Source of the DNA: Bacillota bacterium
Lineage (GTDB): Bacteria > Bacillota > Clostridia > Peptostreptococcales > Anaerovoracaceae
DNA: 64,000 nt
Assembly (NCBI GenBank): GCA_017459895.1
Contig: JAFUCA010000025.1
Span: 19,404-83,403, forward strand
Direction: 5' to 3'
In this document: positions 1 through 64,000 of the stretch, piece after piece
Layout: each line of letters starts with the position of its first letter
Numbering within the stretch: the first letter of the stretch is position 1
Made by a program: the position numbers and the translations under genes
The notes under the pieces: generated by a model
Databases searched by the model: none
Told to the model about the DNA's origin: nothing
Seen by the model: only the letters and a program-made list of their open reading frames with translations

Positions 1-69
1 GGCAAAGACCGTGTGCAGCACAACGATGCCGATGCAGGCGAATACCCGCATAGCGGACAGCTGGATCAC
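1..69 (-). CDS. 5' end of a probable acyltransferase-3 family membrane protein (partial)
   Basis: Only about 23 codons lie inside the window, beginning at a GTG at 69-67 just after the stop of the lipoprotein gene, with GAGAGG next to it; an in-frame ATG at codon 7 is an alternative start. The peptide contains LSAMRVFACIGIVVLHTVFA, which matches the first membrane helix of acyltransferase-3 proteins (an Arg, then a hydrophobic run ending in a His that is catalytic in the family). It continues the operon leftward out of the window. The call rests on a very short stretch and could be wrong. Confidence 0.4.
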   Translation of the reverse strand, partial: MIQLSAMRVFACIGIVVLHTVFA

Positions 70-73
70 CCTC

Positions 74-292
74 TCAGTAGAGGAGGTCTTCGGAATCCTC
101 AATGCATCCTTCGGAGTCATCGTTCTGCATTTCCTCATCGGTCATCGGATCCGCCGCGTGTACGGTCTCCTCGGTAACTTCCTGCTGACTGTCGTTCGTG
201 AACTCTCCTTCGCTGCCGCCGCAGGAAGTGAGCGCCGCCATCGATCCCATCATCACCATAGTCATCAGTATGCACAACAGTTTTTTCTTCAT
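74..292 (-). CDS. Small acidic lipoprotein
   Basis: A 72-residue precursor with a KKK n-region, a hydrophobic segment and a lipobox ending LTSC, so it should be lipidated and anchored on the outer face of the membrane. The mature part is about 45 residues, rich in Glu, Asp and Gln, and matches no family I know. The start at 292 is chosen because GGAGAAAGGG lies upstream and the signal peptide begins there; the open frame extends further upstream without a signal. It starts one base after the transglutaminase stop, so the two are translationally coupled. Role unknown; probably an envelope partner of the operon. Confidence 0.7.
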   Translation of the reverse strand: MKKKLLCILMTMVMMGSMAALTSCGGSEGEFTNDSQQEVTEETVHAADPMTDEEMQNDDSEGCIEDSEDLLY

Positions 293-293
293 A

Positions 294-1160
294 TTATTCC
301 CTTTCTCCCGCAAATTCGAGGTACTCCTTGCTGTCGAGGTCGTATTTATAGGTTCCCTTATCCCCGTACTGCACATCAAAGCCCGCCATATCCTCTCCGT
401 CGTGCTTGCGCGGGTCGTAGACCCGGCACTGCCCGTCCGTCCAGATCTCCGTCCAGGCGTGGGGGCGGATCCCCTTCCAGGAAAGAGTGCCCCAGATCTG
501 GCGGCAGTCGTATCCCAGCAGCCTGGCCATCACGCAGAAGGTTCCCGACCAGGCGAGGCAATTGCCCGCACCGTGTTCAAACCCGTACAGGGCACAGCTG
601 CAGGTCGTAAATCCGTAATGCTCGTCGGCGCCCTCTTCGAAGCGAAGGGAGGCCGAATACTTATATGCCGCCTCCAGCGTCCATTCCGTCCGGTTCAGCA
701 CATCCATCCCGTAGGCCAGCGCCAGCGCCTCATCGCCGTCGACGCACCCGTCCTCATCGAGGGTGATCTGTCCGGGGGTGGTGTAGCTTCTTGCCAGCAG
801 GCCGACCGGATTCTGTCCCGGATCCGATGCCTGATAGAAGTACCAGACCTTCTTCTCCAGATACTTCCAGCCGGTGGCCAGCTCACCGCCGCCTTCGCAG
901 TAATACGTCTCTTCGGAATCCCGGCCGATCCAGCCTTTGTCCGCAGGCGCTCCGTTTTCATTAAAATAATATGGTTTGCCGCTGATCTGAAGGTACCCTT
1001 CCGCCCGGCTCCCATCGTCGAGAACGTAGTACCGTCCGTCTCCCTTGCCATGCCAGCCGGGGGACAGGTTGTCGCTCTCGCGGGCTGCCAGAAGCGTGAT
1101 CGCCGGCAGAATGATCACCAGCGCGAAGGTCAGCGCAATGACGAATATCTTTTTTTTCAT
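294..1160 (-). CDS. Secreted transglutaminase-like protein with cell-wall-binding-like repeats
   Basis: A 289-residue protein with an N-terminal hydrophobic segment (signal peptide or anchor), then two glucan/choline-binding-like repeats (GRYYVLDDGSRAEGYLQ and WIGRDSEETYYCEGGG, both rich in Tyr, Trp and Gly), then a transglutaminase-like domain. The expected catalytic residues are visible: Cys in GNCLAWSG, His in RPHAWTEI and Asp in VYDPRK. Such domains act as cysteine proteases or crosslinkers at the cell surface. Start at 1160 (MKKKIF) is preferred because the signal peptide begins there and upstream codons lie in the end of the FHA-ABC gene region. It lies 20 bp downstream of that exporter gene, so they are probably cotranscribed. 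Confidence 0.75.
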   Translation of the reverse strand: MKKKIFVIALTFALVIILPAITLLAARESDNLSPGWHGKGDGRYYVLDDGSRAEGYLQISGKPYYFNENGAPADKGWIGRDSEETYYCEGGGELATGWKYLEKKVWYFYQASDPGQNPVGLLARSYTTPGQITLDEDGCVDGDEALALAYGMDVLNRTEWTLEAAYKYSASLRFEEGADEHYGFTTCSCALYGFEHGAGNCLAWSGTFCVMARLLGYDCRQIWGTLSWKGIRPHAWTEIWTDGQCRVYDPRKHDGEDMAGFDVQYGDKGTYKYDLDSKEYLEFAGERE

Positions 1161-1180
1161 TCGTATTTCTCTTTCTGAGG

Positions 1181-3592
1181 TTACCGTCCGTCCCGGGCAA
1201 CGCTGCGCAGCACGACGACGCTGACCGCGATGCAGATCAGGGCCATGAGTGCCATCACCCACCAGTCGGCCAGGACCGCCGGCGCATTCCAGTCGAAGTC
1301 CGTGGGTTCATCCTTGATCTTTTCCACGAAGTCCGGGCCGATGTTTCCCAGATTCGCGATCCGGCAGAGCCCCTCCACGGACCATTTGCTGACGGTGACG
1401 TAGGATATGACCTCTCCGATCGTATCCTTCAGATCGAACAGGAAGCCGGAAAACAGCAGCTGAACGATCAGCAGGAAGGGCGCGACGACCATGGCCTTGT
1501 CTCCGGATTTAACGATGGAGGATACGATCAGCCCCAGGGCCATGGAGGCGATGATCGTCAGCCAGACCGTCAGAATGATCTCCAGATACTCCCCGCCGCC
1601 GTTGAACAGCGTCTGTACGTCATCATACCGGATCTCCACCTTGCCGCCGTCCTTGAAATGATCCACCGTCAGCAGGAAGGTCATGGTCAGCAGAACCGCC
1701 TGCACCAGCCCGATGACCATCTGCACGATGACCTTGGAGCCCATGTAGACCGGCAGCAGCAGATTCGCCATGTATTCCCGCTTCAGGATGCTACGTTCTT
1801 TGCAGATCTCCTGGATGGAATTGAACAGGCCGATCCAGATCGCCGCGCAGCTTAAGGTAAACATGATGGATTTGGTCTGGTTGTACGCCAGAATGGCAAT
1901 CGGCGTTTCCTTCAGATCCTTCGGCATCTCTGTGTTGAAAACATCGAACACATGGGTTCCGGCAACGATGTACAGCAGCAGACCGATCAGAATCGGTTCC
2001 AGCATCAGGATCAGAAGCTTCCTTCGGTCGTTCATCAGCAGTTCCGTATACCGGCTCACCAGTGTGACAAACTGATTCACTGCGGGAACCCTGGGCCGGC
2101 GGTTGCGGATGACATCCCCGGCGGTGCCGATGGCCGGCCGGTCGCCGCTGCCGGTCTGAGCGAACCGCCTCTCCCAAAAGGCAGGATTCTTCGCGATAAT
2201 ATTGTAGATCTCCGTCAGGTCGTCGTTTCCGAAGAATTTTTTCGCCTCGTCCACATGTCCCACGAAGCACACCCTGCCGCCGGGGCCCATGAAAACGACC
2301 TTATCGCACAGGTGCAGGCTCTGGGTGGTATGGGTGACCATGATGATCGTCCGGGACTGCTCCTTGCAGAGCTTTCGCATGGAGATCATCAGGCTCTTCT
2401 CCGTTCCCGGGTCCAGTCCCGAGGTCGGCTCGTCCAGGAAAAACAGCTTCGGATCCGCCAGAAGCTCCACCGCAATGCTGGCCCGCTTTTTCTGGCCGCC
2501 GGACATCTTGCGAATCAGCGTATTCTGGTGCTGGGTCAGATCCAGCGTATGCAGAACGCTGTCGATGCGCGCCTGAATCTCACCTCGGCTGATGTCCTTT
2601 GGCATCCGCAGCTGAGCAGTGTACTGAAGCATCTTTCGCAGGGTCAGATTCTCGTAGATGATATCCTCCTGGGGCACGTAGCCGATGATGCTCTTCAGAT
2701 ACTGGAAATTACGTTTCAGGTTGATATTGTTAAAAAACACCTCTCCGGTATAGCTGCGGTCGAATCCGTTGAGAACATTCATGATGGTGGATTTGCCGGC
2801 GCCGCTTCCTCCGATGATCGCCACGAACTCATTGGCGTTGATGGTAACGTTCGCCTGATGGAGGATCTGTTTCTTTCCCTTGCCGCTGCCCACGATCTTA
2901 TTGATGTTTCTGGCAATGATACCGATTCCGCTGATCTGATCCTTGTAGTAGATGCTGTCTCCGGCATAGATCATCTGGAATCCGGAGATCTGAATCACAT
3001 CCTTGCTCTCCAGGATCACCGGGTGCTCCAAAGGCTGGCCGTTCACCAGAATGCCGTTGGTGCTGCGGGAATCCGCCAGAACGTATCTGCCGTCCTGCCG
3101 GGTGATCGTCGCATGTACCCTGGAAATGCTGGGATGCGCCAGAACGATATCGCAGGTCTCGGCGCGGCCGATGGTGATCCGGCTCTGCCCCAGGTCCTTG
3201 CGGGTGACCGTCTCCGCTGCGTTCATGAAGGAGAACCAGATCAGGATCCGCTTGTCCGGATTGCTGGCGCTGCCGATACGGATGGTGGAATGGTTGCTCA
3301 GTTCCACCGGAACGTCCGTGTTTTTCAGAAGGCTGGTGCCCGAAGCCGAAATGACGAAGCTGCCGTTGGAGCTGCGGTCATCGCAGTAGTAAAACCGTCC
3401 GTTCTCCAGAAAGATCCGTCCGTGATGCGAGGAAACAAATCCGTCGCCAATGACGATATCATTGCCTTCCGGTTTCCTTCCGATGCGAACGACCGGCCCT
3501 CCGAAACGGCCGAATTCATACTGATGCAATTCTCCCTGACTTCCGATCACGATCAGTCTCGGCTGCAGGTTCTGTCGCTGCGTATTACCCAT
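1181..3592 (-). CDS. FHA-FHA-ABC exporter (ABCG/ABC-2 type, ATPase and permease fused)
   Basis: An 803-residue protein. Two FHA phosphothreonine-binding domains come first (about 35-95 with RIGR, SSHH and SSNG; about 137-205 with TIGR, SRVH and STNG). An ABC ATPase follows: Walker A GGSGAGKST at 261-269, signature MSGGQ near 363, Walker B LFFLDEP near 383. An ABC-2 permease with about six membrane segments fills 535-800. This order matches ABCG-like half transporters carrying regulatory FHA modules. FHA domains bind phosphorylated Thr, so activity is probably controlled by the Ser/Thr kinase encoded 6 bp upstream. Substrate unknown. Confidence 0.9.
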   Translation of the reverse strand: MGNTQRQNLQPRLIVIGSQGELHQYEFGRFGGPVVRIGRKPEGNDIVIGDGFVSSHHGRIFLENGRFYYCDDRSSNGSFVISASGTSLLKNTDVPVELSNHSTIRIGSASNPDKRILIWFSFMNAAETVTRKDLGQSRITIGRAETCDIVLAHPSISRVHATITRQDGRYVLADSRSTNGILVNGQPLEHPVILESKDVIQISGFQMIYAGDSIYYKDQISGIGIIARNINKIVGSGKGKKQILHQANVTINANEFVAIIGGSGAGKSTIMNVLNGFDRSYTGEVFFNNINLKRNFQYLKSIIGYVPQEDIIYENLTLRKMLQYTAQLRMPKDISRGEIQARIDSVLHTLDLTQHQNTLIRKMSGGQKKRASIAVELLADPKLFFLDEPTSGLDPGTEKSLMISMRKLCKEQSRTIIMVTHTTQSLHLCDKVVFMGPGGRVCFVGHVDEAKKFFGNDDLTEIYNIIAKNPAFWERRFAQTGSGDRPAIGTAGDVIRNRRPRVPAVNQFVTLVSRYTELLMNDRRKLLILMLEPILIGLLLYIVAGTHVFDVFNTEMPKDLKETPIAILAYNQTKSIMFTLSCAAIWIGLFNSIQEICKERSILKREYMANLLLPVYMGSKVIVQMVIGLVQAVLLTMTFLLTVDHFKDGGKVEIRYDDVQTLFNGGGEYLEIILTVWLTIIASMALGLIVSSIVKSGDKAMVVAPFLLIVQLLFSGFLFDLKDTIGEVISYVTVSKWSVEGLCRIANLGNIGPDFVEKIKDEPTDFDWNAPAVLADWWVMALMALICIAVSVVVLRSVARDGR

Positions 3593-3598
3593 TGGCTG

Positions 3599-5650
3599 CT
3601 ACTCCTCCGATTCCTCTTCACTGTCCGCCGGAAAATCCGGATCCGCCAGATAATAGGGATCGTAGACGATGACATCGAACTGATCCGGTGTCTTGGGATC
3701 ATCGATGTCCGGATTGTATATCTCGTTTTTCAGTTTTTTGGTGGCGTCACCGATCTCTTTGTCGATGGTGCCGGCGCCCCAGTTGGCCCCCAGACTGTTC
3801 GCACCGCTCAGGTTCTTGCGGAGAAGGAGAACGGTTGCTCCGGCATGGATCGGCTCATCGTTATCGTTGCTGACCTTCACCGGATACGTGTCCGCCGTTT
3901 CGTTATGCTCGATCAGTCTTCCCGTGGGGCAGCTGTAGTCTCCCAGTGTTCCGTCCGCGACGATCTCCACCGGTTTGATCTTTCCCTGTTTTGATTTCGT
4001 ACCCTGATCCAGGATCAGCTTCGTGTACATCAGACCGGTTTCACCCGCATCCACATAGCCGATGGCCAGGAACTGCTGGGTCCCGTTGTAGTCGGAGCCG
4101 GAATCCCGGTTGATCAGGGGCTCTTCGGCTCCCTTCTGCTTCAGCTGATAGGTGAAGGCCCGCAGCGGCTGACTGCCGTGATTGCTGACTCTGATCAGAA
4201 CATCCACACCCTGATCGCTGATCGTCCATCCCTGGTAATTGCCGGCGCCGAGCTGACTGTAATTGATGTCACTGTCGATGACTTCGATATCCTCCGTCGT
4301 CAGCGTCACCTTGCTCGCTTCATTTGTATCCTCTGATGCTTCCTCATCACCGCCGCCCATCAGTTTCATTCCGAAAAAGCCGCCGGCAAGGATCACGATG
4401 ACCGCGGCTGCGATGAGCAGGATCTTCCGGGATTTCCCGGAGCGCGTCTCCGGCTGCGGGGAGGTCTGATACGACGGCTCCTGATAGCCGCGGGCAACAA
4501 TTCCCCCGTAGCTGCTGTCATCGAACTGCCCTGTATCCAGGATCGTCCTGTCCCCCGAATCATAGGTGGCAGCGCCTGCGGGGGGAATCGGAGAATAGAC
4601 TGGCTGCGATCCCGTTCCCGAAGTGGCGGTGCTTTCTCTCAGAAGCTCGGTCCTCTCTTCCTCCGCGGAAACCGGTGTCCTGCCAAGGGTCGAGGGATCT
4701 GCCTTCGCCGCGCTGTGGCGCAGAGCCTTGGTTCCGCCTTCTCCCACCGATTTCAGCGCCGTCAGCAGTGCTTCCGGGCTTTGGAACCGATCCTCCGGAC
4801 GATAGGCGCAGGCGGTCATCACGATCTCTGCGAGCATCGGATCCCCTTCCAGCGGCGCCGGAAACGGCTCTCCATCCATACGGCGCTGCAGCGCGTCCAT
4901 CTTCTGATTGTACGTCACCGGTTCCGGCGGCAGCGGCAGGAAGGGCATGCGCCTGCCGTTCAGCAGGTAGTACATGACCATCCCCAGAGAATAAATATCG
5001 GCGCCGATTCCGTATTTCTCACCCTTGTAAACCTCCGGCGCCATATAGGTGTAGGTCCCTTTTCTCGAAAGCTCTCCGGTGCTCTTCTCGATGGAACGGG
5101 CAATACCGAAGTCCCCCAGCTTGTAATCTCCCGTATCCGACAGAAAAATATTCCCCGGCTTGATGTCCCGGTGAATGATCTTCTTCTGTTCACAGACGAT
5201 CAAAGCCTGGCAAAGGTCTTTGCCAAGCTTGATGACGTCCCGCTCGGTCATCGGATGGTGCAGCAGATGGTCGATCAGAGATGTCAGAAGTTCCATGCGG
5301 ATCAGGATATCGTAGCCGATGCCATCCTCATGGGGAATGATCTGATGATCTTCGTAGCTGACGATATGGCTGTTTCCCCTGAGCTCCGACATGATCGCGT
5401 TTTCCTGCGCGATGTCCTTCACCACACCCTCGTAGTAAGTCGCGATGGAATCCAGATCGGTTCCGTCCGCCATCATCGCCCGGACCTCATCGTCGCTGAA
5501 GGGGACGCTCATCACTTTGAGAGCCGAGCGATAGGTCTTCCCGAATTCCTTCCGTTCGATTTCGTAGACTTCCCCGAAACTGCCGGCGCCTAATTTTTTC
5601 TTGATGTACCAAGCCCCGAATATCGGTTCGTACTTTGTGCAGTCCGTCAT
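3599..5650 (-). CDS. Membrane-anchored Ser/Thr protein kinase, PknB-like
   Basis: A 683-residue protein. The kinase domain has a complete catalytic set: Gly-loop GAGSFGEVYE (21-30), Lys45, HRD at 160-162, DFG at 180-182 and an APE motif in YMAPEVYKG. A low-complexity linker leads to one membrane segment near 410-430, and about 250 extracytoplasmic residues follow with no PASTA repeats. The sensor domain is therefore not of the muropeptide-binding type and is not recognised. A GAGGAG Shine-Dalgarno site supports the start at 5650. It sits between the TIR-FHA gene and the FHA-ABC exporter, whose FHA domains are the likely readers of its phosphorylation. Confidence 0.92.
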   Translation of the reverse strand: MTDCTKYEPIFGAWYIKKKLGAGSFGEVYEIERKEFGKTYRSALKVMSVPFSDDEVRAMMADGTDLDSIATYYEGVVKDIAQENAIMSELRGNSHIVSYEDHQIIPHEDGIGYDILIRMELLTSLIDHLLHHPMTERDVIKLGKDLCQALIVCEQKKIIHRDIKPGNIFLSDTGDYKLGDFGIARSIEKSTGELSRKGTYTYMAPEVYKGEKYGIGADIYSLGMVMYYLLNGRRMPFLPLPPEPVTYNQKMDALQRRMDGEPFPAPLEGDPMLAEIVMTACAYRPEDRFQSPEALLTALKSVGEGGTKALRHSAAKADPSTLGRTPVSAEEERTELLRESTATSGTGSQPVYSPIPPAGAATYDSGDRTILDTGQFDDSSYGGIVARGYQEPSYQTSPQPETRSGKSRKILLIAAAVIVILAGGFFGMKLMGGGDEEASEDTNEASKVTLTTEDIEVIDSDINYSQLGAGNYQGWTISDQGVDVLIRVSNHGSQPLRAFTYQLKQKGAEEPLINRDSGSDYNGTQQFLAIGYVDAGETGLMYTKLILDQGTKSKQGKIKPVEIVADGTLGDYSCPTGRLIEHNETADTYPVKVSNDNDEPIHAGATVLLLRKNLSGANSLGANWGAGTIDKEIGDATKKLKNEIYNPDIDDPKTPDQFDVIVYDPYYLADPDFPADSEEESEE

Positions 5651-5670
5651 CTTCTTCTCCTCAACTGTAG

Positions 5671-6834
5671 TTATAGTTTTCGTTCGATCTCAAGCACCTG
5701 GCTTCCCACCGTGATCCGGTCTCCCGGCTGCAGGCGGATTCTCGTACAGAAGGACAGCGGCCGGTCATTGATCCTCGTGCTGCGGTTCTCCGAGATATCC
5801 ACCAGATACATCCCATCGGATGCCGCGATCAGCAGCGCCTGCTGCGCCGCCACTCCCGGATCCGCGATCCACACCTCATTTCCCGAGCCATCTTCCTCCA
5901 AAGGCTGGCTTCCGATTCTGGTAACTGCCCGATCTCCGATACTCCAGCTTTTGCCTCCGCTGCGAAGCACATAACCCGGGGTCTGTTTTCGGGCCGATTC
6001 ATTGTAATTCTTGAAAAAAACCAGATGCTCCTTCGCCAGGGATACGATATCGTACGCTCCGATGTCATATTCGGTTCCCGGTGCGATGAGCCGTCCATTG
6101 AGCCCCACATGATTTAAGGAATCATTGTCCGTGATGGTATAGCTGTTTCGGATTTTTCGAACGGTGGCGTGTCTCCTGCTGATGGAATACTCTCCGGTGA
6201 TCACATAGTCCGCCTGGGCCTTGCTCCTGCCGAGGGTAAACTCGTTTTTGCGGATGTGGATCTTCTCCTGCGTCCTCACCCTGAGCAGATAGGTCTCCAG
6301 ATCTCCCGCCGAAAACCCCGGGATCCCCTGGGTCAGCGTCACCGTCTCATCGTCATCAAAATCTTCGATGGCGGAGAAGGTCCGGGCCGGCTGCCCCTTG
6401 CACTGATTCAGAGCTTCTGTCTCATACAGCTTGCGGATGAAGGCTTCGTCGGAATCGTATTTGCTGCGGTAGATCCCCTGCACGCTGGACAGGATCAGCT
6501 CCATTCCTCTGGACAGCGCCGCATCATCCAGGAAAAGGGAAACAAAGCTCTTCTCTCTTTGAACGGCGTAATTGATCTCGTTTCGGCAGTTGTGCGAGTT
6601 CGCGCTGGCCTCCGTAATAAACGCGATAAAAACACTGCATCTCTCCAGATGCATTGCGATATTTTCGGGCCACTCATCCCCCGGCGTGATCCCTTCATCA
6701 TACCAGATCCTGTAACCGTCCCGGTTCAGCCGTTCGATATAGGGATACACCAGTTCCTGATCCTGATGACTGTAGCTGATAAAAATATAGGCTTCCGATC
6801 CTTCGTATACTTCTGCACTGCACTTGATTCGCAC
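5671..6834 (-). CDS. TIR domain protein with C-terminal FHA domains
   Basis: A 387-residue cytoplasmic protein starting at GTG (GAGG six bases upstream). Residues 14-125 form a TIR domain: YIFISYSHQD, WYDEGITPGDEW and the SHNCRNEI segment, where Glu86 sits at the position of the NADase catalytic Glu in other TIR proteins. A clear FHA domain (TLGRSKAQADYVI, SISRRHATV, NHVGLNG) spans about 200-270, and a weaker FHA-like fold (IGDRAVTRIG, ENRSTRINDRP) spans about 295-387. TIR domains either assemble or hydrolyse NAD; the FHA part suggests recruitment to a kinase substrate. It lies between the STAS protein and the kinase in the same operon. Confidence 0.85.
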   Translation of the reverse strand: MRIKCSAEVYEGSEAYIFISYSHQDQELVYPYIERLNRDGYRIWYDEGITPGDEWPENIAMHLERCSVFIAFITEASANSHNCRNEINYAVQREKSFVSLFLDDAALSRGMELILSSVQGIYRSKYDSDEAFIRKLYETEALNQCKGQPARTFSAIEDFDDDETVTLTQGIPGFSAGDLETYLLRVRTQEKIHIRKNEFTLGRSKAQADYVITGEYSISRRHATVRKIRNSYTITDNDSLNHVGLNGRLIAPGTEYDIGAYDIVSLAKEHLVFFKNYNESARKQTPGYVLRSGGKSWSIGDRAVTRIGSQPLEEDGSGNEVWIADPGVAAQQALLIAASDGMYLVDISENRSTRINDRPLSFCTRIRLQPGDRITVGSQVLEIERKL

Positions 6835-6842
6835 GGTCTACC

Positions 6843-7229
6843 TCACTGCAGGAAATCCTGTGTACGCTCTATTTCAAAAACATCCTCCAATCCCATCTCC
6901 TGAAAGCGGCTCCAGATACTGTCTCCGACACCGCTGATCTTCAGCGTCCCCTCCTGATCATCCATCATGTGCTGAATCTTCAGGATCATGTGGATCACCG
7001 AGTTCGATATGTACTGAACGGATGACATATCGATCGTCACCTGGCGGCACATCAGCACCATGGAGGTCAGTTCATCCTCCAGATCATGCACCGCTTCCTG
7101 GGTCAGCCTCCCCTCCGGCTCGACCTTCGCGCGGCCGCCGTCAATGGTTTCCCTGATCCGGACGATTTCTCCGTTCTCTGTGTTTTCGAGAATCAGACAG
7201 CCTTCTTCTATCCTGCGATTGATGCTCAT
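6843..7229 (-). CDS. STAS-domain protein (anti-sigma factor antagonist-like)
   Basis: A 128-residue protein with a STAS fold: VTIDMSSVQYISNSVIHMIL corresponds to the conserved strand-helix of SpoIIAA/RsbV. In classical members the helix begins D-S-[ST]-G and the first Ser is phosphorylated by the anti-sigma kinase; here the equivalent segment reads S-N-S-V, so the usual phospho-Ser position appears to be Asn. A Ser lies one residue away. The start codon directly follows the stop of the 68-codon gene. It may act in partner switching inside the locus, but no anti-sigma kinase of the HATPase type is present here. Confidence 0.8.
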   Translation of the reverse strand: MSINRRIEEGCLILENTENGEIVRIRETIDGGRAKVEPEGRLTQEAVHDLEDELTSMVLMCRQVTIDMSSVQYISNSVIHMILKIQHMMDDQEGTLKISGVGDSIWSRFQEMGLEDVFEIERTQDFLQ

Positions 7230-7436
7230 TTACTTCTCTTCCTTTTCTTTTCTCGCACGCATCTCATCCATGAACATAGCAAATTCCTGATCTCCTCTGG
7301 CCGCTCTGACCTCATCCAGCTGATCCAGAGAAAGATGTCGTTTCACTGTCTTTCCCTTCGCAGCACCGGGCACCTCGTTCATGAACTTCTTTAACTCAAG
7401 ATAATCCCTGAATTCATCTTCTGTGATCTTTCTCAT
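7230..7436 (-). CDS. Small charged protein of unknown function
   Basis: A 68-residue protein, highly charged with a Lys/Glu-rich C-terminus and a predicted helical middle (LSLDQLDEVRAA). It has no Cys, no signal peptide and no double-Gly leader, so it is not an obvious cargo of the adjacent C39 exporter. AAGGAG lies about nine bases before the ATG. It is the first gene after a GTAACA-N16-GTATAC promoter-like element at 7512-7485 and is directly joined to the STAS gene. I do not recognise the family; a small regulator or adaptor is possible. Confidence 0.7.
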   Translation of the reverse strand: MRKITEDEFRDYLELKKFMNEVPGAAKGKTVKRHLSLDQLDEVRAARGDQEFAMFMDEMRARKEKEEK

Positions 7437-7476
7437 TGTTCTGATCTCCTTACATCGTTACTGCCAGAATTTGTTT

Positions 7477-9711
7477 TCATGTCTGTATACCCGGCGCAGA
7501 AGAATCTGTTACAAGCTGCTGTCTCATCAGCCGGAAAAAATGTCCTTCCCGGCGGATCAGCTCATCCGGCGTTCCTTCTTCTGTAATTTTCCCATTTTCC
7601 AGCACTATAATTCTATCACATTTCGACAGGGTTCGGTAGTGATGAGATACGATGACCCCCATGGACACCTCCCTGCGGATATTCTCATACAGCATCTCCT
7701 GTGTTTTCTGATCCAGTTCGCTTTCGGCCTCGTCCAGAAACAGGATCTGCGGCTGGGAGATCAGCGCCCGGGCCAGAAGGATCTTTTGCTTCTGACCGGC
7801 CGATACCGTCTCCGCCCGCTCGCTGATCAGTGTCTCATACCCCATCGGCATCTGGGCGATATCGTCCGTCAGCAGAGCAAGCTCCGCTGCCCTGGTGAGG
7901 GAATAGTCGCCGGTTCCCGGCCGTCCCGCCAGAATGTTCTCTCTTATGCTCCCGCCCAAAAGCTGGTCATCCTGAAGCACGATCCCGGCGTGGGTCCGGA
8001 TCCGCTGGGGATTGTCTTCCGTGATGGGACATCCGTCGAAGTACAGAGTCCCCTGATCCGCCGGCGCCATTGCGGACAATATGCGCAGGAGGGTGGACTT
8101 GCCGCAGCCGGAAGGCCCGGCGATTCCCAGGTATTCTCCTTCTGACACCGAACAGGAGATCTCCTCCAGCACCGTGCGTCCCTCGTAGGAAAAAGACCCG
8201 TGATTCAAAATCAGCGGCCCCCGCCGGGTCCCGGATCCATCTCCGCTGCGATCCTCCGGCTCATCGGAGCTTCCTGGCAGGTGTTCTTTTTTCTCTGCTG
8301 CCAGTCCCCGCAGCGGATCCGCTTCTGCGCGAAGCTTCACCAGTCCCAGGGATCCCCGCAGTCCTTCAAAACAAACCAGAAGTCCGGTGATGACTGCTGC
8401 CGGAAGATGCGGCAGACTCCCCTGCAGTATACCGAAGGGCAGGGCCGCTGCCGCAAACACGGCAGCACCGGCAAAACACCGCATCAGCAGTTTCCCGGCC
8501 ACTTCTCTCTGCCAGGCAGCCCGCTCCGCCCGCTTCTGCTCGGCAACTTCGGTGTAGTACTGACGGATCACATATTCGCTCGCCCCGGACAGGCGCACCT
8601 TGGCAATATTCGCGAGATACTGATAGAGACTGCGCTCTGCTCCGCGCCGGATCTGCCCTGCCCTGCGCCGCAGCGGCCGGGCCGCTCTCCTGCCGCAGTA
8701 GATCAGAACTCCGCCGATGATCGTCAGCACCGCAGCAGCAGCTGCTGCTGCAGAACTCCGGGTCAGCATGAACCCCCAGAAAACAGCTGCCAGCACAACA
8801 CCGGATCCGGACTCATAAAGATTCATGATGGCCTGTTCTACGCGATCATATTCATACAGCAGCGAGACCGCCCGTGCCCGCCGGTCACGAAGGGCTGCGG
8901 CATCGATCCCCCGCAGAAATACTTCCTCCAGCTTCTCCTGCTGAGCAAGTCCCGCGATCCGGTTCGCCTCCCTGAGCAGCTGCGCCCTCGCCAGGCTTCG
9001 GAAGGCCATAAACGCCGCCAGAAATACGCAGACTGCAAGAGCTGCTCTCCACTGCCCGAGGGAAAAGAAGTCCGCGCCGGCTGCCATGAGCAGCCCGCAG
9101 GCGCCGGCCGCCGCAGTCAGAAGGGATACGAGGGCCAGCCTTTTGGGCTCCATGACCGGCAGCAGCCGGCGGGCCGCCCGGATCCAGTGCAGGATGAGAG
9201 CCTGCTCTTTCCGGGTCTCCGATTTCTCCCGGGAAGGCGTCTTCGAAGGGGCACGTCCGCCTTCGGTCACACCCCGGATCGTCTCCAGGGCCTCCCGCCG
9301 GTCATTTTCTCTCGCCTGCGCGCTCTTATAGATGAACAGATCCTCCTCGATCAGGACCTTCGAAACATAGTGTTCAGTCAGTATTCTGGCGAAATCCGTC
9401 TCTCCCTCCGGGGAAATGGACGCCCGCTGGAGGAACTTTTTTTTCAGCGGGGTGGTAACACCATCCCGGATCTCCTGCAGCTCGCATTCCTCGGTCGCTT
9501 CCAGCTGCAGTCTCCAGGTAACGTAGTTCCCGTCGGTATACAGCAGTCCCGGCACGGTGACGCCGGCTTCGGCTTTCATCAGGTTCAGAGGTCTCTGAAA
9601 GATCCCCTCCTTTTCGGGAACGAGAAATACCAGCGCTCTGCCGCTGCAAATCCGGTATGCGTTCCTGCCGGTGTGAGTCTGAAAGGTTTTTCCTGTGCTC
9701 AGATAGATCAT
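7477..9711 (-). CDS. NHLM-type ABC exporter, ATP-binding/permease protein without peptidase
   Basis: About 744 residues. A non-peptidase N-terminal domain of about 160 residues is followed by an ABC-transporter membrane region (about 190-470) and an ATPase: Walker A GPSGCGKST, a degenerate signature VSAGQ in place of LSGGQ, and Walker B ILFLDEA. The pairing with a C39-containing exporter and the unusual N-terminal domain match the second ABC protein of NHLM/NHLP peptide export systems (TIGR03797-like, from memory). Start at 9711 is chosen because its ATG overlaps the TGA of the upstream exporter gene (ATGA). The altered signature may make this the less active half of a heterodimer. Confidence 0.85.
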   Translation of the reverse strand: MIYLSTGKTFQTHTGRNAYRICSGRALVFLVPEKEGIFQRPLNLMKAEAGVTVPGLLYTDGNYVTWRLQLEATEECELQEIRDGVTTPLKKKFLQRASISPEGETDFARILTEHYVSKVLIEEDLFIYKSAQARENDRREALETIRGVTEGGRAPSKTPSREKSETRKEQALILHWIRAARRLLPVMEPKRLALVSLLTAAAGACGLLMAAGADFFSLGQWRAALAVCVFLAAFMAFRSLARAQLLREANRIAGLAQQEKLEEVFLRGIDAAALRDRRARAVSLLYEYDRVEQAIMNLYESGSGVVLAAVFWGFMLTRSSAAAAAAAVLTIIGGVLIYCGRRAARPLRRRAGQIRRGAERSLYQYLANIAKVRLSGASEYVIRQYYTEVAEQKRAERAAWQREVAGKLLMRCFAGAAVFAAAALPFGILQGSLPHLPAAVITGLLVCFEGLRGSLGLVKLRAEADPLRGLAAEKKEHLPGSSDEPEDRSGDGSGTRRGPLILNHGSFSYEGRTVLEEISCSVSEGEYLGIAGPSGCGKSTLLRILSAMAPADQGTLYFDGCPITEDNPQRIRTHAGIVLQDDQLLGGSIRENILAGRPGTGDYSLTRAAELALLTDDIAQMPMGYETLISERAETVSAGQKQKILLARALISQPQILFLDEAESELDQKTQEMLYENIRREVSMGVIVSHHYRTLSKCDRIIVLENGKITEEGTPDELIRREGHFFRLMRQQLVTDSSAPGIQT
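7485..7512 (-). promoter_or_regulatory. Putative ECF promoter, GTAACA-N16-GTATAC
   Basis: Minus strand: GTAACA at 7512-7507, 16-bp spacer, GTATAC at 7490-7485. It lies inside the last codons of the NHLM ABC gene, about 50 bases before the 68-codon gene that starts the STAS/TIR/kinase/FHA-ABC unit. Confidence 0.6.
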
Positions 9712-11789
9712 ACTCCACCTCCGCCCGTATCGAGATCCAGATGCCGGCTGCATTCTTCGATGAGCAGCGGATCGTGAGTTATGATGATCAGAGTGCATCC
9801 CCTTCTGCGGATATTGCTCAGGATTCGTTCCGTCGTATCATCATCGATCGCGCTGAATGCCTCGTCGAGGATCAGGATCGACGGATCCGTTGCCAGAGCT
9901 CTGGCGATCTCCAGCCTTTGCCGTTCTCCTCCGGAAAGACCGCTTCCTCTTTCTCCCAGAACCGTTTCCAGTCCCTCCGGACGCTCCGCGATGCAATCCG
10001 ACAGTGCCGCATCCTCCACGGCCCTGCGGATCTCTTCCTCGGAGATGTTCGGATTCCACATGGTGATATTGCTGCGGATGGTTCCCGCGAACAGTTCCGA
10101 CTTCTGCCGGACCATCGCGATGCTGGCGAAGATCACCTGATCCGGGATCTCGCCGGCAGCCTTCCCGTCGTAATAGATTGTCCCCTCGGAGGGTTCCAGA
10201 AGGCCCCCAAAGAGCTTCCCGATCGTCGACTTGCCGCTGCCGGAGGGGCCGGTGACCGCAAGAGAAGACCCGACGGGCAGATACAGGTTCAGATCCTGCA
10301 CGATCGCCTCGCCGAACGCTCCGTAGGAAAAGCCCATCTTCAGACACCGGATGTTCCCCTGCAGCTTCCTGTAGGGATTTGCCGCCGGCGCTTCCTCGCC
10401 GCCGGGCCGAAGCATTTCCTCTCTCATCGGCATAATATCATCCACGGAGGCGAGCTCCTCGCTGATCCGGCGGCTCTGCATGCCGGTCCGCACGATCGAC
10501 TCCGCGGAAGGGATCATCATAAGGAAGAGGATCAGCCACGTATAGATGACTCCGGCTGATGCGTCCGGCCGGCCCATCGGAATGACCGCCGCCAGGCAGC
10601 AGCCGTAGATCACATACCTGCCTGCCGCTTCAGCGATCCGGATCCGCTTGATCCTGGCCGCGATCTCCGCCGCCTCCTGCTGCTGGTCTTTTGCCTCCGC
10701 CGCGAATTTGCGTCCCAGATCCAGATTCAGAATCGTCTCCAGCTTCCCGATGCCCGACAGCACCGTCCCCGCCAGCCTGGCTTCGCTGATGGACGCCCGC
10801 GTTTCATCAAAAACGATGGTGCGCTCCAGCATCTGCTGCAGGCCGAATGCCAGCAGCAGGCCGCAGAGGATCAGAAGGGAAGCCGCCGGCGTGAAATACC
10901 ATCCCGAGAAGATCAGGCAGGCAGCCACACATCCGGCATCGATTCCTCCCTGCAGCAGGGTGTGTGCCGTAAATCGGCTGATCCGATCATTGCGGCGGAC
11001 CCGCTCCACCAGATCCGACGGCGATCTCTGTTCAAAAAAAGAAATGGGCATCCGAAACAGCCGGCGCAGGAATCTCCATGAAAACTGCAGCTGGCTTCGT
11101 TCCTCCAGCCGTCGAAGCTGATATTCGCACAGGAAATATCCCATCAGACAGCACAGCAGACACCCTGCCAGAAAGCATAAGCGCAGCCCCTGCGGTGTCC
11201 CGGGGGGAAAGATCCCGGGCAGGGCCGCAGCCAGAAGCCCACCTGCCACGCAGAGCAGTCCGAAGAGAACGGACGATGCTGCCAGCGCCCCATGGGAATG
11301 AAGCAGCGGGCCGATTCTGCCGCTGCTGAAGAAAGTGTTCGGTTTTACACCGTATTCCGGATGATTCTTAAAATCCTCCCCGGGGGAAAAGGTCAGGGCG
11401 ATGTCTGAAAAGCTGCGCTCCAGCGTTTGCATATCGATGCGCCGCTTGCCGTACGCCGGATCGTTGATGTAACAGAATCCCCCCTTCATCCCTTCGTAGA
11501 CCACGAAATGATTCCGCTGCCACCACAGGATGCAGGGAACCGGCAGCTCGGAGAGGCCCTCGACATCGACCTCGTATCCGTCGCACTGCAGGCCCCGGCG
11601 CGCAGCTGCCCGGACAATGTTTCTGGCGCTGCTTCCGTCCCTGGAGACATCGGTTTCCGCCCGCAGCTGCTCCAGAGAAACGTATTGCCCGAAATACTGC
11701 AGGATCATGGACAGACATGCTGCGCCGCACTCGGTCGCTTCGATCTGCAAAACCGTTCGGGTGTCCGCCAGTCGCTTTCGTTCCGCCAT
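9708..11789 (-). CDS. C39 peptidase-ABC exporter (NHLM/bacteriocin type)
   Basis: About 693 residues from the ATG at 11789. Residues 1-125 form a C39 leader peptidase with the expected Gln15, Cys21 (ECGAACL), His92 (NHFVVYEG) and Asp108 (INDPAYG), so it should be able to cleave a double-Gly-type leader. A six-helix membrane domain follows, then an ATPase with [16 protein letters not shown] and ILILDEA. The start one base after the sigma-factor stop gives coupling; earlier in-frame ATGs overlap the sigma gene. No precursor peptide with a recognisable leader lies in the window, and no HlyD-like NHLM secretion protein is present in this locus. Confidence 0.9.
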   Translation of the reverse strand: MAERKRLADTRTVLQIEATECGAACLSMILQYFGQYVSLEQLRAETDVSRDGSSARNIVRAAARRGLQCDGYEVDVEGLSELPVPCILWWQRNHFVVYEGMKGGFCYINDPAYGKRRIDMQTLERSFSDIALTFSPGEDFKNHPEYGVKPNTFFSSGRIGPLLHSHGALAASSVLFGLLCVAGGLLAAALPGIFPPGTPQGLRLCFLAGCLLCCLMGYFLCEYQLRRLEERSQLQFSWRFLRRLFRMPISFFEQRSPSDLVERVRRNDRISRFTAHTLLQGGIDAGCVAACLIFSGWYFTPAASLLILCGLLLAFGLQQMLERTIVFDETRASISEARLAGTVLSGIGKLETILNLDLGRKFAAEAKDQQQEAAEIAARIKRIRIAEAAGRYVIYGCCLAAVIPMGRPDASAGVIYTWLILFLMMIPSAESIVRTGMQSRRISEELASVDDIMPMREEMLRPGGEEAPAANPYRKLQGNIRCLKMGFSYGAFGEAIVQDLNLYLPVGSSLAVTGPSGSGKSTIGKLFGGLLEPSEGTIYYDGKAAGEIPDQVIFASIAMVRQKSELFAGTIRSNITMWNPNISEEEIRRAVEDAALSDCIAERPEGLETVLGERGSGLSGGERQRLEIARALATDPSILILDEAFSAIDDDTTERILSNIRRRGCTLIIITHDPLLIEECSRHLDLDTGGGGV

Positions 11790-11790
11790 G

Positions 11791-12315
11791 TCACAACACC
11801 CGCAGCAGTTCATTGTCTCTGGCATCAATGTTCAGTTTCTTCAGCGTTCGTGTCAGTATTACACGCACATTGCCGGCGGTCATTCCCAGAGCGTCTGCGA
11901 TATCCTTTGTCTTCATCTCATCATAATATCTCATCAGGAGAATCTTTCGCCTCGTCTCGTCCAGCTGCTGCAGCGCCTCGTCCAGATACTGGCGGATCTC
12001 CTCCAGCCGCATGGCCTGATCCATATCGTCCTCATAGGATGGCTCGAATCCCTCCATATTATCGATGGACGCCGTGCTCTTGCGGTCCCGGTAATAATTC
12101 TTCAGGGTATTGTTGACGATGGTAAACACCCAGGTGGAAACCGCCGCCTTCCCGGGGTCGTAGCGGTCAATGTTCTTGTAGCACTTAAAAAACACATCGC
12201 TGGTCAGATCTTCCGCGATATGCGCGTCTCCGACTCTTTTCCAGATGTAAGCCTGTACCTTGTCCTTGTAATCTCTGTAGATCTCCTCAAAGAATCTGTC
12301 ATCCTGCGTTGCCAT
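11791..12315 (-). CDS. ECF-type RNA polymerase sigma factor
   Basis: A 174-residue sigma-70 family factor with only regions 2 (DLTSDVFFKCYKNIDRYDPGKAAVSTWVFTIVNNTLKNYYR) and 4 (LDETRRKILLMRYYDEMKTKDIADALGMTAGNVRVILTRTLKKL), the hallmark of ECF factors. AAAGGGAG lies eight bases before the ATG. It sits between the PP2C phosphatase and the C39 exporter, with no classical membrane anti-sigma gene next to it. Its activity could instead be set by phosphorylation or by the STAS protein, an inference. Four GTAACA-N16-GTATA-like elements in the locus are candidate target promoters. Confidence 0.93.
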   Translation of the reverse strand: MATQDDRFFEEIYRDYKDKVQAYIWKRVGDAHIAEDLTSDVFFKCYKNIDRYDPGKAAVSTWVFTIVNNTLKNYYRDRKSTASIDNMEGFEPSYEDDMDQAMRLEEIRQYLDEALQQLDETRRKILLMRYYDEMKTKDIADALGMTAGNVRVILTRTLKKLNIDARDNELLRVL

Positions 12316-12333
12316 CGTCTGCGCTCCCTTTCT

Positions 12334-13068
12334 CTATGCCGTAATCTGAACCACCATCGCCGTGATATTATCCCTGCCTCCCTGCTCCGCTGCCGCGTGC
12401 AGAAGTCTTCCGGCAACCGACGCCGGAGTCTCTCTTCCGTGCTCCCGCAGCAGCGCCTCCAGCATCCCGTCCGGGATCATGTCCGTAAGTCCGTCGCTGC
12501 ACAGCAGAAATACCGTCTCCTCCTCCAGCGGAATATCGGTGAGGATATACGGCTCCAGGAGAAAATCGTCCTCCGGAATCCCCAGATGCTGGGTAAGGGT
12601 ACCCTTCCCCAGCCCCGGGCTCTGCTCCCGGTGATCCCGGGAAAGCTGCCGCAGACCCTCGCTGCCAAAGCGATAGATCCGGCAGTCGCCCAGATTGCAG
12701 ATCGCCGCACGGTCTTCAGCGATGCTCAGCACCGCCACCGCGGCCCCCATCCGATTTACCAGACGCCGCTGCGTCTCCTCACATATGAGCCGGTTTGCCT
12801 GCGCAATGTAGTCGCGAAAATGCTGCGCCAGATCCGGCCGGTCGAAGTCCGCCAGTGTCTTTACCGCCAGCAGTGATGCGATCTCTCCGTAGCTTTCGCC
12901 GCCCATTCCGTCACATACCCCATAGGTGTGCCACAGGCGCTCCCCCTCTGCAGGCCGCTGTCCCGCCTGTTTTCCGTCCTCGATCCAGATCCCGTCCAGA
13001 AACAGATTGTCCTCGTTGGATGTCCGGATCCGTCCCGCCGTCGTCTTGCCGGCGCAGATTACACGCAT
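12334..13068 (-). CDS. PP2C-type Ser/Thr protein phosphatase
   Basis: About 244 residues with PPM/PP2C metal-binding motifs: SNEDN near the N-terminus, VCDGMGG, CSDGLTD and GGRDNITAMVV at the C-terminus. It should dephosphorylate targets of the locus kinases. Two ATGs compete (13077 and 13068); GGGAAGGA is directly against the first but nine bases from the second, so 13068 is preferred. No membrane segment is present. It lies 18 bp upstream of the ECF sigma gene and downstream of the subtilase, in the same orientation. Confidence 0.93.
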   Translation of the reverse strand: MRVICAGKTTAGRIRTSNEDNLFLDGIWIEDGKQAGQRPAEGERLWHTYGVCDGMGGESYGEIASLLAVKTLADFDRPDLAQHFRDYIAQANRLICEETQRRLVNRMGAAVAVLSIAEDRAAICNLGDCRIYRFGSEGLRQLSRDHREQSPGLGKGTLTQHLGIPEDDFLLEPYILTDIPLEEETVFLLCSDGLTDMIPDGMLEALLREHGRETPASVAGRLLHAAAEQGGRDNITAMVVQITA

Positions 13069-13095
13069 ATGGTTCATTCCTTCCCGCTGAAAATG

Positions 13096-14715
13096 CTATT
13101 TTGTTTTGATCTTTTTCTGTTTGGACCACTTCCCGTATACGTTCACCCCGTTCACATTGCGCACAGCCCGCACCTTGATATAGTAGGTGGACTTCCTGGA
13201 AAAGCCCAGAATGGTAAACTTTCTTTTCGCGAAACGCAGCTTCGTGGTTTTGCCTCCCTTGGGCCGGATCGCAACCTGATAGCTCGTCGCTTTTTTGATC
13301 TTTTTCACCTTGATCGTTACGCTCTTTTTTCTTACCTTCAGTTTCCGGATCTTCGCCTTTTTCGGCTTTTGGCTTTTTTTGACCTTCACCGCCGGGATCC
13401 GGCCTTTGTTGGCCTTCACGTAACTATATGCCTTCGCGAAATTGACCACGCCGAGGCCGTAATGCACATCGTAGCCTTTTTTTCCCTGGTCCTTCGAGGT
13501 CTTCGCGAGAATGTTCACAAACTGGTTGTGCTTCACGGAGGGATCGATGGACTTGACCATCGCGGCCGCGGCCGATATCACCGGCGCCGCCATGGATGTT
13601 CCGCTCTGCTGCTCGTAGGTCTTCGGAGAGTAAATGGAAAGTCCCGCCACGCCGACTCCCGGCGCTGCCACATCCACCGAATCATTGTACTCCGAGTAGC
13701 TCCATTTGGCCCCGTTGCTCTTCACCGCCGATACTCCGATGACACTGTCATAGGCCGCCGGATAACGGAAGCTGGGATCGCCGTTATTGCCCGCGGCTGC
13801 CACCAGGATCATCCCCTTTCGCGCCGCCTTCCGGCAGGCTTTATCAAAGGAGGCCGAATAGTATGCCGCGCTGAAGCTCATATTGACCACATCCACATTG
13901 TGTTTTTTTGTCAGCTTGTTCAGCGCAGATACAATGCTCTTCAGATCACCCATGCCGGAATTGTTCAGCACCTTGACCGGCACGATCTGCGCCTTTGGCA
14001 TCATCCCGCTGATGCCCCTGTGATTTTCCATCGTCGCCAGGATCTCTCCGATCACAAACGTACCGTGCCCGTTGTAATCCTCAATGGAACTGAAAGACCC
14101 GGCGCGCAGACCGTAGGGGATCCGGCTGAAATCCAGATCCTCGTGTCTTCTGCTCTGGGTATTGAATCCGGCCAGACCCGTATCCATGACCGCGATCACC
14201 GGCGTTTTGGCACCGCCGATCCCCGCACCCAGAACACCGGCATTCCAGACGTCTTTGATTCCGATCGTGTTGATCATCCCCGCATTATAGAAATCAAAGG
14301 GATCCGCTGTATAGTCGATACGAAACAGGTAGTTCGGTTCGATGTAATCAATGGCGGAAAGATCCGCGATCTCCTCTATGGTCTCAAGGGACTCGGCGGC
14401 ATAGATCTCTCCGCTGCAGACTTCCTCCGCGACCTCCGCATCATCGATTTCTTCAATGTTCTCTTCGATCTGATCGATCTGCTCCTCGGTTACGTCCTCC
14501 TTCAGGACGCAGACATACCCGTCGTAATCCCTCGGATCGATCTGGTTCAGTGAAACAGCGCTTCCCTGCGCATCGCTTACTGTGACCAGCTGGGCCGCCT
14601 GGCCTCCTCCGCCTTCGGTCTCTGCCGCATACCCGCACGCGGGAGCGCAGGTGAGCGCCATTATCAGGGCGAGTGCGAAAGCCGCGCTCTGTTTCACTAC
14701 TCCTGGCATTGACAT
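13096..14715 (-). CDS. Secreted subtilisin-like serine protease (S8) with Fn3-like tail
   Basis: A 539-residue preproprotein. Signal peptide at 1-30; an I9-like propeptide at about 65-130; an S8 catalytic domain with Asp178 (VIAVMDTG), His217 (NGHGTF) and Ser374 (SGTSMAAP), so all triad residues are present. The last 90 residues are very Lys-rich and form one fibronectin-III-like module (ATSYQVAIR, STYYIKVRAV). GGGGG upstream supports the ATG at 14715. A secreted protease beside C39 and NHLM exporters could mature an exported peptide or act in envelope signalling; this is inference. Confidence 0.92.
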   Translation of the reverse strand: MSMPGVVKQSAAFALALIMALTCAPACGYAAETEGGGGQAAQLVTVSDAQGSAVSLNQIDPRDYDGYVCVLKEDVTEEQIDQIEENIEEIDDAEVAEEVCSGEIYAAESLETIEEIADLSAIDYIEPNYLFRIDYTADPFDFYNAGMINTIGIKDVWNAGVLGAGIGGAKTPVIAVMDTGLAGFNTQSRRHEDLDFSRIPYGLRAGSFSSIEDYNGHGTFVIGEILATMENHRGISGMMPKAQIVPVKVLNNSGMGDLKSIVSALNKLTKKHNVDVVNMSFSAAYYSASFDKACRKAARKGMILVAAAGNNGDPSFRYPAAYDSVIGVSAVKSNGAKWSYSEYNDSVDVAAPGVGVAGLSIYSPKTYEQQSGTSMAAPVISAAAAMVKSIDPSVKHNQFVNILAKTSKDQGKKGYDVHYGLGVVNFAKAYSYVKANKGRIPAVKVKKSQKPKKAKIRKLKVRKKSVTIKVKKIKKATSYQVAIRPKGGKTTKLRFAKRKFTILGFSRKSTYYIKVRAVRNVNGVNVYGKWSKQKKIKTK

Positions 14716-14728
14716 TTCCTTTCCCCCT

Positions 14729-15982
14729 TTATTCCTGCGAATGTCTCCGGACCACCTGCGGGCTGTCCGCCGCCTGACTGTACCGGTCGCTGCCGATCAG
14801 CCCGGTATCGATGTAATCCTTGTACGGATCCGGCTGTCCCGCCGAGCCCAGCGGATGTATCCCGTCCCGATCATACCGGGTCAGTTCCAGACGGTCCGGC
14901 CAGATCTCACATACGACCGCGGTCAGAGCCTCATCGGCGGCAGAGTATTCCTCCGCACGCCCCGCGTCCAGCTCCTCCGGGCCGCAGTTCATGTAGTATC
15001 CGACGTAGCCCCCGTTCAGGTAGGTGAACCGCAGTGTTTTTTCTTCGTACCGATCGGTATGGACGTCTGTTTCTGCAAAGGCTGGAATGAGCAGTGTATC
15101 CCCCGCTGCCCTGTAAACGCTGCCGCCGCCCATATAGCAGTCCCAGCCTTTGGAATGATTATGCCCGAACAGATAGACAATGTCCAGTGACTCCGCTGCC
15201 TGATTCACCACATCAAAAATCAGCGACGCATACAGATTGTCTCCGGTGGTATGCCGCGAGGAGGTTCGGGCTGTGAAATGAAGGGGGACGTGCCCGGCAA
15301 TAAAGACCGGACGGCTCTCCCCCCGGGCGATCAGCTCATCAAAGCACTCCTGCATCTCCTTCGAGGCGCGCTTCACTTTTTTCAGACACCCCGATACCTT
15401 TCCCTGCTTCCAGGGGAAATCGTTCTCCGTGTTGAGCACGTACACCAGGTAATCATCGAATTCGTGAAGCCCGGACGCTGCAATGGACCGGGTCAGCTGA
15501 TCGTGGTTGCCCTGAACAAACAGCAACTGATCCGGGCGGAGCGAAGGGAATACCTCCTGCAGGACGCCGCGGATCTCTTCGATGGACTCCTCCGGACTGA
15601 TCTGGTAATCGTGGAGAACCCGGTCGTTGGTATAATCCCCCAGAAAAACCACTTCCTCCGGGTTCTGACCGGCCTCCTTCACTTCTTCCAGAATGTCCGT
15701 CAAGGTATCCTTCGGGGAAGCCCAGCCTTCCTCCTCCTGATAATCGGAAGCGAAAAAGACCGTCGCCGGCGTATCCGGATCCTCCGGCTGCTGCGCGGGC
15801 ATCTCCCCTGCCTGCTCCTCTGCTGCCTGCTCCTGCACTGCAGCAGTCTTATCCGGCTGCGTCTGCTGCTGATCGCTCTTCCCGGCGCAGCCGCAGACGA
15901 CCAGAAGCAGCAGGATCCACAGGATCCCCGCCCCTATAAGCCTGGCACGTCTGTTATTTCTCATTTCGTTTCTGATAGCCAT
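14729..15982 (-). CDS. Lipoprotein metallophosphoesterase (calcineurin-like)
   Basis: A 417-residue protein with an N-terminal membrane segment ending VVCGCAG, so Cys32 is the probable lipidation site, then a Gln/Glu-rich linker and a calcineurin-like fold: GDYTNDR, GNHD, AGHVPLH and FGHNH. The first metal motif, usually D-x-H, reads SDYQ, so one ligand seems changed. GGAAG precedes the ATG at 15982. It overlaps the end of the upstream phosphodiesterase gene by 29 bp. Substrate unknown; an extracellular phosphoester hydrolase. Confidence 0.82.
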   Translation of the reverse strand: MAIRNEMRNNRRARLIGAGILWILLLLVVCGCAGKSDQQQTQPDKTAAVQEQAAEEQAGEMPAQQPEDPDTPATVFFASDYQEEEGWASPKDTLTDILEEVKEAGQNPEEVVFLGDYTNDRVLHDYQISPEESIEEIRGVLQEVFPSLRPDQLLFVQGNHDQLTRSIAASGLHEFDDYLVYVLNTENDFPWKQGKVSGCLKKVKRASKEMQECFDELIARGESRPVFIAGHVPLHFTARTSSRHTTGDNLYASLIFDVVNQAAESLDIVYLFGHNHSKGWDCYMGGGSVYRAAGDTLLIPAFAETDVHTDRYEEKTLRFTYLNGGYVGYYMNCGPEELDAGRAEEYSAADEALTAVVCEIWPDRLELTRYDRDGIHPLGSAGQPDPYKDYIDTGLIGSDRYSQAADSPQVVRRHSQE

Positions 15983-16889
15983 ATTCTTCTTCCAGCGTGA
16001 ACGCCAGCTTCACATCGTCGGCGAAATAGATATCCGTATCCAGATCGATGGCCCTGCGGATCTCGTCTTCATTGTACATCGGCCAGGCGCTGAATCCTTT
16101 GCCGCTGTCGTGAACGCGGCGGGCGTTTGCCTCCGTCATCAGATCCTCCCGAACCGAAATGATATCCGCATACGGCAGTTCGCACCCCTGATCAATCGCT
16201 GCCTGCGTTCTGCACAGAAAAAGCTTCGGCATATCCGGGAAGCGTTCCTCCAGTATCCGCAGCACTTCCTGCTCGAAGCACTCTGCTGTGACCCGCTGCT
16301 GATTGCCGTATTGCTCCACCAGCGCAATAAACGCATCGATGGTCCTCTGATCCGCGCTCTTCAGCTCTACGACATACTGAACCGAATCCCGGTATCGGTC
16401 AAAGACATCGCTGAGGCGCAGTACTTTCTCTCCGGCATAGGTCCGCAGCTGATCGATCTGGGCATCGGTCATGTCCGAAAATGCCCGGTCCACCCCGCAC
16501 ATCCGGTAAGGACTGAGGTCATGGGAAACATAGAGCGTTCCCTCCGCGGAAATGACGATGTCCTGTTCGATCATGACCGCTCCGTCCCGGATCGCTTCAT
16601 CATAGGCGGTGAAGGAATGCTCCAGCGATTCTCCCGATGAACCGCGATGGGGGCAGATGTGCTCTGCCGCCTGAGCCTTGATCAGCGCTTTCTCTGCCTT
16701 TCCCTGTGCCCGGCGCGCCGAATCGGATGCGGCTGCCGCCGCCTCCGCAATGTCTGCTGCCGCGCGAATGCTGTCCTCCTCCTGCCGCAGACCCTGATAC
16801 CGGTCTGTGATCATCCAGGCAAGGATGGAAGCATTCACCAGAAGAATCAATATTATGCATATGACCCATGGGTAACGTTTTCGTTTCAT
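15954..16889 (-). CDS. Membrane-anchored glycerophosphodiester phosphodiesterase-like protein
   Basis: A 311-residue protein: one N-terminal membrane helix (about 8-27), an Ala-rich coiled linker, and a GDPD domain. The active-site motifs are intact: HRG at 81-83, E-x-D at 108-110 and His123 in VSHD. It should hydrolyse glycerophosphodiesters or teichoic-acid-like polymers outside the cell. It is the first gene after a terminator and an extended -10 promoter at 16908-16900, so it probably opens the transcription unit that runs to the exporters. A paralogue with a damaged active site lies at 18015-19097. Confidence 0.87.
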   Translation of the reverse strand: MKRKRYPWVICIILILLVNASILAWMITDRYQGLRQEEDSIRAAADIAEAAAAASDSARRAQGKAEKALIKAQAAEHICPHRGSSGESLEHSFTAYDEAIRDGAVMIEQDIVISAEGTLYVSHDLSPYRMCGVDRAFSDMTDAQIDQLRTYAGEKVLRLSDVFDRYRDSVQYVVELKSADQRTIDAFIALVEQYGNQQRVTAECFEQEVLRILEERFPDMPKLFLCRTQAAIDQGCELPYADIISVREDLMTEANARRVHDSGKGFSAWPMYNEDEIRRAIDLDTDIYFADDVKLAFTLEEEYGYQKRNEK

Positions 16890-16899
16890 TATGTCTTGA

Positions 16900-16908
16900 A
16901 TTATACCA
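16900..16908 (-). promoter_or_regulatory. Extended -10 promoter (TGGTATAAT)
   Basis: On the minus strand TGGTATAAT matches the TGnTATAAT extended -10 box, eleven bases upstream of the ATG of the phosphodiesterase gene and just after the terminator of the preceding unit. No good -35 hexamer is seen, which is usual for extended -10 promoters. The short distance to the start codon leaves very little leader. Confidence 0.5.
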
Positions 16909-16947
16909 CAAAAAAGCTGTGCAGAACCACTTATATGGCCTGCACAG
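16909..16947 (-). terminator. Intrinsic terminator after the Asp-rich zinc-ribbon gene
   Basis: On the minus strand CTGTGCAG and CTGCACAG form an 8-bp stem around a 15-base loop and are followed by C and a run of T. It lies about 40 bases after the stop at 16986 and separates that gene from the phosphodiesterase unit. Confidence 0.8.
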
Positions 16948-16985
16948 TCTGTTCTTCATCCGCTTCATCCGGCAGGATCGATCTC

Positions 16986-17921
16986 CTACCACCACCAGGT
17001 CCAGAATCCGGAATCCTCGTCGTCGGAATCTTCATCGACAGCGTCCTCGTCTTCGGAGTCTTCTTCGTCGTCCTGGCTTTCGTCATCATCGCTCAGATCC
17101 TCGTCTTCGTCATCCGGATCATCGCTGTCGCCATCGTCCACCGCTTCATCATCGTCCACCGCTTCATCGTCGTCTACCGCTTCATCGTCGTCTACCGCTT
17201 CATCGTCGTCGTTCAGATCCTCGTCTTCCTCCAGATCCTCATCCTCGTCCGACTCATCGTCATCCGGGACGACTATGACCAATTCATCCTCCGGATCCTC
17301 GATCGGATCTGCCTTCGGCTCAGGCTCTGTTCCCTTGCCGCTTTTCTCAGGCTGTGCCGCGGTCTTCTTTTTCGGTGCGGCCGGTGCGGTCTTCGTATCC
17401 TTCGGCTGCTCCGGAGCTGTCACATTTTGTTTCGGCGTCTTCACCTGCGGTGTCTGCATCTGCGGGTTCTTCTGCGGCGTCTTCACCTGCGGGTTCTTCT
17501 GCTGTTTCGTCATCGGCATGGTCTGGGACTGCCCTGCAGGCATCTTCTGACCGTTATATTCCGGGTTCTGCGCGCCCGCATAAGCTGCCTCAGCCTTTGG
17601 ATCGGCTGCTTCCAGAGCCATCCGGTCCGCATCCTCCGGATCGGCCGTTTCCTCGTTCACACAGGCCTGCTCGGTTTTCGCCTTCTCCTTATGATCAGCG
17701 GTCTCCGCATCCGCGTTCTGGAAGACCAGACCGCTCAGACAGCCGGCCACAACCATGCAGACCGCGATCAGCGCGACCATCAGCTTCTTGCCGGAACCGG
17801 ACGATGCCTGCATGTCCGGATATTCGATAAATGCGCCGCACTCCTCGCAGAACGCGCTTCCCGCCGGAACCGGTGCTCCGCAGTGATCACAATAGGTAAC
17901 ATTCATTTCTGCTGTATACAT
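16986..17921 (-). CDS. Zinc-ribbon membrane protein with Asp-rich repeat tail
   Basis: A 311-residue protein. An N-terminal zinc ribbon (CDHC...CEEC, 11-28), one membrane helix (about 47-67), a Pro/Lys/Gln-rich stretch (about 150-190), then an extremely acidic region containing tandem AVDDDE units and ending in FWTWWW. GCGGAGG supports the ATG at 17921. The acidic tail would lie outside the cell and could bind Ca2+ or other cations; the aromatic end could be a docking tag. It has its own GTAACA-N16-GTACAT promoter element upstream and a terminator downstream, so it is a single-gene unit. Function unknown. Confidence 0.78.
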   Translation of the reverse strand: MYTAEMNVTYCDHCGAPVPAGSAFCEECGAFIEYPDMQASSGSGKKLMVALIAVCMVVAGCLSGLVFQNADAETADHKEKAKTEQACVNEETADPEDADRMALEAADPKAEAAYAGAQNPEYNGQKMPAGQSQTMPMTKQQKNPQVKTPQKNPQMQTPQVKTPKQNVTAPEQPKDTKTAPAAPKKKTAAQPEKSGKGTEPEPKADPIEDPEDELVIVVPDDDESDEDEDLEEDEDLNDDDEAVDDDEAVDDDEAVDDDEAVDDGDSDDPDDEDEDLSDDDESQDDEEDSEDEDAVDEDSDDEDSGFWTWWW

Positions 17922-17971
17922 TTTCTTCTTCCTCCGCTAAAAATCAAGTGTTGATCGTTTCTTTTGAAACT

Positions 17972-17999
17972 ATGTACACAGCCAGCCGGGATATGTTAC
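17972..17999 (-). promoter_or_regulatory. Putative ECF promoter, GTAACA-N16-GTACAT
   Basis: Minus strand: GTAACA at 17999-17994, 16-bp spacer, GTACAT at 17977-17972, about 50 bases before the ATG at 17921. It shares hexamers and exact spacing with three other sites in the locus. Confidence 0.6.
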
Positions 18000-18014
18000 G
18001 GTTTTTTTCATTTT

Positions 18015-19097
18015 TTATCGATAATTTTTTTCCAGGTCCAGAGCCAGCGCCGGAGCGTTGGTGAAATAGCAGTCAACATCCATCTCGATGGCGTCAAGGA
18101 TCTGCTGTTTCTCTGAGAGATCCCACACCGCAAATCTCTTTCCGGCCTGATGCGCCGCCCGGCAGTTGCTCTCGGTCATCATCCCTTCCTCACGGCTGAC
18201 CGCAACCGTGTCCGCGCAGTCCAGCCGGAGTGCCTCGTCGAAGGTCACCTGATTCATATCGCCGTTATTATGGAGAATGATGGAAGGAGCCTCCGGCAAT
18301 TCTCTCTTGACCTCTCTCAGAATTCCCGGATAGAACGATTGCACGATGATGTTGTCCTGCAGTTCGTATTCATCGATCAGTGACAGCAGCTCATACGAAG
18401 CGGCTGTATCGTTCGCCTTGATCTCAACGACGTAGGTGATCTCGGTTCCGTAGCGCTGGAAGACATCCTCCAGCCGAGGAATGCCATCGGAGGCAATCGC
18501 GCCGGCGGGCATTCCGTTATACCCCCGGTCATGGCTGACAAACAGGGTCCCGTCCGCGGCCATCACCACATCCTGTTCCACGCATTCCGCATTTTGACGG
18601 ATCGCCTCATCGAAGCTGGCGATGGTGTTCTCCGCGTAATCTCCGATGTTTTTTGAAGCATAGACCCGCTGCTGCGCTCCGTCCAGGTCTGCCGCGGCTT
18701 CTTCCTCTGCCGTTTCGGTTTCTTCGGCGGCCTCCTCTGCCTCCTCTTCTATCGTCGTTTCTGCGGCTGCCGGATCCGCGTCCTTGCCGTCGTTGTGATC
18801 GCTGACCATGCCGGCAACAAACATCCCCGCTGCTACGGAAAGGGCTGCCAGCCCGAGAAACAAAACCGGCAGGAGCCATTTCGGTTTTCCTTTCGGCTCC
18901 TGCTCTTGATCAAAATCGTATTCTTCGTATGGATCCGGCTGCGAAAGATTTTCCGGAGCATAGGTTTCGGGAGGATCGAATCCCTCCTCCCGAAACGGAG
19001 TATCTCCGATCATCTCCGTCTGATCCACCGGTGCTCCGCAGTGGACGCAGAAGGCATGGCCTTCCGGGATCTCTTTGCCGCAATACTCACAAAACAT
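18015..19097 (-). CDS. Zinc-ribbon, membrane-anchored GDPD-like protein with altered active site
   Basis: A 360-residue protein: zinc ribbon (CEYC...CVHC, 3-20), acidic linker, one membrane helix (about 74-97), Glu-rich spacer, then a GDPD fold (about 145-355). Alignment with the paralogue at 15954-16889 puts Ala-Ser-Lys (147-149) where the catalytic His-Arg-Gly should be, while E-x-D (174-176) and SHD (188-190) remain. It is probably not an active phosphodiesterase, perhaps a ligand-binding sensor. It follows the zinc-ribbon protein gene at 19112 by 14 bp, in one unit. Confidence 0.82.
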   Translation of the reverse strand: MFCEYCGKEIPEGHAFCVHCGAPVDQTEMIGDTPFREEGFDPPETYAPENLSQPDPYEEYDFDQEQEPKGKPKWLLPVLFLGLAALSVAAGMFVAGMVSDHNDGKDADPAAAETTIEEEAEEAAEETETAEEEAAADLDGAQQRVYASKNIGDYAENTIASFDEAIRQNAECVEQDVVMAADGTLFVSHDRGYNGMPAGAIASDGIPRLEDVFQRYGTEITYVVEIKANDTAASYELLSLIDEYELQDNIIVQSFYPGILREVKRELPEAPSIILHNNGDMNQVTFDEALRLDCADTVAVSREEGMMTESNCRAAHQAGKRFAVWDLSEKQQILDAIEMDVDCYFTNAPALALDLEKNYR

Positions 19098-19111
19098 ATC
19101 AGACCTTCCTG

Positions 19112-19990
19112 TTATCTTAAGAATCCAAACGCGCGGACGATCGGCGGTTCCTTGGCTTCACCCTTGCAGATGGAGAAGAAGCAGATAATCTTCACGATTC
19201 CCAGAATCAGGGAGAAGATTCCCAGAGCGGCATAGATGATGGTCGTGAAGGCACCCAGGGCCGCTGTGCCGCCCAGATCGAAGTTCCCGCTCATCATACC
19301 GCTGTTGAGACTGCCGATCAGACTTCCTGCGGTGAAGGGCATCATGATCAAGAGGAACACGACGCCTACGATGACAATCAGCGTATCCAGGACAACGAAC
19401 TTCAGGCCCTGCCGTACATGGAACGCCGCGTAAGGAGAAGTGGTTCCCGCCAGCAGCGCGATGATGATGCCGATGAAGCCCATCAGATAGACCAGCATCG
19501 CTACGGCCTTGTTCTCGGACACATCCTTCGCGTCGAACTCTCTGGTATGATCCCAATTCGGTGCCTGGGCCGGGGGAGCATAGGATCTTGCTCCGCCGCC
19601 GGGATAGCCGCCTCTGCCGCCGCCCTGGTAGCCGCCGCCCTGGTAACCACCGCCCTGGTAACCGCCGCCCTGGTAACCGCCGCCCTGGTAACCGCCGCCG
19701 GGATAGCCGCCCCTCTGGCGGCTGCCATCTGCGCCCGTTTCGGAATATCCGCCGTAGCCGTCCCCCTGGTAGCCGCCGGCATTTTCTTCCCGGCTGCTGC
19801 CGCGGTCTGCGTCAAACGGTTTTGCCGGGGGGATCACCGGAATCGCACCGGCCGGGTGATCTGCCGGACCCTGGGATCCTCCATCCAGAATAACGGTAAC
19901 GTCTTCCGAGTCTGCCAGGTTGGCCCCGCAGGTTCTGCAAAACTTCGCTGTATCAGGTACTTCTGCTCCGCAATTGCTACAAGTTCTCAT
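19112..19990 (-). CDS. Zinc-ribbon protein with GGYQG repeats and DUF4870-like membrane domain
   Basis: A 292-residue protein. Zinc ribbon (CSNC...CRTC, 4-21); a low-complexity region with five consecutive GGGYQ-type units (about 90-135); then a membrane domain with three to four helices (about 160-280) resembling DUF4870/Tic20-like proteins, including the AAFHVRQGLKF segment typical of that family. AGGAGG lies before the ATG at 19990. A GTAACA-N16-GTATGA element precedes it. The Gly/Tyr/Gln region is of the kind that self-associates. Function unknown. Confidence 0.8.
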   Translation of the reverse strand: MRTCSNCGAEVPDTAKFCRTCGANLADSEDVTVILDGGSQGPADHPAGAIPVIPPAKPFDADRGSSREENAGGYQGDGYGGYSETGADGSRQRGGYPGGGYQGGGYQGGGYQGGGYQGGGYQGGGRGGYPGGGARSYAPPAQAPNWDHTREFDAKDVSENKAVAMLVYLMGFIGIIIALLAGTTSPYAAFHVRQGLKFVVLDTLIVIVGVVFLLIMMPFTAGSLIGSLNSGMMSGNFDLGGTAALGAFTTIIYAALGIFSLILGIVKIICFFSICKGEAKEPPIVRAFGFLR

Positions 19991-20049
19991 GTGATTCCTC
20001 CTATTGCATAAATGATAATTTGATTTCTGATTTTAACGCTTACGTTTTA

Positions 20050-20077
20050 TCATACCCTGTCCGGGTGAAAGTGTTAC
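20050..20077 (-). promoter_or_regulatory. Putative ECF promoter, GTAACA-N16-GTATGA
   Basis: Minus strand: GTAACA at 20077-20072, 16-bp spacer, GTATGA at 20055-20050, about 60 bases upstream of the ATG at 19990. Same hexamers and spacing as the other three locus sites. Confidence 0.6.
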
Positions 20078-20084
20078 AGTCCCT

Positions 20085-20465
20085 TCAGACAATTCTCGTT
20101 CCGCACCTTCCGCAGAACTTCGCTGCCGGCCCCATGACGGCTCCGCAGGAAGGACACACGATCTGTGCCGGTGCCTCCGGCGCCGCCGGTTTCGGCTCTT
20201 CCGGGATCAGCCGGCAGCCGCATTCCGCGCAGAAGGCATCCCCCTCGCTCAGCTCAGCGCCGCAGCTGGGACATCGGAAGGGTTCTTTCTCCGGCTCCCT
20301 GAGCAGCTCGGTCAGCTGATCAAAGAGGGGCAGCAGCTGGGGCAGCGGATCCTCAAATGCTCCCTCGTAATATGCCCTGCCAAGCTCCCGGTACAGCGCA
20401 TCCGCCTGCGCCTCTTCTTCTCTGGTCAGTTCCCGCCGGGTATATAATTCCTTTTCCTGATTCAT
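20085..20465 (-). CDS. Double zinc-ribbon protein
   Basis: About 126 residues. A helical, acidic N-terminus (about 1-60) precedes two zinc ribbons: CPSC...CAEC and CPSC...CGRC. No membrane segment, so it should be cytosolic. Two adjacent ATGs exist (20468 and 20465); GGAGG is three bases from the first and six from the second, so the second is used here. It ends the unit that begins with the TPR kinase. The ribbon sequences resemble those of the membrane zinc-ribbon proteins nearby, which hints at a shared partner. Function unknown. Confidence 0.75.
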   Translation of the reverse strand: MNQEKELYTRRELTREEEAQADALYRELGRAYYEGAFEDPLPQLLPLFDQLTELLREPEKEPFRCPSCGAELSEGDAFCAECGCRLIPEEPKPAAPEAPAQIVCPSCGAVMGPAAKFCGRCGTRIV

Positions 20466-20498
20466 CATGCTCCTCCTCTGTCATTGTTGCTCCGGATC

Positions 20499-21422
20499 TC
20501 ATGCCAGTCTGAAACGATCGCCCGCATCGGAAATCGTTATCTCCGTTCCTCTGGGCAGACAGTACAGACGATGCTGTCCCAAAGGCTGGCCGCTCTTCAT
20601 ATGTACGCACCTTCTGGCGGTGGGGTGAACGTGATATTCCTTCAGCTCCTCATCGAAACTGATCTGACAAAGGGATGCCTCCTCCCCGTGATCCACCGGA
20701 ATATCATCGCCCCCGGTGCTTCCGATGAACACCGTTTCCCCTCGGAGCATCGGATATCCTTTTCCTTCATACTTTCCTGCAAGTCCGATGATCGCCCCGT
20801 AAAACTCTCTGTCCGTTGTCACGATTTCACTTCCTTTCCTGAATGGCTCGTCAATGAGCAGCCTCTCCTGAAACCGATATTCTTCCCGCTTCCTATACTC
20901 CATCCTGCTGCGTGCCAGATACCAGACCACCAGTGCGAGTATGCCGACATGAAACACGGACCATACAAGGATCGATGACATCGGCACCTGCAGCACTTCC
21001 ATGTGCACCTGATCGTTCAGAAAACGCATCTGCCGGATCACAATGAGCTTCAGAGTCAGATTGACCAGCACCCCCAGCCCGGAGGACAGCAGGAGCCGTT
21101 CCCCTCTCAGCAGCAGCGCCAATGCGCTCTCGGCGATTCCCAGTGCGAATGAAAGGATCCATGCCGCCAGAAAAAACCGAATCATTTCCTTCAGCGCAAT
21201 GCCGCTGAGGCTTTCCGCAAATCTTCCGATCAGAGGAAGCGAACCCAAATCCTCCAGCCTTTGCAGAGAATGCATCAGGTCCCATCCGTAGATTTCCTGT
21301 CCTCCTGGGATCCTCATCACCGGCAGGAATGCGCTCAGGGCGATCAGCAGGAAGGTTCCTGCGATGGCGTATGATATCGTTCTTCTCCAATGTGCGGAGA
21401 GTTCAGTACCTGTTAACTTCAT
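20499..21422 (-). CDS. Membrane protein with C-terminal FHA-like domain
   Basis: A 307-residue protein: four predicted membrane helices (about 17-33, 80-105, 112-130, 148-168), then a cytosolic segment of about 130 residues with FHA features (ETVFIGSTGGDDIPVDHGEEASLCQISFDEELKEYHVHP). The Gly/Ser/His signature is weaker than in the other FHA proteins here. It begins inside the last codons of the TPR kinase gene (20-bp overlap), so the two are coupled and the kinase may phosphorylate or recruit its ligands. Confidence 0.75.
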   Translation of the reverse strand: MKLTGTELSAHWRRTISYAIAGTFLLIALSAFLPVMRIPGGQEIYGWDLMHSLQRLEDLGSLPLIGRFAESLSGIALKEMIRFFLAAWILSFALGIAESALALLLRGERLLLSSGLGVLVNLTLKLIVIRQMRFLNDQVHMEVLQVPMSSILVWSVFHVGILALVVWYLARSRMEYRKREEYRFQERLLIDEPFRKGSEIVTTDREFYGAIIGLAGKYEGKGYPMLRGETVFIGSTGGDDIPVDHGEEASLCQISFDEELKEYHVHPTARRCVHMKSGQPLGQHRLYCLPRGTEITISDAGDRFRLA

Positions 21423-23430
21423 TGTATAATCCTGTCAGTTCCTCCCAGTCGCTTTGATCACGGCTGGTCCTCGTCTGTCCGGCATAGCTGTAGTACTCTC
21501 TGAATGTGTCGTAATCCGCCTGTCCGGACGGACGCATATCCTGACTGCACCGCTCCGCGTAGGCCATCAGAAACCAGTACCGGAAGGTGTCCTCTCCGTA
21601 CCGGTTCCGGTAATCCTCTGCCAGAGAAAACATGCCCCGGATATTCCGATCATGAAAACAGCATATCGCGGCGTCCCTCCAGTCGTTCCATCTGCCGCTG
21701 TCCGCCATAGCTGTCAGGCGGTACTGTTCCGCCGCGGCGCCGTATCTCTTTTGTTTGCTGTAGGCGGCGGCCAGTTTCCTGCGCACCGAGATCTCCCATG
21801 TGGAATCCTCCAGCTCGCCCAGCGCCTCTTCCATGGCATCCGCGCATCCGTCCCAGTCCTTCCAGTCGCGGTATACGTCGTACATCGCCATATAGGTGCG
21901 ATACTGCAGATACTGGTCGTCCCGGCTCAGGCTTCCGCCCCGCATCTGCCCGGCGGCATCCTGAAAACAATCCAGTGCATCCGACCGCCTCCCGTCCTGC
22001 ATGAGTATCTCTCCTTCGGTATAGGAGATGGCGTACTCCGGCAGATTCCCGCGGCCTTCCCTCGCTGCCTTTCTCGCGTTTTTGATTTTCCCGCGGGCGG
22101 TTTCGGTCTGCCCGTCTCTGGCCAGAGCAACCGCATAGTCCCGGAAGGATGCGGCGTCCATCTGGTTTCCCGAAAAATCCTCCGCCTCTGCAAAGGCTGC
22201 GGCAGCTTCTTCGCTCCTGCCTTCCTGCTCCAGATAAGCTCTCCCCTGCAGACAGTACAGATCCAGAAGGCTCTTCTGTGAATCGGCAGACAGCGTCTTC
22301 TGATCGACCTTGCCGATGTCCCGTTCCAGCTGCCGGCTGCAGTCCTGAAAATCGCCCTCCTCATAGTACGTGAGATCCTTCCAGTAATAGCCCTCTGCCT
22401 CATCCCCGATCAGATCGATCGCCTTCTGACTGGCCTCACGGGCTTCCTCGTAATCACCGGCTTCGACCAGAGCTTCCGCTTCCTCGATCTGCCGGTCATA
22501 CTCAGCGACCTTATGCTTCTGCATCGCCAGGATTCCGGCAGCTCCCGCACACAGGAGCGCGATGACGCAGGCCGCCGCCAGGATGGGCCTGCGGTTTCTT
22601 TTTTGTTTCTGCTGCAGCCTCCGGCTGCTCTGCTGCGGAACCACCTTCAGGGCCTGATACATATCGTAGGCGCTCTGAAAGCGGTTTGCCGGATCCGGCT
22701 CCACCGCCCTGGCGATCACCTGGGCGAAAGGCCATCCCACCGATCCTGCCAGCTGCCGGACATCGGCCGGCGCGCCGCTGTCCTTGCGGATGCGTCCGGT
22801 GGCCAGATGATACAGGGTCGCGCCGACGCTGTAAATATCCGTTCTGGGATCGATCATGAGCCGTGCGTCCTGATTCTTTCTCCTGCCGGCCACAGCCAGG
22901 ATCTGTTCCGGAGAGGAATATCCTCTGGTACATCCCAGAACAGTATTGTTATTAAAGTAGAAGGAAATGTTGAAATCGATCAGACAGATATCTCCATCCG
23001 GTTTCAGCATGATGTTCGATGGCTTGATATCGCCGTGGATGATCGGAATTCTCCGGGTGTGAAGATAATGCAGCGCGCTGCAGATCTGCATCGCCCACTT
23101 CAGCAGATCCTCCTTCGCCATCTGCACTCCCTCCTTCAGGTAATGCTGCAGCGTCTTCCCGGGGATGAAGTCCATCACCGTGAACACCCCTTCGGAGGTC
23201 TCGAGAAAATCCAGCACATGGGGAAGGTAGGAGTGATTGATGTTTTTGAGAATATCGACTTCCTGACGGTTTCTGTCCGCGGAATAGTCCGGATCTATGA
23301 TCTTCTTGAGAACGACCATTTTCTGCAGACGCCGGTGGTATGCCGTGTATACGACTCCGCCGCCGCCTTCGCCGATCCGCTCCAGCACATCATAGGTCCG
23401 CAGTAATTCGTCATTCTTCCAATCCTTCAT
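21403..23430 (-). CDS. Ser/Thr kinase-like protein with membrane helix and TPR repeats
   Basis: A 675-residue protein. Kinase domain at about 12-265 with Gly-loop IGEGGGGVVY and Lys42, but the catalytic loop reads HGD (132-134) instead of HRD, and the metal-binding motif DFN (152-154) instead of DFG. The Asp residues are kept, so activity is possible but would not need activation-loop phosphorylation of the RD type. One membrane helix near 283-303 is followed by TPR-like helices (about 310-660) outside the membrane. It is the first gene after a GTAACA-N16-GTATAT element at 23497-23470. Confidence 0.87.
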   Translation of the reverse strand: MKDWKNDELLRTYDVLERIGEGGGGVVYTAYHRRLQKMVVLKKIIDPDYSADRNRQEVDILKNINHSYLPHVLDFLETSEGVFTVMDFIPGKTLQHYLKEGVQMAKEDLLKWAMQICSALHYLHTRRIPIIHGDIKPSNIMLKPDGDICLIDFNISFYFNNNTVLGCTRGYSSPEQILAVAGRRKNQDARLMIDPRTDIYSVGATLYHLATGRIRKDSGAPADVRQLAGSVGWPFAQVIARAVEPDPANRFQSAYDMYQALKVVPQQSSRRLQQKQKRNRRPILAAACVIALLCAGAAGILAMQKHKVAEYDRQIEEAEALVEAGDYEEAREASQKAIDLIGDEAEGYYWKDLTYYEEGDFQDCSRQLERDIGKVDQKTLSADSQKSLLDLYCLQGRAYLEQEGRSEEAAAAFAEAEDFSGNQMDAASFRDYAVALARDGQTETARGKIKNARKAAREGRGNLPEYAISYTEGEILMQDGRRSDALDCFQDAAGQMRGGSLSRDDQYLQYRTYMAMYDVYRDWKDWDGCADAMEEALGELEDSTWEISVRRKLAAAYSKQKRYGAAAEQYRLTAMADSGRWNDWRDAAICCFHDRNIRGMFSLAEDYRNRYGEDTFRYWFLMAYAERCSQDMRPSGQADYDTFREYYSYAGQTRTSRDQSDWEELTGLYNEVNRY

Positions 23431-23467
23431 CCGACGTATCCTTCCGTTGATTTATCGTTTCTGTGAT

Positions 23468-23980
23468 CTATATACCCGGTCCGGCGGATTCTGTTACCTC
23501 CCTCATCGTAAAAAGGAAATCTTCGTTCGCGAAACGGATCAGCAGACTGCTGCGCAGACGATAGGGACCTGTGATCATCTCCTCGTTGACAAAGGTGTGG
23601 TTCAGCGAGCCCTGGTCCTCCAGATAATAATCGTTTCCGACCCGGTAGATCACCGCATGGATCCGGCTGACCGCAGGATTCCCGGCGATGGTATAATCCG
23701 CGTCTGTGCTTTTGCCGATGGTAAAACGATCCTCTTCGGTCGTGAAGCACTCTCTTGCCGGCGAATTCATCCTCAGAAGACGAAGCTGCCACCGCCGCGG
23801 CGTTTGGGCCTTTGCCGGGGGATCCGCGGCATCCGCTTCCGCCGGCGGCTCCCAGATCCGCCGCTTCAGAACCGGCGCTTCGAATCCGGGCCGCGTGATC
23901 TCCGGGATCTCAAGCCGGTCCGCGTCGACCCATCTTGTGTTTCTGTTTTCGTTGTCATTACCTGTTCCCATTGTTCCCAC
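23468..23980 (-). CDS. FHA-domain protein
   Basis: A 170-residue cytosolic protein. About 75 disordered, Pro/Ala-rich residues precede a clear FHA domain: FTIGKSTDADYTI, AVSRIHAVI and NHTFVN, with the phospho-Thr-binding Arg-Ile-His and Asn present. GGGAG lies upstream of the ATG. It is the promoter-proximal gene of the locus, driven by a sigma-A promoter at 24033-24005. Its last codons contain the putative ECF promoter for the kinase gene. A Thr in the N-terminal tail could be the kinase target, as in GarA-type proteins; this is inference. Confidence 0.85.
   Translation of the reverse strand: MGTMGTGNDNENRNTRWVDADRLEIPEITRPGFEAPVLKRRIWEPPAEADAADPPAKAQTPRRWQLRLLRMNSPARECFTTEEDRFTIGKSTDADYTIAGNPAVSRIHAVIYRVGNDYYLEDQGSLNHTFVNEEMITGPYRLRSSLLIRFANEDFLFTMREVTESAGPGI
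23470..23497 (-). promoter_or_regulatory. Putative ECF promoter, GTAACA-N16-GTATAT
   Basis: Minus strand: GTAACA at 23497-23492, 16-bp spacer, GTATAT at 23475-23470, within the final codons of the FHA gene and about 40 bases before the TPR-kinase ATG. With the site at 7485-7512 it explains why two unrelated proteins both end in VT[DE]S..PGI. Confidence 0.6.
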
Positions 23981-24004
23981 GCTCCCATGTCCGATACTGG
24001 TTTT

Positions 24005-24033
24005 ATTTTAGCAGACATAAGATTAGAAGCCAA
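24005..24033 (-). promoter_or_regulatory. Sigma-A promoter for the signalling locus
   Basis: Minus strand: TTGGCT at 24033-24028, 17-bp spacer, TAAAAT at 24010-24005, about 25 bases before the FHA gene start. It is back to back with the plus-strand promoter at 24034-24062. Confidence 0.65.
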
Positions 24034-24062
24034 TTGATTTTTAGAGGTTCCCGGGATATACT
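24034..24062 (+). promoter_or_regulatory. Sigma-A promoter for the 2-hydroxyacid dehydrogenase gene
   Basis: TTGATT at 24034-24039, 17-bp spacer, TATACT at 24057-24062, followed by about 45 bases of leader and the ATG at 24114. Confidence 0.65.
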
Positions 24063-24113
24063 GATTTCGTAAGCAATGCATTCGAAAGAGCGAAAACAAC
24101 GGAGACCAATATC

Positions 24114-25031
24114 ATGAAAATCGTACTGCTGGACGGCCACACCATCAATCCCGGGGATCTCTCCTGGGCGAAACTGGAGGCGCTCTGCGATGAGTTTGTC
24201 GTTTATGAACGGACGCCGGAAGAACTTCTGGCGGAGCGCATCGGCGACTGCGATGTGCTGATGACCAGCAAGTGCTTCATCACACGGAAGCTGATGGAGC
24301 ATGCTCCCAATCTGAAATACATCGGTTCCACCGCCACCGGCTACAACAACATCGATATCGCGGCAGCGAAGGATCTGGGCATCGCCGTGACGAACATCCC
24401 GGCGTATTCTACGGAATCCGTCGCGCAGCATACCATCGCCCTGATGCTGGAGCTGACCAATCACGTGGGACTGCACAACGACAGCGTTCAGGCCGGCGAC
24501 TGGTGCCGCTGCGAGCACTTTTCCTACTGGAAGACTCCGGTGGTCCTTCTGGCCGGCAAAAGCCTGGGCATCATCGGCTACGGGAGCATCGGACAGCGGG
24601 TCGCCCGGATCGCCGAAGCCCTGGGTATGACCGTGAATATCTACAGCCAGGACCGGGAGGCCGCCATCCGTTCCGATGTGGTCACCCTTCACTGCCCGCT
24701 GACCGCGGACAATGCGAAAATGATCAACGAGGATTTCATCGCTCAGATGAAGCCCGGCGCGTTTCTCATCAATACGGCCCGGGGCGGACTGGTGGATGAA
24801 GACGCCCTGGCGAAGGCTCTGGCCAGCGGCCGGATTGCGGGAGCCGCCGTTGATGTGCTCAGCCGGGAGCCGGCGGCAGAGGACAACCCGCTGATCGGCC
24901 TCGAAAACTGCATCATTACACCCCACATCGCCTGGGTGCCGATGGAGATGCGGCAGAAGATCATTGATGTGCTGGCGGAGAATCTGATCGACTACAGAAA
25001 CGGCGGAACGCTGAACCGGGTGGAACTATGA
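24114..25031 (+). CDS. D-isomer-specific 2-hydroxyacid dehydrogenase (hydroxypyruvate reductase-like)
   Basis: A 305-residue NAD(P)-dependent dehydrogenase. The Rossmann motif GYGSIG lies in the middle; the family's catalytic Arg (NTARGG), Glu (SREPA) and His (ITPHIAW) are all present. It reduces a 2-keto acid to the D-2-hydroxy acid; the closest look is to glycerate dehydrogenase/hydroxypyruvate reductase, but substrate cannot be set from sequence alone. GGAGA precedes the ATG. The stop overlaps the start of the PAP2 gene (ATGA). Confidence 0.9.
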   Translation: MKIVLLDGHTINPGDLSWAKLEALCDEFVVYERTPEELLAERIGDCDVLMTSKCFITRKLMEHAPNLKYIGSTATGYNNIDIAAAKDLGIAVTNIPAYSTESVAQHTIALMLELTNHVGLHNDSVQAGDWCRCEHFSYWKTPVVLLAGKSLGIIGYGSIGQRVARIAEALGMTVNIYSQDREAAIRSDVVTLHCPLTADNAKMINEDFIAQMKPGAFLINTARGGLVDEDALAKALASGRIAGAAVDVLSREPAAEDNPLIGLENCIITPHIAWVPMEMRQKIIDVLAENLIDYRNGGTLNRVEL

Positions 25032-25537
25032 AAGAACAATCCTATCGCGCGATGGTGGACGCGATCCGATCCGTCCCCCTGATGAAACAATATATCATAT
25101 GGTTCAACCGCATCGTGACCGGGGCGGTCTATCTGCTGTATCCGGCATTGCTGGCGCTGCTTGCGGTCACGAAAAATGACGGGCTTGTGCCCGCCATCGT
25201 GATTCCTGCTATCTCGTTTATCCTGCTCAGCATCGTCCGGGACCGGATCAACCGGCCCCGTCCCTATGAGGTTTTTGACCTTGAGCCGATCATCGATAAG
25301 AAGACCCGCGGCCATTCCTTCCCCAGCCGGCACATCTTCTGCATGTTTCTCATCGCCATGACCGTGTTTTATTTCTATCCGCTGGCCGGCGTGCTCATCG
25401 GTCTGGTGGGAGCCGCGCTGGCGGTCAACCGGGTCATGGGCGGCGTCCATTTCATCCGGGATGTGGCCGCCGGCGCCCTGTGCGGCGTGGTCTGCGGCAT
25501 CATCGGCTTCTACGTGATCCTGCCGCTGCTGGCTTAG
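25028..25537 (+). CDS. PAP2-family membrane phosphatase
   Basis: A 169-residue integral membrane protein with about five helices and the three acid-phosphatase motifs: RDRINRPRP, SFPSRH and GGVHFIRDVAAG. It should remove phosphate from a lipid phosphate such as phosphatidate or undecaprenyl pyrophosphate at the membrane surface. It is translationally coupled to the dehydrogenase upstream. Convergent with the Fe-S protein gene, with only 21 bp between stops. Confidence 0.87.
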   Translation: MKEQSYRAMVDAIRSVPLMKQYIIWFNRIVTGAVYLLYPALLALLAVTKNDGLVPAIVIPAISFILLSIVRDRINRPRPYEVFDLEPIIDKKTRGHSFPSRHIFCMFLIAMTVFYFYPLAGVLIGLVGAALAVNRVMGGVHFIRDVAAGALCGVVCGIIGFYVILPLLA

Positions 25538-25558
25538 GAAAGCCCCGCCAGCCTTTGC

Positions 25559-26338
25559 TTACCGGAAACCGAAGCACCGGCCGCACATCTGCGGACACGG
25601 ATCCGCCTTGTTGATGGTCTCGCAGTAGGCCTGGCACTTCCCACGGTCGATGCCGTCTTCCGCGATGGCTCCGCCGGGACAGGCCGCGATCATCTCCTGG
25701 CTGCAGTGAACATCCCGGGCGCCGGCATAGCAGCAGGCGGTCATCACCTTCTGAAACTCCGCGTCGAGAACCGCCCCATCCACCGTTTCCGGCTTCTTCA
25801 CGTAAACACCGTCGGTCATCATCGTGCCGACCCGTCCGCCGTATCCGTATTCTGTGATCAGGCTGCCCGCCGGGCCGAAGGTGCCGATGCCCGCCAGGTA
25901 ACCGGCGATATTGTTGTTCCAGCCATATCTGTGCTTCTCGTGATCCCAGTCCATCATGGTGCTGCTTCTCGAATAGATCCGGCCCACCTTGGTCAGAATC
26001 TCTACGATTGCCGCGTTGACCTTCATGGCCAGCCACCGGGACTCCTCAATGGCCTTCAGCCACGCCGGATTGGGCGTGCCGTCCGCTTCATTGAATCTCG
26101 GGATGTCCTCCGCGAAGGGAATGTAGTAAACGATCATTGTGTAGCCCGGCCGCCAGATGTTCTTCGGATGGTCATTCTCTCCCCGGGCGAAGAAGGTGTC
26201 GAACATCGGATGGATCGTGCTGATGTATCCGAAGGCCGGCTCCGCGAACTTCGTCTGCACATCCTCCTGCGCCTGGTATTCTGCAAAGGCTGACTTTACC
26301 CGTTTCTCGATTCTTCTCTTGATGATATCCAGATCCAT
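25559..26338 (-). CDS. Fe-S cluster protein, epoxyqueuosine reductase-like
   Basis: A 259-residue protein. The C-terminal part has Cys-rich motifs suitable for 4Fe-4S binding (CCYAGARDVHC, ACPGGAI, CQAYC, PCPQMCGRC). The first two thirds resemble the cobalamin-binding-like part of QueG-related reductases, including GIGTFGPAGSLITEYGYGGRVG. It is probably a ferredoxin-like reductase of a paralogous group rather than QueG itself. Start at 26338 is set by GGGAGG about ten bases upstream; the frame stays open further but without a ribosome site. Confidence 0.7.
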   Translation of the reverse strand: MDLDIIKRRIEKRVKSAFAEYQAQEDVQTKFAEPAFGYISTIHPMFDTFFARGENDHPKNIWRPGYTMIVYYIPFAEDIPRFNEADGTPNPAWLKAIEESRWLAMKVNAAIVEILTKVGRIYSRSSTMMDWDHEKHRYGWNNNIAGYLAGIGTFGPAGSLITEYGYGGRVGTMMTDGVYVKKPETVDGAVLDAEFQKVMTACCYAGARDVHCSQEMIAACPGGAIAEDGIDRGKCQAYCETINKADPCPQMCGRCFGFR

Positions 26339-26402
26339 TTCTTGGAACCTCCCTGTTTTCTGTGTCTGCCCAATTATAGCACACTTTGTTTCTTTAAAAA
26401 AA

Positions 26403-26462
26403 CATGAATATTTGTCGAAACGGGGTTGAATATTATTCATATTGTTGTATAATCATTCATGT
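26403..26462 (+). promoter_or_regulatory. argG promoter with ArgR-like boxes
   Basis: TTGAAT at 26426-26431, 16-bp spacer, TATAAT at 26448-26453. Three elements resembling ARG-box halves flank or overlap it: CATGAATA at 26403, the palindrome TGAATATTATTCA at 26427-26439 covering the -35 box, and ATTCATG at 26456-26462 near the start point. This suggests arginine repression by an ArgR/AhrC-type protein; the boxes are inferred from the known consensus. Confidence 0.55.
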
Positions 26463-26508
26463 GCCGTTTATTAGTGCGGTATTTTAAGTGCTTTAGGAGG
26501 AGAAAACA

Positions 26509-27783
26509 ATGGCAAAAGAAAAGGTAGTACTGGCGTATTCCGGCGGACTGGACACGTCCGTCATCATGAAGTGGTTGACCGAGAAGTATGACTATGACGT
26601 CATCGCGGTCTGCTGCAACGCGGGACAGAAGGAAGACTTCGACGCGATCGAAAAGAAGGCGATGGCCACCGGCGCCATCAAGGCGATCACCATCGACCTG
26701 AGAGAAGAATTCATCACCGATTACATCTGGCCGACCCTGAAGGCGGATGCCATCTACGAAGGCGTCTACATGCTGGGCACTTCCATGGCCCGTCCGCTGA
26801 TGGCGAAGAAGCTGGTGGAGATCTGCGAGCAGGAAGGCGCTTACACCGTCGTTCACGGCTGCACCGGCAAGGGCAACGACCAGGTTCGTTTCGAGGCTTC
26901 CATCAACGCGCTGAATCCGGCGATCACCGTATTCGCGCCGTGGCGTTCCCCGGAATGGGATTTCTCGTCCAGAGAAGAGATGATCGAATATGCGCAGTCC
27001 AGAGGCATTCCTATCAGTCAGTCCAACGCGAAGATCTACAGCCGTGACGAGAACGTCTGGCACATCAGCCACGAGGGCGGCGAGCTGGAGAATCCGTGGA
27101 ACGAGCATCTGAAATCCATCCACGTGCTGAGTGTGGCGCCGGAGGATGCTCCCGATGAGCCGACCTATGTGGACATCGATTTCGAGCAGGGCGTTCCTGT
27201 CGCCATCGACGGCGAGAAACTGCCGCCCATCGAGCTGCTGGCGAAGGTCAATGAGCTGGGCAGCAAAAACGGCATCGGAACCGTAGACATCATCGAGAAC
27301 CGTCTCGTGGGCATGAAGTCCCGTGGCGTCTATGAGACCCCGGGAGGCACCATCCTGTTCGCGGCCCACCAGGGACTGGAGCAGCTGATCCTCGACCGGG
27401 ACACCACCCAGTACCGGATGATCGTCGCGCAGAAATTCTCCCAGCTGGTCTACGACGGCCTTTGGTTCACCCCGCTGAGGGAGGCGATCAGCGCCTTTGT
27501 CGATAAGACGCAGGAGCAGGTCACCGGCACGGTCCGGATGAAGCTCTACAAGGGCTGCGCTTATGTGGCTGCGCGGAAATCCCCGTACTCCCTCTACAAC
27601 GAAGAGTTCGCCACCTTCAGTAAGGACGATGTCTACAACCAGTCCGACGCGGAAGGCTTCATCAACCTGTTCTCGCTGCCGCTCAAGATCCGTGCGATCC
27701 AGAAGCTGACCGTCGAAGGCGGAGCCCCGGAGCACGAGAGTCTGGAGTGGAAGGTCCTCAAGGGCAGTGACTTCATCGAGTAA
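26509..27783 (+). CDS. argG: Argininosuccinate synthase
   Basis: A 424-residue enzyme that joins citrulline and aspartate with ATP to form argininosuccinate. The N-terminal PP-loop AYSGGLDTS is intact, as are the EGVYMLGTSMARP, HGCTGKGNDQVRFE and SNAKIYSRDENVWHISHEGG segments typical of the enzyme. AGGAGG lies before the ATG. It forms an operon with argH, 14 bp downstream, and is probably repressed by arginine through the boxes upstream. Confidence 0.97.
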   Translation: MAKEKVVLAYSGGLDTSVIMKWLTEKYDYDVIAVCCNAGQKEDFDAIEKKAMATGAIKAITIDLREEFITDYIWPTLKADAIYEGVYMLGTSMARPLMAKKLVEICEQEGAYTVVHGCTGKGNDQVRFEASINALNPAITVFAPWRSPEWDFSSREEMIEYAQSRGIPISQSNAKIYSRDENVWHISHEGGELENPWNEHLKSIHVLSVAPEDAPDEPTYVDIDFEQGVPVAIDGEKLPPIELLAKVNELGSKNGIGTVDIIENRLVGMKSRGVYETPGGTILFAAHQGLEQLILDRDTTQYRMIVAQKFSQLVYDGLWFTPLREAISAFVDKTQEQVTGTVRMKLYKGCAYVAARKSPYSLYNEEFATFSKDDVYNQSDAEGFINLFSLPLKIRAIQKLTVEGGAPEHESLEWKVLKGSDFIE

Positions 27784-27797
27784 CCGGAGGTGCCGCC

Positions 27798-29165
27798 GTG
27801 AAATTATGGAAAGGAAGGTTCGCCAAGGCGTCTGCCTCATCGGCGGATGAGTTTAACGCGTCCATTGGCTTCGACCAGAGACTGTACAGGGAAGACATCA
27901 CCGGCAGCATCGCCCACGCGAAAATGCTGGGCAAACAGGGGATCCTGACCCCGGAGGAATCACAGCAGATCGTCCAGGCTTTGCAGGAGATCCTGGCGGA
28001 CATCGAAGCGGGAAAGATCGAATTTACCGTGGAGTCCGAAGACATCCATATGAACATCGAAACAGTCCTGACGGAACGGATCGGCCAGACCGGCAAGAAG
28101 CTGCACACCGCCCGGAGCCGCAACGACCAGGTGGCCGTGGATTTCCGGCTCTATCTGAAGAAGGAGAGCGCCGCGGTGGACGAGCTTCTGTCGCAGCTGC
28201 TGGATACGCTCCTGGCGCTGGCGAAGGAGCATCAGGAGACGATCATGCCGGGCTACACCCACCTGCAGCGGGCCCAGCCCGTCACCCTGGCCTATCATCT
28301 GCTGGCCTACTATCAGATGTTCGCCCGGGATAAGGAGCGGTTCTGCGACTGCCTCACCCGCATCGACCGTCTGCCCCTGGGCAGCGGGGCCCTGGCGGGA
28401 ACCACCTATAACACCGACCGGGATTTCCTGGCATCCGAGCTGGGATTTGCCTCCGTGCTCCCCAACGGGATGGATGCGGTCGCGGACCGGGACTTCGCTT
28501 TGGAGTTTCTGAACTGCTGCTCCATCACCATGATGCACCTGTCCCGGTTCTGCGAGGAGCTGATCCTGTGGAGCAGTGTGGAATTCAGCTTCATCGAGAT
28601 CGATGACGCCTACTCCACCGGCAGCAGCATCATGCCCCAGAAGAAGAATCCGGACATGGCGGAGCTGATCCGCGGCAAGTCCGGCCGGGTCTACGGGGAT
28701 CTGATGGCGCTGCTGACCATCTGCAAGGGTCTGCCCCTGGCCTACAATAAGGATCTGCAGGAGGACAAGGAGCCGGTCTTCGATGCCGTGGACACCGTGA
28801 AGGCGTCTCTGGGCATCTTCACCGAGATGATCCGGACCATGAAGGTGCGGGAGCAGAAGATGGCGGAAGCCGCCAAATACGGCTACATGAATGCCACCGA
28901 CGCCGCCGACTACCTGGTCGCCAAGGGCATCCCCTTCCGGGACTGCCACGAGATCATCGGCCGGATGGTCCTCTACGCCATCGAAAACGGCAAGGCTCTG
29001 GATGAGCTGACCATAGAGGAATTCCACTCCTTCTCCGATGCCTTCGGCGAGGACATCTACGAGAAGATCGCCGTCCGAAGCTGCATCGAGGCGAAGAAGT
29101 CGGCGGGATCCACCTCCTTCGCCAGCGTTGCCCGGCAGATCGCTGACATTGAGGCCGGCAAATAG
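27798..29165 (+). CDS. argH: Argininosuccinate lyase
   Basis: A 455-residue enzyme cleaving argininosuccinate to arginine and fumarate. The fumarase-superfamily signature GSSIMPQKKNPD is present, with the TARSRNDQVA and GYTHLQRAQP segments. The start is GTG at 27798, with CGGAGG eight bases upstream. It is the last gene of the argGH unit and is followed by a bidirectional terminator. Confidence 0.97.
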   Translation: MKLWKGRFAKASASSADEFNASIGFDQRLYREDITGSIAHAKMLGKQGILTPEESQQIVQALQEILADIEAGKIEFTVESEDIHMNIETVLTERIGQTGKKLHTARSRNDQVAVDFRLYLKKESAAVDELLSQLLDTLLALAKEHQETIMPGYTHLQRAQPVTLAYHLLAYYQMFARDKERFCDCLTRIDRLPLGSGALAGTTYNTDRDFLASELGFASVLPNGMDAVADRDFALEFLNCCSITMMHLSRFCEELILWSSVEFSFIEIDDAYSTGSSIMPQKKNPDMAELIRGKSGRVYGDLMALLTICKGLPLAYNKDLQEDKEPVFDAVDTVKASLGIFTEMIRTMKVREQKMAEAAKYGYMNATDAADYLVAKGIPFRDCHEIIGRMVLYAIENGKALDELTIEEFHSFSDAFGEDIYEKIAVRSCIEAKKSAGSTSFASVARQIADIEAGK

Positions 29166-29235
29166 CCGGCCGGCGCAGAAGCGCAAGAGTATCGCATTCC
29201 TCGTCCGCAGATTTCTGCGGTAAGAAGCACTAAAG

Positions 29236-29277
29236 AAAAAGGGCTTGCAGCATTGATTGGTGCTGCGGCCCTTTTTC
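29236..29277. terminator. Bidirectional terminator between argH and pyrI
   Basis: AAAAAGGGC...GCAGC, an eight-base loop, then GCTGC...GCCCTTTTT: a GC-rich stem flanked by A on one side and T on the other, so it can stop transcription from both converging operons. A second small hairpin (CCGCAG/CTGCGG) precedes it near 29206-29221. Confidence 0.85.
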
Positions 29278-29330
29278 TGTGGCTTCGCCGGGTCCGGTGT
29301 TATATTTGATTTTACTATGAATGTGATTCT

Positions 29331-29747
29331 TTACTCTGCCTTGCTCTCGCAGTAGCGGCAGCGATAGACCTTGTTCTTCCGGTCGGTCAGGGTGAAGACC
29401 TGGGGCAGCTCCTGCTCGATGGTGGTGATGCAGCGGGGATTCTTGCACCGGATGATATCCACGACTTCCTCCGGCAGTTCCAGATGGGTCCGCTTGGCCA
29501 GCTCCCCTCCCTTGATGATATTGACCGTGATCCCCGGATCAACATAGCCCACCGCATCGATGTTCAGATCGATCAGCTTGTCGATCTTCAGGATGTCCTT
29601 GCGTCCCATTTTCTCGCTGGGGGCGTTCTGGATCAGCGCCACCTCGCACTCCAGCTTGTCCAGGTTCAATATATCATACAGCTTCATTCCGCTGCCGGCT
29701 TTGATGTGGTCCAGCACGATACCGTCTTCGATTTTTCCAATGATCAT
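29331..29747 (-). CDS. pyrI: Aspartate carbamoyltransferase regulatory chain
   Basis: A 138-residue protein matching PyrI: an N-terminal nucleotide-binding part (GIVLDHIKAGSGMKL) and a C-terminal zinc site with C-x4-C (CKNPRC) and C-x2-C (CRYC). It binds the catalytic chain and gives allosteric control by nucleotides. The gene lies 23 bp after pyrB and ends the operon. Confidence 0.96.
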   Translation of the reverse strand: MIIGKIEDGIVLDHIKAGSGMKLYDILNLDKLECEVALIQNAPSEKMGRKDILKIDKLIDLNIDAVGYVDPGITVNIIKGGELAKRTHLELPEEVVDIIRCKNPRCITTIEQELPQVFTLTDRKNKVYRCRYCESKAE

Positions 29748-29770
29748 ATTCTGTTCTCCTTTCCTGCTTC

Positions 29771-30691
29771 CTATGCTGCCGCCTCATCCAACAGTTTCAG
29801 AATGAGCGCCATCCGAATGTATTTGCCGTTGAGCACCTGCTCGAAGTATCTGGCTCTGGGATCGTCATCCACGGCGACCGAGATCTCGTTGACTCTCGGC
29901 AGCGGGTGGAGGATGGACAGATCAGCCTTTGCATTCTCCAGCTTGTCCGGGGTGAGAATGTAGCTGTCCTTGAGACGCAGATAGTCCTGCTCGTTAAAGA
30001 ACCGCTCTCTCTGGACCCGGGTCATGTAGAGGATGTCCAGCTCGGGCATGGCGCCTTCCAGATCGCCGGTCTCCACGAACTCCAGATTTTTCTTGATCAT
30101 GGTCTCGTATTTGAGGTATTCCGGGATCTTCAGTTCTTCCGGAGAGATCAGGATGAACTTGTTGTCCGGGTAGCGGGACATGGCATTGATCAGGGAATGG
30201 ACCGTCCGGCCGAACTTCAGGTCTCCGCAGAGCCCGATGGTCAGGCCGCTGAGCCGGTCTTTTTCCCGGCTGATGGTCAGCAGGTCCGTCAGGGTCTGAG
30301 TCGGATGGTTGTGGCCTCCGTCACCGGCGTTGATGACCGGAACCGTGGATCTGCGGATGCCCGCCACGGGAGCGCCTTCCTTCGGATGCCGCATGGCGAT
30401 GATGTCCGCATAGCAGCCGACGGTGCGGATCGTATCCGCCACGCTCTCACCCTTCGCCGCGGAGGAACTCTGGGCCTCCGAGAAACCCAGCACGTTTCCG
30501 CCCAGCTCATACATAGCTGCCTCAAAGCTCAGGCGAGTCCTCGTGGACGGCTCAAAGAACAGGGTAGCCAGCTTCTTGCCGGCGCACTTGTGGGCGTACT
30601 CCTGGGGCCGCTGGATGATGTCCTTCGCCACGGCGATCATCTCATCCAGCTCTTCGATACTCAGGTCCATAATGTCGATCAGATGTCTCAA
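29771..30691 (-). CDS. pyrB: Aspartate carbamoyltransferase catalytic chain
   Basis: About 306 residues; condenses carbamoyl phosphate with aspartate. Carbamoyl-phosphate site [13 protein letters not shown], the [14 protein letters not shown] segment and HPLPRVNEI are all present. The start is most likely TTG at 30691: GGAGG lies eight bases before it, and the protein then begins MRHLID as relatives do. The ATG at 30706 has no ribosome site and would place GGAGG inside the gene. It follows pyrE by 26 bp. Confidence 0.96.
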
Positions 30692-30717
30692 TTCAATTAC
30701 CTCCATTTATATGATTT

Positions 30718-31326
30718 TTACAAACTGTTTCTGAATTCCATCAGCTGAGCGATGTCGCCCGCGCTGATATATCCGTCTTCCGCCGCGGCCTTCGCCACCG
30801 TATCGAAATCCGTCAGGCTGTGGTATTCCAGCTTCGCCTGCGCAAAGGCTGTACGGCTCTTTTCCAGATTATATGAGAAGATGCAGATCACTCCCAGAAC
30901 CTCGGCCCCTGCCTCCTGCAAAGCCTGGGCGGCGCTGATCACGCTGCCGCCGGTGGAGATCAGATCCTCGATGACGACTGCCTTGCTGCCGGGCTCCACT
31001 CTGCCTTCGATGCGGTTTGCCCGGCCGTGATCCTTGGCCCCGGAGCGAACGTAGCCCATGGGAAGATCCATGGCATATCCTGCGATGGCTGCGTGAGGGA
31101 TCCCTGCCGTTGCCGTTCCGAACAGCGCCTGTGCCTCGGGGTACGTTTCCCGGATCAGCTCGATCAGCCCCTCCTCGATCACCCGTCTTGCCTGCGGGTC
31201 CGTCAGCACCAGCCGGTTGTCCGTGTAGACCGGGCTCTTGATCCCGCTGGCCCAGGTAAAGGGCTCCTCCGGGCGGAAGAACACCGCGCCGGTCTGCAAT
31301 AATGCTCTGGCTGCTTTTGTCTTCAT
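30718..31326 (-). CDS. pyrE: Orotate phosphoribosyltransferase
   Basis: About 202 residues. The PRPP-binding loop VVIEDLISTGGS and the flexible-loop region (GAKDHGRANRIEG) are visible. It makes OMP from orotate and PRPP. The start at 31326 overlaps the pyrF stop (ATGA), with AAAGGAG eight bases upstream; a longer frame upstream lacks this support. Confidence 0.96.
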   Translation of the reverse strand: MKTKAARALLQTGAVFFRPEEPFTWASGIKSPVYTDNRLVLTDPQARRVIEEGLIELIRETYPEAQALFGTATAGIPHAAIAGYAMDLPMGYVRSGAKDHGRANRIEGRVEPGSKAVVIEDLISTGGSVISAAQALQEAGAEVLGVICIFSYNLEKSRTAFAQAKLEYHSLTDFDTVAKAAAEDGYISAGDIAQLMEFRNSL

Positions 31327-32066
31327 TCGATAAACTCCTTTCTGCACTGCTCGTACGCTGCAACCGGATCCTCAGCCGCTGTGATGCTCCGTCCGACGAC
31401 GATGTAATCGGAGCCCAGCTCCTTCGCCTTCGCCGGCGTCGTGACCCGGCTCTGATCGCCGGCCGCATCCCCCGCCAGGCGGACCCCCGGGGTTACGGTC
31501 AGAAAGCCGCTGCCCATCCGCTGGTGCACCGCGGGCGCCTCCAGGGGGGAGCATACCACCCCGTCCAGACCGGCTTCCTTGGCGTGCTCCGCGTAGGAGG
31601 CGACCACCTGCTCCATGGGCTGCGTGATCAGAATGTCCTGCTCCAACTGCTCCTGCGAGGTGGAGGTAAGCTGGGTCACCGCGATCAGAAGGGGGCGATT
31701 CCCTGCAGCGGACATCGTACCGCATGCACCGGGATCTGCCCCGTTGCGGCTGCTTCCTTCCGTCAGTCCCCGCAGGGCGGCTTCCATCATCTTCACCGTT
31801 CCGGCGGCGTGGACATTGCACATATCCACTTCCAGTCCGGAGAGCACTCGCATGGCTTTCTCCACGGTATTGGGAATGTCGTGGAGCTTCAGATCCAGAA
31901 ACACCTTGTGTCCCCGCCGCTTCAGTTCCCGCACGATCTGCGGTCCCTCCGCATAGAACAGCTCCATGCCGATCTTCACATAAGGCCGGCTCTCAAACCG
32001 ATCCAGAAATGCATATACTTCTTCCGCGCTGCTGAAATCGCAGGCGACGATCACATCTTTTCCCAT
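31323..32066 (-). CDS. pyrF: Orotidine 5'-phosphate decarboxylase
   Basis: A 247-residue enzyme that converts OMP to UMP. The catalytic D-x-K-x-x-D array is present in FLDLKLHDIPNTV, along with VTPGVRL and DYIVVGRSIT. It opens the second half of the pyr set after a 371-bp gap downstream of pyrD; AAGGAGAAGGAT-like sequence precedes the ATG. It may use its own promoter in the gap or read-through from pyrD. Confidence 0.96.
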   Translation of the reverse strand: MGKDVIVACDFSSAEEVYAFLDRFESRPYVKIGMELFYAEGPQIVRELKRRGHKVFLDLKLHDIPNTVEKAMRVLSGLEVDMCNVHAAGTVKMMEAALRGLTEGSSRNGADPGACGTMSAAGNRPLLIAVTQLTSTSQEQLEQDILITQPMEQVVASYAEHAKEAGLDGVVCSPLEAPAVHQRMGSGFLTVTPGVRLAGDAAGDQSRVTTPAKAKELGSDYIVVGRSITAAEDPVAAYEQCRKEFIE

Positions 32067-32437
32067 ATCCTTCTCCTATTCGTTATCTCGCTTTGATCCT
32101 TCCCGTTCTTCGCGTCCAAAATGTCCTCGTCTTTATCCGTTTTCGGGACGTCTGTCTCGAAAAATCAGTATTTCCACTGTATTTTGTGTCGGGTAGGATC
32201 GTTCTGGTCCAAAACGATCCAATGATTCTCTGATTTTGTGCCCAAAGGCTGGTTCCCTGGCCCGAATGAACCTGTTTTGACACAAATGATTCTTATATTT
32301 CTTCGTTTTTGATCCGTTCACCTCAAAACTGACTGTTTTTGAAACAATATCGGGACACGACGGGATCACTCTGCTCCGGTTCATCCAGCCATGTATTTTC
32401 TTCCTCAACTGATCATACCGCTCCCCAAGGCCTGCCG
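32067..32437. other. 371-bp intergenic gap between pyrD and pyrF with short inverted words
   Basis: No credible gene. Short T-rich words recur in both orientations: ATTTTGTGTC near 32181 against TTGACACAAAT near 32276, and GATCGTT...AACGATC (32197-32218) forming a 7-bp stem. A CCCAAAGGCTGG copy of the dispersed motif lies at 32241. The gap interrupts an otherwise coupled pyr operon, so it could hold an attenuator or an inserted repeat. Confidence 0.5.
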
Positions 32438-33388
32438 TCAGAGGAGTTCCCGCAGGCTCCGGATCCCGTACCGCTCCATGGCCGCTGGCAGGGCCTCGAT
32501 GATATCCCGGCAGGCGGCCGGGTTGACCAGGTTTTCCGATCCCACCTGAACCGCGCAGGCGCCAGCCATCATCATCTCCAGCACATCCCTCGCGGTGCGG
32601 ACACCGCCGCAGCCGATGACAGGGATCTTCACCGCCCGGCTCACCTGATAGACGCAGCGCAGCGCCACCGGGAGCACCGCCGGTCCGGAAAATCCGCCCA
32701 TGGTATTCGCCAGCACAGGCCTGCGGCTCTTCAGGTCGATCCGCATTCCCAGCAGAGTATTGATGGCGGTAAGCCCATCCGCCCCTGCCGCTTCACAAGC
32801 CCGGGCGATCTCGGTGATGTCGGTCACGTTCGGCGACAGCTTGGCGATCACCGGCTTGTCCGTAACACGGCGGACAGCGCGGATCACCTCCGCCGCAGCC
32901 TTTGGATCCGTCCCGAAGGCCATCCCTCCGTTCTTCACGTTCGGACAGGAGATGTTGACCTCCAGCCATCCCACCTGATCACTGGGCTCCAGCTTCTCCG
33001 CCACCAGCGCGTACTCCTCCGGGCTTCCGCCGCAGACATTGGCCATGACCTTCTTATGAAATACCTTCGCCAGCGCCGGCAGCTCCTCGCGGACCACCGC
33101 GTCCACTCCGGGATTCTGCAGTCCTACGCTGTTGAGCATTCCCTCGGTGCATTCGGCGATTCTCGGAGTCTCATTGCCGAACCTCGGCTCCGGCGTCGTC
33201 CCCTTAAAGGAGAAGGTTCCCAGCAGATTGATATCGTAGACCTCTGCGAACTCCCGGCCGTAACCGAAGGTGCCGCTGGCCGCCATGACCGGATTGTCCA
33301 GTTCGATCCCGCAAAGGCTGGTTCGAAGGCCTTCGAAGGAACCCGGGGCAGCCGCCCGCTCCGGATGTTCTGTTTGTTTCTTTACCAT
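32438..33388 (-). CDS. pyrD: Dihydroorotate dehydrogenase, catalytic subunit (class 1B)
   Basis: A 316-residue FMN enzyme. Typical segments are GIELDNPVMAASGTFGYG, NSVGLQNPG, VNISCPNVKNGG, the Lys in VIAKLSPNVTDI, and GCGGVRTARD near the C-terminus. It oxidises dihydroorotate and passes electrons to PyrK and NAD. The gene start overlaps the last codons of pyrK. Confidence 0.96.
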   Translation of the reverse strand: MVKKQTEHPERAAAPGSFEGLRTSLCGIELDNPVMAASGTFGYGREFAEVYDINLLGTFSFKGTTPEPRFGNETPRIAECTEGMLNSVGLQNPGVDAVVREELPALAKVFHKKVMANVCGGSPEEYALVAEKLEPSDQVGWLEVNISCPNVKNGGMAFGTDPKAAAEVIRAVRRVTDKPVIAKLSPNVTDITEIARACEAAGADGLTAINTLLGMRIDLKSRRPVLANTMGGFSGPAVLPVALRCVYQVSRAVKIPVIGCGGVRTARDVLEMMMAGACAVQVGSENLVNPAACRDIIEALPAAMERYGIRSLRELL

Positions 33389-34221
33389 AGGATCTCTTCC
33401 CTTCTGAGCACCGGACCGTCCTTGCAGATCCGTTTATTCCCATACTTCGTCCTGCAGGAGCATCCCATGCAGGCGCCGAAGCCGCATCCCATCCGCTCTT
33501 CGAAGCTCAGCTGGCCCGGAATGCCCTCCGGCATAGCCTCACAGACCGCCCGCAGCATCGCCTCGGGGCCGCAGGCGAAGAAGCTGCTGCAATAAGCAGG
33601 TCCCTGCTCCTCCTGCAGCGCGCGCATCGCATCCGTGACAAAACCCTTTTGTCCCATGCTCCCGTCCTCGGTCACTGCGATCACCCGTGCTCCCATCCGC
33701 TCGAAGTGCTCCAGGTAAAACGCATCCTCTGCGCTGCGAAAGCCCAGGATCACCAGCGGACGGCCGGATCCGCCCCTCGCATCACCGCTGCCGTCCGTTC
33801 CTTCCCGGATCAGTCTGCGGCAAAGGCCTGCCATCGGAGGCACTCCGACGCCTCCGCCGATGAGCAGCGGCGCGCCGCCGGCAGAGCTCGCAGCTTCGGC
33901 CGCCGGCTCAAGATCATATCCGTTTCCCAGGGGCCAGAGCAGGTCCACCGGCTCTCCCGCAGACATCCGGCTCATGGCCTGGGTGCCGCCGCCCACGACT
34001 TTGTAAATGATCGTGATGCTCTGTCTCTCTTCATCCCAGTCGCAGATCGAGATCGGACGGCGAAGGTAATGCTCCGCCAGCTTCAGATTGAGGAACTGTC
34101 CCGGGCGGATCTTTCCCAGCGCCTGCCGCACCTCATGGGTGCGGGGCATCTGCAGAATCATCTCCCAGGTCCCGGCAGCGATCCGCTGATTGCCTGCTAT
34201 GGTCGCAATGTCATTTCTCAT
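33382..34221 (-). CDS. pyrK: Dihydroorotate dehydrogenase electron transfer subunit
   Basis: About 279 residues. An FAD-binding N-terminal half (RRPISICDWDEE), an NAD-binding middle (LLIGGGVGVPPMAGL), and a C-terminal [2Fe-2S] site with Cys in CGFGACMGCSC and RICKDGP. Start at 34221 (MRNDIATI) overlaps the pyrC stop as ATGA, with AAGG upstream, and is preferred over an upstream in-frame ATG. Confidence 0.95.
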   Translation of the reverse strand: MRNDIATIAGNQRIAAGTWEMILQMPRTHEVRQALGKIRPGQFLNLKLAEHYLRRPISICDWDEERQSITIIYKVVGGGTQAMSRMSAGEPVDLLWPLGNGYDLEPAAEAASSAGGAPLLIGGGVGVPPMAGLCRRLIREGTDGSGDARGGSGRPLVILGFRSAEDAFYLEHFERMGARVIAVTEDGSMGQKGFVTDAMRALQEEQGPAYCSSFFACGPEAMLRAVCEAMPEGIPGQLSFEERMGCGFGACMGCSCRTKYGNKRICKDGPVLRREEILW

Positions 34222-35390
34222 CTTCTGTAAACAACCTTTCCCTTGTATACCGTCATCACGCACCGGCCGCTGACCTCCCAGCCGGCAAAGGGCGTGCTTT
34301 TTCCTTTGCTTAGGAACTGCTCCGGCCGGATCTCATAGGACTCATCCAGATCCCAGACGCTGAATGTGGGCGCGGGATCCGCTTCCTCCGGCAGGTCCTC
34401 CTCGATCCCAAACCGTTTATTCGGCGCGCTCGTCAGCAGCTCCACCAGCCTTTGCATGGGGAGGAACCCGGGCTTTACCAGCTTCGTGTAGAGCACCGGG
34501 AACGCCGTCTCCAGACCCACGATCCCGTAAGCGCTGCCGGCGAATCCCCCGGACTTTTCCTCCGCGCTGTGGGGTGCGTGATCGGTGGCGATCATATCGA
34601 TGGTCCCGTCACAGACCGCTTCGATCAATGCATCCCGATCCTTCTTCGCCTTGATCGGCGGATTCATCTTGAACCGTCCGTCGTCTTCGATCTCTTCATC
34701 GGTGAGCGTCAGATAATGGGGCGCCGTTTCACAGGTCACATCCAGCCCCGCCTCCTTCGCCTCCCGGATCAGGGCCACCGATTCTCTGGTGGACACGTGA
34801 CACATATGATAGGGACATCCGGTCATCTCCGCCAGATAGAGGTCCCGGATCAGCTGCCAGTACTCCGCCTCCCGGCTCTCCCTTGAAAACCGCGTATCCT
34901 CACAATGGGCCACGGCGATGCTCCCCGCCGCCTTCACCCGCTCCATGGCTTCCCGCATGAGCCCGTCGTCCATTACGCCGACGCCGTCATCGCTGAAGCC
35001 TGCAACGTACGGTGCCAGAGCCTCGATGTCGGAGACCCGCTCCCCCTTCTCTCCGCAGGTCAGCGAACCGAGGGGATGTACACCGATGCAGGCATCCCGC
35101 AGGATGATCTCCGTCTGTGCCCGCAGATGCTCCGCATTATCCGGCACCGGGTCCAGGTTCGGCATCGTCAGAACGTGTACGAACCCGCCGGCCGCGGCAG
35201 CCTTTGTTCCCGTCGCGATGGTTTCCTTATATAAAAAACCCGGTTCTCTCAGATGAACATGTACATCTGTAAAACCGGGTAAAATAGAATATTCATTGAA
35301 ACGAGCATCCGCGTCAAGGGGAGAACACGCCTCCCGCAAGGTGCTCCTCGCGTCCGCCATTCTGATTGGTGTGTTCATTCGGTCTCTCAT
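34218..35390 (-). CDS. pyrC: Dihydroorotase
   Basis: About 390 residues. Metal ligands appear in FTDVHVHLREPG and ATDHAPHS, and the family segment SDDGVGVMDDG is present. It cyclises carbamoyl aspartate. Start at 35390 follows GGAGG by five bases. The protein is about 30-40 residues shorter at the N-terminus than usual class I dihydroorotases, so the first strand of the beta-sandwich part looks trimmed. It is the first gene after a strong sigma-A promoter. Confidence 0.94.
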   Translation of the reverse strand: MRDRMNTPIRMADARSTLREACSPLDADARFNEYSILPGFTDVHVHLREPGFLYKETIATGTKAAAAGGFVHVLTMPNLDPVPDNAEHLRAQTEIILRDACIGVHPLGSLTCGEKGERVSDIEALAPYVAGFSDDGVGVMDDGLMREAMERVKAAGSIAVAHCEDTRFSRESREAEYWQLIRDLYLAEMTGCPYHMCHVSTRESVALIREAKEAGLDVTCETAPHYLTLTDEEIEDDGRFKMNPPIKAKKDRDALIEAVCDGTIDMIATDHAPHSAEEKSGGFAGSAYGIVGLETAFPVLYTKLVKPGFLPMQRLVELLTSAPNKRFGIEEDLPEEADPAPTFSVWDLDESYEIRPEQFLSKGKSTPFAGWEVSGRCVMTVYKGKVVYRR

Positions 35391-35444
35391 CAGGTCCTCC
35401 GTGGATTGTTTCTTTTTGGTATCTGGCTTTTGGCCATCTTCACG

Positions 35445-35473
35445 ATTATGCCATGATGAAAGTTGTGTGTCAA
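35445..35473 (-). promoter_or_regulatory. Sigma-A promoter of the pyr operon
   Basis: Minus strand: TTGACA at 35473-35468, exactly 17 bp, CATAAT at 35450-35445, about 55 bases before the pyrC ATG. It is one of the best consensus matches in the window. No PyrR-type attenuator is evident in the short leader. Confidence 0.75.
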
Positions 35474-35478
35474 GAGTT

Positions 35479-36489
35479 TTATTTCGATCCGGGAACCACA
35501 AATCGAAAAGCCTTTGGCGCGATGGTGAACCGGACCGCTCCAGCCTTTGTGATTTCACCGTCCACGCAGAGCTTCATGGTTTTTCGGTTCGGTGAGATGT
35601 GCAGAGATGTTTCCCGGGTGTAGCGGATCACGTCCGACAGCCGTCTGTCTGAAAGATGGGTTCCCTTCATGTACTTAGGGAACAGCCGGACGAAGGTATG
35701 CCGGGGAATGTTTCGGACCAGACTTACGTCGAACCTGCCGTCATCGGTCACGGCCCTGGGGATCCCTTTGACGCCCCCTCCGCAGAAACACCCGTTGGCG
35801 ACGGCGATCAGCAGGAGCTTGCCGTCGTGAACAAAACCATCCCCATACTCCACGCGAAGATCCGCCCCCTTTTTCTCCGCCAGCATCGCGAAGACACTGG
35901 CCAGGTACGCCAGCGATCCGCTCATCAGAGGCAGCTTCTTCATCCTGGCCGTCAGGTCGACCACGTTGCTGTCGAAGCCGATATTGAACATGTTGACGCA
36001 GTAACGGGATACATACGCGTCGTCACAGATCCCCTCGTAGCGGATCAGATCGCAAAGGCTGGCCTGTCCCCGGATCTGAGCAATCAGGTCATCGAACCGC
36101 CCTTCCGGGAAATTCCGGATGAAATCATTGCCGGTCCCCGCCGGGATGCAGCCGATCTCCGCGAAGTCATACCCGGCCGCTCCGTTGACCACTTCGTTCA
36201 ATGTTCCGTCTCCTCCGCAGGCATAAAAGCGCAGGGAACTGGCAGCCTGCCTGTCTGCAGAAGCTGTAGCGCGGGCAGCCTGCCTGTCTGCAGAAGCTGT
36301 CGCGCCGTCCACCGCCGCCTGCTTCTCGCAGCAGCTGCGCACAAACCGCTCCGCATCCCCCGGCGCCGTCGTTTCATGAACTTCATAGTCAATGCCGGCG
36401 ACCTGACACACCGCATGTATGTCCGGGATCAGATCCAGGGCCTTTCCCTGGCCGGCGGCGGGGTTCACGAGAAAGAAGTGCCTGGTCAT
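35479..36489 (-). CDS. Diacylglycerol kinase-family lipid kinase (YegS/DgkB-like)
   Basis: About 336 residues. The nucleotide-binding GGDGTLNEV motif and GTGNDFIRNFP are present, with the N-terminal VNPAAGQGKA typical of the family. It phosphorylates diacylglycerol or a related lipid in the membrane. A 33-bp tandem duplication near 36241-36306 adds two ATASADRQAA[RS] units between the first strands, in frame. Start at 36489 overlaps the ansA stop (ATGA). Confidence 0.9.
   Translation of the reverse strand: MTRHFFLVNPAAGQGKALDLIPDIHAVCQVAGIDYEVHETTAPGDAERFVRSCCEKQAAVDGATASADRQAARATASADRQAASSLRFYACGGDGTLNEVVNGAAGYDFAEIGCIPAGTGNDFIRNFPEGRFDDLIAQIRGQASLCDLIRYEGICDDAYVSRYCVNMFNIGFDSNVVDLTARMKKLPLMSGSLAYLASVFAMLAEKKGADLRVEYGDGFVHDGKLLLIAVANGCFCGGGVKGIPRAVTDDGRFDVSLVRNIPRHTFVRLFPKYMKGTHLSDRRLSDVIRYTRETSLHISPNRKTMKLCVDGEITKAGAVRFTIAPKAFRFVVPGSK
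36241..36306 (-). repeat. In-frame 33-bp tandem duplication in the lipid kinase gene
   Basis: The sequence GGCAGCCTGCCTGTCTGCAG and its flank recur with an offset of 33 bp (copies start at 36241 and 36274). Each unit encodes 11 residues, ATASADRQAAR, so the frame is kept. It looks like a recent slippage event in a surface loop. Confidence 0.9.
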
Positions 36490-37541
36490 AGCAGCGTATC
36501 CTTTCCGACCGGCGCATAGAATCTTGTCCGGATCTCTTCCCAGCTCTGTCCGAGGTCCGCCAGGATCCACATGAGCTTGGCGATCGTGGCTTCCAGAGTC
36601 ATGTCGCGGGCCTCCAGGATCTGGAACCGGTCCGCGATCCTGCGGCCGACCTCATAGGTCTCCAGATGGCTGCCCTCGTAGGTCACCTGGGTCGTCATCG
36701 CCAGGACCTTTTCCTCCGGTCCGTACTTCTCCATCTCCTCAAACAGGGTCTGCTGCAGCACTGCCGGGATCCCTCCGGCGCCGAAGCTTTCGATCACGAT
36801 GGCATCGTAGAGCCGAAAGATATCCGGGATCAGTCCCGGCTGCATGCCGGGAGTCAGCTTCAGCAGGAAGACGTTGGGGTTGATTCGATCCGAGAACTGC
36901 ACCGGCTGCGATTCTGTATGGTCAGTCTTTGCAAGCGCCGGATCGCCATGCTCCCGCTCCGGCCGGTAATATTCCCGGTCGGTCAGGTAGCGGATGATCC
37001 GGCCGCTCCGGATCTCCGCGATCTCCGGCAGGTTGATGCTGGCAAAGGCCGCATAACTCATGGACCGGACCTTGCGCGCCCGGGTCCCGGCAATGACCTT
37101 GCCGGCAAATACGATCTGCACCCCGCAGGATGCGGGATCCGCCGCATAGAGGATGCTGTCCTGCAGGTTCGATTTGGCGTCGGTGATCTCAAAGCCGATC
37201 GGTCTCTGTGCTCCGGTGAGTACGACAGGCTTGTCCGAATTCCGGATCAGATAGGACAGGATCGCCGCGGTGTAAGCCATGGTATCCGTTCCGTGGCAGA
37301 TGACGAATCCATCGTAGTCCGCATAGTTGTCACGCACGGCACGGGCGATCCGGATCCAGTGATCCGCTTCCATATCCGTACTGTCGATGTGAAACAGAGA
37401 CTTGATGTCAATGTCGATCTCATTTCCTATATGGGGCAGATACGCCCGCAGCTGCTGGCTTGTGATGCCGGGCACAAGTCCGTCCGGTGACTCGACCGAA
37501 GCGATCGTCCCGCCGGTGGTTATGATCAGAACTCGTCTCAT
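36486..37541 (-). CDS. ansA: L-asparaginase, type I (cytoplasmic)
   Basis: About 351 residues. The catalytic Thr lies in TTGGTIAS at the N-terminus and the second motif in CHGTDTMAYTAA; no signal peptide, so cytoplasmic. It makes aspartate and ammonia from asparagine. GGGAGG lies just before the ATG at 37541. Next to the pyr and arg genes, it could supply aspartate to both pathways (inference). Confidence 0.93.
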   Translation of the reverse strand: MRRVLIITTGGTIASVESPDGLVPGITSQQLRAYLPHIGNEIDIDIKSLFHIDSTDMEADHWIRIARAVRDNYADYDGFVICHGTDTMAYTAAILSYLIRNSDKPVVLTGAQRPIGFEITDAKSNLQDSILYAADPASCGVQIVFAGKVIAGTRARKVRSMSYAAFASINLPEIAEIRSGRIIRYLTDREYYRPEREHGDPALAKTDHTESQPVQFSDRINPNVFLLKLTPGMQPGLIPDIFRLYDAIVIESFGAGGIPAVLQQTLFEEMEKYGPEEKVLAMTTQVTYEGSHLETYEVGRRIADRFQILEARDMTLEATIAKLMWILADLGQSWEEIRTRFYAPVGKDTLL

Positions 37542-37595
37542 GGGTCCTCCCTTTGTCTCTTTTGTTGATCTAATTCTACAGGAGCGATCGGGCTT

Positions 37596-37637
37596 TTGCA
37601 ACCGGATGAACGGAACCTTGCAACCGGGCGAACGGAA
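37596..37637 (+). repeat. Direct repeat TTGCAACCGG-x2-GAACGGAA, two copies
   Basis: Two 20-bp copies start at 37596 and 37618 (period 22), differing only in two central bases. They lie upstream of ansA, at the edge of the larger repeat array. Confidence 0.85.
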
Positions 37638-37646
37638 TGGCAGCGA

Positions 37647-37894
37647 CTCTGCCAGAAACCACGTTCGAAAGCTATTTTGGCAGAGTCAGTGTCATCCAAC
37701 TTGCAGTTATCCTTCCTGAACACTGCCTGACAGCGTCATTTCTCAGTGAACTGGCAGAGTTGTCACGGAGACATCGAAAAAAACTCTGCCAGTATTACTC
37801 ATCTCGAAGTCGTCTGGCAGAGTTTATGTTGCCGGAGTCAAAATGACAACGAAAAACTCTGCCAAATCCACAACATTTCATGTGACTGGCAGAG
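37647..37894. repeat. Array of seven CTCTGCCAG words in alternating orientation
   Basis: The 9-mer CTCTGCCAG or its complement (one base off in two copies) starts at 37647, 37677, 37751, 37784, 37814, 37857 and 37886. Neighbouring copies are inverted and fold into hairpins with 8-11 bp stems (37647-37685, 37751-37792, 37814-37865). No credible gene overlaps the array. Confidence 0.85.
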
Positions 37895-38014
37895 TTCTGT
37901 ATCATGACGGTAGTTTCTGTATCATGACGATAGTTTCTGTATCATGACGGTAGTTTCTGTATCATGACGATAGTTTCTGTGTCATGACGGTAGTTTCTGT
38001 GTCATGACGGTAGT
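37895..38014 (+). repeat. Six tandem 20-bp repeats
   Basis: The unit TTCTGTATCATGACGGTAGT repeats six times with an exact 20-bp period; copies vary only at two positions (A/G), and GG/GA versions alternate in the first four. Each contains the palindrome TCATGA. A decayed seventh unit follows (TTTGCATCGTAACGGTGC). The array lies between the 3' end of the ornithine gene set and ansA. Confidence 0.95.
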
Positions 38015-38054
38015 TTTGCATCGTAACGGTGCAACATGCCCCGAAGTCCGGGAC

Positions 38055-39839
38055 CTACGCGTTCCGGAACGGGCAGTGGACGTGGGCGCAGATGTGGCAT
38101 TCCCGGTTGCAGTTCGGGCGGCCGTCCTCCCCCAGTTCCCCTACGCCGCAGGCGCGTACCATCTTCCGGTCGTTCAGGGCGGCTTCCTCCATGATCCGCT
38201 CGCCCTCGGCCTTCGCCTTCGCGGCGCGGGCGGCTTCGGCCTCTTCTTCGGTGATCAGACCGTAGTCCAGCTTGTACTCGGTCATGTCGTAGCCCTGCTC
38301 CTCGCATTCCAGGATGTGCTTGATCATCTCCTCCCGGTCCGCGTCCTTCTCCGCAAGCTCCGCGGCCACGCCGGCCAGGGCAGCGGGGACATCGCCGGCT
38401 GCTCCAGCCTTTGCATCGGCATCGGCTGCGTTGTGCTCGCCCCGGGTCTTCTTGCCCAGATCATCGAATCTGACCCCCAGGCTCTTTTCCAAAAGCCGGA
38501 TGGTCCCTTCCCGGTGGGTCTTGGAGAGAACGCCCAGAGAAGCCATGATGTAGTCGTTGTCCACCAGGATCTCCGCATGGGAGGTCGGGAACAGCCGGGT
38601 CCCGGTCTCATCGTATTCGCAGATCCGGCCCATGATCTCCCTGCGATGGGGAAGCCGGGTCATGGCGCCGCCGGTGCCGACGATGTATTTGACCGGTGTC
38701 AGGTCCTTACCCTCTGCCACCGAGGACCGGCCGGAAGGACCGTAAATGTACCGGATCTGGCCGGCGTGGCGTTCGACCGCTTTCATGCAGGCCTCCTCCG
38801 CCAGAATCTCCACCAGCTTGAATTCGTCTTCGTTCTTCGGGATCGCCACGTAGGTCTCCAGCGTCTTCTCCGGATCGATCCCCGCCTTCTCGCAAAGGCT
38901 GGCGAACTTTTCTTCGCCGATGGACTCGATGACCTTATATCGGTTCACGTAAAGGCCCAGGTCCCCCTCGACGGTCCGCTTCGCTTTCGGTTCCGGGGAG
39001 ATCATGATGCGGGCCACCTGATCCGATTCCGTGGCCACGGAATGGACGTCCGTCGTCGCTCCGCCGATGTCCAGCACCATCAGATCGCCGATGCACTCGT
39101 GGAGCAGCTTGGTGCACTCCATGACCGCGCCGGGGGTTGGAATGATGGGACCGCTCACCATATCCCGCACGTGCTCCATGCCGGGAGCATTGGTGATGTG
39201 ATCCTCGAAGGCATCCTGAATGACCCTGCGGCAGGGCTCCACATTCAGATCATCGATCTTCGGATAGACGTTGTCGACATTGTAGAGTTTCTGGCCGCTC
39301 TCTTCATCGAAGATCAGCTCCATCTCCTCCTGGTTCTCGATGTTGCCGGCATAGATGATCGGCGTCTTCAGGCCGAGGGAACGGATCTTCTCCGCATTGT
39401 CCAGGGCCGTATCCCGCTCGCCGTAATCCACGCCGCCGGCGATCAGGATCAGGTTCGGCTGGATCTCCTTGATCTTCGCCAGATCCGTGCGGCGCAGCCT
39501 GCCCGCGGTGACAAAGTGAATGATGCCGCCGGCCCCCAGCGCTGCTTCCTTGGCCGCCTTGGCCGTCATATCGTAGACCAGGCCGTGGACCGTCATCTTC
39601 AGTCCGCCGGCCGCGGAGGAAGTGGCCAGCATCTCGTCGTATTCGAGCCGGTCGATCCCTTTCTTCGCACAGAGGTCGTCAATGGCGCCCTGCAGGCCCA
39701 CCCGGACATCGCCTTCCAGCACGGACGTGGGCGCCTGCCCCTGGCCCCAGAAGACCGGATCTTCCGAATCGATGTCTTTGAATGCGTTTACTACTGTTGT
39801 CGTTGAGCCGATCTCGGCTACCAGAACATCTACCTTCAT
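38055..39839 (-). CDS. GlmL/MutL-family protein of the ornithine aminomutase cluster
   Basis: A 594-residue actin-fold (ASKHA) ATPase-like protein. N-terminal LVAEIGSTTTVVNAF and the central LDIGGATTDVHSV are phosphate-binding motifs of the MutL/GlmL family, which accompany B12-dependent carbon-skeleton and amino mutases and are thought to maintain or reactivate them. The C-terminus is unusual: an Ala-rich insert near 490-510 and a Cys-rich end (CNRECHICAHVHCPF) that could bind a metal. It ends the operon after oraE, with AGGAG before the ATG. Confidence 0.88.
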   Translation of the reverse strand: MKVDVLVAEIGSTTTVVNAFKDIDSEDPVFWGQGQAPTSVLEGDVRVGLQGAIDDLCAKKGIDRLEYDEMLATSSAAGGLKMTVHGLVYDMTAKAAKEAALGAGGIIHFVTAGRLRRTDLAKIKEIQPNLILIAGGVDYGERDTALDNAEKIRSLGLKTPIIYAGNIENQEEMELIFDEESGQKLYNVDNVYPKIDDLNVEPCRRVIQDAFEDHITNAPGMEHVRDMVSGPIIPTPGAVMECTKLLHECIGDLMVLDIGGATTDVHSVATESDQVARIMISPEPKAKRTVEGDLGLYVNRYKVIESIGEEKFASLCEKAGIDPEKTLETYVAIPKNEDEFKLVEILAEEACMKAVERHAGQIRYIYGPSGRSSVAEGKDLTPVKYIVGTGGAMTRLPHRREIMGRICEYDETGTRLFPTSHAEILVDNDYIMASLGVLSKTHREGTIRLLEKSLGVRFDDLGKKTRGEHNAADADAKAGAAGDVPAALAGVAAELAEKDADREEMIKHILECEEQGYDMTEYKLDYGLITEEEAEAARAAKAKAEGERIMEEAALNDRKMVRACGVGELGEDGRPNCNRECHICAHVHCPFRNA

Positions 39840-39938
39840 TCCTTTTTCTCCTTTTCATTGACGAAAGCCGGAGCCGATAATCCGGCCCCGGCTCTCCTCA
39901 ATATAAAACACCTTACCATACGATGTCAAGAGTTTGTC

Positions 39939-42179
39939 TTATACGACTTCCTGAACCTCCGGCGGTTCCTCTCCGCGTCTTCTCATGGCCTCTTCGCAGA
40001 GGAAGGTTGCCACGTCGATACCGTGGGAATCACGGCCAAATCCTTCATCCATGCCGACTTCACGGGCTTCTTCCGGAACGACCTGGGTTCCGCCGGCCGC
40101 GATGATGACCTTGTCACGGATGCCCTTTTCGATGGCCAGTTCATTGATCCGCTTCATGTTCTTGTAGTGGATGTTGTCGTGGGAGATGATCGTGGATGCC
40201 AGGATGGCATTCGCGTTCAGCTCGACCGCCGCGTCCACCAGCTTTTCTACCGGAACGGAGGTGCCCAGATAGTTGACCTTGACGCCCCACTTCTCGATGC
40301 CGCCGTGCTTGATGTTGATGATCTCACGCAGACCTACGGAGTGCTCGTCGTTGCCGACGGTTCCGCAGACGACGACCATCGGATGATCCTCGAATTCCTT
40401 GTACAGGACCGCGTCGCTCTGATGATGCGGCGGGGCCGGAATGTCCAGGACGGAAGGATCGATATCGAAGGGGATCTTGCCCTTCATCTCGATTCTCGTG
40501 CCCTCTGCGTTCTGCAGGACTTCCTTACTGATGACGGTCGGCTCGTCCAGACCCAGCTTGTTTCCGATCTCCAGCGCGACCGCTTCGGATACACGGGTGT
40601 TGGCCGGGATGCACATGGTCATCATGACGACACCGTCACCGCACCACTCCATCTCAGGCTTGATGTAGTCACCGTCCAGATACTTCTTGACGTTGTCCAG
40701 CCGGACATTGACGTTGTCCTCTTCATCCAGCTCGTCGATGTAGACGATCTTGCTTCTGTCTTCGAAGGTACATCCGCCGATCAGAGCTGCCGGATCCGCC
40801 GGATCTCCGCCGTACTGCTCTACGTTGTTGTAGCCGTAGTGAGCCGTGACCGGAGCCATGTAGTCGTCTTCTCTCTCAAAGATATAGCCATAGCCGACGC
40901 CGCCCTGAATGTTACGGGCGATTCCGTCGCCGTTTCTCTCCGGATACTTACCGGAGTCGACGAAGAAGCCTTCCTGTACCGCGTTGAAGTAACCGCCGAC
41001 CTCGATGATCTCTTCCATGAACAGGAGCGCTCTTTCCTTGATGTCTCTTGCCATCTCTCCCAGAGGGCCGTCCATCTTCAGCTCCACCAGATCCATCAGG
41101 CCGTCCAGACCGATCAGGGTCTGCTTCGCGTTGTCGCATGCCTCGATGTTGTAGATGTGCCACGGAACGTTACGTCCTTCGTCCGGGGTGATGGTGGACT
41201 GGATGTCCGCGCTGGTCAGCTTGGAGATGAACATATCCAGTACGTGGGTTACCGTCGCTTCTCTCGCGGAGGAGCAGATGTACTTGGTGTTCTGCTGCGC
41301 TCTCATCTTGTATCTGCGGCAGATGTCTCTCAGAGCGACTGCGTAGGGCAGATCGTAGTAGATCAGCGGTCCCGGAACAGCTGTCGGCGGTACCGTGGAA
41401 AGGCTGATCAGGCTCGGATCGATGCCGACTCTTTCTGAGAACAGGGAGTTGATGGAGTGCTGCACGATCAGCTCCGGCATGACCTTCCATGCGTCTCTTG
41501 CGGTAGCGTTGGCGTTGTGAGCGCCGTCGATCTGCAGCATGCCTGCCCATGCCATGATTTTCTTTGATTCACAGGCATCAACGAAGGATCTGACTGCGTT
41601 GATGTCTCTGTACAGGACGTTGTACTGCGGGTCCTGGTGCGCGCCGTTGACGCCTTCCTCGGCGAACATGACCGCGACGTCCGGACCGGCAACGCCGGAT
41701 ACGTAGGAGTGATAGTTGATCGGACGACCGACTTCATCCTCGATGATGTCGCAGGCTTTTCTCTGCGCTCTGACCTGCTTACGGGTGATGGGAACACCGC
41801 CGATGCCCTGGGGTGTACCTTCCATCAGTCCGTCGATGTGGGACTGTCCCATGTGACGGATGACCATCAGATGGTCCGCGCCGTGCCATGCGCCCATACG
41901 CATTCTTCTGATATCGTCCTCGAAACGGCCGGATGCGATCTCGGTGGTGATGACCGGCATCGGCTGCGGGTCGATGTTCTCAAAATACTTCGCCGGAGGC
42001 AGACCAACGCTGTTCTTCAGCGGCTTGGAGCAGTCCTTGTACTCAAAGGGGCCCATCTTCAGACCCGGAGCCGGCTCTCTCCAGTGCCAGCCTCTTCTTC
42101 TCGGCTCGTACTTGTCCAGATCCTTGATAATATTTCTGACGTCTAATTTTTCGTTCGGTTCCAGTTTGAAATCTGACAT
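39939..42179 (-). CDS. oraE: D-ornithine 4,5-aminomutase, large subunit
   Basis: A 746-residue adenosylcobalamin- and PLP-dependent mutase converting D-ornithine to 2,4-diaminopentanoate. The B12 motif D-x-H-x-x-G is present as DEHSVG, followed by the PLP-Lys region (INIKHGGIEKWGVKVNYLGTSVP) and the LNANAILASTIISHDNIHYKNM segment found in aminomutases. It lies three bases after oraS; GGAGG precedes its ATG. It acts with OraS in the cytoplasm. Confidence 0.96.
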   Translation of the reverse strand: MSDFKLEPNEKLDVRNIIKDLDKYEPRRRGWHWREPAPGLKMGPFEYKDCSKPLKNSVGLPPAKYFENIDPQPMPVITTEIASGRFEDDIRRMRMGAWHGADHLMVIRHMGQSHIDGLMEGTPQGIGGVPITRKQVRAQRKACDIIEDEVGRPINYHSYVSGVAGPDVAVMFAEEGVNGAHQDPQYNVLYRDINAVRSFVDACESKKIMAWAGMLQIDGAHNANATARDAWKVMPELIVQHSINSLFSERVGIDPSLISLSTVPPTAVPGPLIYYDLPYAVALRDICRRYKMRAQQNTKYICSSAREATVTHVLDMFISKLTSADIQSTITPDEGRNVPWHIYNIEACDNAKQTLIGLDGLMDLVELKMDGPLGEMARDIKERALLFMEEIIEVGGYFNAVQEGFFVDSGKYPERNGDGIARNIQGGVGYGYIFEREDDYMAPVTAHYGYNNVEQYGGDPADPAALIGGCTFEDRSKIVYIDELDEEDNVNVRLDNVKKYLDGDYIKPEMEWCGDGVVMMTMCIPANTRVSEAVALEIGNKLGLDEPTVISKEVLQNAEGTRIEMKGKIPFDIDPSVLDIPAPPHHQSDAVLYKEFEDHPMVVVCGTVGNDEHSVGLREIINIKHGGIEKWGVKVNYLGTSVPVEKLVDAAVELNANAILASTIISHDNIHYKNMKRINELAIEKGIRDKVIIAAGGTQVVPEEAREVGMDEGFGRDSHGIDVATFLCEEAMRRRGEEPPEVQEVV

Positions 42180-42181
42180 GG

Positions 42182-42544
42182 TTACGCCTCCTTCTTGAAT
42201 AATGCTACGGCGTCATCCCAGTACTCGCCCTGGGCCAGTTTGATGCTGGCTTCGCGAATGGAGATATCCTTCGCCTTCGATACCTTGTAAACGACATGGC
42301 CCGCGCCATGACCCATCAGTCCGCGGTCCATGCAGCCTTCCACGATCTTCTGGGTGTCCAGAGAGGATACGCCCATTCTCAGCAGGACGGCTCTCTCTAC
42401 GGAAGGAGTCGTGTTTTTTCTGCCCAGTTCGAGCAGTGGCGCTACAACCTGTTCGGTCAGCTCCCAGAAACGGTTGTAGAGCTCTTCGTCAGTCAGATTC
42501 GCGATATGCTGTCTGCGCTGTTCAAAATCGTCTTCTCTTCTCAT
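42182..42544 (-). CDS. oraS: D-ornithine 4,5-aminomutase, small subunit
   Basis: About 120 residues matching OraS (REDDFEQRRQHIANLTDEEL, RAVLLRMGVSSLDTQKIV). Start at 42544 (MRRED) is chosen by AAAGGA nine bases upstream; an earlier in-frame ATG has no ribosome site. It partners OraE, encoded directly downstream. Confidence 0.94.
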   Translation of the reverse strand: MRREDDFEQRRQHIANLTDEELYNRFWELTEQVVAPLLELGRKNTTPSVERAVLLRMGVSSLDTQKIVEGCMDRGLMGHGAGHVVYKVSKAKDISIREASIKLAQGEYWDDAVALFKKEA

Positions 42545-42563
42545 CCTTTTATTTCCTTTCAAT

Positions 42564-42594
42564 GGGGCCGCCGCGGACCAGCCGCCGCGGCCCC
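42564..42594 (-). promoter_or_regulatory. GC-rich hairpin between ortB and oraS
   Basis: GGGGCCGC (42564-42571) pairs with GCGGCCCC (42587-42594). No T run follows in the direction of transcription, so it is more likely a processing or stability element than a terminator, tuning ort and ora expression from one transcript. Confidence 0.5.
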
Positions 42595-42614
42595 TGTAAA
42601 TTCAGTTCACGTGA

Positions 42615-44024
42615 TTAAAGCAGTCCGTTCTCTTCCAGAGTCTTCTTGACGAATTCCACATCCGTCTTGGTCTCCTCGGCCAGGAACTGCAGATCGCTGT
42701 CCGTCGGCTTCACGCCGGCCTTCTTGACGGCCTTCTTGATCAGGCTCTGTCTGAAGTGGTCGATGTCCGCTTCCTTGTACTGGAACAGCGCGGGAGTTGC
42801 CGGCAGAATGACGCTCTTGCCCGGGACCTCATCCTTCGGATCGCCCAGTCTGACGTCGATTCCGTTCTGCTTCGCAAACCACAGCTGCGGCTGTACGTGC
42901 TTGCCTGCGCCGGTATACTCTGTCTCGGAAACCACCAGGATCGCATCTTCCGGCAGATCCTGTGCCAGGGAGAAGGCTGCAGCCAGGGATGTCTGTCCTG
43001 CAGGACCTCTCTCGATGCCTTCCAGCTGTGCCAGCATCTCGGTCATCTCCATGATCTCGCCCTGGGTGATGGTGACGTATCTGTCCATGTATCTCAGCGG
43101 TCTCGCAGCGGAACGGGGAACGTCGGAGTGGTCCGGATCGGTAGCGTAAGGAACGCCGAATCCGGTGTGGCCTGTGGTACAGGACTTCTTATTGAAGTCA
43201 ACGTCGGAAGCCATGGAGAGGCCGGACAGGTCGATGGAAGCACCGACGATCTCAGCATCGCAGCCAGCCATCCGGACGCCGCGGGCGGTACCGGTGGTCA
43301 TGCCGCCGCCGGCAGTGGTGCAGACGACCATATCCGGGTCCTTGCCCAGCTTTTCTCTGCACTGCATAACGATCTCATATCCCAGTGTGTCGACACCGGC
43401 GATACCGAAGGGAGAGTACAGGGAAGCATTGAAGTAACCTGTGTCTTCCAGGATGGACAGGAAGGAGTAGAACAGCTCCGGTCCTACGGTCAGCTGAACG
43501 ACTTCTGCGCCCAGCGCCTCGCACTTACGGGCCTTCTCAACGATCTCCGGCTGGCCGACGCCCTTGGAGTCGTAGCATTCCTGAACGATGATGCACTTCA
43601 GTCCCTGGATCGCAGCCTGGGACGCGACAGCAGCACCGTAGTTTCCGGAAGTAGCAGCCATAACGCCCTTGTATCCCAGCTTTTTCGCGTGGTAAACAGC
43701 GCAGGCAGCTCTTCTGTCCTTGAAGGATCCGGACGGGTTCGCGGCTTCATCCTTGATGAAGATGCGGGCGCCGTAACCGGGCTTCGCGTACTTTCTGGCC
43801 AGCTTCGTGATGTTTCTTGCCTCCAGCAGCGGTGTATTGCCGACACCGAACTGGCTCTGAACTCGGTTGACCTCTTCCAGGGTGTAGCCTGTGGAAGTCA
43901 TCAGCTTATCATAATCGAAAGCGATCGGAGAGGTTTCAAAATCGTCATAGTCCAGTCCCAGCGCTTTCTTCTGGATCTCATTGGATCTTCCCATGACGGA
44001 TGCATAGTCTTTTGCCAGTGCCAT
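42615..44024 (-). CDS. ortB: 2-amino-4-oxopentanoate thiolase, beta subunit
   Basis: A 469-residue PLP enzyme of the threonine-synthase-like fold. The PLP Lys is in PSGSFKDRRA and the phosphate loop in CTTAGGGMTTG. With OrtA it thiolytically splits 2-amino-4-ketopentanoate with CoA to alanine and acetyl-CoA. Its ATG overlaps the ortA stop by one base; GGAGG lies nine bases upstream. Confidence 0.95.
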   Translation of the reverse strand: MALAKDYASVMGRSNEIQKKALGLDYDDFETSPIAFDYDKLMTSTGYTLEEVNRVQSQFGVGNTPLLEARNITKLARKYAKPGYGARIFIKDEAANPSGSFKDRRAACAVYHAKKLGYKGVMAATSGNYGAAVASQAAIQGLKCIIVQECYDSKGVGQPEIVEKARKCEALGAEVVQLTVGPELFYSFLSILEDTGYFNASLYSPFGIAGVDTLGYEIVMQCREKLGKDPDMVVCTTAGGGMTTGTARGVRMAGCDAEIVGASIDLSGLSMASDVDFNKKSCTTGHTGFGVPYATDPDHSDVPRSAARPLRYMDRYVTITQGEIMEMTEMLAQLEGIERGPAGQTSLAAAFSLAQDLPEDAILVVSETEYTGAGKHVQPQLWFAKQNGIDVRLGDPKDEVPGKSVILPATPALFQYKEADIDHFRQSLIKKAVKKAGVKPTDSDLQFLAEETKTDVEFVKKTLEENGLL

Positions 44025-44329
44025 TATCTAATACCTCCGATCTCTGCCATTTCTTCTCTCAATACCTTATCTACTTCGATCAGTTCCGGTACGAAATGAC
44101 CGTAATCATGATCATAGTACGGAGCGTCGTCGATCAGAGTACCCTTCTCGGTTCTGCCGACGACTGTTTCTACTGTTACTTCGTCTCCGATCTCAGCGTC
44201 TTCGAGCAAAAAGCCCTTCGTCCACTGCTCCAGGTCGCATGCCTTGGTATCGTCCGGCAGCTTCGCTGTTCTTTCTTCCGCCTTCAGTACGACGCTGTGG
44301 ATGCGGACCCAATCACCTTTTTTAGCCAT
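44024..44329 (-). CDS. ortA: 2-amino-4-oxopentanoate thiolase, alpha subunit
   Basis: A 101-residue protein matching OrtA (GDWVRIHSVVLKAEERTAKLPDDTK). It is the small partner of OrtB; its role in catalysis is known only at subunit level. AGGAGG lies eight bases before the ATG. Confidence 0.94.
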   Translation of the reverse strand: MAKKGDWVRIHSVVLKAEERTAKLPDDTKACDLEQWTKGFLLEDAEIGDEVTVETVVGRTEKGTLIDDAPYYDHDYGHFVPELIEVDKVLREEMAEIGGIR

Positions 44330-44348
44330 TTACTAATCCTCCTTAGCT

Positions 44349-44417
44349 CCACGCCGCAGAGGCGTGGCACTTCTGAAAATATGAGGCACGCCGAACCGTG
44401 TCTGGTGTGCCTCATAT
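44349..44417 (-). promoter_or_regulatory. Two hairpins between ord and ortA
   Basis: ATATGAGGCAC and GTGCCTCATAT (44379-44417) form a long stem followed on the minus strand by TTTT, and CCACGCC/GGCGTGG (44349-44367) forms a second stem next to the ortA ribosome site. The first looks like a partial terminator, which would lower ort/ora expression relative to ord. Confidence 0.6.
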
Positions 44418-44439
44418 GCTTGATTCTCTTCAGATGATC

Positions 44440-45498
44440 TTATTTAACGATCTTCTTTGCCGGGTCGATTCTGTCTCTGACATCACCCATCAGGCAACGC
44501 GGAATCGGCAGGTCGATCATTGTCTTCAGACCCGGTTCAGCGTTGATGACCTGCGGGATCATGTTCGCGCACATCGCGATGGTTCCCAGGCCGCCCTCAA
44601 CCTCAGGGCTGTTGACCATGTTAACTGCCGGAGTACCGTCGATGATGACATAGTCGCCGGTCTGAACGCCAACCTGTTCCGGCTCGATCTGCTGCGGATG
44701 CTCCATTCTGACCTTCATGCCGTTGGACAGAACAGCGTCAGCTTCCATGGCAACGCCAGCGCAGGAGCCGGCAGCCGCGAATCCGTACGGAGACTTTCTG
44801 TCAACGTCGGTTACGATCGGGTTCATATCCTGGGAGAACTCCTCAACGGTCAGTCCCAGACCCTCAGCCATCATGCCGACGGACTCAGCGAATCCAACGT
44901 GGCCAGCCATGGTGTGGTTAGCTTTTCTTTCTTTGAACTCTTCGACGGAGATGCCGATGCCCTGCTCGGACATAACAGCCGGTCCGAACGGAGACAGGGA
45001 GTTAACTCTCTTGGACAGGATGTGCTTAACATCGGTCATGCAGCCGGTCATAACCAGTACGAGCATGTCCATGATGTGTCCCGGGTTGATGCCGGTTCCC
45101 AGAATGGAAACGCCGTTTTCCTTGGCGATCTTGTCCAGCTCAGCAGCCAGATCCGGATTCTGAGCAGCAGGATAAGCCATTTCCTCAGCGGAGGTTACGC
45201 AGTTGATGCCCTGCTCCAGGATGAACTTCATTCTCGGGAAAGCTTCCTTTGTGAAGGAGTCTGTGCACAGAACAACGATGTCAGCAGCACCCGGCTTGAT
45301 GATGTCTTCCGGTGCGGAGATCAGTACGTCTTCTCTGTCGCCTCTCTCGGTCTTGATGTACTCATACATCGAATGTCCCTGCTTGTGCTCTCTGCCAGCA
45401 ACGCCGACAATGTCAACGCCCTTCTTGCTCAGAAGCATATCAGCGATACCGCCGCCCATTGCACCAAGTCCCCAAATGATTACTTTTACGTTTTCCAT
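44440..45498 (-). CDS. ord: 2,4-diaminopentanoate dehydrogenase
   Basis: A 352-residue NAD(P)-dependent dehydrogenase that oxidatively deaminates 2,4-diaminopentanoate to 2-amino-4-ketopentanoate. Rossmann motif VIIWGLGAMGGGIADML at the N-terminus, with SILGTGINPGHIMDMLVL in the middle. The start is set at 45498 (MENVKV) by AAGGAG; the frame runs further upstream through the promoter region but that part has no coding character. It is the first gene of the sigma-54-dependent ornithine operon. Confidence 0.95.
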   Translation of the reverse strand: MENVKVIIWGLGAMGGGIADMLLSKKGVDIVGVAGREHKQGHSMYEYIKTERGDREDVLISAPEDIIKPGAADIVVLCTDSFTKEAFPRMKFILEQGINCVTSAEEMAYPAAQNPDLAAELDKIAKENGVSILGTGINPGHIMDMLVLVMTGCMTDVKHILSKRVNSLSPFGPAVMSEQGIGISVEEFKERKANHTMAGHVGFAESVGMMAEGLGLTVEEFSQDMNPIVTDVDRKSPYGFAAAGSCAGVAMEADAVLSNGMKVRMEHPQQIEPEQVGVQTGDYVIIDGTPAVNMVNSPEVEGGLGTIAMCANMIPQVINAEPGLKTMIDLPIPRCLMGDVRDRIDPAKKIVK

Positions 45499-45564
45499 GT
45501 TTTTCTCCTTTTCGTATAAGTGTGAATTGAAAATTGTTGCCATAACGTATTGTGCCCCTATACT

Positions 45565-45583
45565 AAAGCAAGCGCCGTGCCAA
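45565..45583 (-). promoter_or_regulatory. Sigma-54 promoter of the ornithine operon
   Basis: Minus strand TTGGCACGGCGCTTGCTTT: TGGCACG, four bases, TTGC matches the -24/-12 consensus exactly, with GG at 45581-45580 and GC at 45569-45568. The start point should be near 45556, giving a leader of about 58 bases before ord. The sigma-54 activator gene lies directly upstream. Confidence 0.92.
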
Positions 45584-45599
45584 CTTTTGTCCAATACTG

Positions 45600-45636
45600 T
45601 GCAAAGGCTGGAATTCCAATGTTTCCAGCCTTTGCA
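45600..45636. repeat. Inverted pair of the TGCAAAGGCTGG motif
   Basis: Two exact 12-mers (45600-45611 and, inverted, 45625-45636) extend to a 14-bp perfect stem around a 9-base loop. It lies between the activator stop and the sigma-54 promoter. No T run follows on the minus strand, so it is not a standard terminator. Paired inverted copies near gene ends are typical of known DNA uptake sequences. Confidence 0.85.
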
Positions 45637-45682
45637 TGATCGAAATCCACCGTCCCGCGGTTCGCGGAAATCGGTTAAATTC

Positions 45683-45718
45683 GCAAATATATTTGCATTA
45701 CAGTGCAATTATTTTTGC
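45683..45718. promoter_or_regulatory. Tandem enhancer sites for the sigma-54 activator
   Basis: The palindrome GCAAATATATTTGC (45683-45696) and an imperfect copy GCAATTATTTTTGC (45705-45718) lie 22 bp apart centre to centre, two helical turns. The first is centred about 134 bp upstream of the expected start point, a usual enhancer distance. The same palindrome occurs at the activator's own promoter. Confidence 0.75.
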
Positions 45719-45733
45719 TTCTGTGTATATTAT

Positions 45734-47161
45734 TCACAGAATTTCATATTTTTTCAGTTTGTGCTGCAGGTTCTGGCGCAGCATTCCCAGATCCTTCGCC
45801 GTTTTCGAGACATTGCCGCCGTTGGCCGTCAGATACCGGCGGATCACCGTCTGCTCGATATCCGCCAGATACTCCGCCAGCGAGCCTTCCTCCCGGCGGT
45901 AGCCGCTGATGTCGGAGGAGCTCTCATGGTAGCCCTGCTGGATGCTGATATCGTCCGCGGTCAGAACGTGGTCTTCCTCCGCCAGGGACACCGCCGACAT
46001 GATGATGTTCTCCAGCTCCCGGACATTGCCGGGATAATCGTAGTTTTTCAGTTTCTCGAGGGCCGCGTCCGCGATCATCCAGATCTCCCTGCCGTATTCC
46101 TCGTTGTACTTCTTGACGAAGCGGTCGGCCAGGATCGGAATGTCGCTGCGCCGCTCCCGCAGGGGCGGAATATTGATGCCGATCACGTTCAGCCGGTAGT
46201 ACAGGTCCGGCCGCAGCGCTCCCCGTTCGATCAGTTCCTGGGGGGATTCGTTGACGGTGGCGATGATCCGCACATCCACGAGAATGTCCTTGCTTCCGCC
46301 CACCCGGCGGATGTATTTCTCCTGCAGCACCCGCAAAAGCTTGCTCTGCAGCTCGTAGGGCATGGCGCTGACCTCGTCCAGCAGCAGCGTTCCGCCGCTG
46401 GCCTGTTCGAACAGCCCGGCCCGGTCGACGGCGCCGGTGAAGCCGCCCTTCTCCGTTCCGAACAGGATTCCCTCCAGCAGGCTTTCCGGGATCGCCGCGC
46501 AGTTCTGGGCCAGAAACGGCTTCTTATGCCGCTTGCCGCCGTAATGGATGCTCTGGGCGAACAGTTCCTTGCCGGTACCGGTCTCCCCGTAGATGAAGAC
46601 GGATGCCGTATTCGAGGATGCCTTCTGGGCGCGCTCCACTGCCTGCAGGAACTTCGGATCCTCTCCGATGATGTCCGAAAAATGGTACCGCCGGATCCCG
46701 CTGCTGCGCTTCAGTGCCTCCATTTCCTCTGCCGGGATCTCGTGGCGGCTCTCCGCGGAAATGCTGTCCTGCAGAGACATGATCCGGTCGCTCATATCCT
46801 TGATCTCCGTGATATCCCGGGCCACCTCCATCGCCGCCACGACCCGGTCATCCACGATGATCGGGATGGTCGTGTTGATGGTCGTGACCTGCTTGCCGTA
46901 GATGTTCAGATAGGTCTGCTGCTTGCTGCGGATCTCCCGCCGGTTCACGAGGGCCTGATACAGTGTGCTCTCCGCCTCGGGAATGCTCCCGAACACCTGC
47001 CGGAAGGATTTGCCCAGCGCATCCTCCACCGAGATCTTCTCCAGCTGCGCCATCGCTTCATTATAAAGAATCGTTTTGCCGTACGCGTCCACGATATGAA
47101 TCGCTTCACCCATGACCTCCGTCATCGCGTTCAGCACCGCCATGTAGTCCTTGCCTCGCAT
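45734..47161 (-). CDS. PAS-AAA-Fis sigma-54-dependent activator of the ornithine operon
   Basis: A 475-residue regulator: PAS domain (about 5-115), AAA+ domain with Walker A GETGTGKE, the sigma-54 contact loop GGFTGA (usual GAFTGA), Walker B GGTLLLDEV and the R-finger region, then a Fis-type helix-turn-helix at the C-terminus (GNVSKTAKDLGMLRQNLQHKL). The PAS domain probably senses ornithine or a related metabolite, by analogy with RocR-type activators. AAAGGAG precedes the ATG at 47161. Confidence 0.92.
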   Translation of the reverse strand: MRGKDYMAVLNAMTEVMGEAIHIVDAYGKTILYNEAMAQLEKISVEDALGKSFRQVFGSIPEAESTLYQALVNRREIRSKQQTYLNIYGKQVTTINTTIPIIVDDRVVAAMEVARDITEIKDMSDRIMSLQDSISAESRHEIPAEEMEALKRSSGIRRYHFSDIIGEDPKFLQAVERAQKASSNTASVFIYGETGTGKELFAQSIHYGGKRHKKPFLAQNCAAIPESLLEGILFGTEKGGFTGAVDRAGLFEQASGGTLLLDEVSAMPYELQSKLLRVLQEKYIRRVGGSKDILVDVRIIATVNESPQELIERGALRPDLYYRLNVIGINIPPLRERRSDIPILADRFVKKYNEEYGREIWMIADAALEKLKNYDYPGNVRELENIIMSAVSLAEEDHVLTADDISIQQGYHESSSDISGYRREEGSLAEYLADIEQTVIRRYLTANGGNVSKTAKDLGMLRQNLQHKLKKYEIL

Positions 47162-47178
47162 GCCCGTCTCCTTTCGCC

Positions 47179-47206
47179 GTCCCGTGATGTTTTTATTGTA
47201 TCACGG
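47179..47206. promoter_or_regulatory. Hairpin over the activator start region
   Basis: CCCGTGAT and ATCACGGG form an 8-bp or longer stem that spans the -10 box. On the minus strand it could end the upstream efflux transcript, although no strong T run follows, or form in the 5' end of the activator mRNA. Confidence 0.4.
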
Positions 47207-47234
47207 GGCGGCCGGGAGTGCAAATATATTTGCA
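47195..47234 (-). promoter_or_regulatory. Activator promoter with overlapping autoregulatory palindrome
   Basis: Minus strand: TTGCAC at 47223-47218, 17-bp spacer, TACAAT at 47200-47195. The 16-bp palindrome TGCAAATATATTTGCA (47219-47234) covers the -35 box, so the regulator bound there should repress its own gene while activating ord. Confidence 0.8.
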
Positions 47235-47243
47235 TGTGAGAAA

Positions 47244-48215
47244 TCAGTTCCTCTGCCCTGGCGGCTGTCCGCCATCTCCTCCGGGTTTTCTGCCGCCGTC
47301 CGATCCGCCGCCGGACATCCCGCCCGGCCCGTTCATGAATCCGCCTCCGAATCCGGAACTGTCATCTTCCGTTACAGGCACTGCGACGGTGTCCCCTTCG
47401 CTCAGTCCATCGGTGATCTGAATGTAGGCATCGTTCCTGATCCCTGTCGTCACGGTCACCTCTTCGGTGCTCCCGTCCTCTTTCTGAACGGTCACCCTGC
47501 TCTCATTATCAGATGTGGTCACCGCGCCCAGCGGAACGCAAAGGGCATTCTCAGCCTTTTCAAGAACGATGGATGCCGTCCCGCTCATCCCCAGTTTTAC
47601 CGAGCCGTCGTTTTCGAATGTCACCTTCGCCGTAAACGTCGATCCGGAGCTGGAGTAATCCCCCACCTCGCTGACCGAGGTCACGACGCCTTCAAAATCC
47701 GCGTCTGCCGCTTCCACCTGTACGTTCGCTTCATCGCCGGCTTTGATCAGCGACACCTGATTCTCACTGACGGAAAGCTCCATCTGAAGCACATCGGTCC
47801 CGGCGACGGTTACGCTGTGGTCGGTGGTGAGCTGTTCCTCTTCCTCCGGCAGATCCCAGGATTTGACGACGCAGCTATAGGGAGCCGTCATCTTCGATCC
47901 GTTGGTGTAGGTCAGGATCGTGTCCCCCTCCTCCAGCGCATCTCCCGCTTCGACCTTCACTTCCTCCAGATAGTAGGAAGTGTGCGGACTCAGTTTCTCC
48001 TCCAGCGAGCTGATCACTTCCCCATCGGAGGACAGGGTGTTCTCGATGGTCATGACCGTCGCTGCAGACGTCGTCGTTTCGGCCGCATCCGCATCTTCCT
48101 TCGCTGCCCCTCTTCCAAAGGCTGCCCCCAGCACGATGATGATCGCGATGGCAGCCCCGCCGATGACGGCCGCTCTTTTTACCGGAAATCTTCTGTTTAT
48201 TAATGCTTTACTCAT
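47244..48215 (-). CDS. Efflux adaptor protein (HlyD/MacA-like) with Gly-rich tail
   Basis: A 323-residue protein: N-terminal membrane anchor (about 14-33), a lipoyl/barrel-sandwich region (LSPHTSYYLEEVKVEAGDALEEGDTILTY), beta-barrel segments and a C-terminal Gly/Met/Pro-rich tail of about 35 residues. It should link an ABC exporter to the outside of the cell. It is the second adaptor of the region and follows the cadherin-like protein gene. GGAG lies before the ATG. Confidence 0.8.
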   Translation of the reverse strand: MSKALINRRFPVKRAAVIGGAAIAIIIVLGAAFGRGAAKEDADAAETTTSAATVMTIENTLSSDGEVISSLEEKLSPHTSYYLEEVKVEAGDALEEGDTILTYTNGSKMTAPYSCVVKSWDLPEEEEQLTTDHSVTVAGTDVLQMELSVSENQVSLIKAGDEANVQVEAADADFEGVVTSVSEVGDYSSSGSTFTAKVTFENDGSVKLGMSGTASIVLEKAENALCVPLGAVTTSDNESRVTVQKEDGSTEEVTVTTGIRNDAYIQITDGLSEGDTVAVPVTEDDSSGFGGGFMNGPGGMSGGGSDGGRKPGGDGGQPPGQRN

Positions 48216-48239
48216 CTTTTTCTCCTGCTCCAGGCTGCT

Positions 48240-49154
48240 CTACTTCACATCAACATAGATCCGATAGACCCGGACGCTTCCATTCTCCGCTGTGACGCTG
48301 ACCAGAACCTTGTTTCGTCCTGTGCTCAGATCCTCTGTTCCTGTGATGACCACCTCCGCGTTTTCATCTGCTGCAGCCGCTTTCACATTGACGCTGTCCA
48401 CGCCCGATTTCACTGTGATGAAATAGGTATCATTCGTCTTGTTGAAATTCTGCGTGAATTCGTATCCGCTGACACGCAGGGATTCCAGATAGTTGTCCGC
48501 GGATCCAGTATAGGTGGTTTTATCCGCCGAAGACGCGCTGCCGCTGCCCGATCCGCCGGAGATCGCAGCTCCGCCGGAGACGGAGCCCATTCCGGAGCCG
48601 CCCTTCATAGACGCTCCGCCCCTTTCACCGGCACCGGTCTTCCCACCTTTATCGTCCGGCGCCGCATCCCTATCATCCCGGTCCGCGCTGCCGCTGGCCT
48701 GATCACCGTCCCCGCTGACCGGGCTGTCGCTTCCGGAGTCCCCGGAATCTCCTGAATCTCCGTCGGCGGATCCGCCGTCACCGGAATCTCCATCTCCGGT
48801 GGCTCCGTCATCCCCGGAGCCGTCCTCCGATTCGGACGGCTCCTGCGCAGTCACAGTAACCGTGCAGCTGTCCGTACGCTCTGCGGTGCTGGCGGTAACC
48901 GTGTAGGATCCCGCCTCGCTGAAGCTCACTTTGATCGTATCTCCGCTGACCGACAGGCTCGCGCCGGAGGACGGACTGATCGACGCTTCCAGGCTGCCCT
49001 CTTCATCCCCGGACAGACCTGCGGTAAATGCGACCGTATCCCCCTCCGTCGCTGACGACGGGAATCCGGACAGCAGACCGCTTCCCGCATAAGAAAGCGC
49101 AGCCGGGACCATCAGCAGCAGTCCGATAACGATATATGCGATCCTCTTTTTCAT
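48240..49154 (-). CDS. Secreted protein with Ser/Gly/Asp-rich linker and cadherin-like beta-sandwich domain
   Basis: A 304-residue protein: signal peptide (1-25), an Ig-like domain (about 30-108), a long low-complexity Ser/Gly/Asp linker (about 110-210), and a C-terminal beta-sandwich (YLESLRVSGYEFTQNFNKTNDTYFITV...VYRIYVDV) of the cadherin-like type found in Clostridia cell-surface proteins. Probably binds surface glycans or proteins. It lies between the ABC permease and the second adaptor. GAGGG precedes the ATG. Confidence 0.78.
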   Translation of the reverse strand: MKKRIAYIVIGLLLMVPAALSYAGSGLLSGFPSSATEGDTVAFTAGLSGDEEGSLEASISPSSGASLSVSGDTIKVSFSEAGSYTVTASTAERTDSCTVTVTAQEPSESEDGSGDDGATGDGDSGDGGSADGDSGDSGDSGSDSPVSGDGDQASGSADRDDRDAAPDDKGGKTGAGERGGASMKGGSGMGSVSGGAAISGGSGSGSASSADKTTYTGSADNYLESLRVSGYEFTQNFNKTNDTYFITVKSGVDSVNVKAAAADENAEVVITGTEDLSTGRNKVLVSVTAENGSVRVYRIYVDVK

Positions 49155-49615
49155 GTTTTCCCTCGTTCTATGTTTTTATGCCAATTCTTTTGTCAAACTT
49201 CTCGCACGAAATTATGATTATTCAAAACCAATCCACTGTAATCCGTTGGCCGGAAAGGAATTGCAGTTTTCTGTTTCTTCTTTCAAAATCTGCAACAAGG
49301 GCTGGCTCCACCCCTGGATATTGACCCCAGAAGGGGTTATTCAAACCTGTGATTGCAGTATTAAAATCAAGGGACACGAATCTGCAATAATTCCGGGATT
49401 TTGTTGCAGATTTCTGTTTTCCGAAGATCGAATCTACAATAAGCCGAATTATTCTCCCCCGAATTGGGTACCGATGCACTCTTGTGTTGCAGATTTTTGT
49501 TATTCGTGAAGCAATCTGCAGCACCGAAAGGGATGGCTCTCCTCGCCACGGTTAAAGTGCTGTGTTTTCAATGTTCAAGTTCCACGCTCCTGCGGGAAGT
49601 ATCTGGCATTATTTA
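49155..49615. repeat. Intergenic gap with TTGCAGATTT words in both orientations
   Basis: No credible gene. Versions of TTGCAGATTTCTG or its complement occur near 49260, 49286, 49378, 49403, 49486 and 49513. A 13-mer, GCAATCTGCAGCA, near 49511 also occurs in the gap before the nuclease-like gene (near 62509), so the two loci share a repeat family. Located between an ABC permease and the cadherin-like gene. Confidence 0.7.
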
Positions 49616-50782
49616 TCATTCATACCGAAGCGCCTCTACCGGGCGAAGTCCGGCCGCACGTCTTGCCGGCAGGATCCCGAACACCAGCCCCACCGCTACG
49701 CTTACCGCGAAGGCGAGCACGACCATCTGCACCCCTGGCGCAAAGGATGCCCCCGCAAGCACCGCGATCTGTCCTCCGGTAAACCCGCATACGATGCCGA
49801 TCACGCCGCCGGCGATGCTGAGCACCAGCGCTTCCATCAGGAACTGAACCAGAATATCTTTGCGGCGGGCGCCCAGGGACTTGCGGATCCCGATCTCCCG
49901 GGTCCGCTCGGTCACCGACACCAGCATCACGTTCATGACGCCGATCCCTCCGACCAGCAGGGAGATCCCTGCGATGCCGCCCAGCAGCAGCGATAATGTA
50001 TTATTGATATCGTCCATGGCATCCAGCATCATGCTCTGCGTCGAGACATCATAGTAATCCTCTCCGATCCCGCAGATCCGGCCAAGGTAGCTTTCGATCT
50101 GCGCCGCGGCCTCCGAGGCAGAATCCTCGCTTACCGCCTTGACGTACAGGCTGCAGACCCCGCTGTCCGCTCCCAGGTATTTGGCCGTGGTGACCGGCAA
50201 CAGACACATCTGATCCACATTGTTTCCCATGGATGAGCCTGTGCTCTCCAGCACACCGATCACAGTATAGCTGTCACCGTCGATCCGGATGGTATGGCCA
50301 ACCGCATCCGAAGCTCCCCAGAATTCCTCCGCCACATCGCTTCCAATCACACAGACTTTCGTGTAATTGTCCACATCGATCTTTGAGATATCCCGTCCCG
50401 AGGCAATGGTATATCCCATCAGGCTCACGTACTCTTCTCCTGCTGCGACAACGCCGGCCTGCTCTGAAACCTCTCCGCCGCTGGAAAGGCTGGCGCTGAG
50501 CGTCTGGTACGGAGTTGCCGAATCCACCAGAGACAGCTCCTCCAGGCCCTCTGTTTCTTCCTGGCTGAGGCCGCTGTCCGAATCAGAGATGTTGACGGTC
50601 ACGATATCCGCTCCAAGGGAGGCTACCTGATCTTTCACGCTGTTTGCCGCCCCGTTGCCGATCCCGACCAGAATGATGACCGAAGCGATCCCGATCACGA
50701 GTCCCAGAATCGTCAGCGCGGATCGGAGCCGGTTGTCTTTGATATTTCGATATGCCGTTCGAATGGTCAGTGCCGGGTTCAT
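49616..50782 (-). CDS. ABC transporter permease (MacB/FtsX-like)
   Basis: A 388-residue permease: one N-terminal helix (about 22-45), a large extracellular MacB-type domain (about 50-260), and three C-terminal helices (about 270-370) with the ERTREIGIRKSLGARRKDI loop typical of the family. It works with the ATPase encoded upstream (ATGA overlap) and an adaptor to export a peptide, antibiotic or lipid-like substrate. Confidence 0.92.
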   Translation of the reverse strand: MNPALTIRTAYRNIKDNRLRSALTILGLVIGIASVIILVGIGNGAANSVKDQVASLGADIVTVNISDSDSGLSQEETEGLEELSLVDSATPYQTLSASLSSGGEVSEQAGVVAAGEEYVSLMGYTIASGRDISKIDVDNYTKVCVIGSDVAEEFWGASDAVGHTIRIDGDSYTVIGVLESTGSSMGNNVDQMCLLPVTTAKYLGADSGVCSLYVKAVSEDSASEAAAQIESYLGRICGIGEDYYDVSTQSMMLDAMDDINNTLSLLLGGIAGISLLVGGIGVMNVMLVSVTERTREIGIRKSLGARRKDILVQFLMEALVLSIAGGVIGIVCGFTGGQIAVLAGASFAPGVQMVVLAFAVSVAVGLVFGILPARRAAGLRPVEALRYE

Positions 50783-51441
50783 GCGACGATCCTCCCGTCT
50801 TCGATCCGGATGATCCGCTTCGCCTGCTGCGCGATCTGCAGATCATGGGTGATCAGCACGATGGTCTGCCCTGCTTCGTTCAGTTCTTTCATTAGTGAAA
50901 TGATGCTCCGGCCCGTTGCCTGATCCAGAGCTCCTGTGGGTTCATCCGCAAGAATCAGTTTCGGATCTCCGACCAGGGCTCTGGCAATAGCGGCTCTTTG
51001 CTGCTGCCCTCCGGAGAGCTGTGAAGGCAGGTGATCCTTCCGATTGCCCAGCCCCAGCCTTTGCAAAAGCTGGCCGGCCTTCTCTCTGGCATCTTTTTCG
51101 CTGACCCCGCGATAGAGGAGCGGCACCATCACATTCTCCTCTGCCGTCATCCGCGGAAGGAGGTGAAAACTCTGGAAGATGAATCCGATGTTCCTTCCCC
51201 GGAGTACCGTCTGTTCATCGTCATCCAGTCCGGTCACATCCGTCCCGTCGAACCAATAGGTGCCCTCGTCCGCCGTGTCCAGCATTCCGATGATATTCAT
51301 CAGCGTCGACTTGCCTGATCCGGACGGGCCGACGATGGAAACGAAATCCCCATCCCCGACGGTCATGCTGATTCCATCGACCGCTGTGACGGTCTCTTCG
51401 CCCATGGCGAATCGTTTCCTGAGAGATTCCAGTTCGATCAT
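50779..51441 (-). CDS. ABC transporter ATP-binding protein (MacB/LolD-like)
   Basis: A 220-residue ATPase with Walker [10 protein letters not shown], signature LSGGQQQR, Walker [13 protein letters not shown] and the switch His in LITHD. It drives the permease whose gene overlaps its stop codon. An exact copy of the dispersed 12-mer lies in the coding sequence at 51054. Confidence 0.94.
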
Positions 51442-51474
51442 TTTTTGATTTCCTTTCTGCTCATCTGCTTCTCC

Positions 51475-52374
51475 CTACCTGCGGACCTCGATACGGACCT
51501 GATCCCCCTCTGACAGACCTTCCGTGATTTCGACATAATTGGCGTCGCTCTCTCCGATCGTAACGGATGTTTTCTCTACACCGCTTCCGGATACTGTCTC
51601 GACATATGGCGCATCGTCCTCATCAAACTGCACCGCCTCAATCGGCACTGCCAGGACGCTTCTATGGGAAATGGTCACGGTGCAGCTTGCGCTCATCCCT
51701 GGCTTCAGCGTCCCATCATTGATCAGCTCCAGAGAAGCGGCATAATACGCCGTGCTCCCGCCGGAGTCATCGAAGCCTCCGCTGGCACTGCTTTCGCCGC
51801 CGGCGCCGGACGCTTCCCCGTCTTCCGTGGAGTCTGTTTCTGCTTCATCCAGCAGGTCAGCGGATAAGGCCTTGATCGAGGTGATGGTCCCGTTAAAAGT
51901 CTTGCTGCTGTCCGCATTTACGGTGATCTTCGCCTCATCGCCCTTTGCGAGCTTGCCGATCTCATCCTCGGGCACAGATATCTCCAGGATCAGCTCATCC
52001 GTTTCTGACAAAGTCAGCGTATTGTCTTCCTCTGCGACGCTGCCCGTCTGCGGAGCATCGATATCCGATATGACTCCGTTTGCCGGAGCATCCTCGTACG
52101 TCCCGTCGCTGTAGCTGATCAGGTGCTGGCCCTGCCGCACCGCATCCCCTTCCTCCACACACATGCCGGCGAAGGTCTTCGATGTGCTGAAGGCGATCTC
52201 TTCTGTGGATGCCGCTCTGATCTGTCCGGCTGCTGTCAGTGTCTGCTCCATCGTATAGGCGCTGGCCTCAGCATCGGTATAGGTGACTGCCTCCGCCCGG
52301 GGCAGATGTGTGAACGCAAGGGCAACCGCCACTGCTGCCGCCACTGCCGATGCGGCGATGATTCGCTTCTTCAT
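51475..52374 (-). CDS. Efflux adaptor protein (HlyD/MacA-like)
   Basis: About 299 residues: N-terminal signal anchor (KKR, then Ala/Val-rich helix), a barrel-sandwich region, a Glu/Ser/Gly-rich insertion (about 180-205), and beta-barrel domains. It opens the efflux operon ahead of the ATPase and permease. ATG at 52374 is preferred (GCAGG nine bases upstream) over a TTG three codons earlier. Confidence 0.85.
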   Translation of the reverse strand: MKKRIIAASAVAAAVAVALAFTHLPRAEAVTYTDAEASAYTMEQTLTAAGQIRAASTEEIAFSTSKTFAGMCVEEGDAVRQGQHLISYSDGTYEDAPANGVISDIDAPQTGSVAEEDNTLTLSETDELILEISVPEDEIGKLAKGDEAKITVNADSSKTFNGTITSIKALSADLLDEAETDSTEDGEASGAGGESSASGGFDDSGGSTAYYAASLELINDGTLKPGMSASCTVTISHRSVLAVPIEAVQFDEDDAPYVETVSGSGVEKTSVTIGESDANYVEITEGLSEGDQVRIEVRR

Positions 52375-52816
52375 AGAATCCAACCTGCTTTCGTGATTTG
52401 TCTGAGATTGTATTCCCGAATTTCAAAGAACCTGTGAATTGAATTTGTAGATCCAGTGATGTTTTCGTGAGTGCGAAATGTTCAAGAATCAAAAACGCGG
52501 CCGAATCAAAACAGCCGCTGAGGACATCCATGTGAAAGGACGAAAGTGACGGGAGACATAACGAACATTCGAGATCCCGCGCATCCCGGAAGGCCAGAAT
52601 CTCGAAAAGGTCTCCTCTATCATAGAAAGGCAGTCGACATTCTCGCCCCAGGCGGGCTGTCGTTCGAGATTCCCAGCGATTCAATGTATCGAGATCTCTG
52701 ACCGAAGGCGGTCGCCAGTCTTTGCGAAAGGAGATTTCGAGATCCGACCCGCCTATGAAACCATAAAAACGCGAAAGTTCCTTTTTCGCGGCCGGAGCAG
52801 ATGGAAAACGGCGGAG
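52375..52816. repeat. Intergenic gap with ATTCGAGATC words in both orientations
   Basis: No credible gene. The word TTCGAGAT or its complement occurs near 52568, 52597, 52661, 52687 and 52735. A hairpin near 52770-52790 (CGCGAAA/TTTCGCG with T run) is a likely terminator for the small gene pair or its neighbours. A direct GCGG/AACGCGG pattern appears at both ends. Confidence 0.6.
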
Positions 52817-53114
52817 CTACCTTCCCAGACGCTCCAGCTTTTGCATGTAGAGCCGCACGATGTGATCGATCCGGGAGGCCGAAATCTGTGAATCCCTCTG
52901 ATACAGCTCGCGGATCCGCTCCGGCGGCAGAGCTTTTGACAGATCGAGGAGGGAGCGGTCCGTCACCAGCCTCAGAAGTTCTTTCTCGGTATTCTCAAAG
53001 CTGTTGACTTCGATCGAATCGATCTCCTCCTCCGTGTACGGGACCACACTGCCCGTCATCCGTCATATTACAGAGGGTCACGACCTCATCCTTTCGCATC
53101 AGGAAATACTCCAT
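52817..53114 (-). pseudogene. Frameshifted small gene downstream of the HTH gene
   Basis: A strong GGAGGAG site leads to an ATG at 53114 and 17 codons (MEYFLMRKDEVVTLCNM) that break off; the natural continuation, SVVPYTEEEIDSIEVNSF and about 65 more residues, lies in the +1 frame. Removing one G from the GGG near 53053 would give one protein of about 98 residues. The pattern HTH gene plus MEY.LM...-type partner is common in Clostridia as a two-gene module. A sequencing error cannot be excluded. Confidence 0.5.
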
Positions 53115-53125
53115 TGCGTCTCCTC

Positions 53126-53491
53126 CTACCGGAACTCCTCCAGCCGTCTTCTGCGGATATAATCTTCCGTGCGCCATGCAGCGATCTCTTCGATGTAACA
53201 GCGTGTATCCTCACTGACCCGGCAGAGCTCGATCTCAACGGACTCATCGTTGTAGGCAAACTCCGTAAAGTACGACTTGTGCCGCACGAACACCCGGGCA
53301 TCGACATCGTAGGACGTATGAACTTCGATCGGCTGACGGGAGCAGATCCGGCAGACTTCTTCCATGGGCAGTTCCAATGCCTCAGCCAGTTTTCGCAGAA
53401 GGCTGACCCGGCACTGGTCAATATTCACCTTGCCGCAGGCAAGATCATTCAGCGTACTGTAGGGAATACCGCTGCAGCGGTATATTATCAA
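53126..53491 (-). CDS. XRE-like helix-turn-helix protein, N-terminally shortened
   Basis: A 121-residue open frame starting at TTG directly after feoB (21 bp after its stop, same frame). The segment SGIPYSTLNDLACGKVNIDQCRVSLLRKLAEALELPMEEV matches the recognition half of XRE-type regulators, but the usual first helix and about 15 N-terminal residues are missing. The remainder (about 55-121) has no known fold. With the frameshifted partner it looks like a decaying toxin-antitoxin-like or regulator pair. Confidence 0.55.
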   Translation of the reverse strand: MIIYRCSGIPYSTLNDLACGKVNIDQCRVSLLRKLAEALELPMEEVCRICSRQPIEVHTSYDVDARVFVRHKSYFTEFAYNDESVEIELCRVSEDTRCYIEEIAAWRTEDYIRRRRLEEFR

Positions 53492-53512
53492 GGTCCTATG
53501 CCCCGCCTGCCG

Positions 53513-55885
53513 TCACAGCAGCGCGCTTCCGATCATATGGATCAGCGCCGCCAGGACCCAGGCGATCACGCACTGCCAGATGACCACGCCGGCCGCCCAC
53601 TTCCAGCCCAGCTCCCGCTTGGTCGAGGCTATGGCCGCCACGCAGGGCGTATAGAGAAGGGAAAAGACCAGCAGGCACGCGGCAGTCAGGGAGGACATGA
53701 CGGCGGTCACATTGCCGCCGAACAGGATCCCCAGAGTTGAGACCACCGTCTCCTTCGCCATGAATCCGCCGATCAGGGCGGTGCAGATCCGCCAGTCCCC
53801 CAGTCCCGCCGGTGCCATAAGCGGCGTCATCCACCCGGCGACGATGGCCAGGATGCTCTGCTGAGAATCCTCCACCAGGTTCAGATGGGGGTCAAAGCTC
53901 TGGAGGAACCAGATGATGATGGTGGCGATCAGAATGATGGAGAAGGCCCGCTGCAGGAAATCCTTCGCCTTATCCCACATGAGGCGCAGCACATTCTTCG
54001 CCCCGGGCAGCCGGTAATCCGGAAGCTCCATGACGAAGGGCACTGCCTCTCCCTTAAACAGTTTCTTGTACAGAAAGGCTGCCAGAATTCCCAGAACGAT
54101 CCCCAGCACATACAGTCCCGTCATGATCAGACCGCCGTGCCCCGGGAAGAAAGCGCTGGTGAAGAAGGCATAGATCGGTACCTTCGCCGAGCAGCTCATG
54201 AAGGGCGTCAGCAGGATGGTCATCTTCCGGTCCCGCTCACTGGGCAGGGTCCGGGTGGCCATGACCGCCGGCACCGTGCAGCCGAAGCCGATCAGCATGG
54301 GGACGATGCTCCGGCCGGAAAGACCGATCTTTCGCAGCAGTTTGTCCATGAAGAAGGCGACCCGGGCGATGTAGCCGCTGTCCTCGAGGATCGACAGGAA
54401 AAAGAACAGGGTCACGATGATCGGCAGGAAGCTGAGCACTACGCCGACGCCTTCGAAGATTCCGCCGATGATCAGGCTGTGGATGGCGGCATTGACGTTC
54501 CCGGCCGTCAGGATCTGATCCACGATCTCCGTCAGTATTCCCACGCCGGTCTCCACCAGGCCCTGCAGCCAGGCGCCGATCACATTGAAGGTCAGCCAGA
54601 ACACCATCCCCATGATTCCGATGAACGCCGGAATCGCCGTGTACTTTCCGGTCAGGATCCGGTCCAACCTCTCGCTTCGCAGACGTTCCCGGCTCTCCGC
54701 GGGTTTATGTACGGTGCTGTCACACACCCGGCGTATGAAGGAAAACCGCATATCGGCAATGGCAGCGCTGCGGTCCAGGCCGCGTTCTTTCTCCATTTGC
54801 AGGATGATGTGCTCCACCATCTCCGCCTCATTGGGCTCCAGCTGCAGCTGCATGGCGATCAGCGGATCGCCTTCGATCAGTTTGCTGGCGGCAAACCGCA
54901 CGGGAAGCCCGGCCCGCAGGGCATGGTCTTCAATCAGGTGGATGATCCCGTGCAGGCACCGGTGCACGGCGCCGCCGGCTTCACTGGCATCGCAGAAATC
55001 CTGCCGCAGCGGCCTCTCCTGAAACTGCGCCACGTGGATGGCATGCCGGACCAGTTCGTCAACGCCCTGGTTCTTTGCCGCGGAGATCGCCACCACCGGA
55101 ACGCCCAGCTGCGCTTCCATCCGGTTGATGTCGATGCTGCCTCCGTTGGCCGTCACCTCATCCATCATATTCAGCGCCACCACCATGGGCACACCCATCT
55201 CCAGCAGCTGCATCGTCAGATACAGGTTTCGTTCGATGTTGGTCGCATCAACGATATTGATGATCCCCTTGGGCTTCTCGTCCAGAACGAATCCGCGGGA
55301 AATGATCTCCTCACTGGTGTAAGGAGACATGGAATAGATGCCGGGCAGATCCGTGATCCGGCTGTTTCCGTATCCGCGAATCACCCCGTCCTTTCGGTCC
55401 ACCGTCACGCCGGGGAAATTACCCACGTGCTGGTTCGCTCCCGTCAGCTGGTTGAACAGGGTCGTCTTCCCGCTGTTCTGATTGCCCACCAGCGCGAAGG
55501 TCAGGAGCTCATCCTCCGGCAGAGGATCGCCGCTGCCCTTCGGATGAAATCTTCCGCCTTCTCCCAGTCCCGGATGCTCCCAGGCCGGATTCGTGTTTGC
55601 CGGACCGGCGCCGGGCTCCAGGCTCTTTCGTGCTCCGGCCGGAATATGCTCCGGCTTCTTCACCGGCTCAACTTCGATGTGCTCCGCATCATCCAGCCGC
55701 AGCGTCAGCTTATACCCCTGCACGATCAGCTCCACCGGATCGCCCATGGGCGCGTATTTTACCACGGAAACGACCGTCCCCGGAATCACTCCCATATCAA
55801 GAAAGTGCTGCCGCAGGCTTCCCTCTCCGCCCACGTGTAAGATCCTGCCATGTTCTCCTGGTGTAAGTTCCCGTAGTGTTGTCAT
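53513..55885 (-). CDS. feoB: FeoA-FeoB fusion, ferrous iron transporter
   Basis: A 790-residue protein. Residues 1-75 are a FeoA-type SH3-like domain (RELTPGEHGRILHVGGEG...LDMGVIPGT). A Pro/Gly-rich linker follows, then the FeoB GTPase (G1 GNQNSGKT, G2/G3 in VGNFPGVTV and DLPGIYSMSP, G4 NMMDE) and the membrane pore domain with Cys-containing GCTVPAVMATRTL and SCSAKVPIYAFF. It imports Fe2+. FeoA fused to FeoB is known in some Bacteria. AGGA lies upstream of the ATG. Confidence 0.95.
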   Translation of the reverse strand: MTTLRELTPGEHGRILHVGGEGSLRQHFLDMGVIPGTVVSVVKYAPMGDPVELIVQGYKLTLRLDDAEHIEVEPVKKPEHIPAGARKSLEPGAGPANTNPAWEHPGLGEGGRFHPKGSGDPLPEDELLTFALVGNQNSGKTTLFNQLTGANQHVGNFPGVTVDRKDGVIRGYGNSRITDLPGIYSMSPYTSEEIISRGFVLDEKPKGIINIVDATNIERNLYLTMQLLEMGVPMVVALNMMDEVTANGGSIDINRMEAQLGVPVVAISAAKNQGVDELVRHAIHVAQFQERPLRQDFCDASEAGGAVHRCLHGIIHLIEDHALRAGLPVRFAASKLIEGDPLIAMQLQLEPNEAEMVEHIILQMEKERGLDRSAAIADMRFSFIRRVCDSTVHKPAESRERLRSERLDRILTGKYTAIPAFIGIMGMVFWLTFNVIGAWLQGLVETGVGILTEIVDQILTAGNVNAAIHSLIIGGIFEGVGVVLSFLPIIVTLFFFLSILEDSGYIARVAFFMDKLLRKIGLSGRSIVPMLIGFGCTVPAVMATRTLPSERDRKMTILLTPFMSCSAKVPIYAFFTSAFFPGHGGLIMTGLYVLGIVLGILAAFLYKKLFKGEAVPFVMELPDYRLPGAKNVLRLMWDKAKDFLQRAFSIILIATIIIWFLQSFDPHLNLVEDSQQSILAIVAGWMTPLMAPAGLGDWRICTALIGGFMAKETVVSTLGILFGGNVTAVMSSLTAACLLVFSLLYTPCVAAIASTKRELGWKWAAGVVIWQCVIAWVLAALIHMIGSALL

Positions 55886-55932
55886 GTTTTTGATGTCCTT
55901 TTCTGATTAAACTTCTTTAATTTCAGTATGTC

Positions 55933-55960
55933 ATATCGAACTATAGTTAGTCCATGCAAA
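55933..55960 (-). promoter_or_regulatory. Possible feoAB promoter and operator
   Basis: Minus strand: TTGCAT, 18-bp spacer, TATGAC. The palindrome AACTATAGTT (55939-55948) lies between the hexamers, a typical position for a metal repressor. No good match to a Fur box is seen; a DtxR/MntR-type repressor is a guess. Confidence 0.4.
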
Positions 55961-56066
55961 CTTGTCTGATATTGACTTTTACCGCTGAAACAGCCCGGTT
56001 CCCCTCGCCCGGCAGGTATGATAGAATCAATACAGCAACATTGATACAGATGAAGGAGAAACACCC

Positions 56067-56660
56067 ATGCCAAAGATGAAGCTCAATTCTCTGGAGACCG
56101 TTCTGGAGATGCCATATTTCAATGTTTATTCCGCAATGTACGAAAACCGGGAGACCTCTCACATCGCTCAGTACGATATCGTTTCCCGCAACAAGGATCT
56201 GTCCATGCAAAGGCTGGGGCGGAACCTTCCGGTGAGCGCTGTGGCGATCCTTCCCGTGGATCCGGTAAACCGGCGGATCCTGCTGACCCGGGAATTCCGT
56301 ATGCCGGTCAATGATTACTTAGTCGCCATCCCTGCCGGTCTGGTCGATCCCGGCGAGGATGTCCGCGCGGCCGCCATCCGGGAGCTTCGGGAAGAGACCG
56401 GCTGTATCGCAGACCGGGTCATGGTTCTGCCTCCGGCATTTTCGTGCATCGGACTGACCGATGAAACAGCCGCCTGCGCTATCGTCACCGTCCGGCAGCA
56501 GGGCCGGGCGGAACAGGAAGAAAACGAAGAGATCACCAGCCGCTGGTATTCCTACGAGCAGGCCCTGGCCATCATGACCGACCCACAGGTGCGGACCGGA
56601 GCACGGGCCCAGCTTCTGGTCCTGTTCTGGCTGGCGCAGGAAGGGATGAAGGTTCTGTAA
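56067..56660 (+). CDS. Nudix hydrolase (ADP-ribose pyrophosphatase-like)
   Basis: A 197-residue protein with a full Nudix box: GLVDPGE, seven residues, REL-REETG. The N-terminal domain and LTREFRMPVNDYLVAIPAG segment resemble ADP-ribose pyrophosphatases. It hydrolyses a nucleoside diphosphate linked to another group. The stop codon overlaps the start of the helicase gene (TAATG), so they are coupled. An exact copy of the dispersed 12-mer encodes MQRLG near the N-terminus. Confidence 0.9.
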   Translation: MPKMKLNSLETVLEMPYFNVYSAMYENRETSHIAQYDIVSRNKDLSMQRLGRNLPVSAVAILPVDPVNRRILLTREFRMPVNDYLVAIPAGLVDPGEDVRAAAIRELREETGCIADRVMVLPPAFSCIGLTDETAACAIVTVRQQGRAEQEENEEITSRWYSYEQALAIMTDPQVRTGARAQLLVLFWLAQEGMKVL

Positions 56661-58207
56661 TGGGAAATCAGCGCCGGCGCAAAGGACGCAACAAATCAAA
56701 GAAGATCAATAAGGACATCATCTCATTTCTGAAGGAATTCGACATCGTCCAGTACCGGGAAAAAGCCCGGCAGCTGGACCGCCGGTTCATTCTGCACATC
56801 GGACCGACCAACTCCGGGAAGACCTACGATGCTCTGCAGGCGCTGAAGGCCGCCCGCACCGGCGTGTATCTGGGGCCGCTGCGTCTGCTGGCTCTGGAGA
56901 TGTACGATACGCTGAACGCCCAAGGGGTTCTCTGCGAGCTTCTGACCGGAGAGGAATTCATCCGCACCGCCGGCGCGCAGATCACGGCTTCCACCATTGA
57001 GCTCTGCAGCTTCACAAAACGCTACGACGTTGCCGTCATCGATGAAGCCCAGATGATCTCCGATCCCTTCCGGGGCGGAAGCTGGACCAAGGCGATCTTT
57101 CTGGTGGATGCAGCGGAGGTCCACATCTGCCTTTCTCCCGATGCGCAGCAGCTGATCTGCCGCCTGCTGGACAGCTTCGACGCGGATTACGACGTGCAGT
57201 GGCACGAGCGGCTGGCGCCTCTCGTGTTCTCGGGAACCATCGACAGCATGAAGCAGGTGCAGGACGGGGACGCGGTCATCGTCTTCTCCCGGAAGGCGGT
57301 CCTGGCCACCGCCGGTGAGCTGCAAAACCTGGGCAAAAAGGCCAGCGTCATCTACGGCGCCCTGCCGCCGGCCTCCCGCCGGGAGGAAGTGCGCAAATTC
57401 GCCGCCGGAGAAAACACCGTCGTTGTCTCCACCGACGCCATCGGCATGGGAATCTCCCTGCCCATCCGGCGCATCATCTTCCGGGAGCTGACCAAATTCG
57501 ACGGCGAGGATGACCGGACCCTGACCGACAGCGAGATCCGCCAGATCGCCGGCCGGGCCGGACGCTACGGGATCTACGACAAGGGCGAAGTCCTGTCCGT
57601 GAAGGATCCGGACACCGTGAAGAAAGCCCTGCAGCGCACCGGCCGCCAGCTGCGGGACATCACCATTCCCTTCCCCAGAGAAGCCATCGAGACCGGCTTT
57701 CCCTTTCACCGGCTGTTCGACGAATGGCAGCGGCTTCCCATCGTTTCGGGGTTCACCCGGGAGGACATGACCGAGGCCGCCTTCCTGCTGAACGAGCTGG
57801 GCGGCAAGATCGCCCGGAAGCTGGACCGCCAGCTTTTGTATGAGCTGATCACCTGTCCGGTGGACGTGAAGAACGAACAGCTGGTCCTCTACTGGCTGGA
57901 GAGCGTCATCGCCATCAGCGTGGATGCCATTCCGGAGGTTCCTATGTTCGACACGGACACTCTGGAGGGCTGCGAGCTGCAGTACAAAGCGCTGGACGTG
58001 CGCCACCAGCTGCTTCGCAGGATCGGCATCGAGGATCCGCGGATGGACGAGAAGCAGGAGCTCGCGGATAAGATCAACCAGCTTCTCCTGTCCGACAAAC
58101 GGAACTTCCGCAAGCGCTGCCGCCTCTGCGGCCGCACCCTTCCCGCCGACTATCCCTACGGCATCTGCGAGTCCTGTTTCCGCCGGCGGCGGGGACGGAG
58201 GCGCTGA
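56660..58207 (+). CDS. Suv3-like DExH RNA helicase
   Basis: A 515-residue helicase resembling mitochondrial SUV3: Walker A GPTNSGKT near 45, DEAQ in VAVIDEAQMI, and motif VI QIAGRAGRYG. The C-terminal part holds a Cys-x2-Cys...Cys-x2-Cys pair (CRLCGRTL...CESC) that should bind zinc. SUV3 acts in RNA decay with an exonuclease. Basic N- and C-termini fit RNA binding. No other decay gene is adjacent. Confidence 0.88.
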   Translation: MGNQRRRKGRNKSKKINKDIISFLKEFDIVQYREKARQLDRRFILHIGPTNSGKTYDALQALKAARTGVYLGPLRLLALEMYDTLNAQGVLCELLTGEEFIRTAGAQITASTIELCSFTKRYDVAVIDEAQMISDPFRGGSWTKAIFLVDAAEVHICLSPDAQQLICRLLDSFDADYDVQWHERLAPLVFSGTIDSMKQVQDGDAVIVFSRKAVLATAGELQNLGKKASVIYGALPPASRREEVRKFAAGENTVVVSTDAIGMGISLPIRRIIFRELTKFDGEDDRTLTDSEIRQIAGRAGRYGIYDKGEVLSVKDPDTVKKALQRTGRQLRDITIPFPREAIETGFPFHRLFDEWQRLPIVSGFTREDMTEAAFLLNELGGKIARKLDRQLLYELITCPVDVKNEQLVLYWLESVIAISVDAIPEVPMFDTDTLEGCELQYKALDVRHQLLRRIGIEDPRMDEKQELADKINQLLLSDKRNFRKRCRLCGRTLPADYPYGICESCFRRRRGRRR

Positions 58208-58284
58208 ATCTGAAATCCAGATGGAATCAAGAGAATCGGTCTGTCACCTCGTCCGGCTCAGAATTGATGCAGAACGCGACGGAA

Positions 58285-58349
58285 GAATCACCACGCAGCA
58301 AGCTGCTGTGATTCTCGCGTGTGGCCTGCGCGCCGCATCAAAGATGCGG
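58285..58349 (+). promoter_or_regulatory. Two hairpins after the helicase gene
   Basis: GAATCAC/GTGATTC (58285-58314) with an inner CAGC/GCTG stem, and CCGCATC/GATGCGG around AAA (58333-58349). Together with the terminator that follows they form three stems in about 140 bases. Confidence 0.5.
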
Positions 58350-58359
58350 GCAGGACATC

Positions 58360-58420
58360 AAAAGCCCCCACCTGAGGGAACGGAACGTACTGAAGTACGT
58401 GAGTACCCGAAGATGGGGGC
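58360..58420 (-). terminator. Terminator of the EF-G-like gene
   Basis: Minus strand: GCCCCCA (58420-58414) pairs with TGGGGGC (58370-58364), then TTTT. The apical part contains a second stem, ACGTAC/GTACGT (58385-58400). The stop of the EF-G-like gene lies 37 bp upstream. Confidence 0.75.
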
Positions 58421-58456
58421 TGACAAAGTTATGCACGATTTATGAGCCGGACGAGC

Positions 58457-60400
58457 TTATTTCGCTTCCTGCTCCTTCTTATAATCCTCGATAATCTTCT
58501 GAGCAATGTTGGACGGAACCTCCTCGTACTTGGAGAATTCCATCTCGAAGACGCCTCTGGCCTGGGTCATGGTTCTCAGCGCGATGGCATAGTCCAGCAG
58601 CTCTGCCTGCGGCGCTTCTGCCATCAGCTTCTGTCCGCCGCCTGCGGTCGGCTCCATACCCAGGACCGCGCCGCGCCGTGTCGGCAGGTCGCCCATAACA
58701 GCACCGACGAAGTCGTCCGGAACGTGGATCTCCAGCTTCATGATCGGCTCAAGCAGACAGGGCTTCGCCTCGGCAATACCCTTCTTGAATGCCAGGGATG
58801 CCGCGATCTTGAAGGCCATTTCGTTGGAGTCTACTTCGTGGTAGGAACCATCGTACAGGATCGCCTTGACGTTCTGAACCTTGCATCCTGCGAGGGGGCC
58901 CTTCTCCATGCATTCTCTCAGGCCCTTCTCGACTGCCGGGACGTAGTTCTTCGGAACGGAACCGCCGAACAGCTCTTCACCGAATTCGAACTCTTCCTGA
59001 GACGGGCTGAACCGGATCCATACATCACCGTACTGGCCTGCGCCGCCGGTCTGCTTCTTGTGCTTACCCTGAACATCGGAGTTGCCCTTGATGGTCTCAC
59101 GGTACGCGATCTTCTGCGGGACGGTGTTGACATCCACGCCGAACTTATCCTTCAGCTTATCCTTCATGATGTTCAGCTGGATCTCACCCTGACCGCCGAT
59201 CAGCGTCTGGTGGGTTTCGATGTTGTTTTCCAGGACGAAGGACGGATCCTCCTCCATCAGTCTCTTCAGGCCGCTGCCCATCTTCTCGTCGTCACCGCTC
59301 TTGGCCGGCTCGACCGCCTGATACAGTGTCGGGGACGGGAACTCGACCTTCGGCAGCTTGATGATGTTCGCCTTCTCGCAGAGCGTGTCGCCCGTCTTCG
59401 TGTTCTGCAGCTTACCGATCGCTACGATATCTCCCGCGACGACTTCCGGAGCATCTTCCTGGTTCTTGCCTCTGACGAAGAACAGGGAGCCCAGCTTCTC
59501 ATCTCTCTCGGAGTTCGCATTGTAGATCGGCTGACCGGACTTGATGGTGCCGCTGATGACCTTCGCCAGGGAGATCTTGCCCAGGAAGGAGTCTGCCAGC
59601 GTCTTGAAGATGAAGACCGCCGGCTTGCCTGCCGGATCCACCGGAACCTCGATCTCCGCATCGGATTCATCCAGTGCCGGATACGGCTCGTGATCTGCCG
59701 CCTTCGGAACGAAATCGATGAAGTTCTGCAGAACTGCCTCGACGCCGTCACCGGTCATTGCGGAGCAGGAGAATACCGGAACGATGTCGCCCTGGCCAAT
59801 GCCCTTGGTCAGGCCCTTCGCGAACATCTCATCGGTCAGCTCCATGTTCTCGAAATAGTATTCCATCAGTTCCTCATCGGTACCCGCGATCTCCTCTTCG
59901 AGGGATTCTCTGTCGTCCAGCGTGACGACGGCGGTTCCGAATTTATCCTTCAAAGCCTGGATGGTTTCGTCCAGATTAACGTTGTCCTTATCGGTCTTGT
60001 TGATCAGGAAGAACCTGGGAACACCGAACTTCTTGCAGGAATCCCATGCCTTCTCGGTTCCGACCTGGATGCCGGACGCCGCGTCGACGACGATGACCGC
60101 TGCCTCAACGGCTCTCAGCGCGGAGTTGACCTCGCCTACGAAATCAAAGGATCCCGGTGTGTCGACAAAGTTCAGCTTCACCTTGTTATACTCCACCGGA
60201 ACGACGGTGGCGTTGATGGAATATCCCTTCTCGATTTCCATCTTGTCGTAGTCGGACACGGTCTGTCCGTCTTCGACCTTGCCCAGTCTGCTGATCACAC
60301 CCGTCGCCAGCAGCCCTGCTTCCAGGAATGTAGTTTTACCGCAGCCGCCATGTCCTACCAGCGCGATGTTTCTGATGTTTTCGCCTTTATAGCCCTTCAT
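58457..60400 (-). CDS. EF-G-like translation GTPase (EF-G paralogue)
   Basis: A 647-residue protein with G1 GHGGCGKT, G3 DTPGSFDF and G4 NKTD, and the domain order of EF-G. It is about 50 residues shorter than housekeeping EF-G, and G1 differs from the usual AHIDAGKTT, so this is one of the paralogues (EF-G-2-like) rather than fusA. Role in translation or ribosome recycling uncertain. AGGAGG lies before the ATG. Confidence 0.85.
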   Translation of the reverse strand: MKGYKGENIRNIALVGHGGCGKTTFLEAGLLATGVISRLGKVEDGQTVSDYDKMEIEKGYSINATVVPVEYNKVKLNFVDTPGSFDFVGEVNSALRAVEAAVIVVDAASGIQVGTEKAWDSCKKFGVPRFFLINKTDKDNVNLDETIQALKDKFGTAVVTLDDRESLEEEIAGTDEELMEYYFENMELTDEMFAKGLTKGIGQGDIVPVFSCSAMTGDGVEAVLQNFIDFVPKAADHEPYPALDESDAEIEVPVDPAGKPAVFIFKTLADSFLGKISLAKVISGTIKSGQPIYNANSERDEKLGSLFFVRGKNQEDAPEVVAGDIVAIGKLQNTKTGDTLCEKANIIKLPKVEFPSPTLYQAVEPAKSGDDEKMGSGLKRLMEEDPSFVLENNIETHQTLIGGQGEIQLNIMKDKLKDKFGVDVNTVPQKIAYRETIKGNSDVQGKHKKQTGGAGQYGDVWIRFSPSQEEFEFGEELFGGSVPKNYVPAVEKGLRECMEKGPLAGCKVQNVKAILYDGSYHEVDSNEMAFKIAASLAFKKGIAEAKPCLLEPIMKLEIHVPDDFVGAVMGDLPTRRGAVLGMEPTAGGGQKLMAEAPQAELLDYAIALRTMTQARGVFEMEFSKYEEVPSNIAQKIIEDYKKEQEAK

Positions 60401-60431
60401 TCAATGAGACCTCCTAATAATATTTTCTCAT

Positions 60432-60445
60432 GTGGCAGCTGCCAC
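60432..60445. promoter_or_regulatory. Palindrome GTGGCAGCTGCCAC in the EF-G-like leader
   Basis: A perfect 14-bp palindrome lies between the start point and the ribosome site, about 30 bases before the ATG. It can be a repressor site or form an RNA hairpin that affects translation. Confidence 0.55.
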
Positions 60446-60465
60446 TTTTAATCACATACAAAATT

Positions 60466-60494
60466 ATTGTACCATTGCAGATTATCCATAGCAA
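60466..60494 (-). promoter_or_regulatory. Sigma-A promoter of the EF-G-like gene with inverted repeat
   Basis: Minus strand: TTGCTA at 60494-60489, 17-bp spacer, TACAAT at 60471-60466. CCATTGC and GCAATGG form an inverted repeat from the -35 box into the spacer, so an unknown repressor may bind here. Confidence 0.7.
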
Positions 60495-60524
60495 TGGTTT
60501 TTTATCTGTAACGCCCCCTGCGTT

Positions 60525-61919
60525 TTAGAACTCGCACGTCTTCGGCGTGCGCGGGAACGGCAGTACGTCGCGGATGTTGCTCATACCGGTGATGTACATG
60601 ATGATCCGTTCAAAGCCCAGTCCGAATCCGGAGTGAACCACGCCGCCGTACTTGCGCAGTTCCAGATACCACCAGTAGTCTTCCTCGGTCATGCCCATCT
60701 CTTCGATCCGGCTCTTAAGCAGATCGTAACGTTCCTCTCTCTGGCTTCCGCCGATGATCTCGCCGACCCCCGGCACCAGCAGATCGCAGGCCGCCACGGT
60801 CTTGTTGTCGTCGTTGAGCCGCATGTAGAAGGCCTTGATCTCCTTCGGGTAGTCGGTGACGAAGACCGGTTTCTTGAAGATCTTCTCAGTGATGTAACGC
60901 TCGTGCTCCGTCTGCAGGTCGATGCCCCACTCCACCGGATAGTCGAATTTCTCGCCGGACTTCAGCAGCAGGTCGATGGCTTCGGTGTAGGTGACTCTCG
61001 CAAAGTCTGAGGAAACGATGTTGTCCAGCCTTTGCAGAAGGCCCTTATCGACGAACTTGTTGAAGAATTCCATCTCCTCCGGCGCGTTCTCGAGAACGTA
61101 ATTGATCACGTATTTGATCATGGCCTCGGCCACCTCCATATTGCCTGCCAGATCACAGAACGCCATCTCCGGCTCGATCATCCAGAACTCGGAGGCGTGG
61201 CGGGCGGTGTTGGAATTCTCTGCCCGGAAGGTAGGCCCGAAGGTGTAGATGTTGCGGAATGCCAGGGCGAAGATCTCACCCTCCAGCTGACCGCTGACGG
61301 TCAGGCAGGTCTTCTTACCGAAAAAGTCCTCGCTGTAATCGATCCCGCCGTCCTCGGTGCGGGGCGGATCATTCAGATCCAGCGTGGTCACCTGGAACAT
61401 CTCACCGGCGCCCTCCGCGTCGCTGGCGGTGATCAGCGGTGTATGGACATATACGAAGTCATTGTCCTGGAAGAACCGGTGCAGCGCGTAGGCCACCAGG
61501 GAGCGGACCCGGAATACGGCGGAGAAGGTGTTGCTTCTCGGACGCAGGTGCGCGATCTCCCGCAGGAATTCCATGGAATGGCGCTTCTTCTGCAGGGGGT
61601 AGTCCGCCGCGGAATCGGCTTCGATGCTGACCTGCTGCGCCTTGATCTCAAAGGGCTGCTTGGCCTCCGGCGTCAGAACGAACTGTCCCGTTACGTTCAG
61701 CGCCGCCGAAATCGGCGCCTTGGAGATCTCCGCGAAATTCTCCAGCAGCTCTGCCTCATAAACGATCTGCACGGATTTAAAAAACGATCCGTCGTTCAGT
61801 TCGATGAATCCGAACCGGTTCGATCCGCGGTTGGTTCTGATCCAGCCCCGGACCGTGATCTGCTGATCCGCGAACTGCTCTGTTTCTCTATACAGCTGTC
61901 TGACGGTTACTTCTGTCAT
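60525..61919 (-). CDS. asnS: Asparaginyl-tRNA synthetase
   Basis: A 464-residue class II synthetase. N-terminal OB-fold anticodon domain ([24 protein letters not shown]), motif 2 [15 protein letters not shown] and motif 3 [15 protein letters not shown]. It charges tRNA-Asn. AAGGAG lies nine bases before the ATG. No T-box leader was found upstream. Confidence 0.96.
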
Positions 61920-62031
61920 GATCTTCTCTCCTTATCGATTGTTCTTTCCTGACTGCACGCCCTCCGGCTTCCGTGGACCTGCCTGTCCAGCCTTTGCACA
62001 GAAAAACCGCCGGCAGCAGTCGGCAAGCTTG

Positions 62032-62060
62032 ATTTTATCACAGATTCCGGGCCGGCTCAA
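62032..62060 (-). promoter_or_regulatory. Sigma-A promoter of asnS
   Basis: Minus strand: TTGAGC at 62060-62055, 17-bp spacer, TAAAAT at 62037-62032. The leader of about 105 bases contains one exact copy of the dispersed 12-mer (61987-61998). Confidence 0.65.
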
Positions 62061-62196
62061 CCGGAAGTGGGAGAAGTTTTTGCCGCACTTATATGCGAGG
62101 ATTGACGGTCATCTGCCTGATTTGAGTACTGAGCCCGCCCGATTCTGTATTCCTCATCCATAATTGGTTATTATTTTCTTAATTAACAATTTATGG

Positions 62197-62225
62197 TTGA
62201 CATTATATGGCATTTATAGTAACAT
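62197..62225 (+). promoter_or_regulatory. Sigma-A promoter of the nuclease-like gene
   Basis: TTGACA at 62197-62202, 17-bp spacer, TAACAT at 62220-62225. It is followed by a leader of about 220 bases filled with inverted TGTTGCAGA words before the ATG at 62452. Confidence 0.65.
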
Positions 62226-62255
62226 GTGGTTGATTCGAGAGAGTCAGGTCGTCTG

Positions 62256-62522
62256 TGATTGCAGATTCGGTCTCTCGTTATGAATTTCTGCAACACAGGG
62301 CTTTCCGGTGGGTCGTTTCACCCCTTCAGACCGCGAAACCCGGCCCCTTGTTGCAGAAGTTTTTCCCGAAAAACCATTTCTGCAACAAAACGCTCAGAAT
62401 TGTTGCAGATATCGTAATCTCAAAAATGAATCAACAAAACGGAGGTACAGGATGGACTATATCATTCAGGAAATCGACCTCTTGTTGCAGATTCTGCTTT
62501 CCCGCAGAGCAATCTGCAGCAA
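62256..62522. repeat. Array of TGTTGCAGA words in alternating orientation
   Basis: Seven copies or near copies (near 62258, 62286, 62348, 62378, 62400, 62482 and 62509). Neighbouring inverted copies can pair as hairpins, for example TTGTTGCAGAA with TTCTGCAACAA (62348-62388). The last pair lies inside the first 25 codons of the nuclease-like gene. The same word family occurs at 49155-49615. Confidence 0.8.
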
Positions 62523-63288
62523 AAGACTGTCACTGAGTCCTCCCGGCGGACTGAACCGGGTCATGGTGCGAAAACGGCCGGTTTACTCCCATGCCGTTCC
62601 AAGGGGAAGGTACTCCGGCGGGTCAATCCGTTACCAGCGGACCGAGATCTCGGAAGACGATCCCCTGCTGCGGGAGCTGGCGCTCAAGGAATATCTGCGG
62701 ATCACGCTGAGGATTCTCGATAACAACATCCGCGTTCTTGAGTGTGCAAAGGCTGGCCTTAAGTCTCTGGAATTCAGCACAGTCCGCTCCCAGATGCGAA
62801 GACCCTACCAGGCCTTGGATAAGGAGCTTCTTTCCCTCGCGTTTCTGGACGGATCATCCCTGTCCGCACAGCACGCCTGGGCTGCCCGGCCTTTTGAACA
62901 GAGCACCTATCGGCCGGAAGAAAAGATCCACATTACCAGCCGGGGGCTTGCCATGCGAAGCCGCGCCGAGCTTCTGATCGCAGAAATGCTGTATCGATTT
63001 GACATTCCGTTTCGCTATGAGCAGGTGATCCGCGCCGGACGGTATGAGCTGGCACCGGATTTCACCTTTCTGGATGCGGATGGCAACGAGTTCTACTGGG
63101 AGTACTGCGGCATGATGAGCGTTCCGGGTTACCGGGATCACCAGCTTTGGCGCCGCAAAATGTACGAGAGCATTGATATCTGCGAGTGGACCAACATGAT
63201 CTGCACTTACGATGCCTCGGACGGGATCGATATGCGGGAGATCGAGGCGATCATCAGAACGAAGATCCTGCCGCGGATGCAGGGCTGA
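62452..63288 (+). CDS. Orphan protein with possible PD-(D/E)XK-type nuclease fold
   Basis: A 278-residue protein; GGAGG six bases before the ATG sets the start. No family is recognised in the N-terminal 160 residues. The C-terminal part has RSRAELLIAEML (Glu173), a PDFTF motif (Asp203) and YWEYCG (Glu217), spaced like the acidic residues of restriction-endonuclease-like folds, though the usual Lys of ExK is not evident. Its own DNA carries TTGCAGA-type repeats at the 5' end. Function unknown; DNA cleavage or DNA binding is a hypothesis. Confidence 0.6.
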   Translation: MDYIIQEIDLLLQILLSRRAICSKRLSLSPPGGLNRVMVRKRPVYSHAVPRGRYSGGSIRYQRTEISEDDPLLRELALKEYLRITLRILDNNIRVLECAKAGLKSLEFSTVRSQMRRPYQALDKELLSLAFLDGSSLSAQHAWAARPFEQSTYRPEEKIHITSRGLAMRSRAELLIAEMLYRFDIPFRYEQVIRAGRYELAPDFTFLDADGNEFYWEYCGMMSVPGYRDHQLWRRKMYESIDICEWTNMICTYDASDGIDMREIEAIIRTKILPRMQG

Positions 63289-63422
63289 AAAAGATCCTGG
63301 CCGCCTGAAAGAGGATACCTTTTTCTCCGGTAATATGGTAAAATTGTTGCAGCAATTCAGCAATATCATCAGAGCGGGCCGCAGCGCGTCGGCATGGCCC
63401 GATGGATCCTACAGGAGGCGAA

Positions 63423-64000
63423 ATGAACAACGAATACACCAGCCCGTTCTCCGAGCGGTATGCCGGAGCGGAGATGAAATACCTGTTTTCCCCGGATAAG
63501 AAGTTCTCGACCTGGCGCAGGCTCTGGATCGCACTGGCGGAGTCCGAGATGGAACTGGGCCTGCCCGTCACCCAGGCGCAGGTCGACCAACTGAAGCAGC
63601 ACATCGAAGACATCAACTACGAGGAAGCCAAGGCCCGGGAGAAGATCGTCCGCCACGATGTCATGAGCCACGTCTATGCCTACGGACTGCAGTGTCCGGA
63701 TGCTGCGGGCATCATCCATCTGGGGGCCACCAGCTGTTACGTTACCGACAACGCGGATCTGATCATCATGCGGGAAGGCCTGCAGCTGATCCGAAAGAAG
63801 CTGATCAACGTCATCGCTGCGCTGGCGAAGTTCGCGGAGGAATACAAAGCCCTGCCGACCCTGGCCTTTACCCATTTCCAGCCGGCCCAGCCCACCACCG
63901 TCGGTAAGCGGGCGACCCTGTGGCTGCAGGATCTGACCTTCGATCTGGAGGATCTGGATTATCTGATCGGTTCCCTGAAGCTGCTGGGCTCCAAGGGGAC
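63423..64000 (+). CDS. purB: Adenylosuccinate lyase, 5' part
   Basis: 192 codons are present; the gene runs out of the window. The segments HDVMSHVYAYG, GATSCYVTDNADL and FTHFQPAQPTTVGKR match the clostridial PurB type. It cleaves adenylosuccinate and SAICAR to fumarate and the product nucleotides. AGGAGG lies before the ATG. It follows the nuclease-like gene by 134 bp. Confidence 0.94.
   Translation, partial: MNNEYTSPFSERYAGAEMKYLFSPDKKFSTWRRLWIALAESEMELGLPVTQAQVDQLKQHIEDINYEEAKAREKIVRHDVMSHVYAYGLQCPDAAGIIHLGATSCYVTDNADLIIMREGLQLIRKKLINVIAALAKFAEEYKALPTLAFTHFQPAQPTTVGKRATLWLQDLTFDLEDLDYLIGSLKLLGSKG

Follow-up and report, generated by a model that had tools for sequence, protein, structure and literature searches.

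The uptake sequence of the Neisseriaceae (DUS) is, in the available text of Frye et al. 2013 (PMC3630211), a 10- to 12-mer found in hundreds to thousands of copies, with clade dialects around an invariant core, and missing in some relatives. In the accessible parts of two papers (PMC12616744, PMC1852404), the USS of the Pasteurellaceae is a genome-wide short motif with a conserved core GCGG, few types and an AT-rich extended tail. A 2025 paper (PMC12040237), in the portion available, contrasts Neisseria with 'sequence-independent' uptake systems elsewhere, and the titles and abstract openings of the literature matches listed report no uptake sequence from the Clostridia or the Bacillota. The word described here, CAAAGGCTGG, from a member of the Clostridia, resembles the Neisseriaceae DUS, as far as that source describes it, in being short, in its many copies, in its clade dialects on a constant core and in its absence from some relatives, and it shares with the Pasteurellaceae USS, within the same limits, genome-wide repetition of a short motif that has a conserved core. 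However, the word itself is unrelated to either: the core is GCAAARGC, compared to CTG in the GCCGTCTGAA-like neisserial word and GCGG in the USS as these sources give them, and the host belongs to a different phylum from the Neisseriaceae and is unlike the Gram-negative hosts of the USS. Copies are also fewer than those of the Neisseriaceae DUS, with a density below the classical cases, and the AT-rich extended tail of the USS is absent from the CAAAGGCTGG logo built on a 420-kb sample.

Within the window, by which we mean the whole 64-kb stretch of DNA analysed, there are 11 exact copies of the 12-mer TGCAAAGGCTGG compared to 0.02 expected from dinucleotide shuffles, 16 of the 11-mer GCAAAGGCTGG, and 23 of the 10-mer CAAAGGCTGG (11 on the plus and 12 on the minus strand) compared to 0.22 expected. 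When genes are called with a simple purpose-written gene finder, 18 of the 23 sites are genic and 5 lie between genes, and the genic sites use all six phases (6/3/2 on the same strand as the gene, 1/3/3 on the opposite strand). The original prediction had reported 11, 16 and 22 copies respectively, orientations that are about equal and the use of six phases in genes; all of this was reproduced apart from the figure of 22, where the excess stands and the exact count does not. Its range of 3027..62756 does contain sites, but starts too late, as a further copy at 930..939 (minus strand, phase 2, same strand as the gene at 294-1160 on the minus strand) precedes it.

Among the genic sites, QRL is read on the same strand as the gene at 9911..9920 (minus, phase 0) and for full copies of TGCAAAGGCTGG at 21254..21265 (minus), 51054..51065 (minus), 56206..56217 (plus) and 61025..61036 (minus). 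QPL is read from plus-strand copies in genes on the opposite strand at 3029..3038 and 5899..5908 (both phase 2) and 20580..20589, and SLC in the same arrangement at 38893..38902. Other genic copies include a full 12-mer at 15074..15085 (plus, opposite strand, PAFA), a 10-mer at 15143..15152 (minus, same strand, phase 2, KGW), and full 12-mers read as AKAG at 38404..38415 (minus) and 62745..62756 (plus, same strand). Between genes there are copies at 25548..25557 (minus) and 32243..32252 (plus), an inverted pair of full 12-mers at 45600..45636 (plus strand at 45600-45611, minus strand at 45625-45636), and a full 12-mer at 61987..61998 (minus) between divergent genes.

The whole 2.50-Mb assembly contains 791 copies of CAAAGGCTGG (395 forward and 396 reverse), or one exact 10-mer per ~3.2 kb, compared to 7 (4 + 3) for the same word read backwards as a control. 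A 420-kb sample of this genome has 141 copies where an order-4 Markov model gives 2.3, and its five highest-ranking 8-mers, like all twelve 11- and 12-mers listed, are shifts or extensions of CAAAGGCTGG. These counts confirm that the observation is real and genome-wide, and they contradict both outcomes that the original prediction had named as speaking against it, namely a genome frequency near the Markov expectation and a mobile repeat present only in the window. Judged by the Markov model and by the backwards control, the excess is ~60- to 110-fold for a 10-mer, which a methylase target alone would not explain. The recognition word of a restriction-modification system, whether enriched or protected, would be sequence-specific and clade-specific, as this motif is. 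However, genomes usually avoid restriction sites or are indifferent to them, and the sequence of such sites is fixed; neither an excess of this size nor the tolerated variants fit, leaving this explanation highly improbable.

When a 480-kb sample is considered, 132 of 164 sites are genic, in all six phases, and the other 32 are intergenic compared to 9% of bases, a two-fold enrichment. The claim that the constraint is on the DNA and not on protein function agrees with both the phases and the intergenic sites. The word could in principle arise from codon or amino-acid usage bias, for instance Ala-Lys-Ala for GCAAARGCA, and this frame is in fact the commonest phase in a second dialect (58 of 196 sites in dialect 2). 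However, six phases and intergenic sites are used in both dialects, and the excess persists over Markov models of order 3 or order 4 of the same DNA; usage bias is refuted by the phase and intergenic counts, and we give it next to no credence.

Strand totals in the 480-kb sample are 79 plus and 85 minus, with no heterogeneity across the 23 site-bearing stretches (chi2 6.8 on 23 df), and genic sites lie 71 times on the same strand as the gene and 61 times on the opposite one; neighbouring sites have the same orientation in 46 cases and the opposite in 95. A Chi site is a short motif with a strong strand bias along the replichore. A Chi-like or recombination-guiding site, where a helicase-nuclease or recombination factor would recognise the word and bias recombination nearby, had been offered as an alternative by the original prediction, and a self-transmitting recombination-promoting site could indeed accumulate genome-wide with clade-specific variants; such a hotspot and an uptake signal are inseparable from sequence alone. 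The balance of strands among stretches of this draft assembly and with respect to genes, together with a motif 10-12 bases long, nevertheless makes it an unlikely explanation. Hundreds of copies over both strands would also suit a site bound by a regulatory protein or by one that organises the chromosome, with a role in segregation, the nucleoid or replication, but the 480-kb sample shows neither clustering nor a pattern of orientation and a constant core with clade-varying flanks is less expected of a house-keeping site, and we consider it quite unlikely.

The sites are conserved above their flanks. In 22 comparisons covering 12 sites and four genomes of the same dialect, the exact 10-mer is kept in 11 and differs by one base in a further 4, with flanks that are 79% identical. 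For instance, the plus-strand copy at 33312..33321 (opposite strand to its gene, SLC) has an exact counterpart at the corresponding position in G046, G042 and G009. The 10-mer of the full TGCAAAGGCTGG at 34445..34456 (minus, genic, QRL) is exact in G009, reads CAAAAGCTGG in G046 and is altered in G042, the copy at 35540..35549 (minus, genic, TKAG) is exact in G046 and altered in G009, and that at 36053..36062 (plus, opposite strand, SLC) is inexact in both G046 and G009. These comparisons also bear on whether the word is a small self-copying mobile repeat, either REP-like or a miniature element, an explanation that would account for the high copy number and for two pairs of copies, 23 bases apart, arranged as inverted repeats. 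However, sites that are inexact in a relative differ there by substitutions; of 40 comparisons, 2 have a gap within the core. Beyond the 12-mer, the most frequent base at any position reaches no more than 51% of the 141 copies, and most copies are genic and in all phases (the 132 of 164 above). The mobile repeat is largely refuted, and its probability is very small.

Considering the genus as a whole, the core GCAAARGC occurs at a density of at least 300 per Mb in 35 of 49 genomes, the next highest value being 186. In a ranking of all 8-mers by their excess over a Markov model (order 3 or 4) of the same DNA, it is among the top five in 23 of 25 motif genomes with samples of at least 18 kb and in none of 6 non-motif genomes. 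The core was not among the top words in the first samples of G010 (80 kb, contig C25), G020, G038 and G040, and it surfaced in all four with more sequence or an order-3 model. The flanks of this constant core vary by clade, CAAAGGCTGG being one dialect, with several of the dialect labels resting on few sites. Dialects are consistent on a single-gene ComEC tree (30/40 genomes) and less so on the pilus ATPase tree. The ComEC tree of 30 genomes splits 7 non-motif from 23 motif genomes (100/98) and groups dialect 1 with G039 and G040 (100/99), the word of which is CAAAGGCAG[G]; the ATPase tree has non-motif genomes at more than one place, with G004 among the motif genomes at a weakly supported fork. 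Among 192 genomes that belong to the same family but not to the genus, none has more than 25 copies of the dialect-1 word. The core reaches at least 300 per Mb in 8 of these (largest 402, in G077), of which only G077 (2.4-fold) and G090 (9.6-fold) exceed twice the backwards control, a ratio that on its own separates genomes poorly.

The reading of the word as an uptake sequence, as originally proposed, is supported, and the tests made at the level of sequence fit it: excess, both strands, phases, intergenic enrichment, conservation and dialects. We think it probable that the word is a self-DNA uptake signal of third independent origin, in Clostridia. The word would mark DNA of the cell's own kind, such that free DNA bearing it is preferentially bound at the cell surface, pulled in and then recombined into the chromosome. 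Mutations that create a site would spread by transformation, since tagged fragments would be preferentially taken up, and sites would build up at any place where the sequence can accommodate one, irrespective of orientation or frame, with fewer in recent mobile DNA. A 15.8-kb integrative element (GC 46%) holds 1 site compared to 5.4 at the host rate, and the Markov model of the element itself gives 0.05, which the single site exceeds; this scarcity gives weak support, because the element was picked as the poorest stretch. Clade dialects around the constant GCAAARGC would limit exchange between clades. We lean, with less assurance, towards a fuller version in which this would be the third independent self-DNA uptake specificity and the first Gram-positive one, found in gut Clostridia, with a long-kept core, at least three dialects acting as mating-type-like barriers and a receptor that sits on a pilus (type IV or Tad) and works without an outer membrane.

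The data hint at a third origin of an "own DNA only" signal, beyond two unrelated bacterial families. If this is true, an unrelated word in Clostridia would mean that uptake specificity is a trait that evolves time and again; natural transformation would be predicted for the bacteria known here from uncultured draft genomes, and dialect-tagged DNA would become a handle for transforming harmless gut isolates. The dialects also provide a new system in which a role of uptake signals as barriers between species can be tested.

With respect to machinery, ComEC/Rec2 and a PilT-family ATPase match above NCBIfam cut-offs, and the operon of the ATPase also encodes four small proteins resembling pilins and one T2SSF protein. 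ComEC and a competence-like type IV pilus operon are both encoded. The operon is similar to the Gram-positive ComG pilus in placing a single T2SSF/PilC-like protein and a single ATPase next to four small pilin-like proteins, but differs in that the ATPase is of the PilT family and neither the ComGB nor the ComGA model reaches its cut-off (124 compared to 240 bits, and 121 compared to 300 bits). Models of two of the four pilin-like proteins are pilins, the top matches being pseudopilins and type IV pilins with weak E-values. Three of the four pilins of G000 are acidic (pI 4.3-4.4), compared to an electropositive stripe on the Neisseria receptor, the minor pilin ComP, as the available source describes it. 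A Tad-like operon is also present (reading frames assigned by eye, the ATPase by Pfam match), and either of the two pili, competence-like type IV or Tad, would be a candidate to carry the receptor. The search for com genes that the original prediction had suggested finds ComEC. Its co-distribution with the word, although expected, is not seen: among 49 draft genomes, many of them incomplete, ComEC is found in 30 of 35 with at least 300 cores per Mb and 10 of 14 others (p 0.25), and a close pilus ATPase in 21 of 35 and 6 of 14 (p 0.35), neither association being significant. G015 (98% complete) and G020 (96%) have the word and lack a close pilus ATPase. Partial samples scanned with crude amino-acid motifs gave no match for DprA, ComEA or ComFC, which proves little. 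Bias of uptake by the word, a pilus-borne receptor, accumulation via biased transformation and dialects as barriers are all steps that we infer.

The inverted pair at 45600..45636 is predicted to form a hairpin with a 14- to 15-bp stem that is not followed by a T run on either strand. Co-option of inverted pairs as terminators finds no support: unlike in Neisseria, close pairs are at chance level here (2 gaps below 45 bp compared to 2.7 expected in the 480-kb sample), and a T run is absent at both hairpins folded (n=2). A scan of named genomes for close inverted pairs of the word gave at least 118 stretches, mostly one pair per genome and likely due to chance; of the 18 genomes followed up from it, four contain 334-477 copies.

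In the source genome (G000), the word CAAAGGCTGG behaves as a DNA uptake sequence would be expected to, with related words across its genus, and it is from this pattern that we infer a function in uptake. The window (G000:C46:19404-83403) holds 11 exact copies of the 12-mer form TGCAAAGGCTGG (0.02 expected), 16 of the 11-mer GCAAAGGCTGG and 23 of the 10-mer CAAAGGCTGG (0.22 expected). The original prediction had the first two counts right but gave 22 for the 10-mer, and its range omitted a copy at 930-939, before its start. The whole assembly, a 2.50-Mb draft in 55 contigs (93% complete, 5% contaminated), contains CAAAGGCTGG 395 times forward and 396 times in reverse; the backwards word, which served as control, occurs 4 and 3 times. 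When 420 kb are considered (the window and 20 stretches), 141 copies are found against 2.3 expected from an order-4 Markov model, and the same word, shifted or extended, accounts for the five highest 8-mers and for all 12 of the 11- and 12-mers listed. The excess claimed for the window thus holds genome-wide, by the assembly counts and by the Markov test.

Positions relative to genes were taken from a simple gene finder of our own, which gave a coding fraction of 0.91 over a 480-kb sample of this genome (24 stretches, 164 CAAAGGCTGG sites). Eighteen of the 23 window sites lie in genes, where all six phases are represented, as had been proposed, and five are intergenic. In the larger sample 32 of the 164 sites are intergenic, though such DNA makes up 9% of bases; genic sites again use every phase, with 71 on the strand of the gene and 61 opposite. 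The near-equal orientations noted originally persist here (79 vs 85) as in the assembly, with no strand heterogeneity among the 23 site-bearing stretches (chi2 6.8). Adjacent sites share orientation in 46 cases and are opposed in 95, the distances between them vary with a coefficient of 0.91, and close pairs show no excess over chance. Two pairs separated by 23 bases give predicted hairpins, one at 45600-45636 of the window, and neither is followed by a T run. Among the 141 copies in 420 kb, G (75%) and T (62%) are favoured upstream; at all other flanking positions the commonest base reaches at most 51%. Positions 2, 3, 4, 7 and 9 of the word yield 7 single-base variants compared to roughly 16 expected (order-3 model). 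Some variants are tolerated at the other positions, the most tolerated including CAAAAGCTGG (39 vs 1.8 expected), and changes of the last G are likewise well tolerated (57 vs 3.6).

Five of 49 genus genomes, the source included, carry CAAAGGCTGG in 791, 477, 388, 375 and 334 copies, with at most 41 in the other 44. Counts equal to those of four of these carriers are found in the records CAMOZS (SRR873601_bin.129), CAMNJK (SRR1206671_bin.70), JAFRLD (RGIG2569, goat jejunum) and CACXCQ (RUG11137, “uncultured Clostridiales bacterium”). In word counts on samples of ten other genomes, the highest-ranking words in G003, G005 and G006 are related to it (GCAAAGGCA, GCAAAAGCA); G029 and G039 give fainter signs of such a word, and the rest give none. 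The core common to the genus variants, GCAAARGC, occurs at least 300 times per Mb (by rounded genome sizes) in 35 of the 49 genomes and at most 186 times in 14. One of the two core words is among the top five 8-mers in 23 of the 25 core-rich (motif) genomes sampled to at least 18 kb, the exceptions being G030 (rank 25) and G022 (rank 48), and in none of six non-motif genomes (best rank 184); this ranking leaves out nine more of the 35, not sampled to that length, and treats as non-motif G044, which is among the 35 (321 per Mb, 1.6 times control, core rank 3372).

The clade-specific flanks around this core define dialects, named in this analysis: TGCAAAGGCTGG in dialect 1, tGCAAARGCA with AAC or AGA extensions in dialect 2, GCAAAGGCC or GCAAARGCT in dialect 3, and CAAAGGCAG[G] in G039 and G040. 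The labels of G011, G021, G023, G038, G041 and G045 are based on few or mixed sites. In the six dialect 2 genomes, sites fall in all six phases and 28 of 196 are intergenic (7% of bases). Elsewhere in the family the core seldom stands out: by our reading of the table, 300 per Mb is reached in 8 of 192 genomes, of which only two exceed twice their control. G077 and G090, of other genera, are possible further carriers, with the core at 402 per Mb (2.4 times the backwards control) and 356 per Mb (9.6 times). A mild excess of CAAAGGCTGG is seen in the unrelated G254 (Prevotella RGIG3419, L084; 60 vs 4 backwards) and G255 (Kiritimatiellales, L160; 52 vs 10). Other over-represented words are TTCTGACAA in G015 (L218-L220) and ATGCTCCC in G017 (L335) and G039 (L202-L205, L323-L324).

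We compared sites between the source and four same-dialect genomes (33 alignments, 66.8 kb). Exact CAAAGGCTGG is kept in 11 of 22 comparisons (12 source sites; two comparisons are biased, their locus having been retrieved for holding a site pair, and one more, interrupted by an alignment end, was excluded), when the 79% identity of the flanks alone would preserve about a tenth. The remaining 11 differ by one base (4) or by two to six (7), and gaps in the core occur in 2 of 40 comparisons, both directions pooled, so sites are gained and lost mainly through substitution inside homologous sequence. The word may be kept abundant by biased transformation, as are the DUS of Neisseriaceae and the USS of Pasteurellaceae, which it would resemble in working mode; it belongs to neither, since the core words differ. 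One paper describes these two families as the only known cases of DNA discrimination at this stage (PMC12616744), another reports dialects surrounding an invariant core (PMC3630211), a search for common k-mers in the terminators of several thousand genomes names uptake signals in the same two families (PMC13020248), and Neisseria has been set against sequence-independent systems (PMC12040237). Among the titles and abstract openings listed in paper searches, no report from Clostridia is apparent.

Candidate machinery is present in the source genome: a ComEC (ComEC_Rec2, 221 bits, cut-off 190) and a PilT-family ATPase (411 bits, cut-off 319), whose gene shares a run with those of a T2SSF/PilC protein and four small proteins. 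Each small protein has a hydrophobic N-terminal helix and three of these pilin-like proteins are acidic. Models of two of them, built on alignments of 11 and 12 sequences, show a small head on a long helix (pLDDT 83 and 87); structure comparison places pseudopilins (E 0.13) and the pilin PilA4 (E 0.78) first, with no match at E 0.001. A Tad-like pilus operon, judged by eye with its ATPase matched by Pfam, is also present; in Micrococcus luteus a Tad-like pilus is reported to serve competence (PMC6370729). ComEC is found in 40 of the 49 genus genomes, a PilC-like protein in 29 and close orthologues of the ATPase in 27 (43 with weak matches; a 41%-identical match in G031 is set aside). Across the 49, the word shows no significant association with ComEC or with the ATPase. 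The ATPase matches at 100% identity on two contigs (G000:C14:1334-2386 and G000:C34:335836-336888), perhaps an assembly duplicate.

In single-gene, midpoint-rooted trees, ComEC (30 of the 40 matching genomes, those omitted including non-motif G024, G025, G043 and G047) separates 7 non-motif from 23 motif genomes (100/98) and clusters dialect 1 (two genomes) with G039 and G040 (100/99). The pilus ATPase (27 genomes) places dialect 1 (four genomes) in a single clade (96/98) and non-motif genomes at more than one place, with G004 weakly joined to motif genomes. The source ComEC (L215:10544-13093) is 47% identical to the partial one of G046 (L279); the PilC and ATPase proteins are 92-94% identical.

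The longest site-poor stretch sampled in the source genome is at the end of contig C3, where an integrative element adjoins smpB (L039:4200-20000, G000:C3:44200-60000). The element encodes a serine recombinase, a coupling-type ATPase and a Replic_Relax protein. Its GC content is 46% (genome about 57%), and its 15.8 kb hold one site, compared to 5.4 at the host rate and 0.05 by its own Markov model, in a single case selected post hoc. It also carries two amidoligase-like genes, a gamma-glutamyl cyclotransferase and an MT-A70 methylase.

Two other repeats lie in the window. A tandem array of 20-bp units at 37900-38020, AACTACCGTCATGA with ACACAGA or ATACAGA spacers and some units altered by one base, sits just past the 3′ end of the minus-strand gene 38055-39839. 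A 15-bp repeat at 19635-19693, CCGCCCTGGTAACC in steps of 15, lies within the minus-strand ORF 19112-19990 and likely encodes a short peptide repeat.
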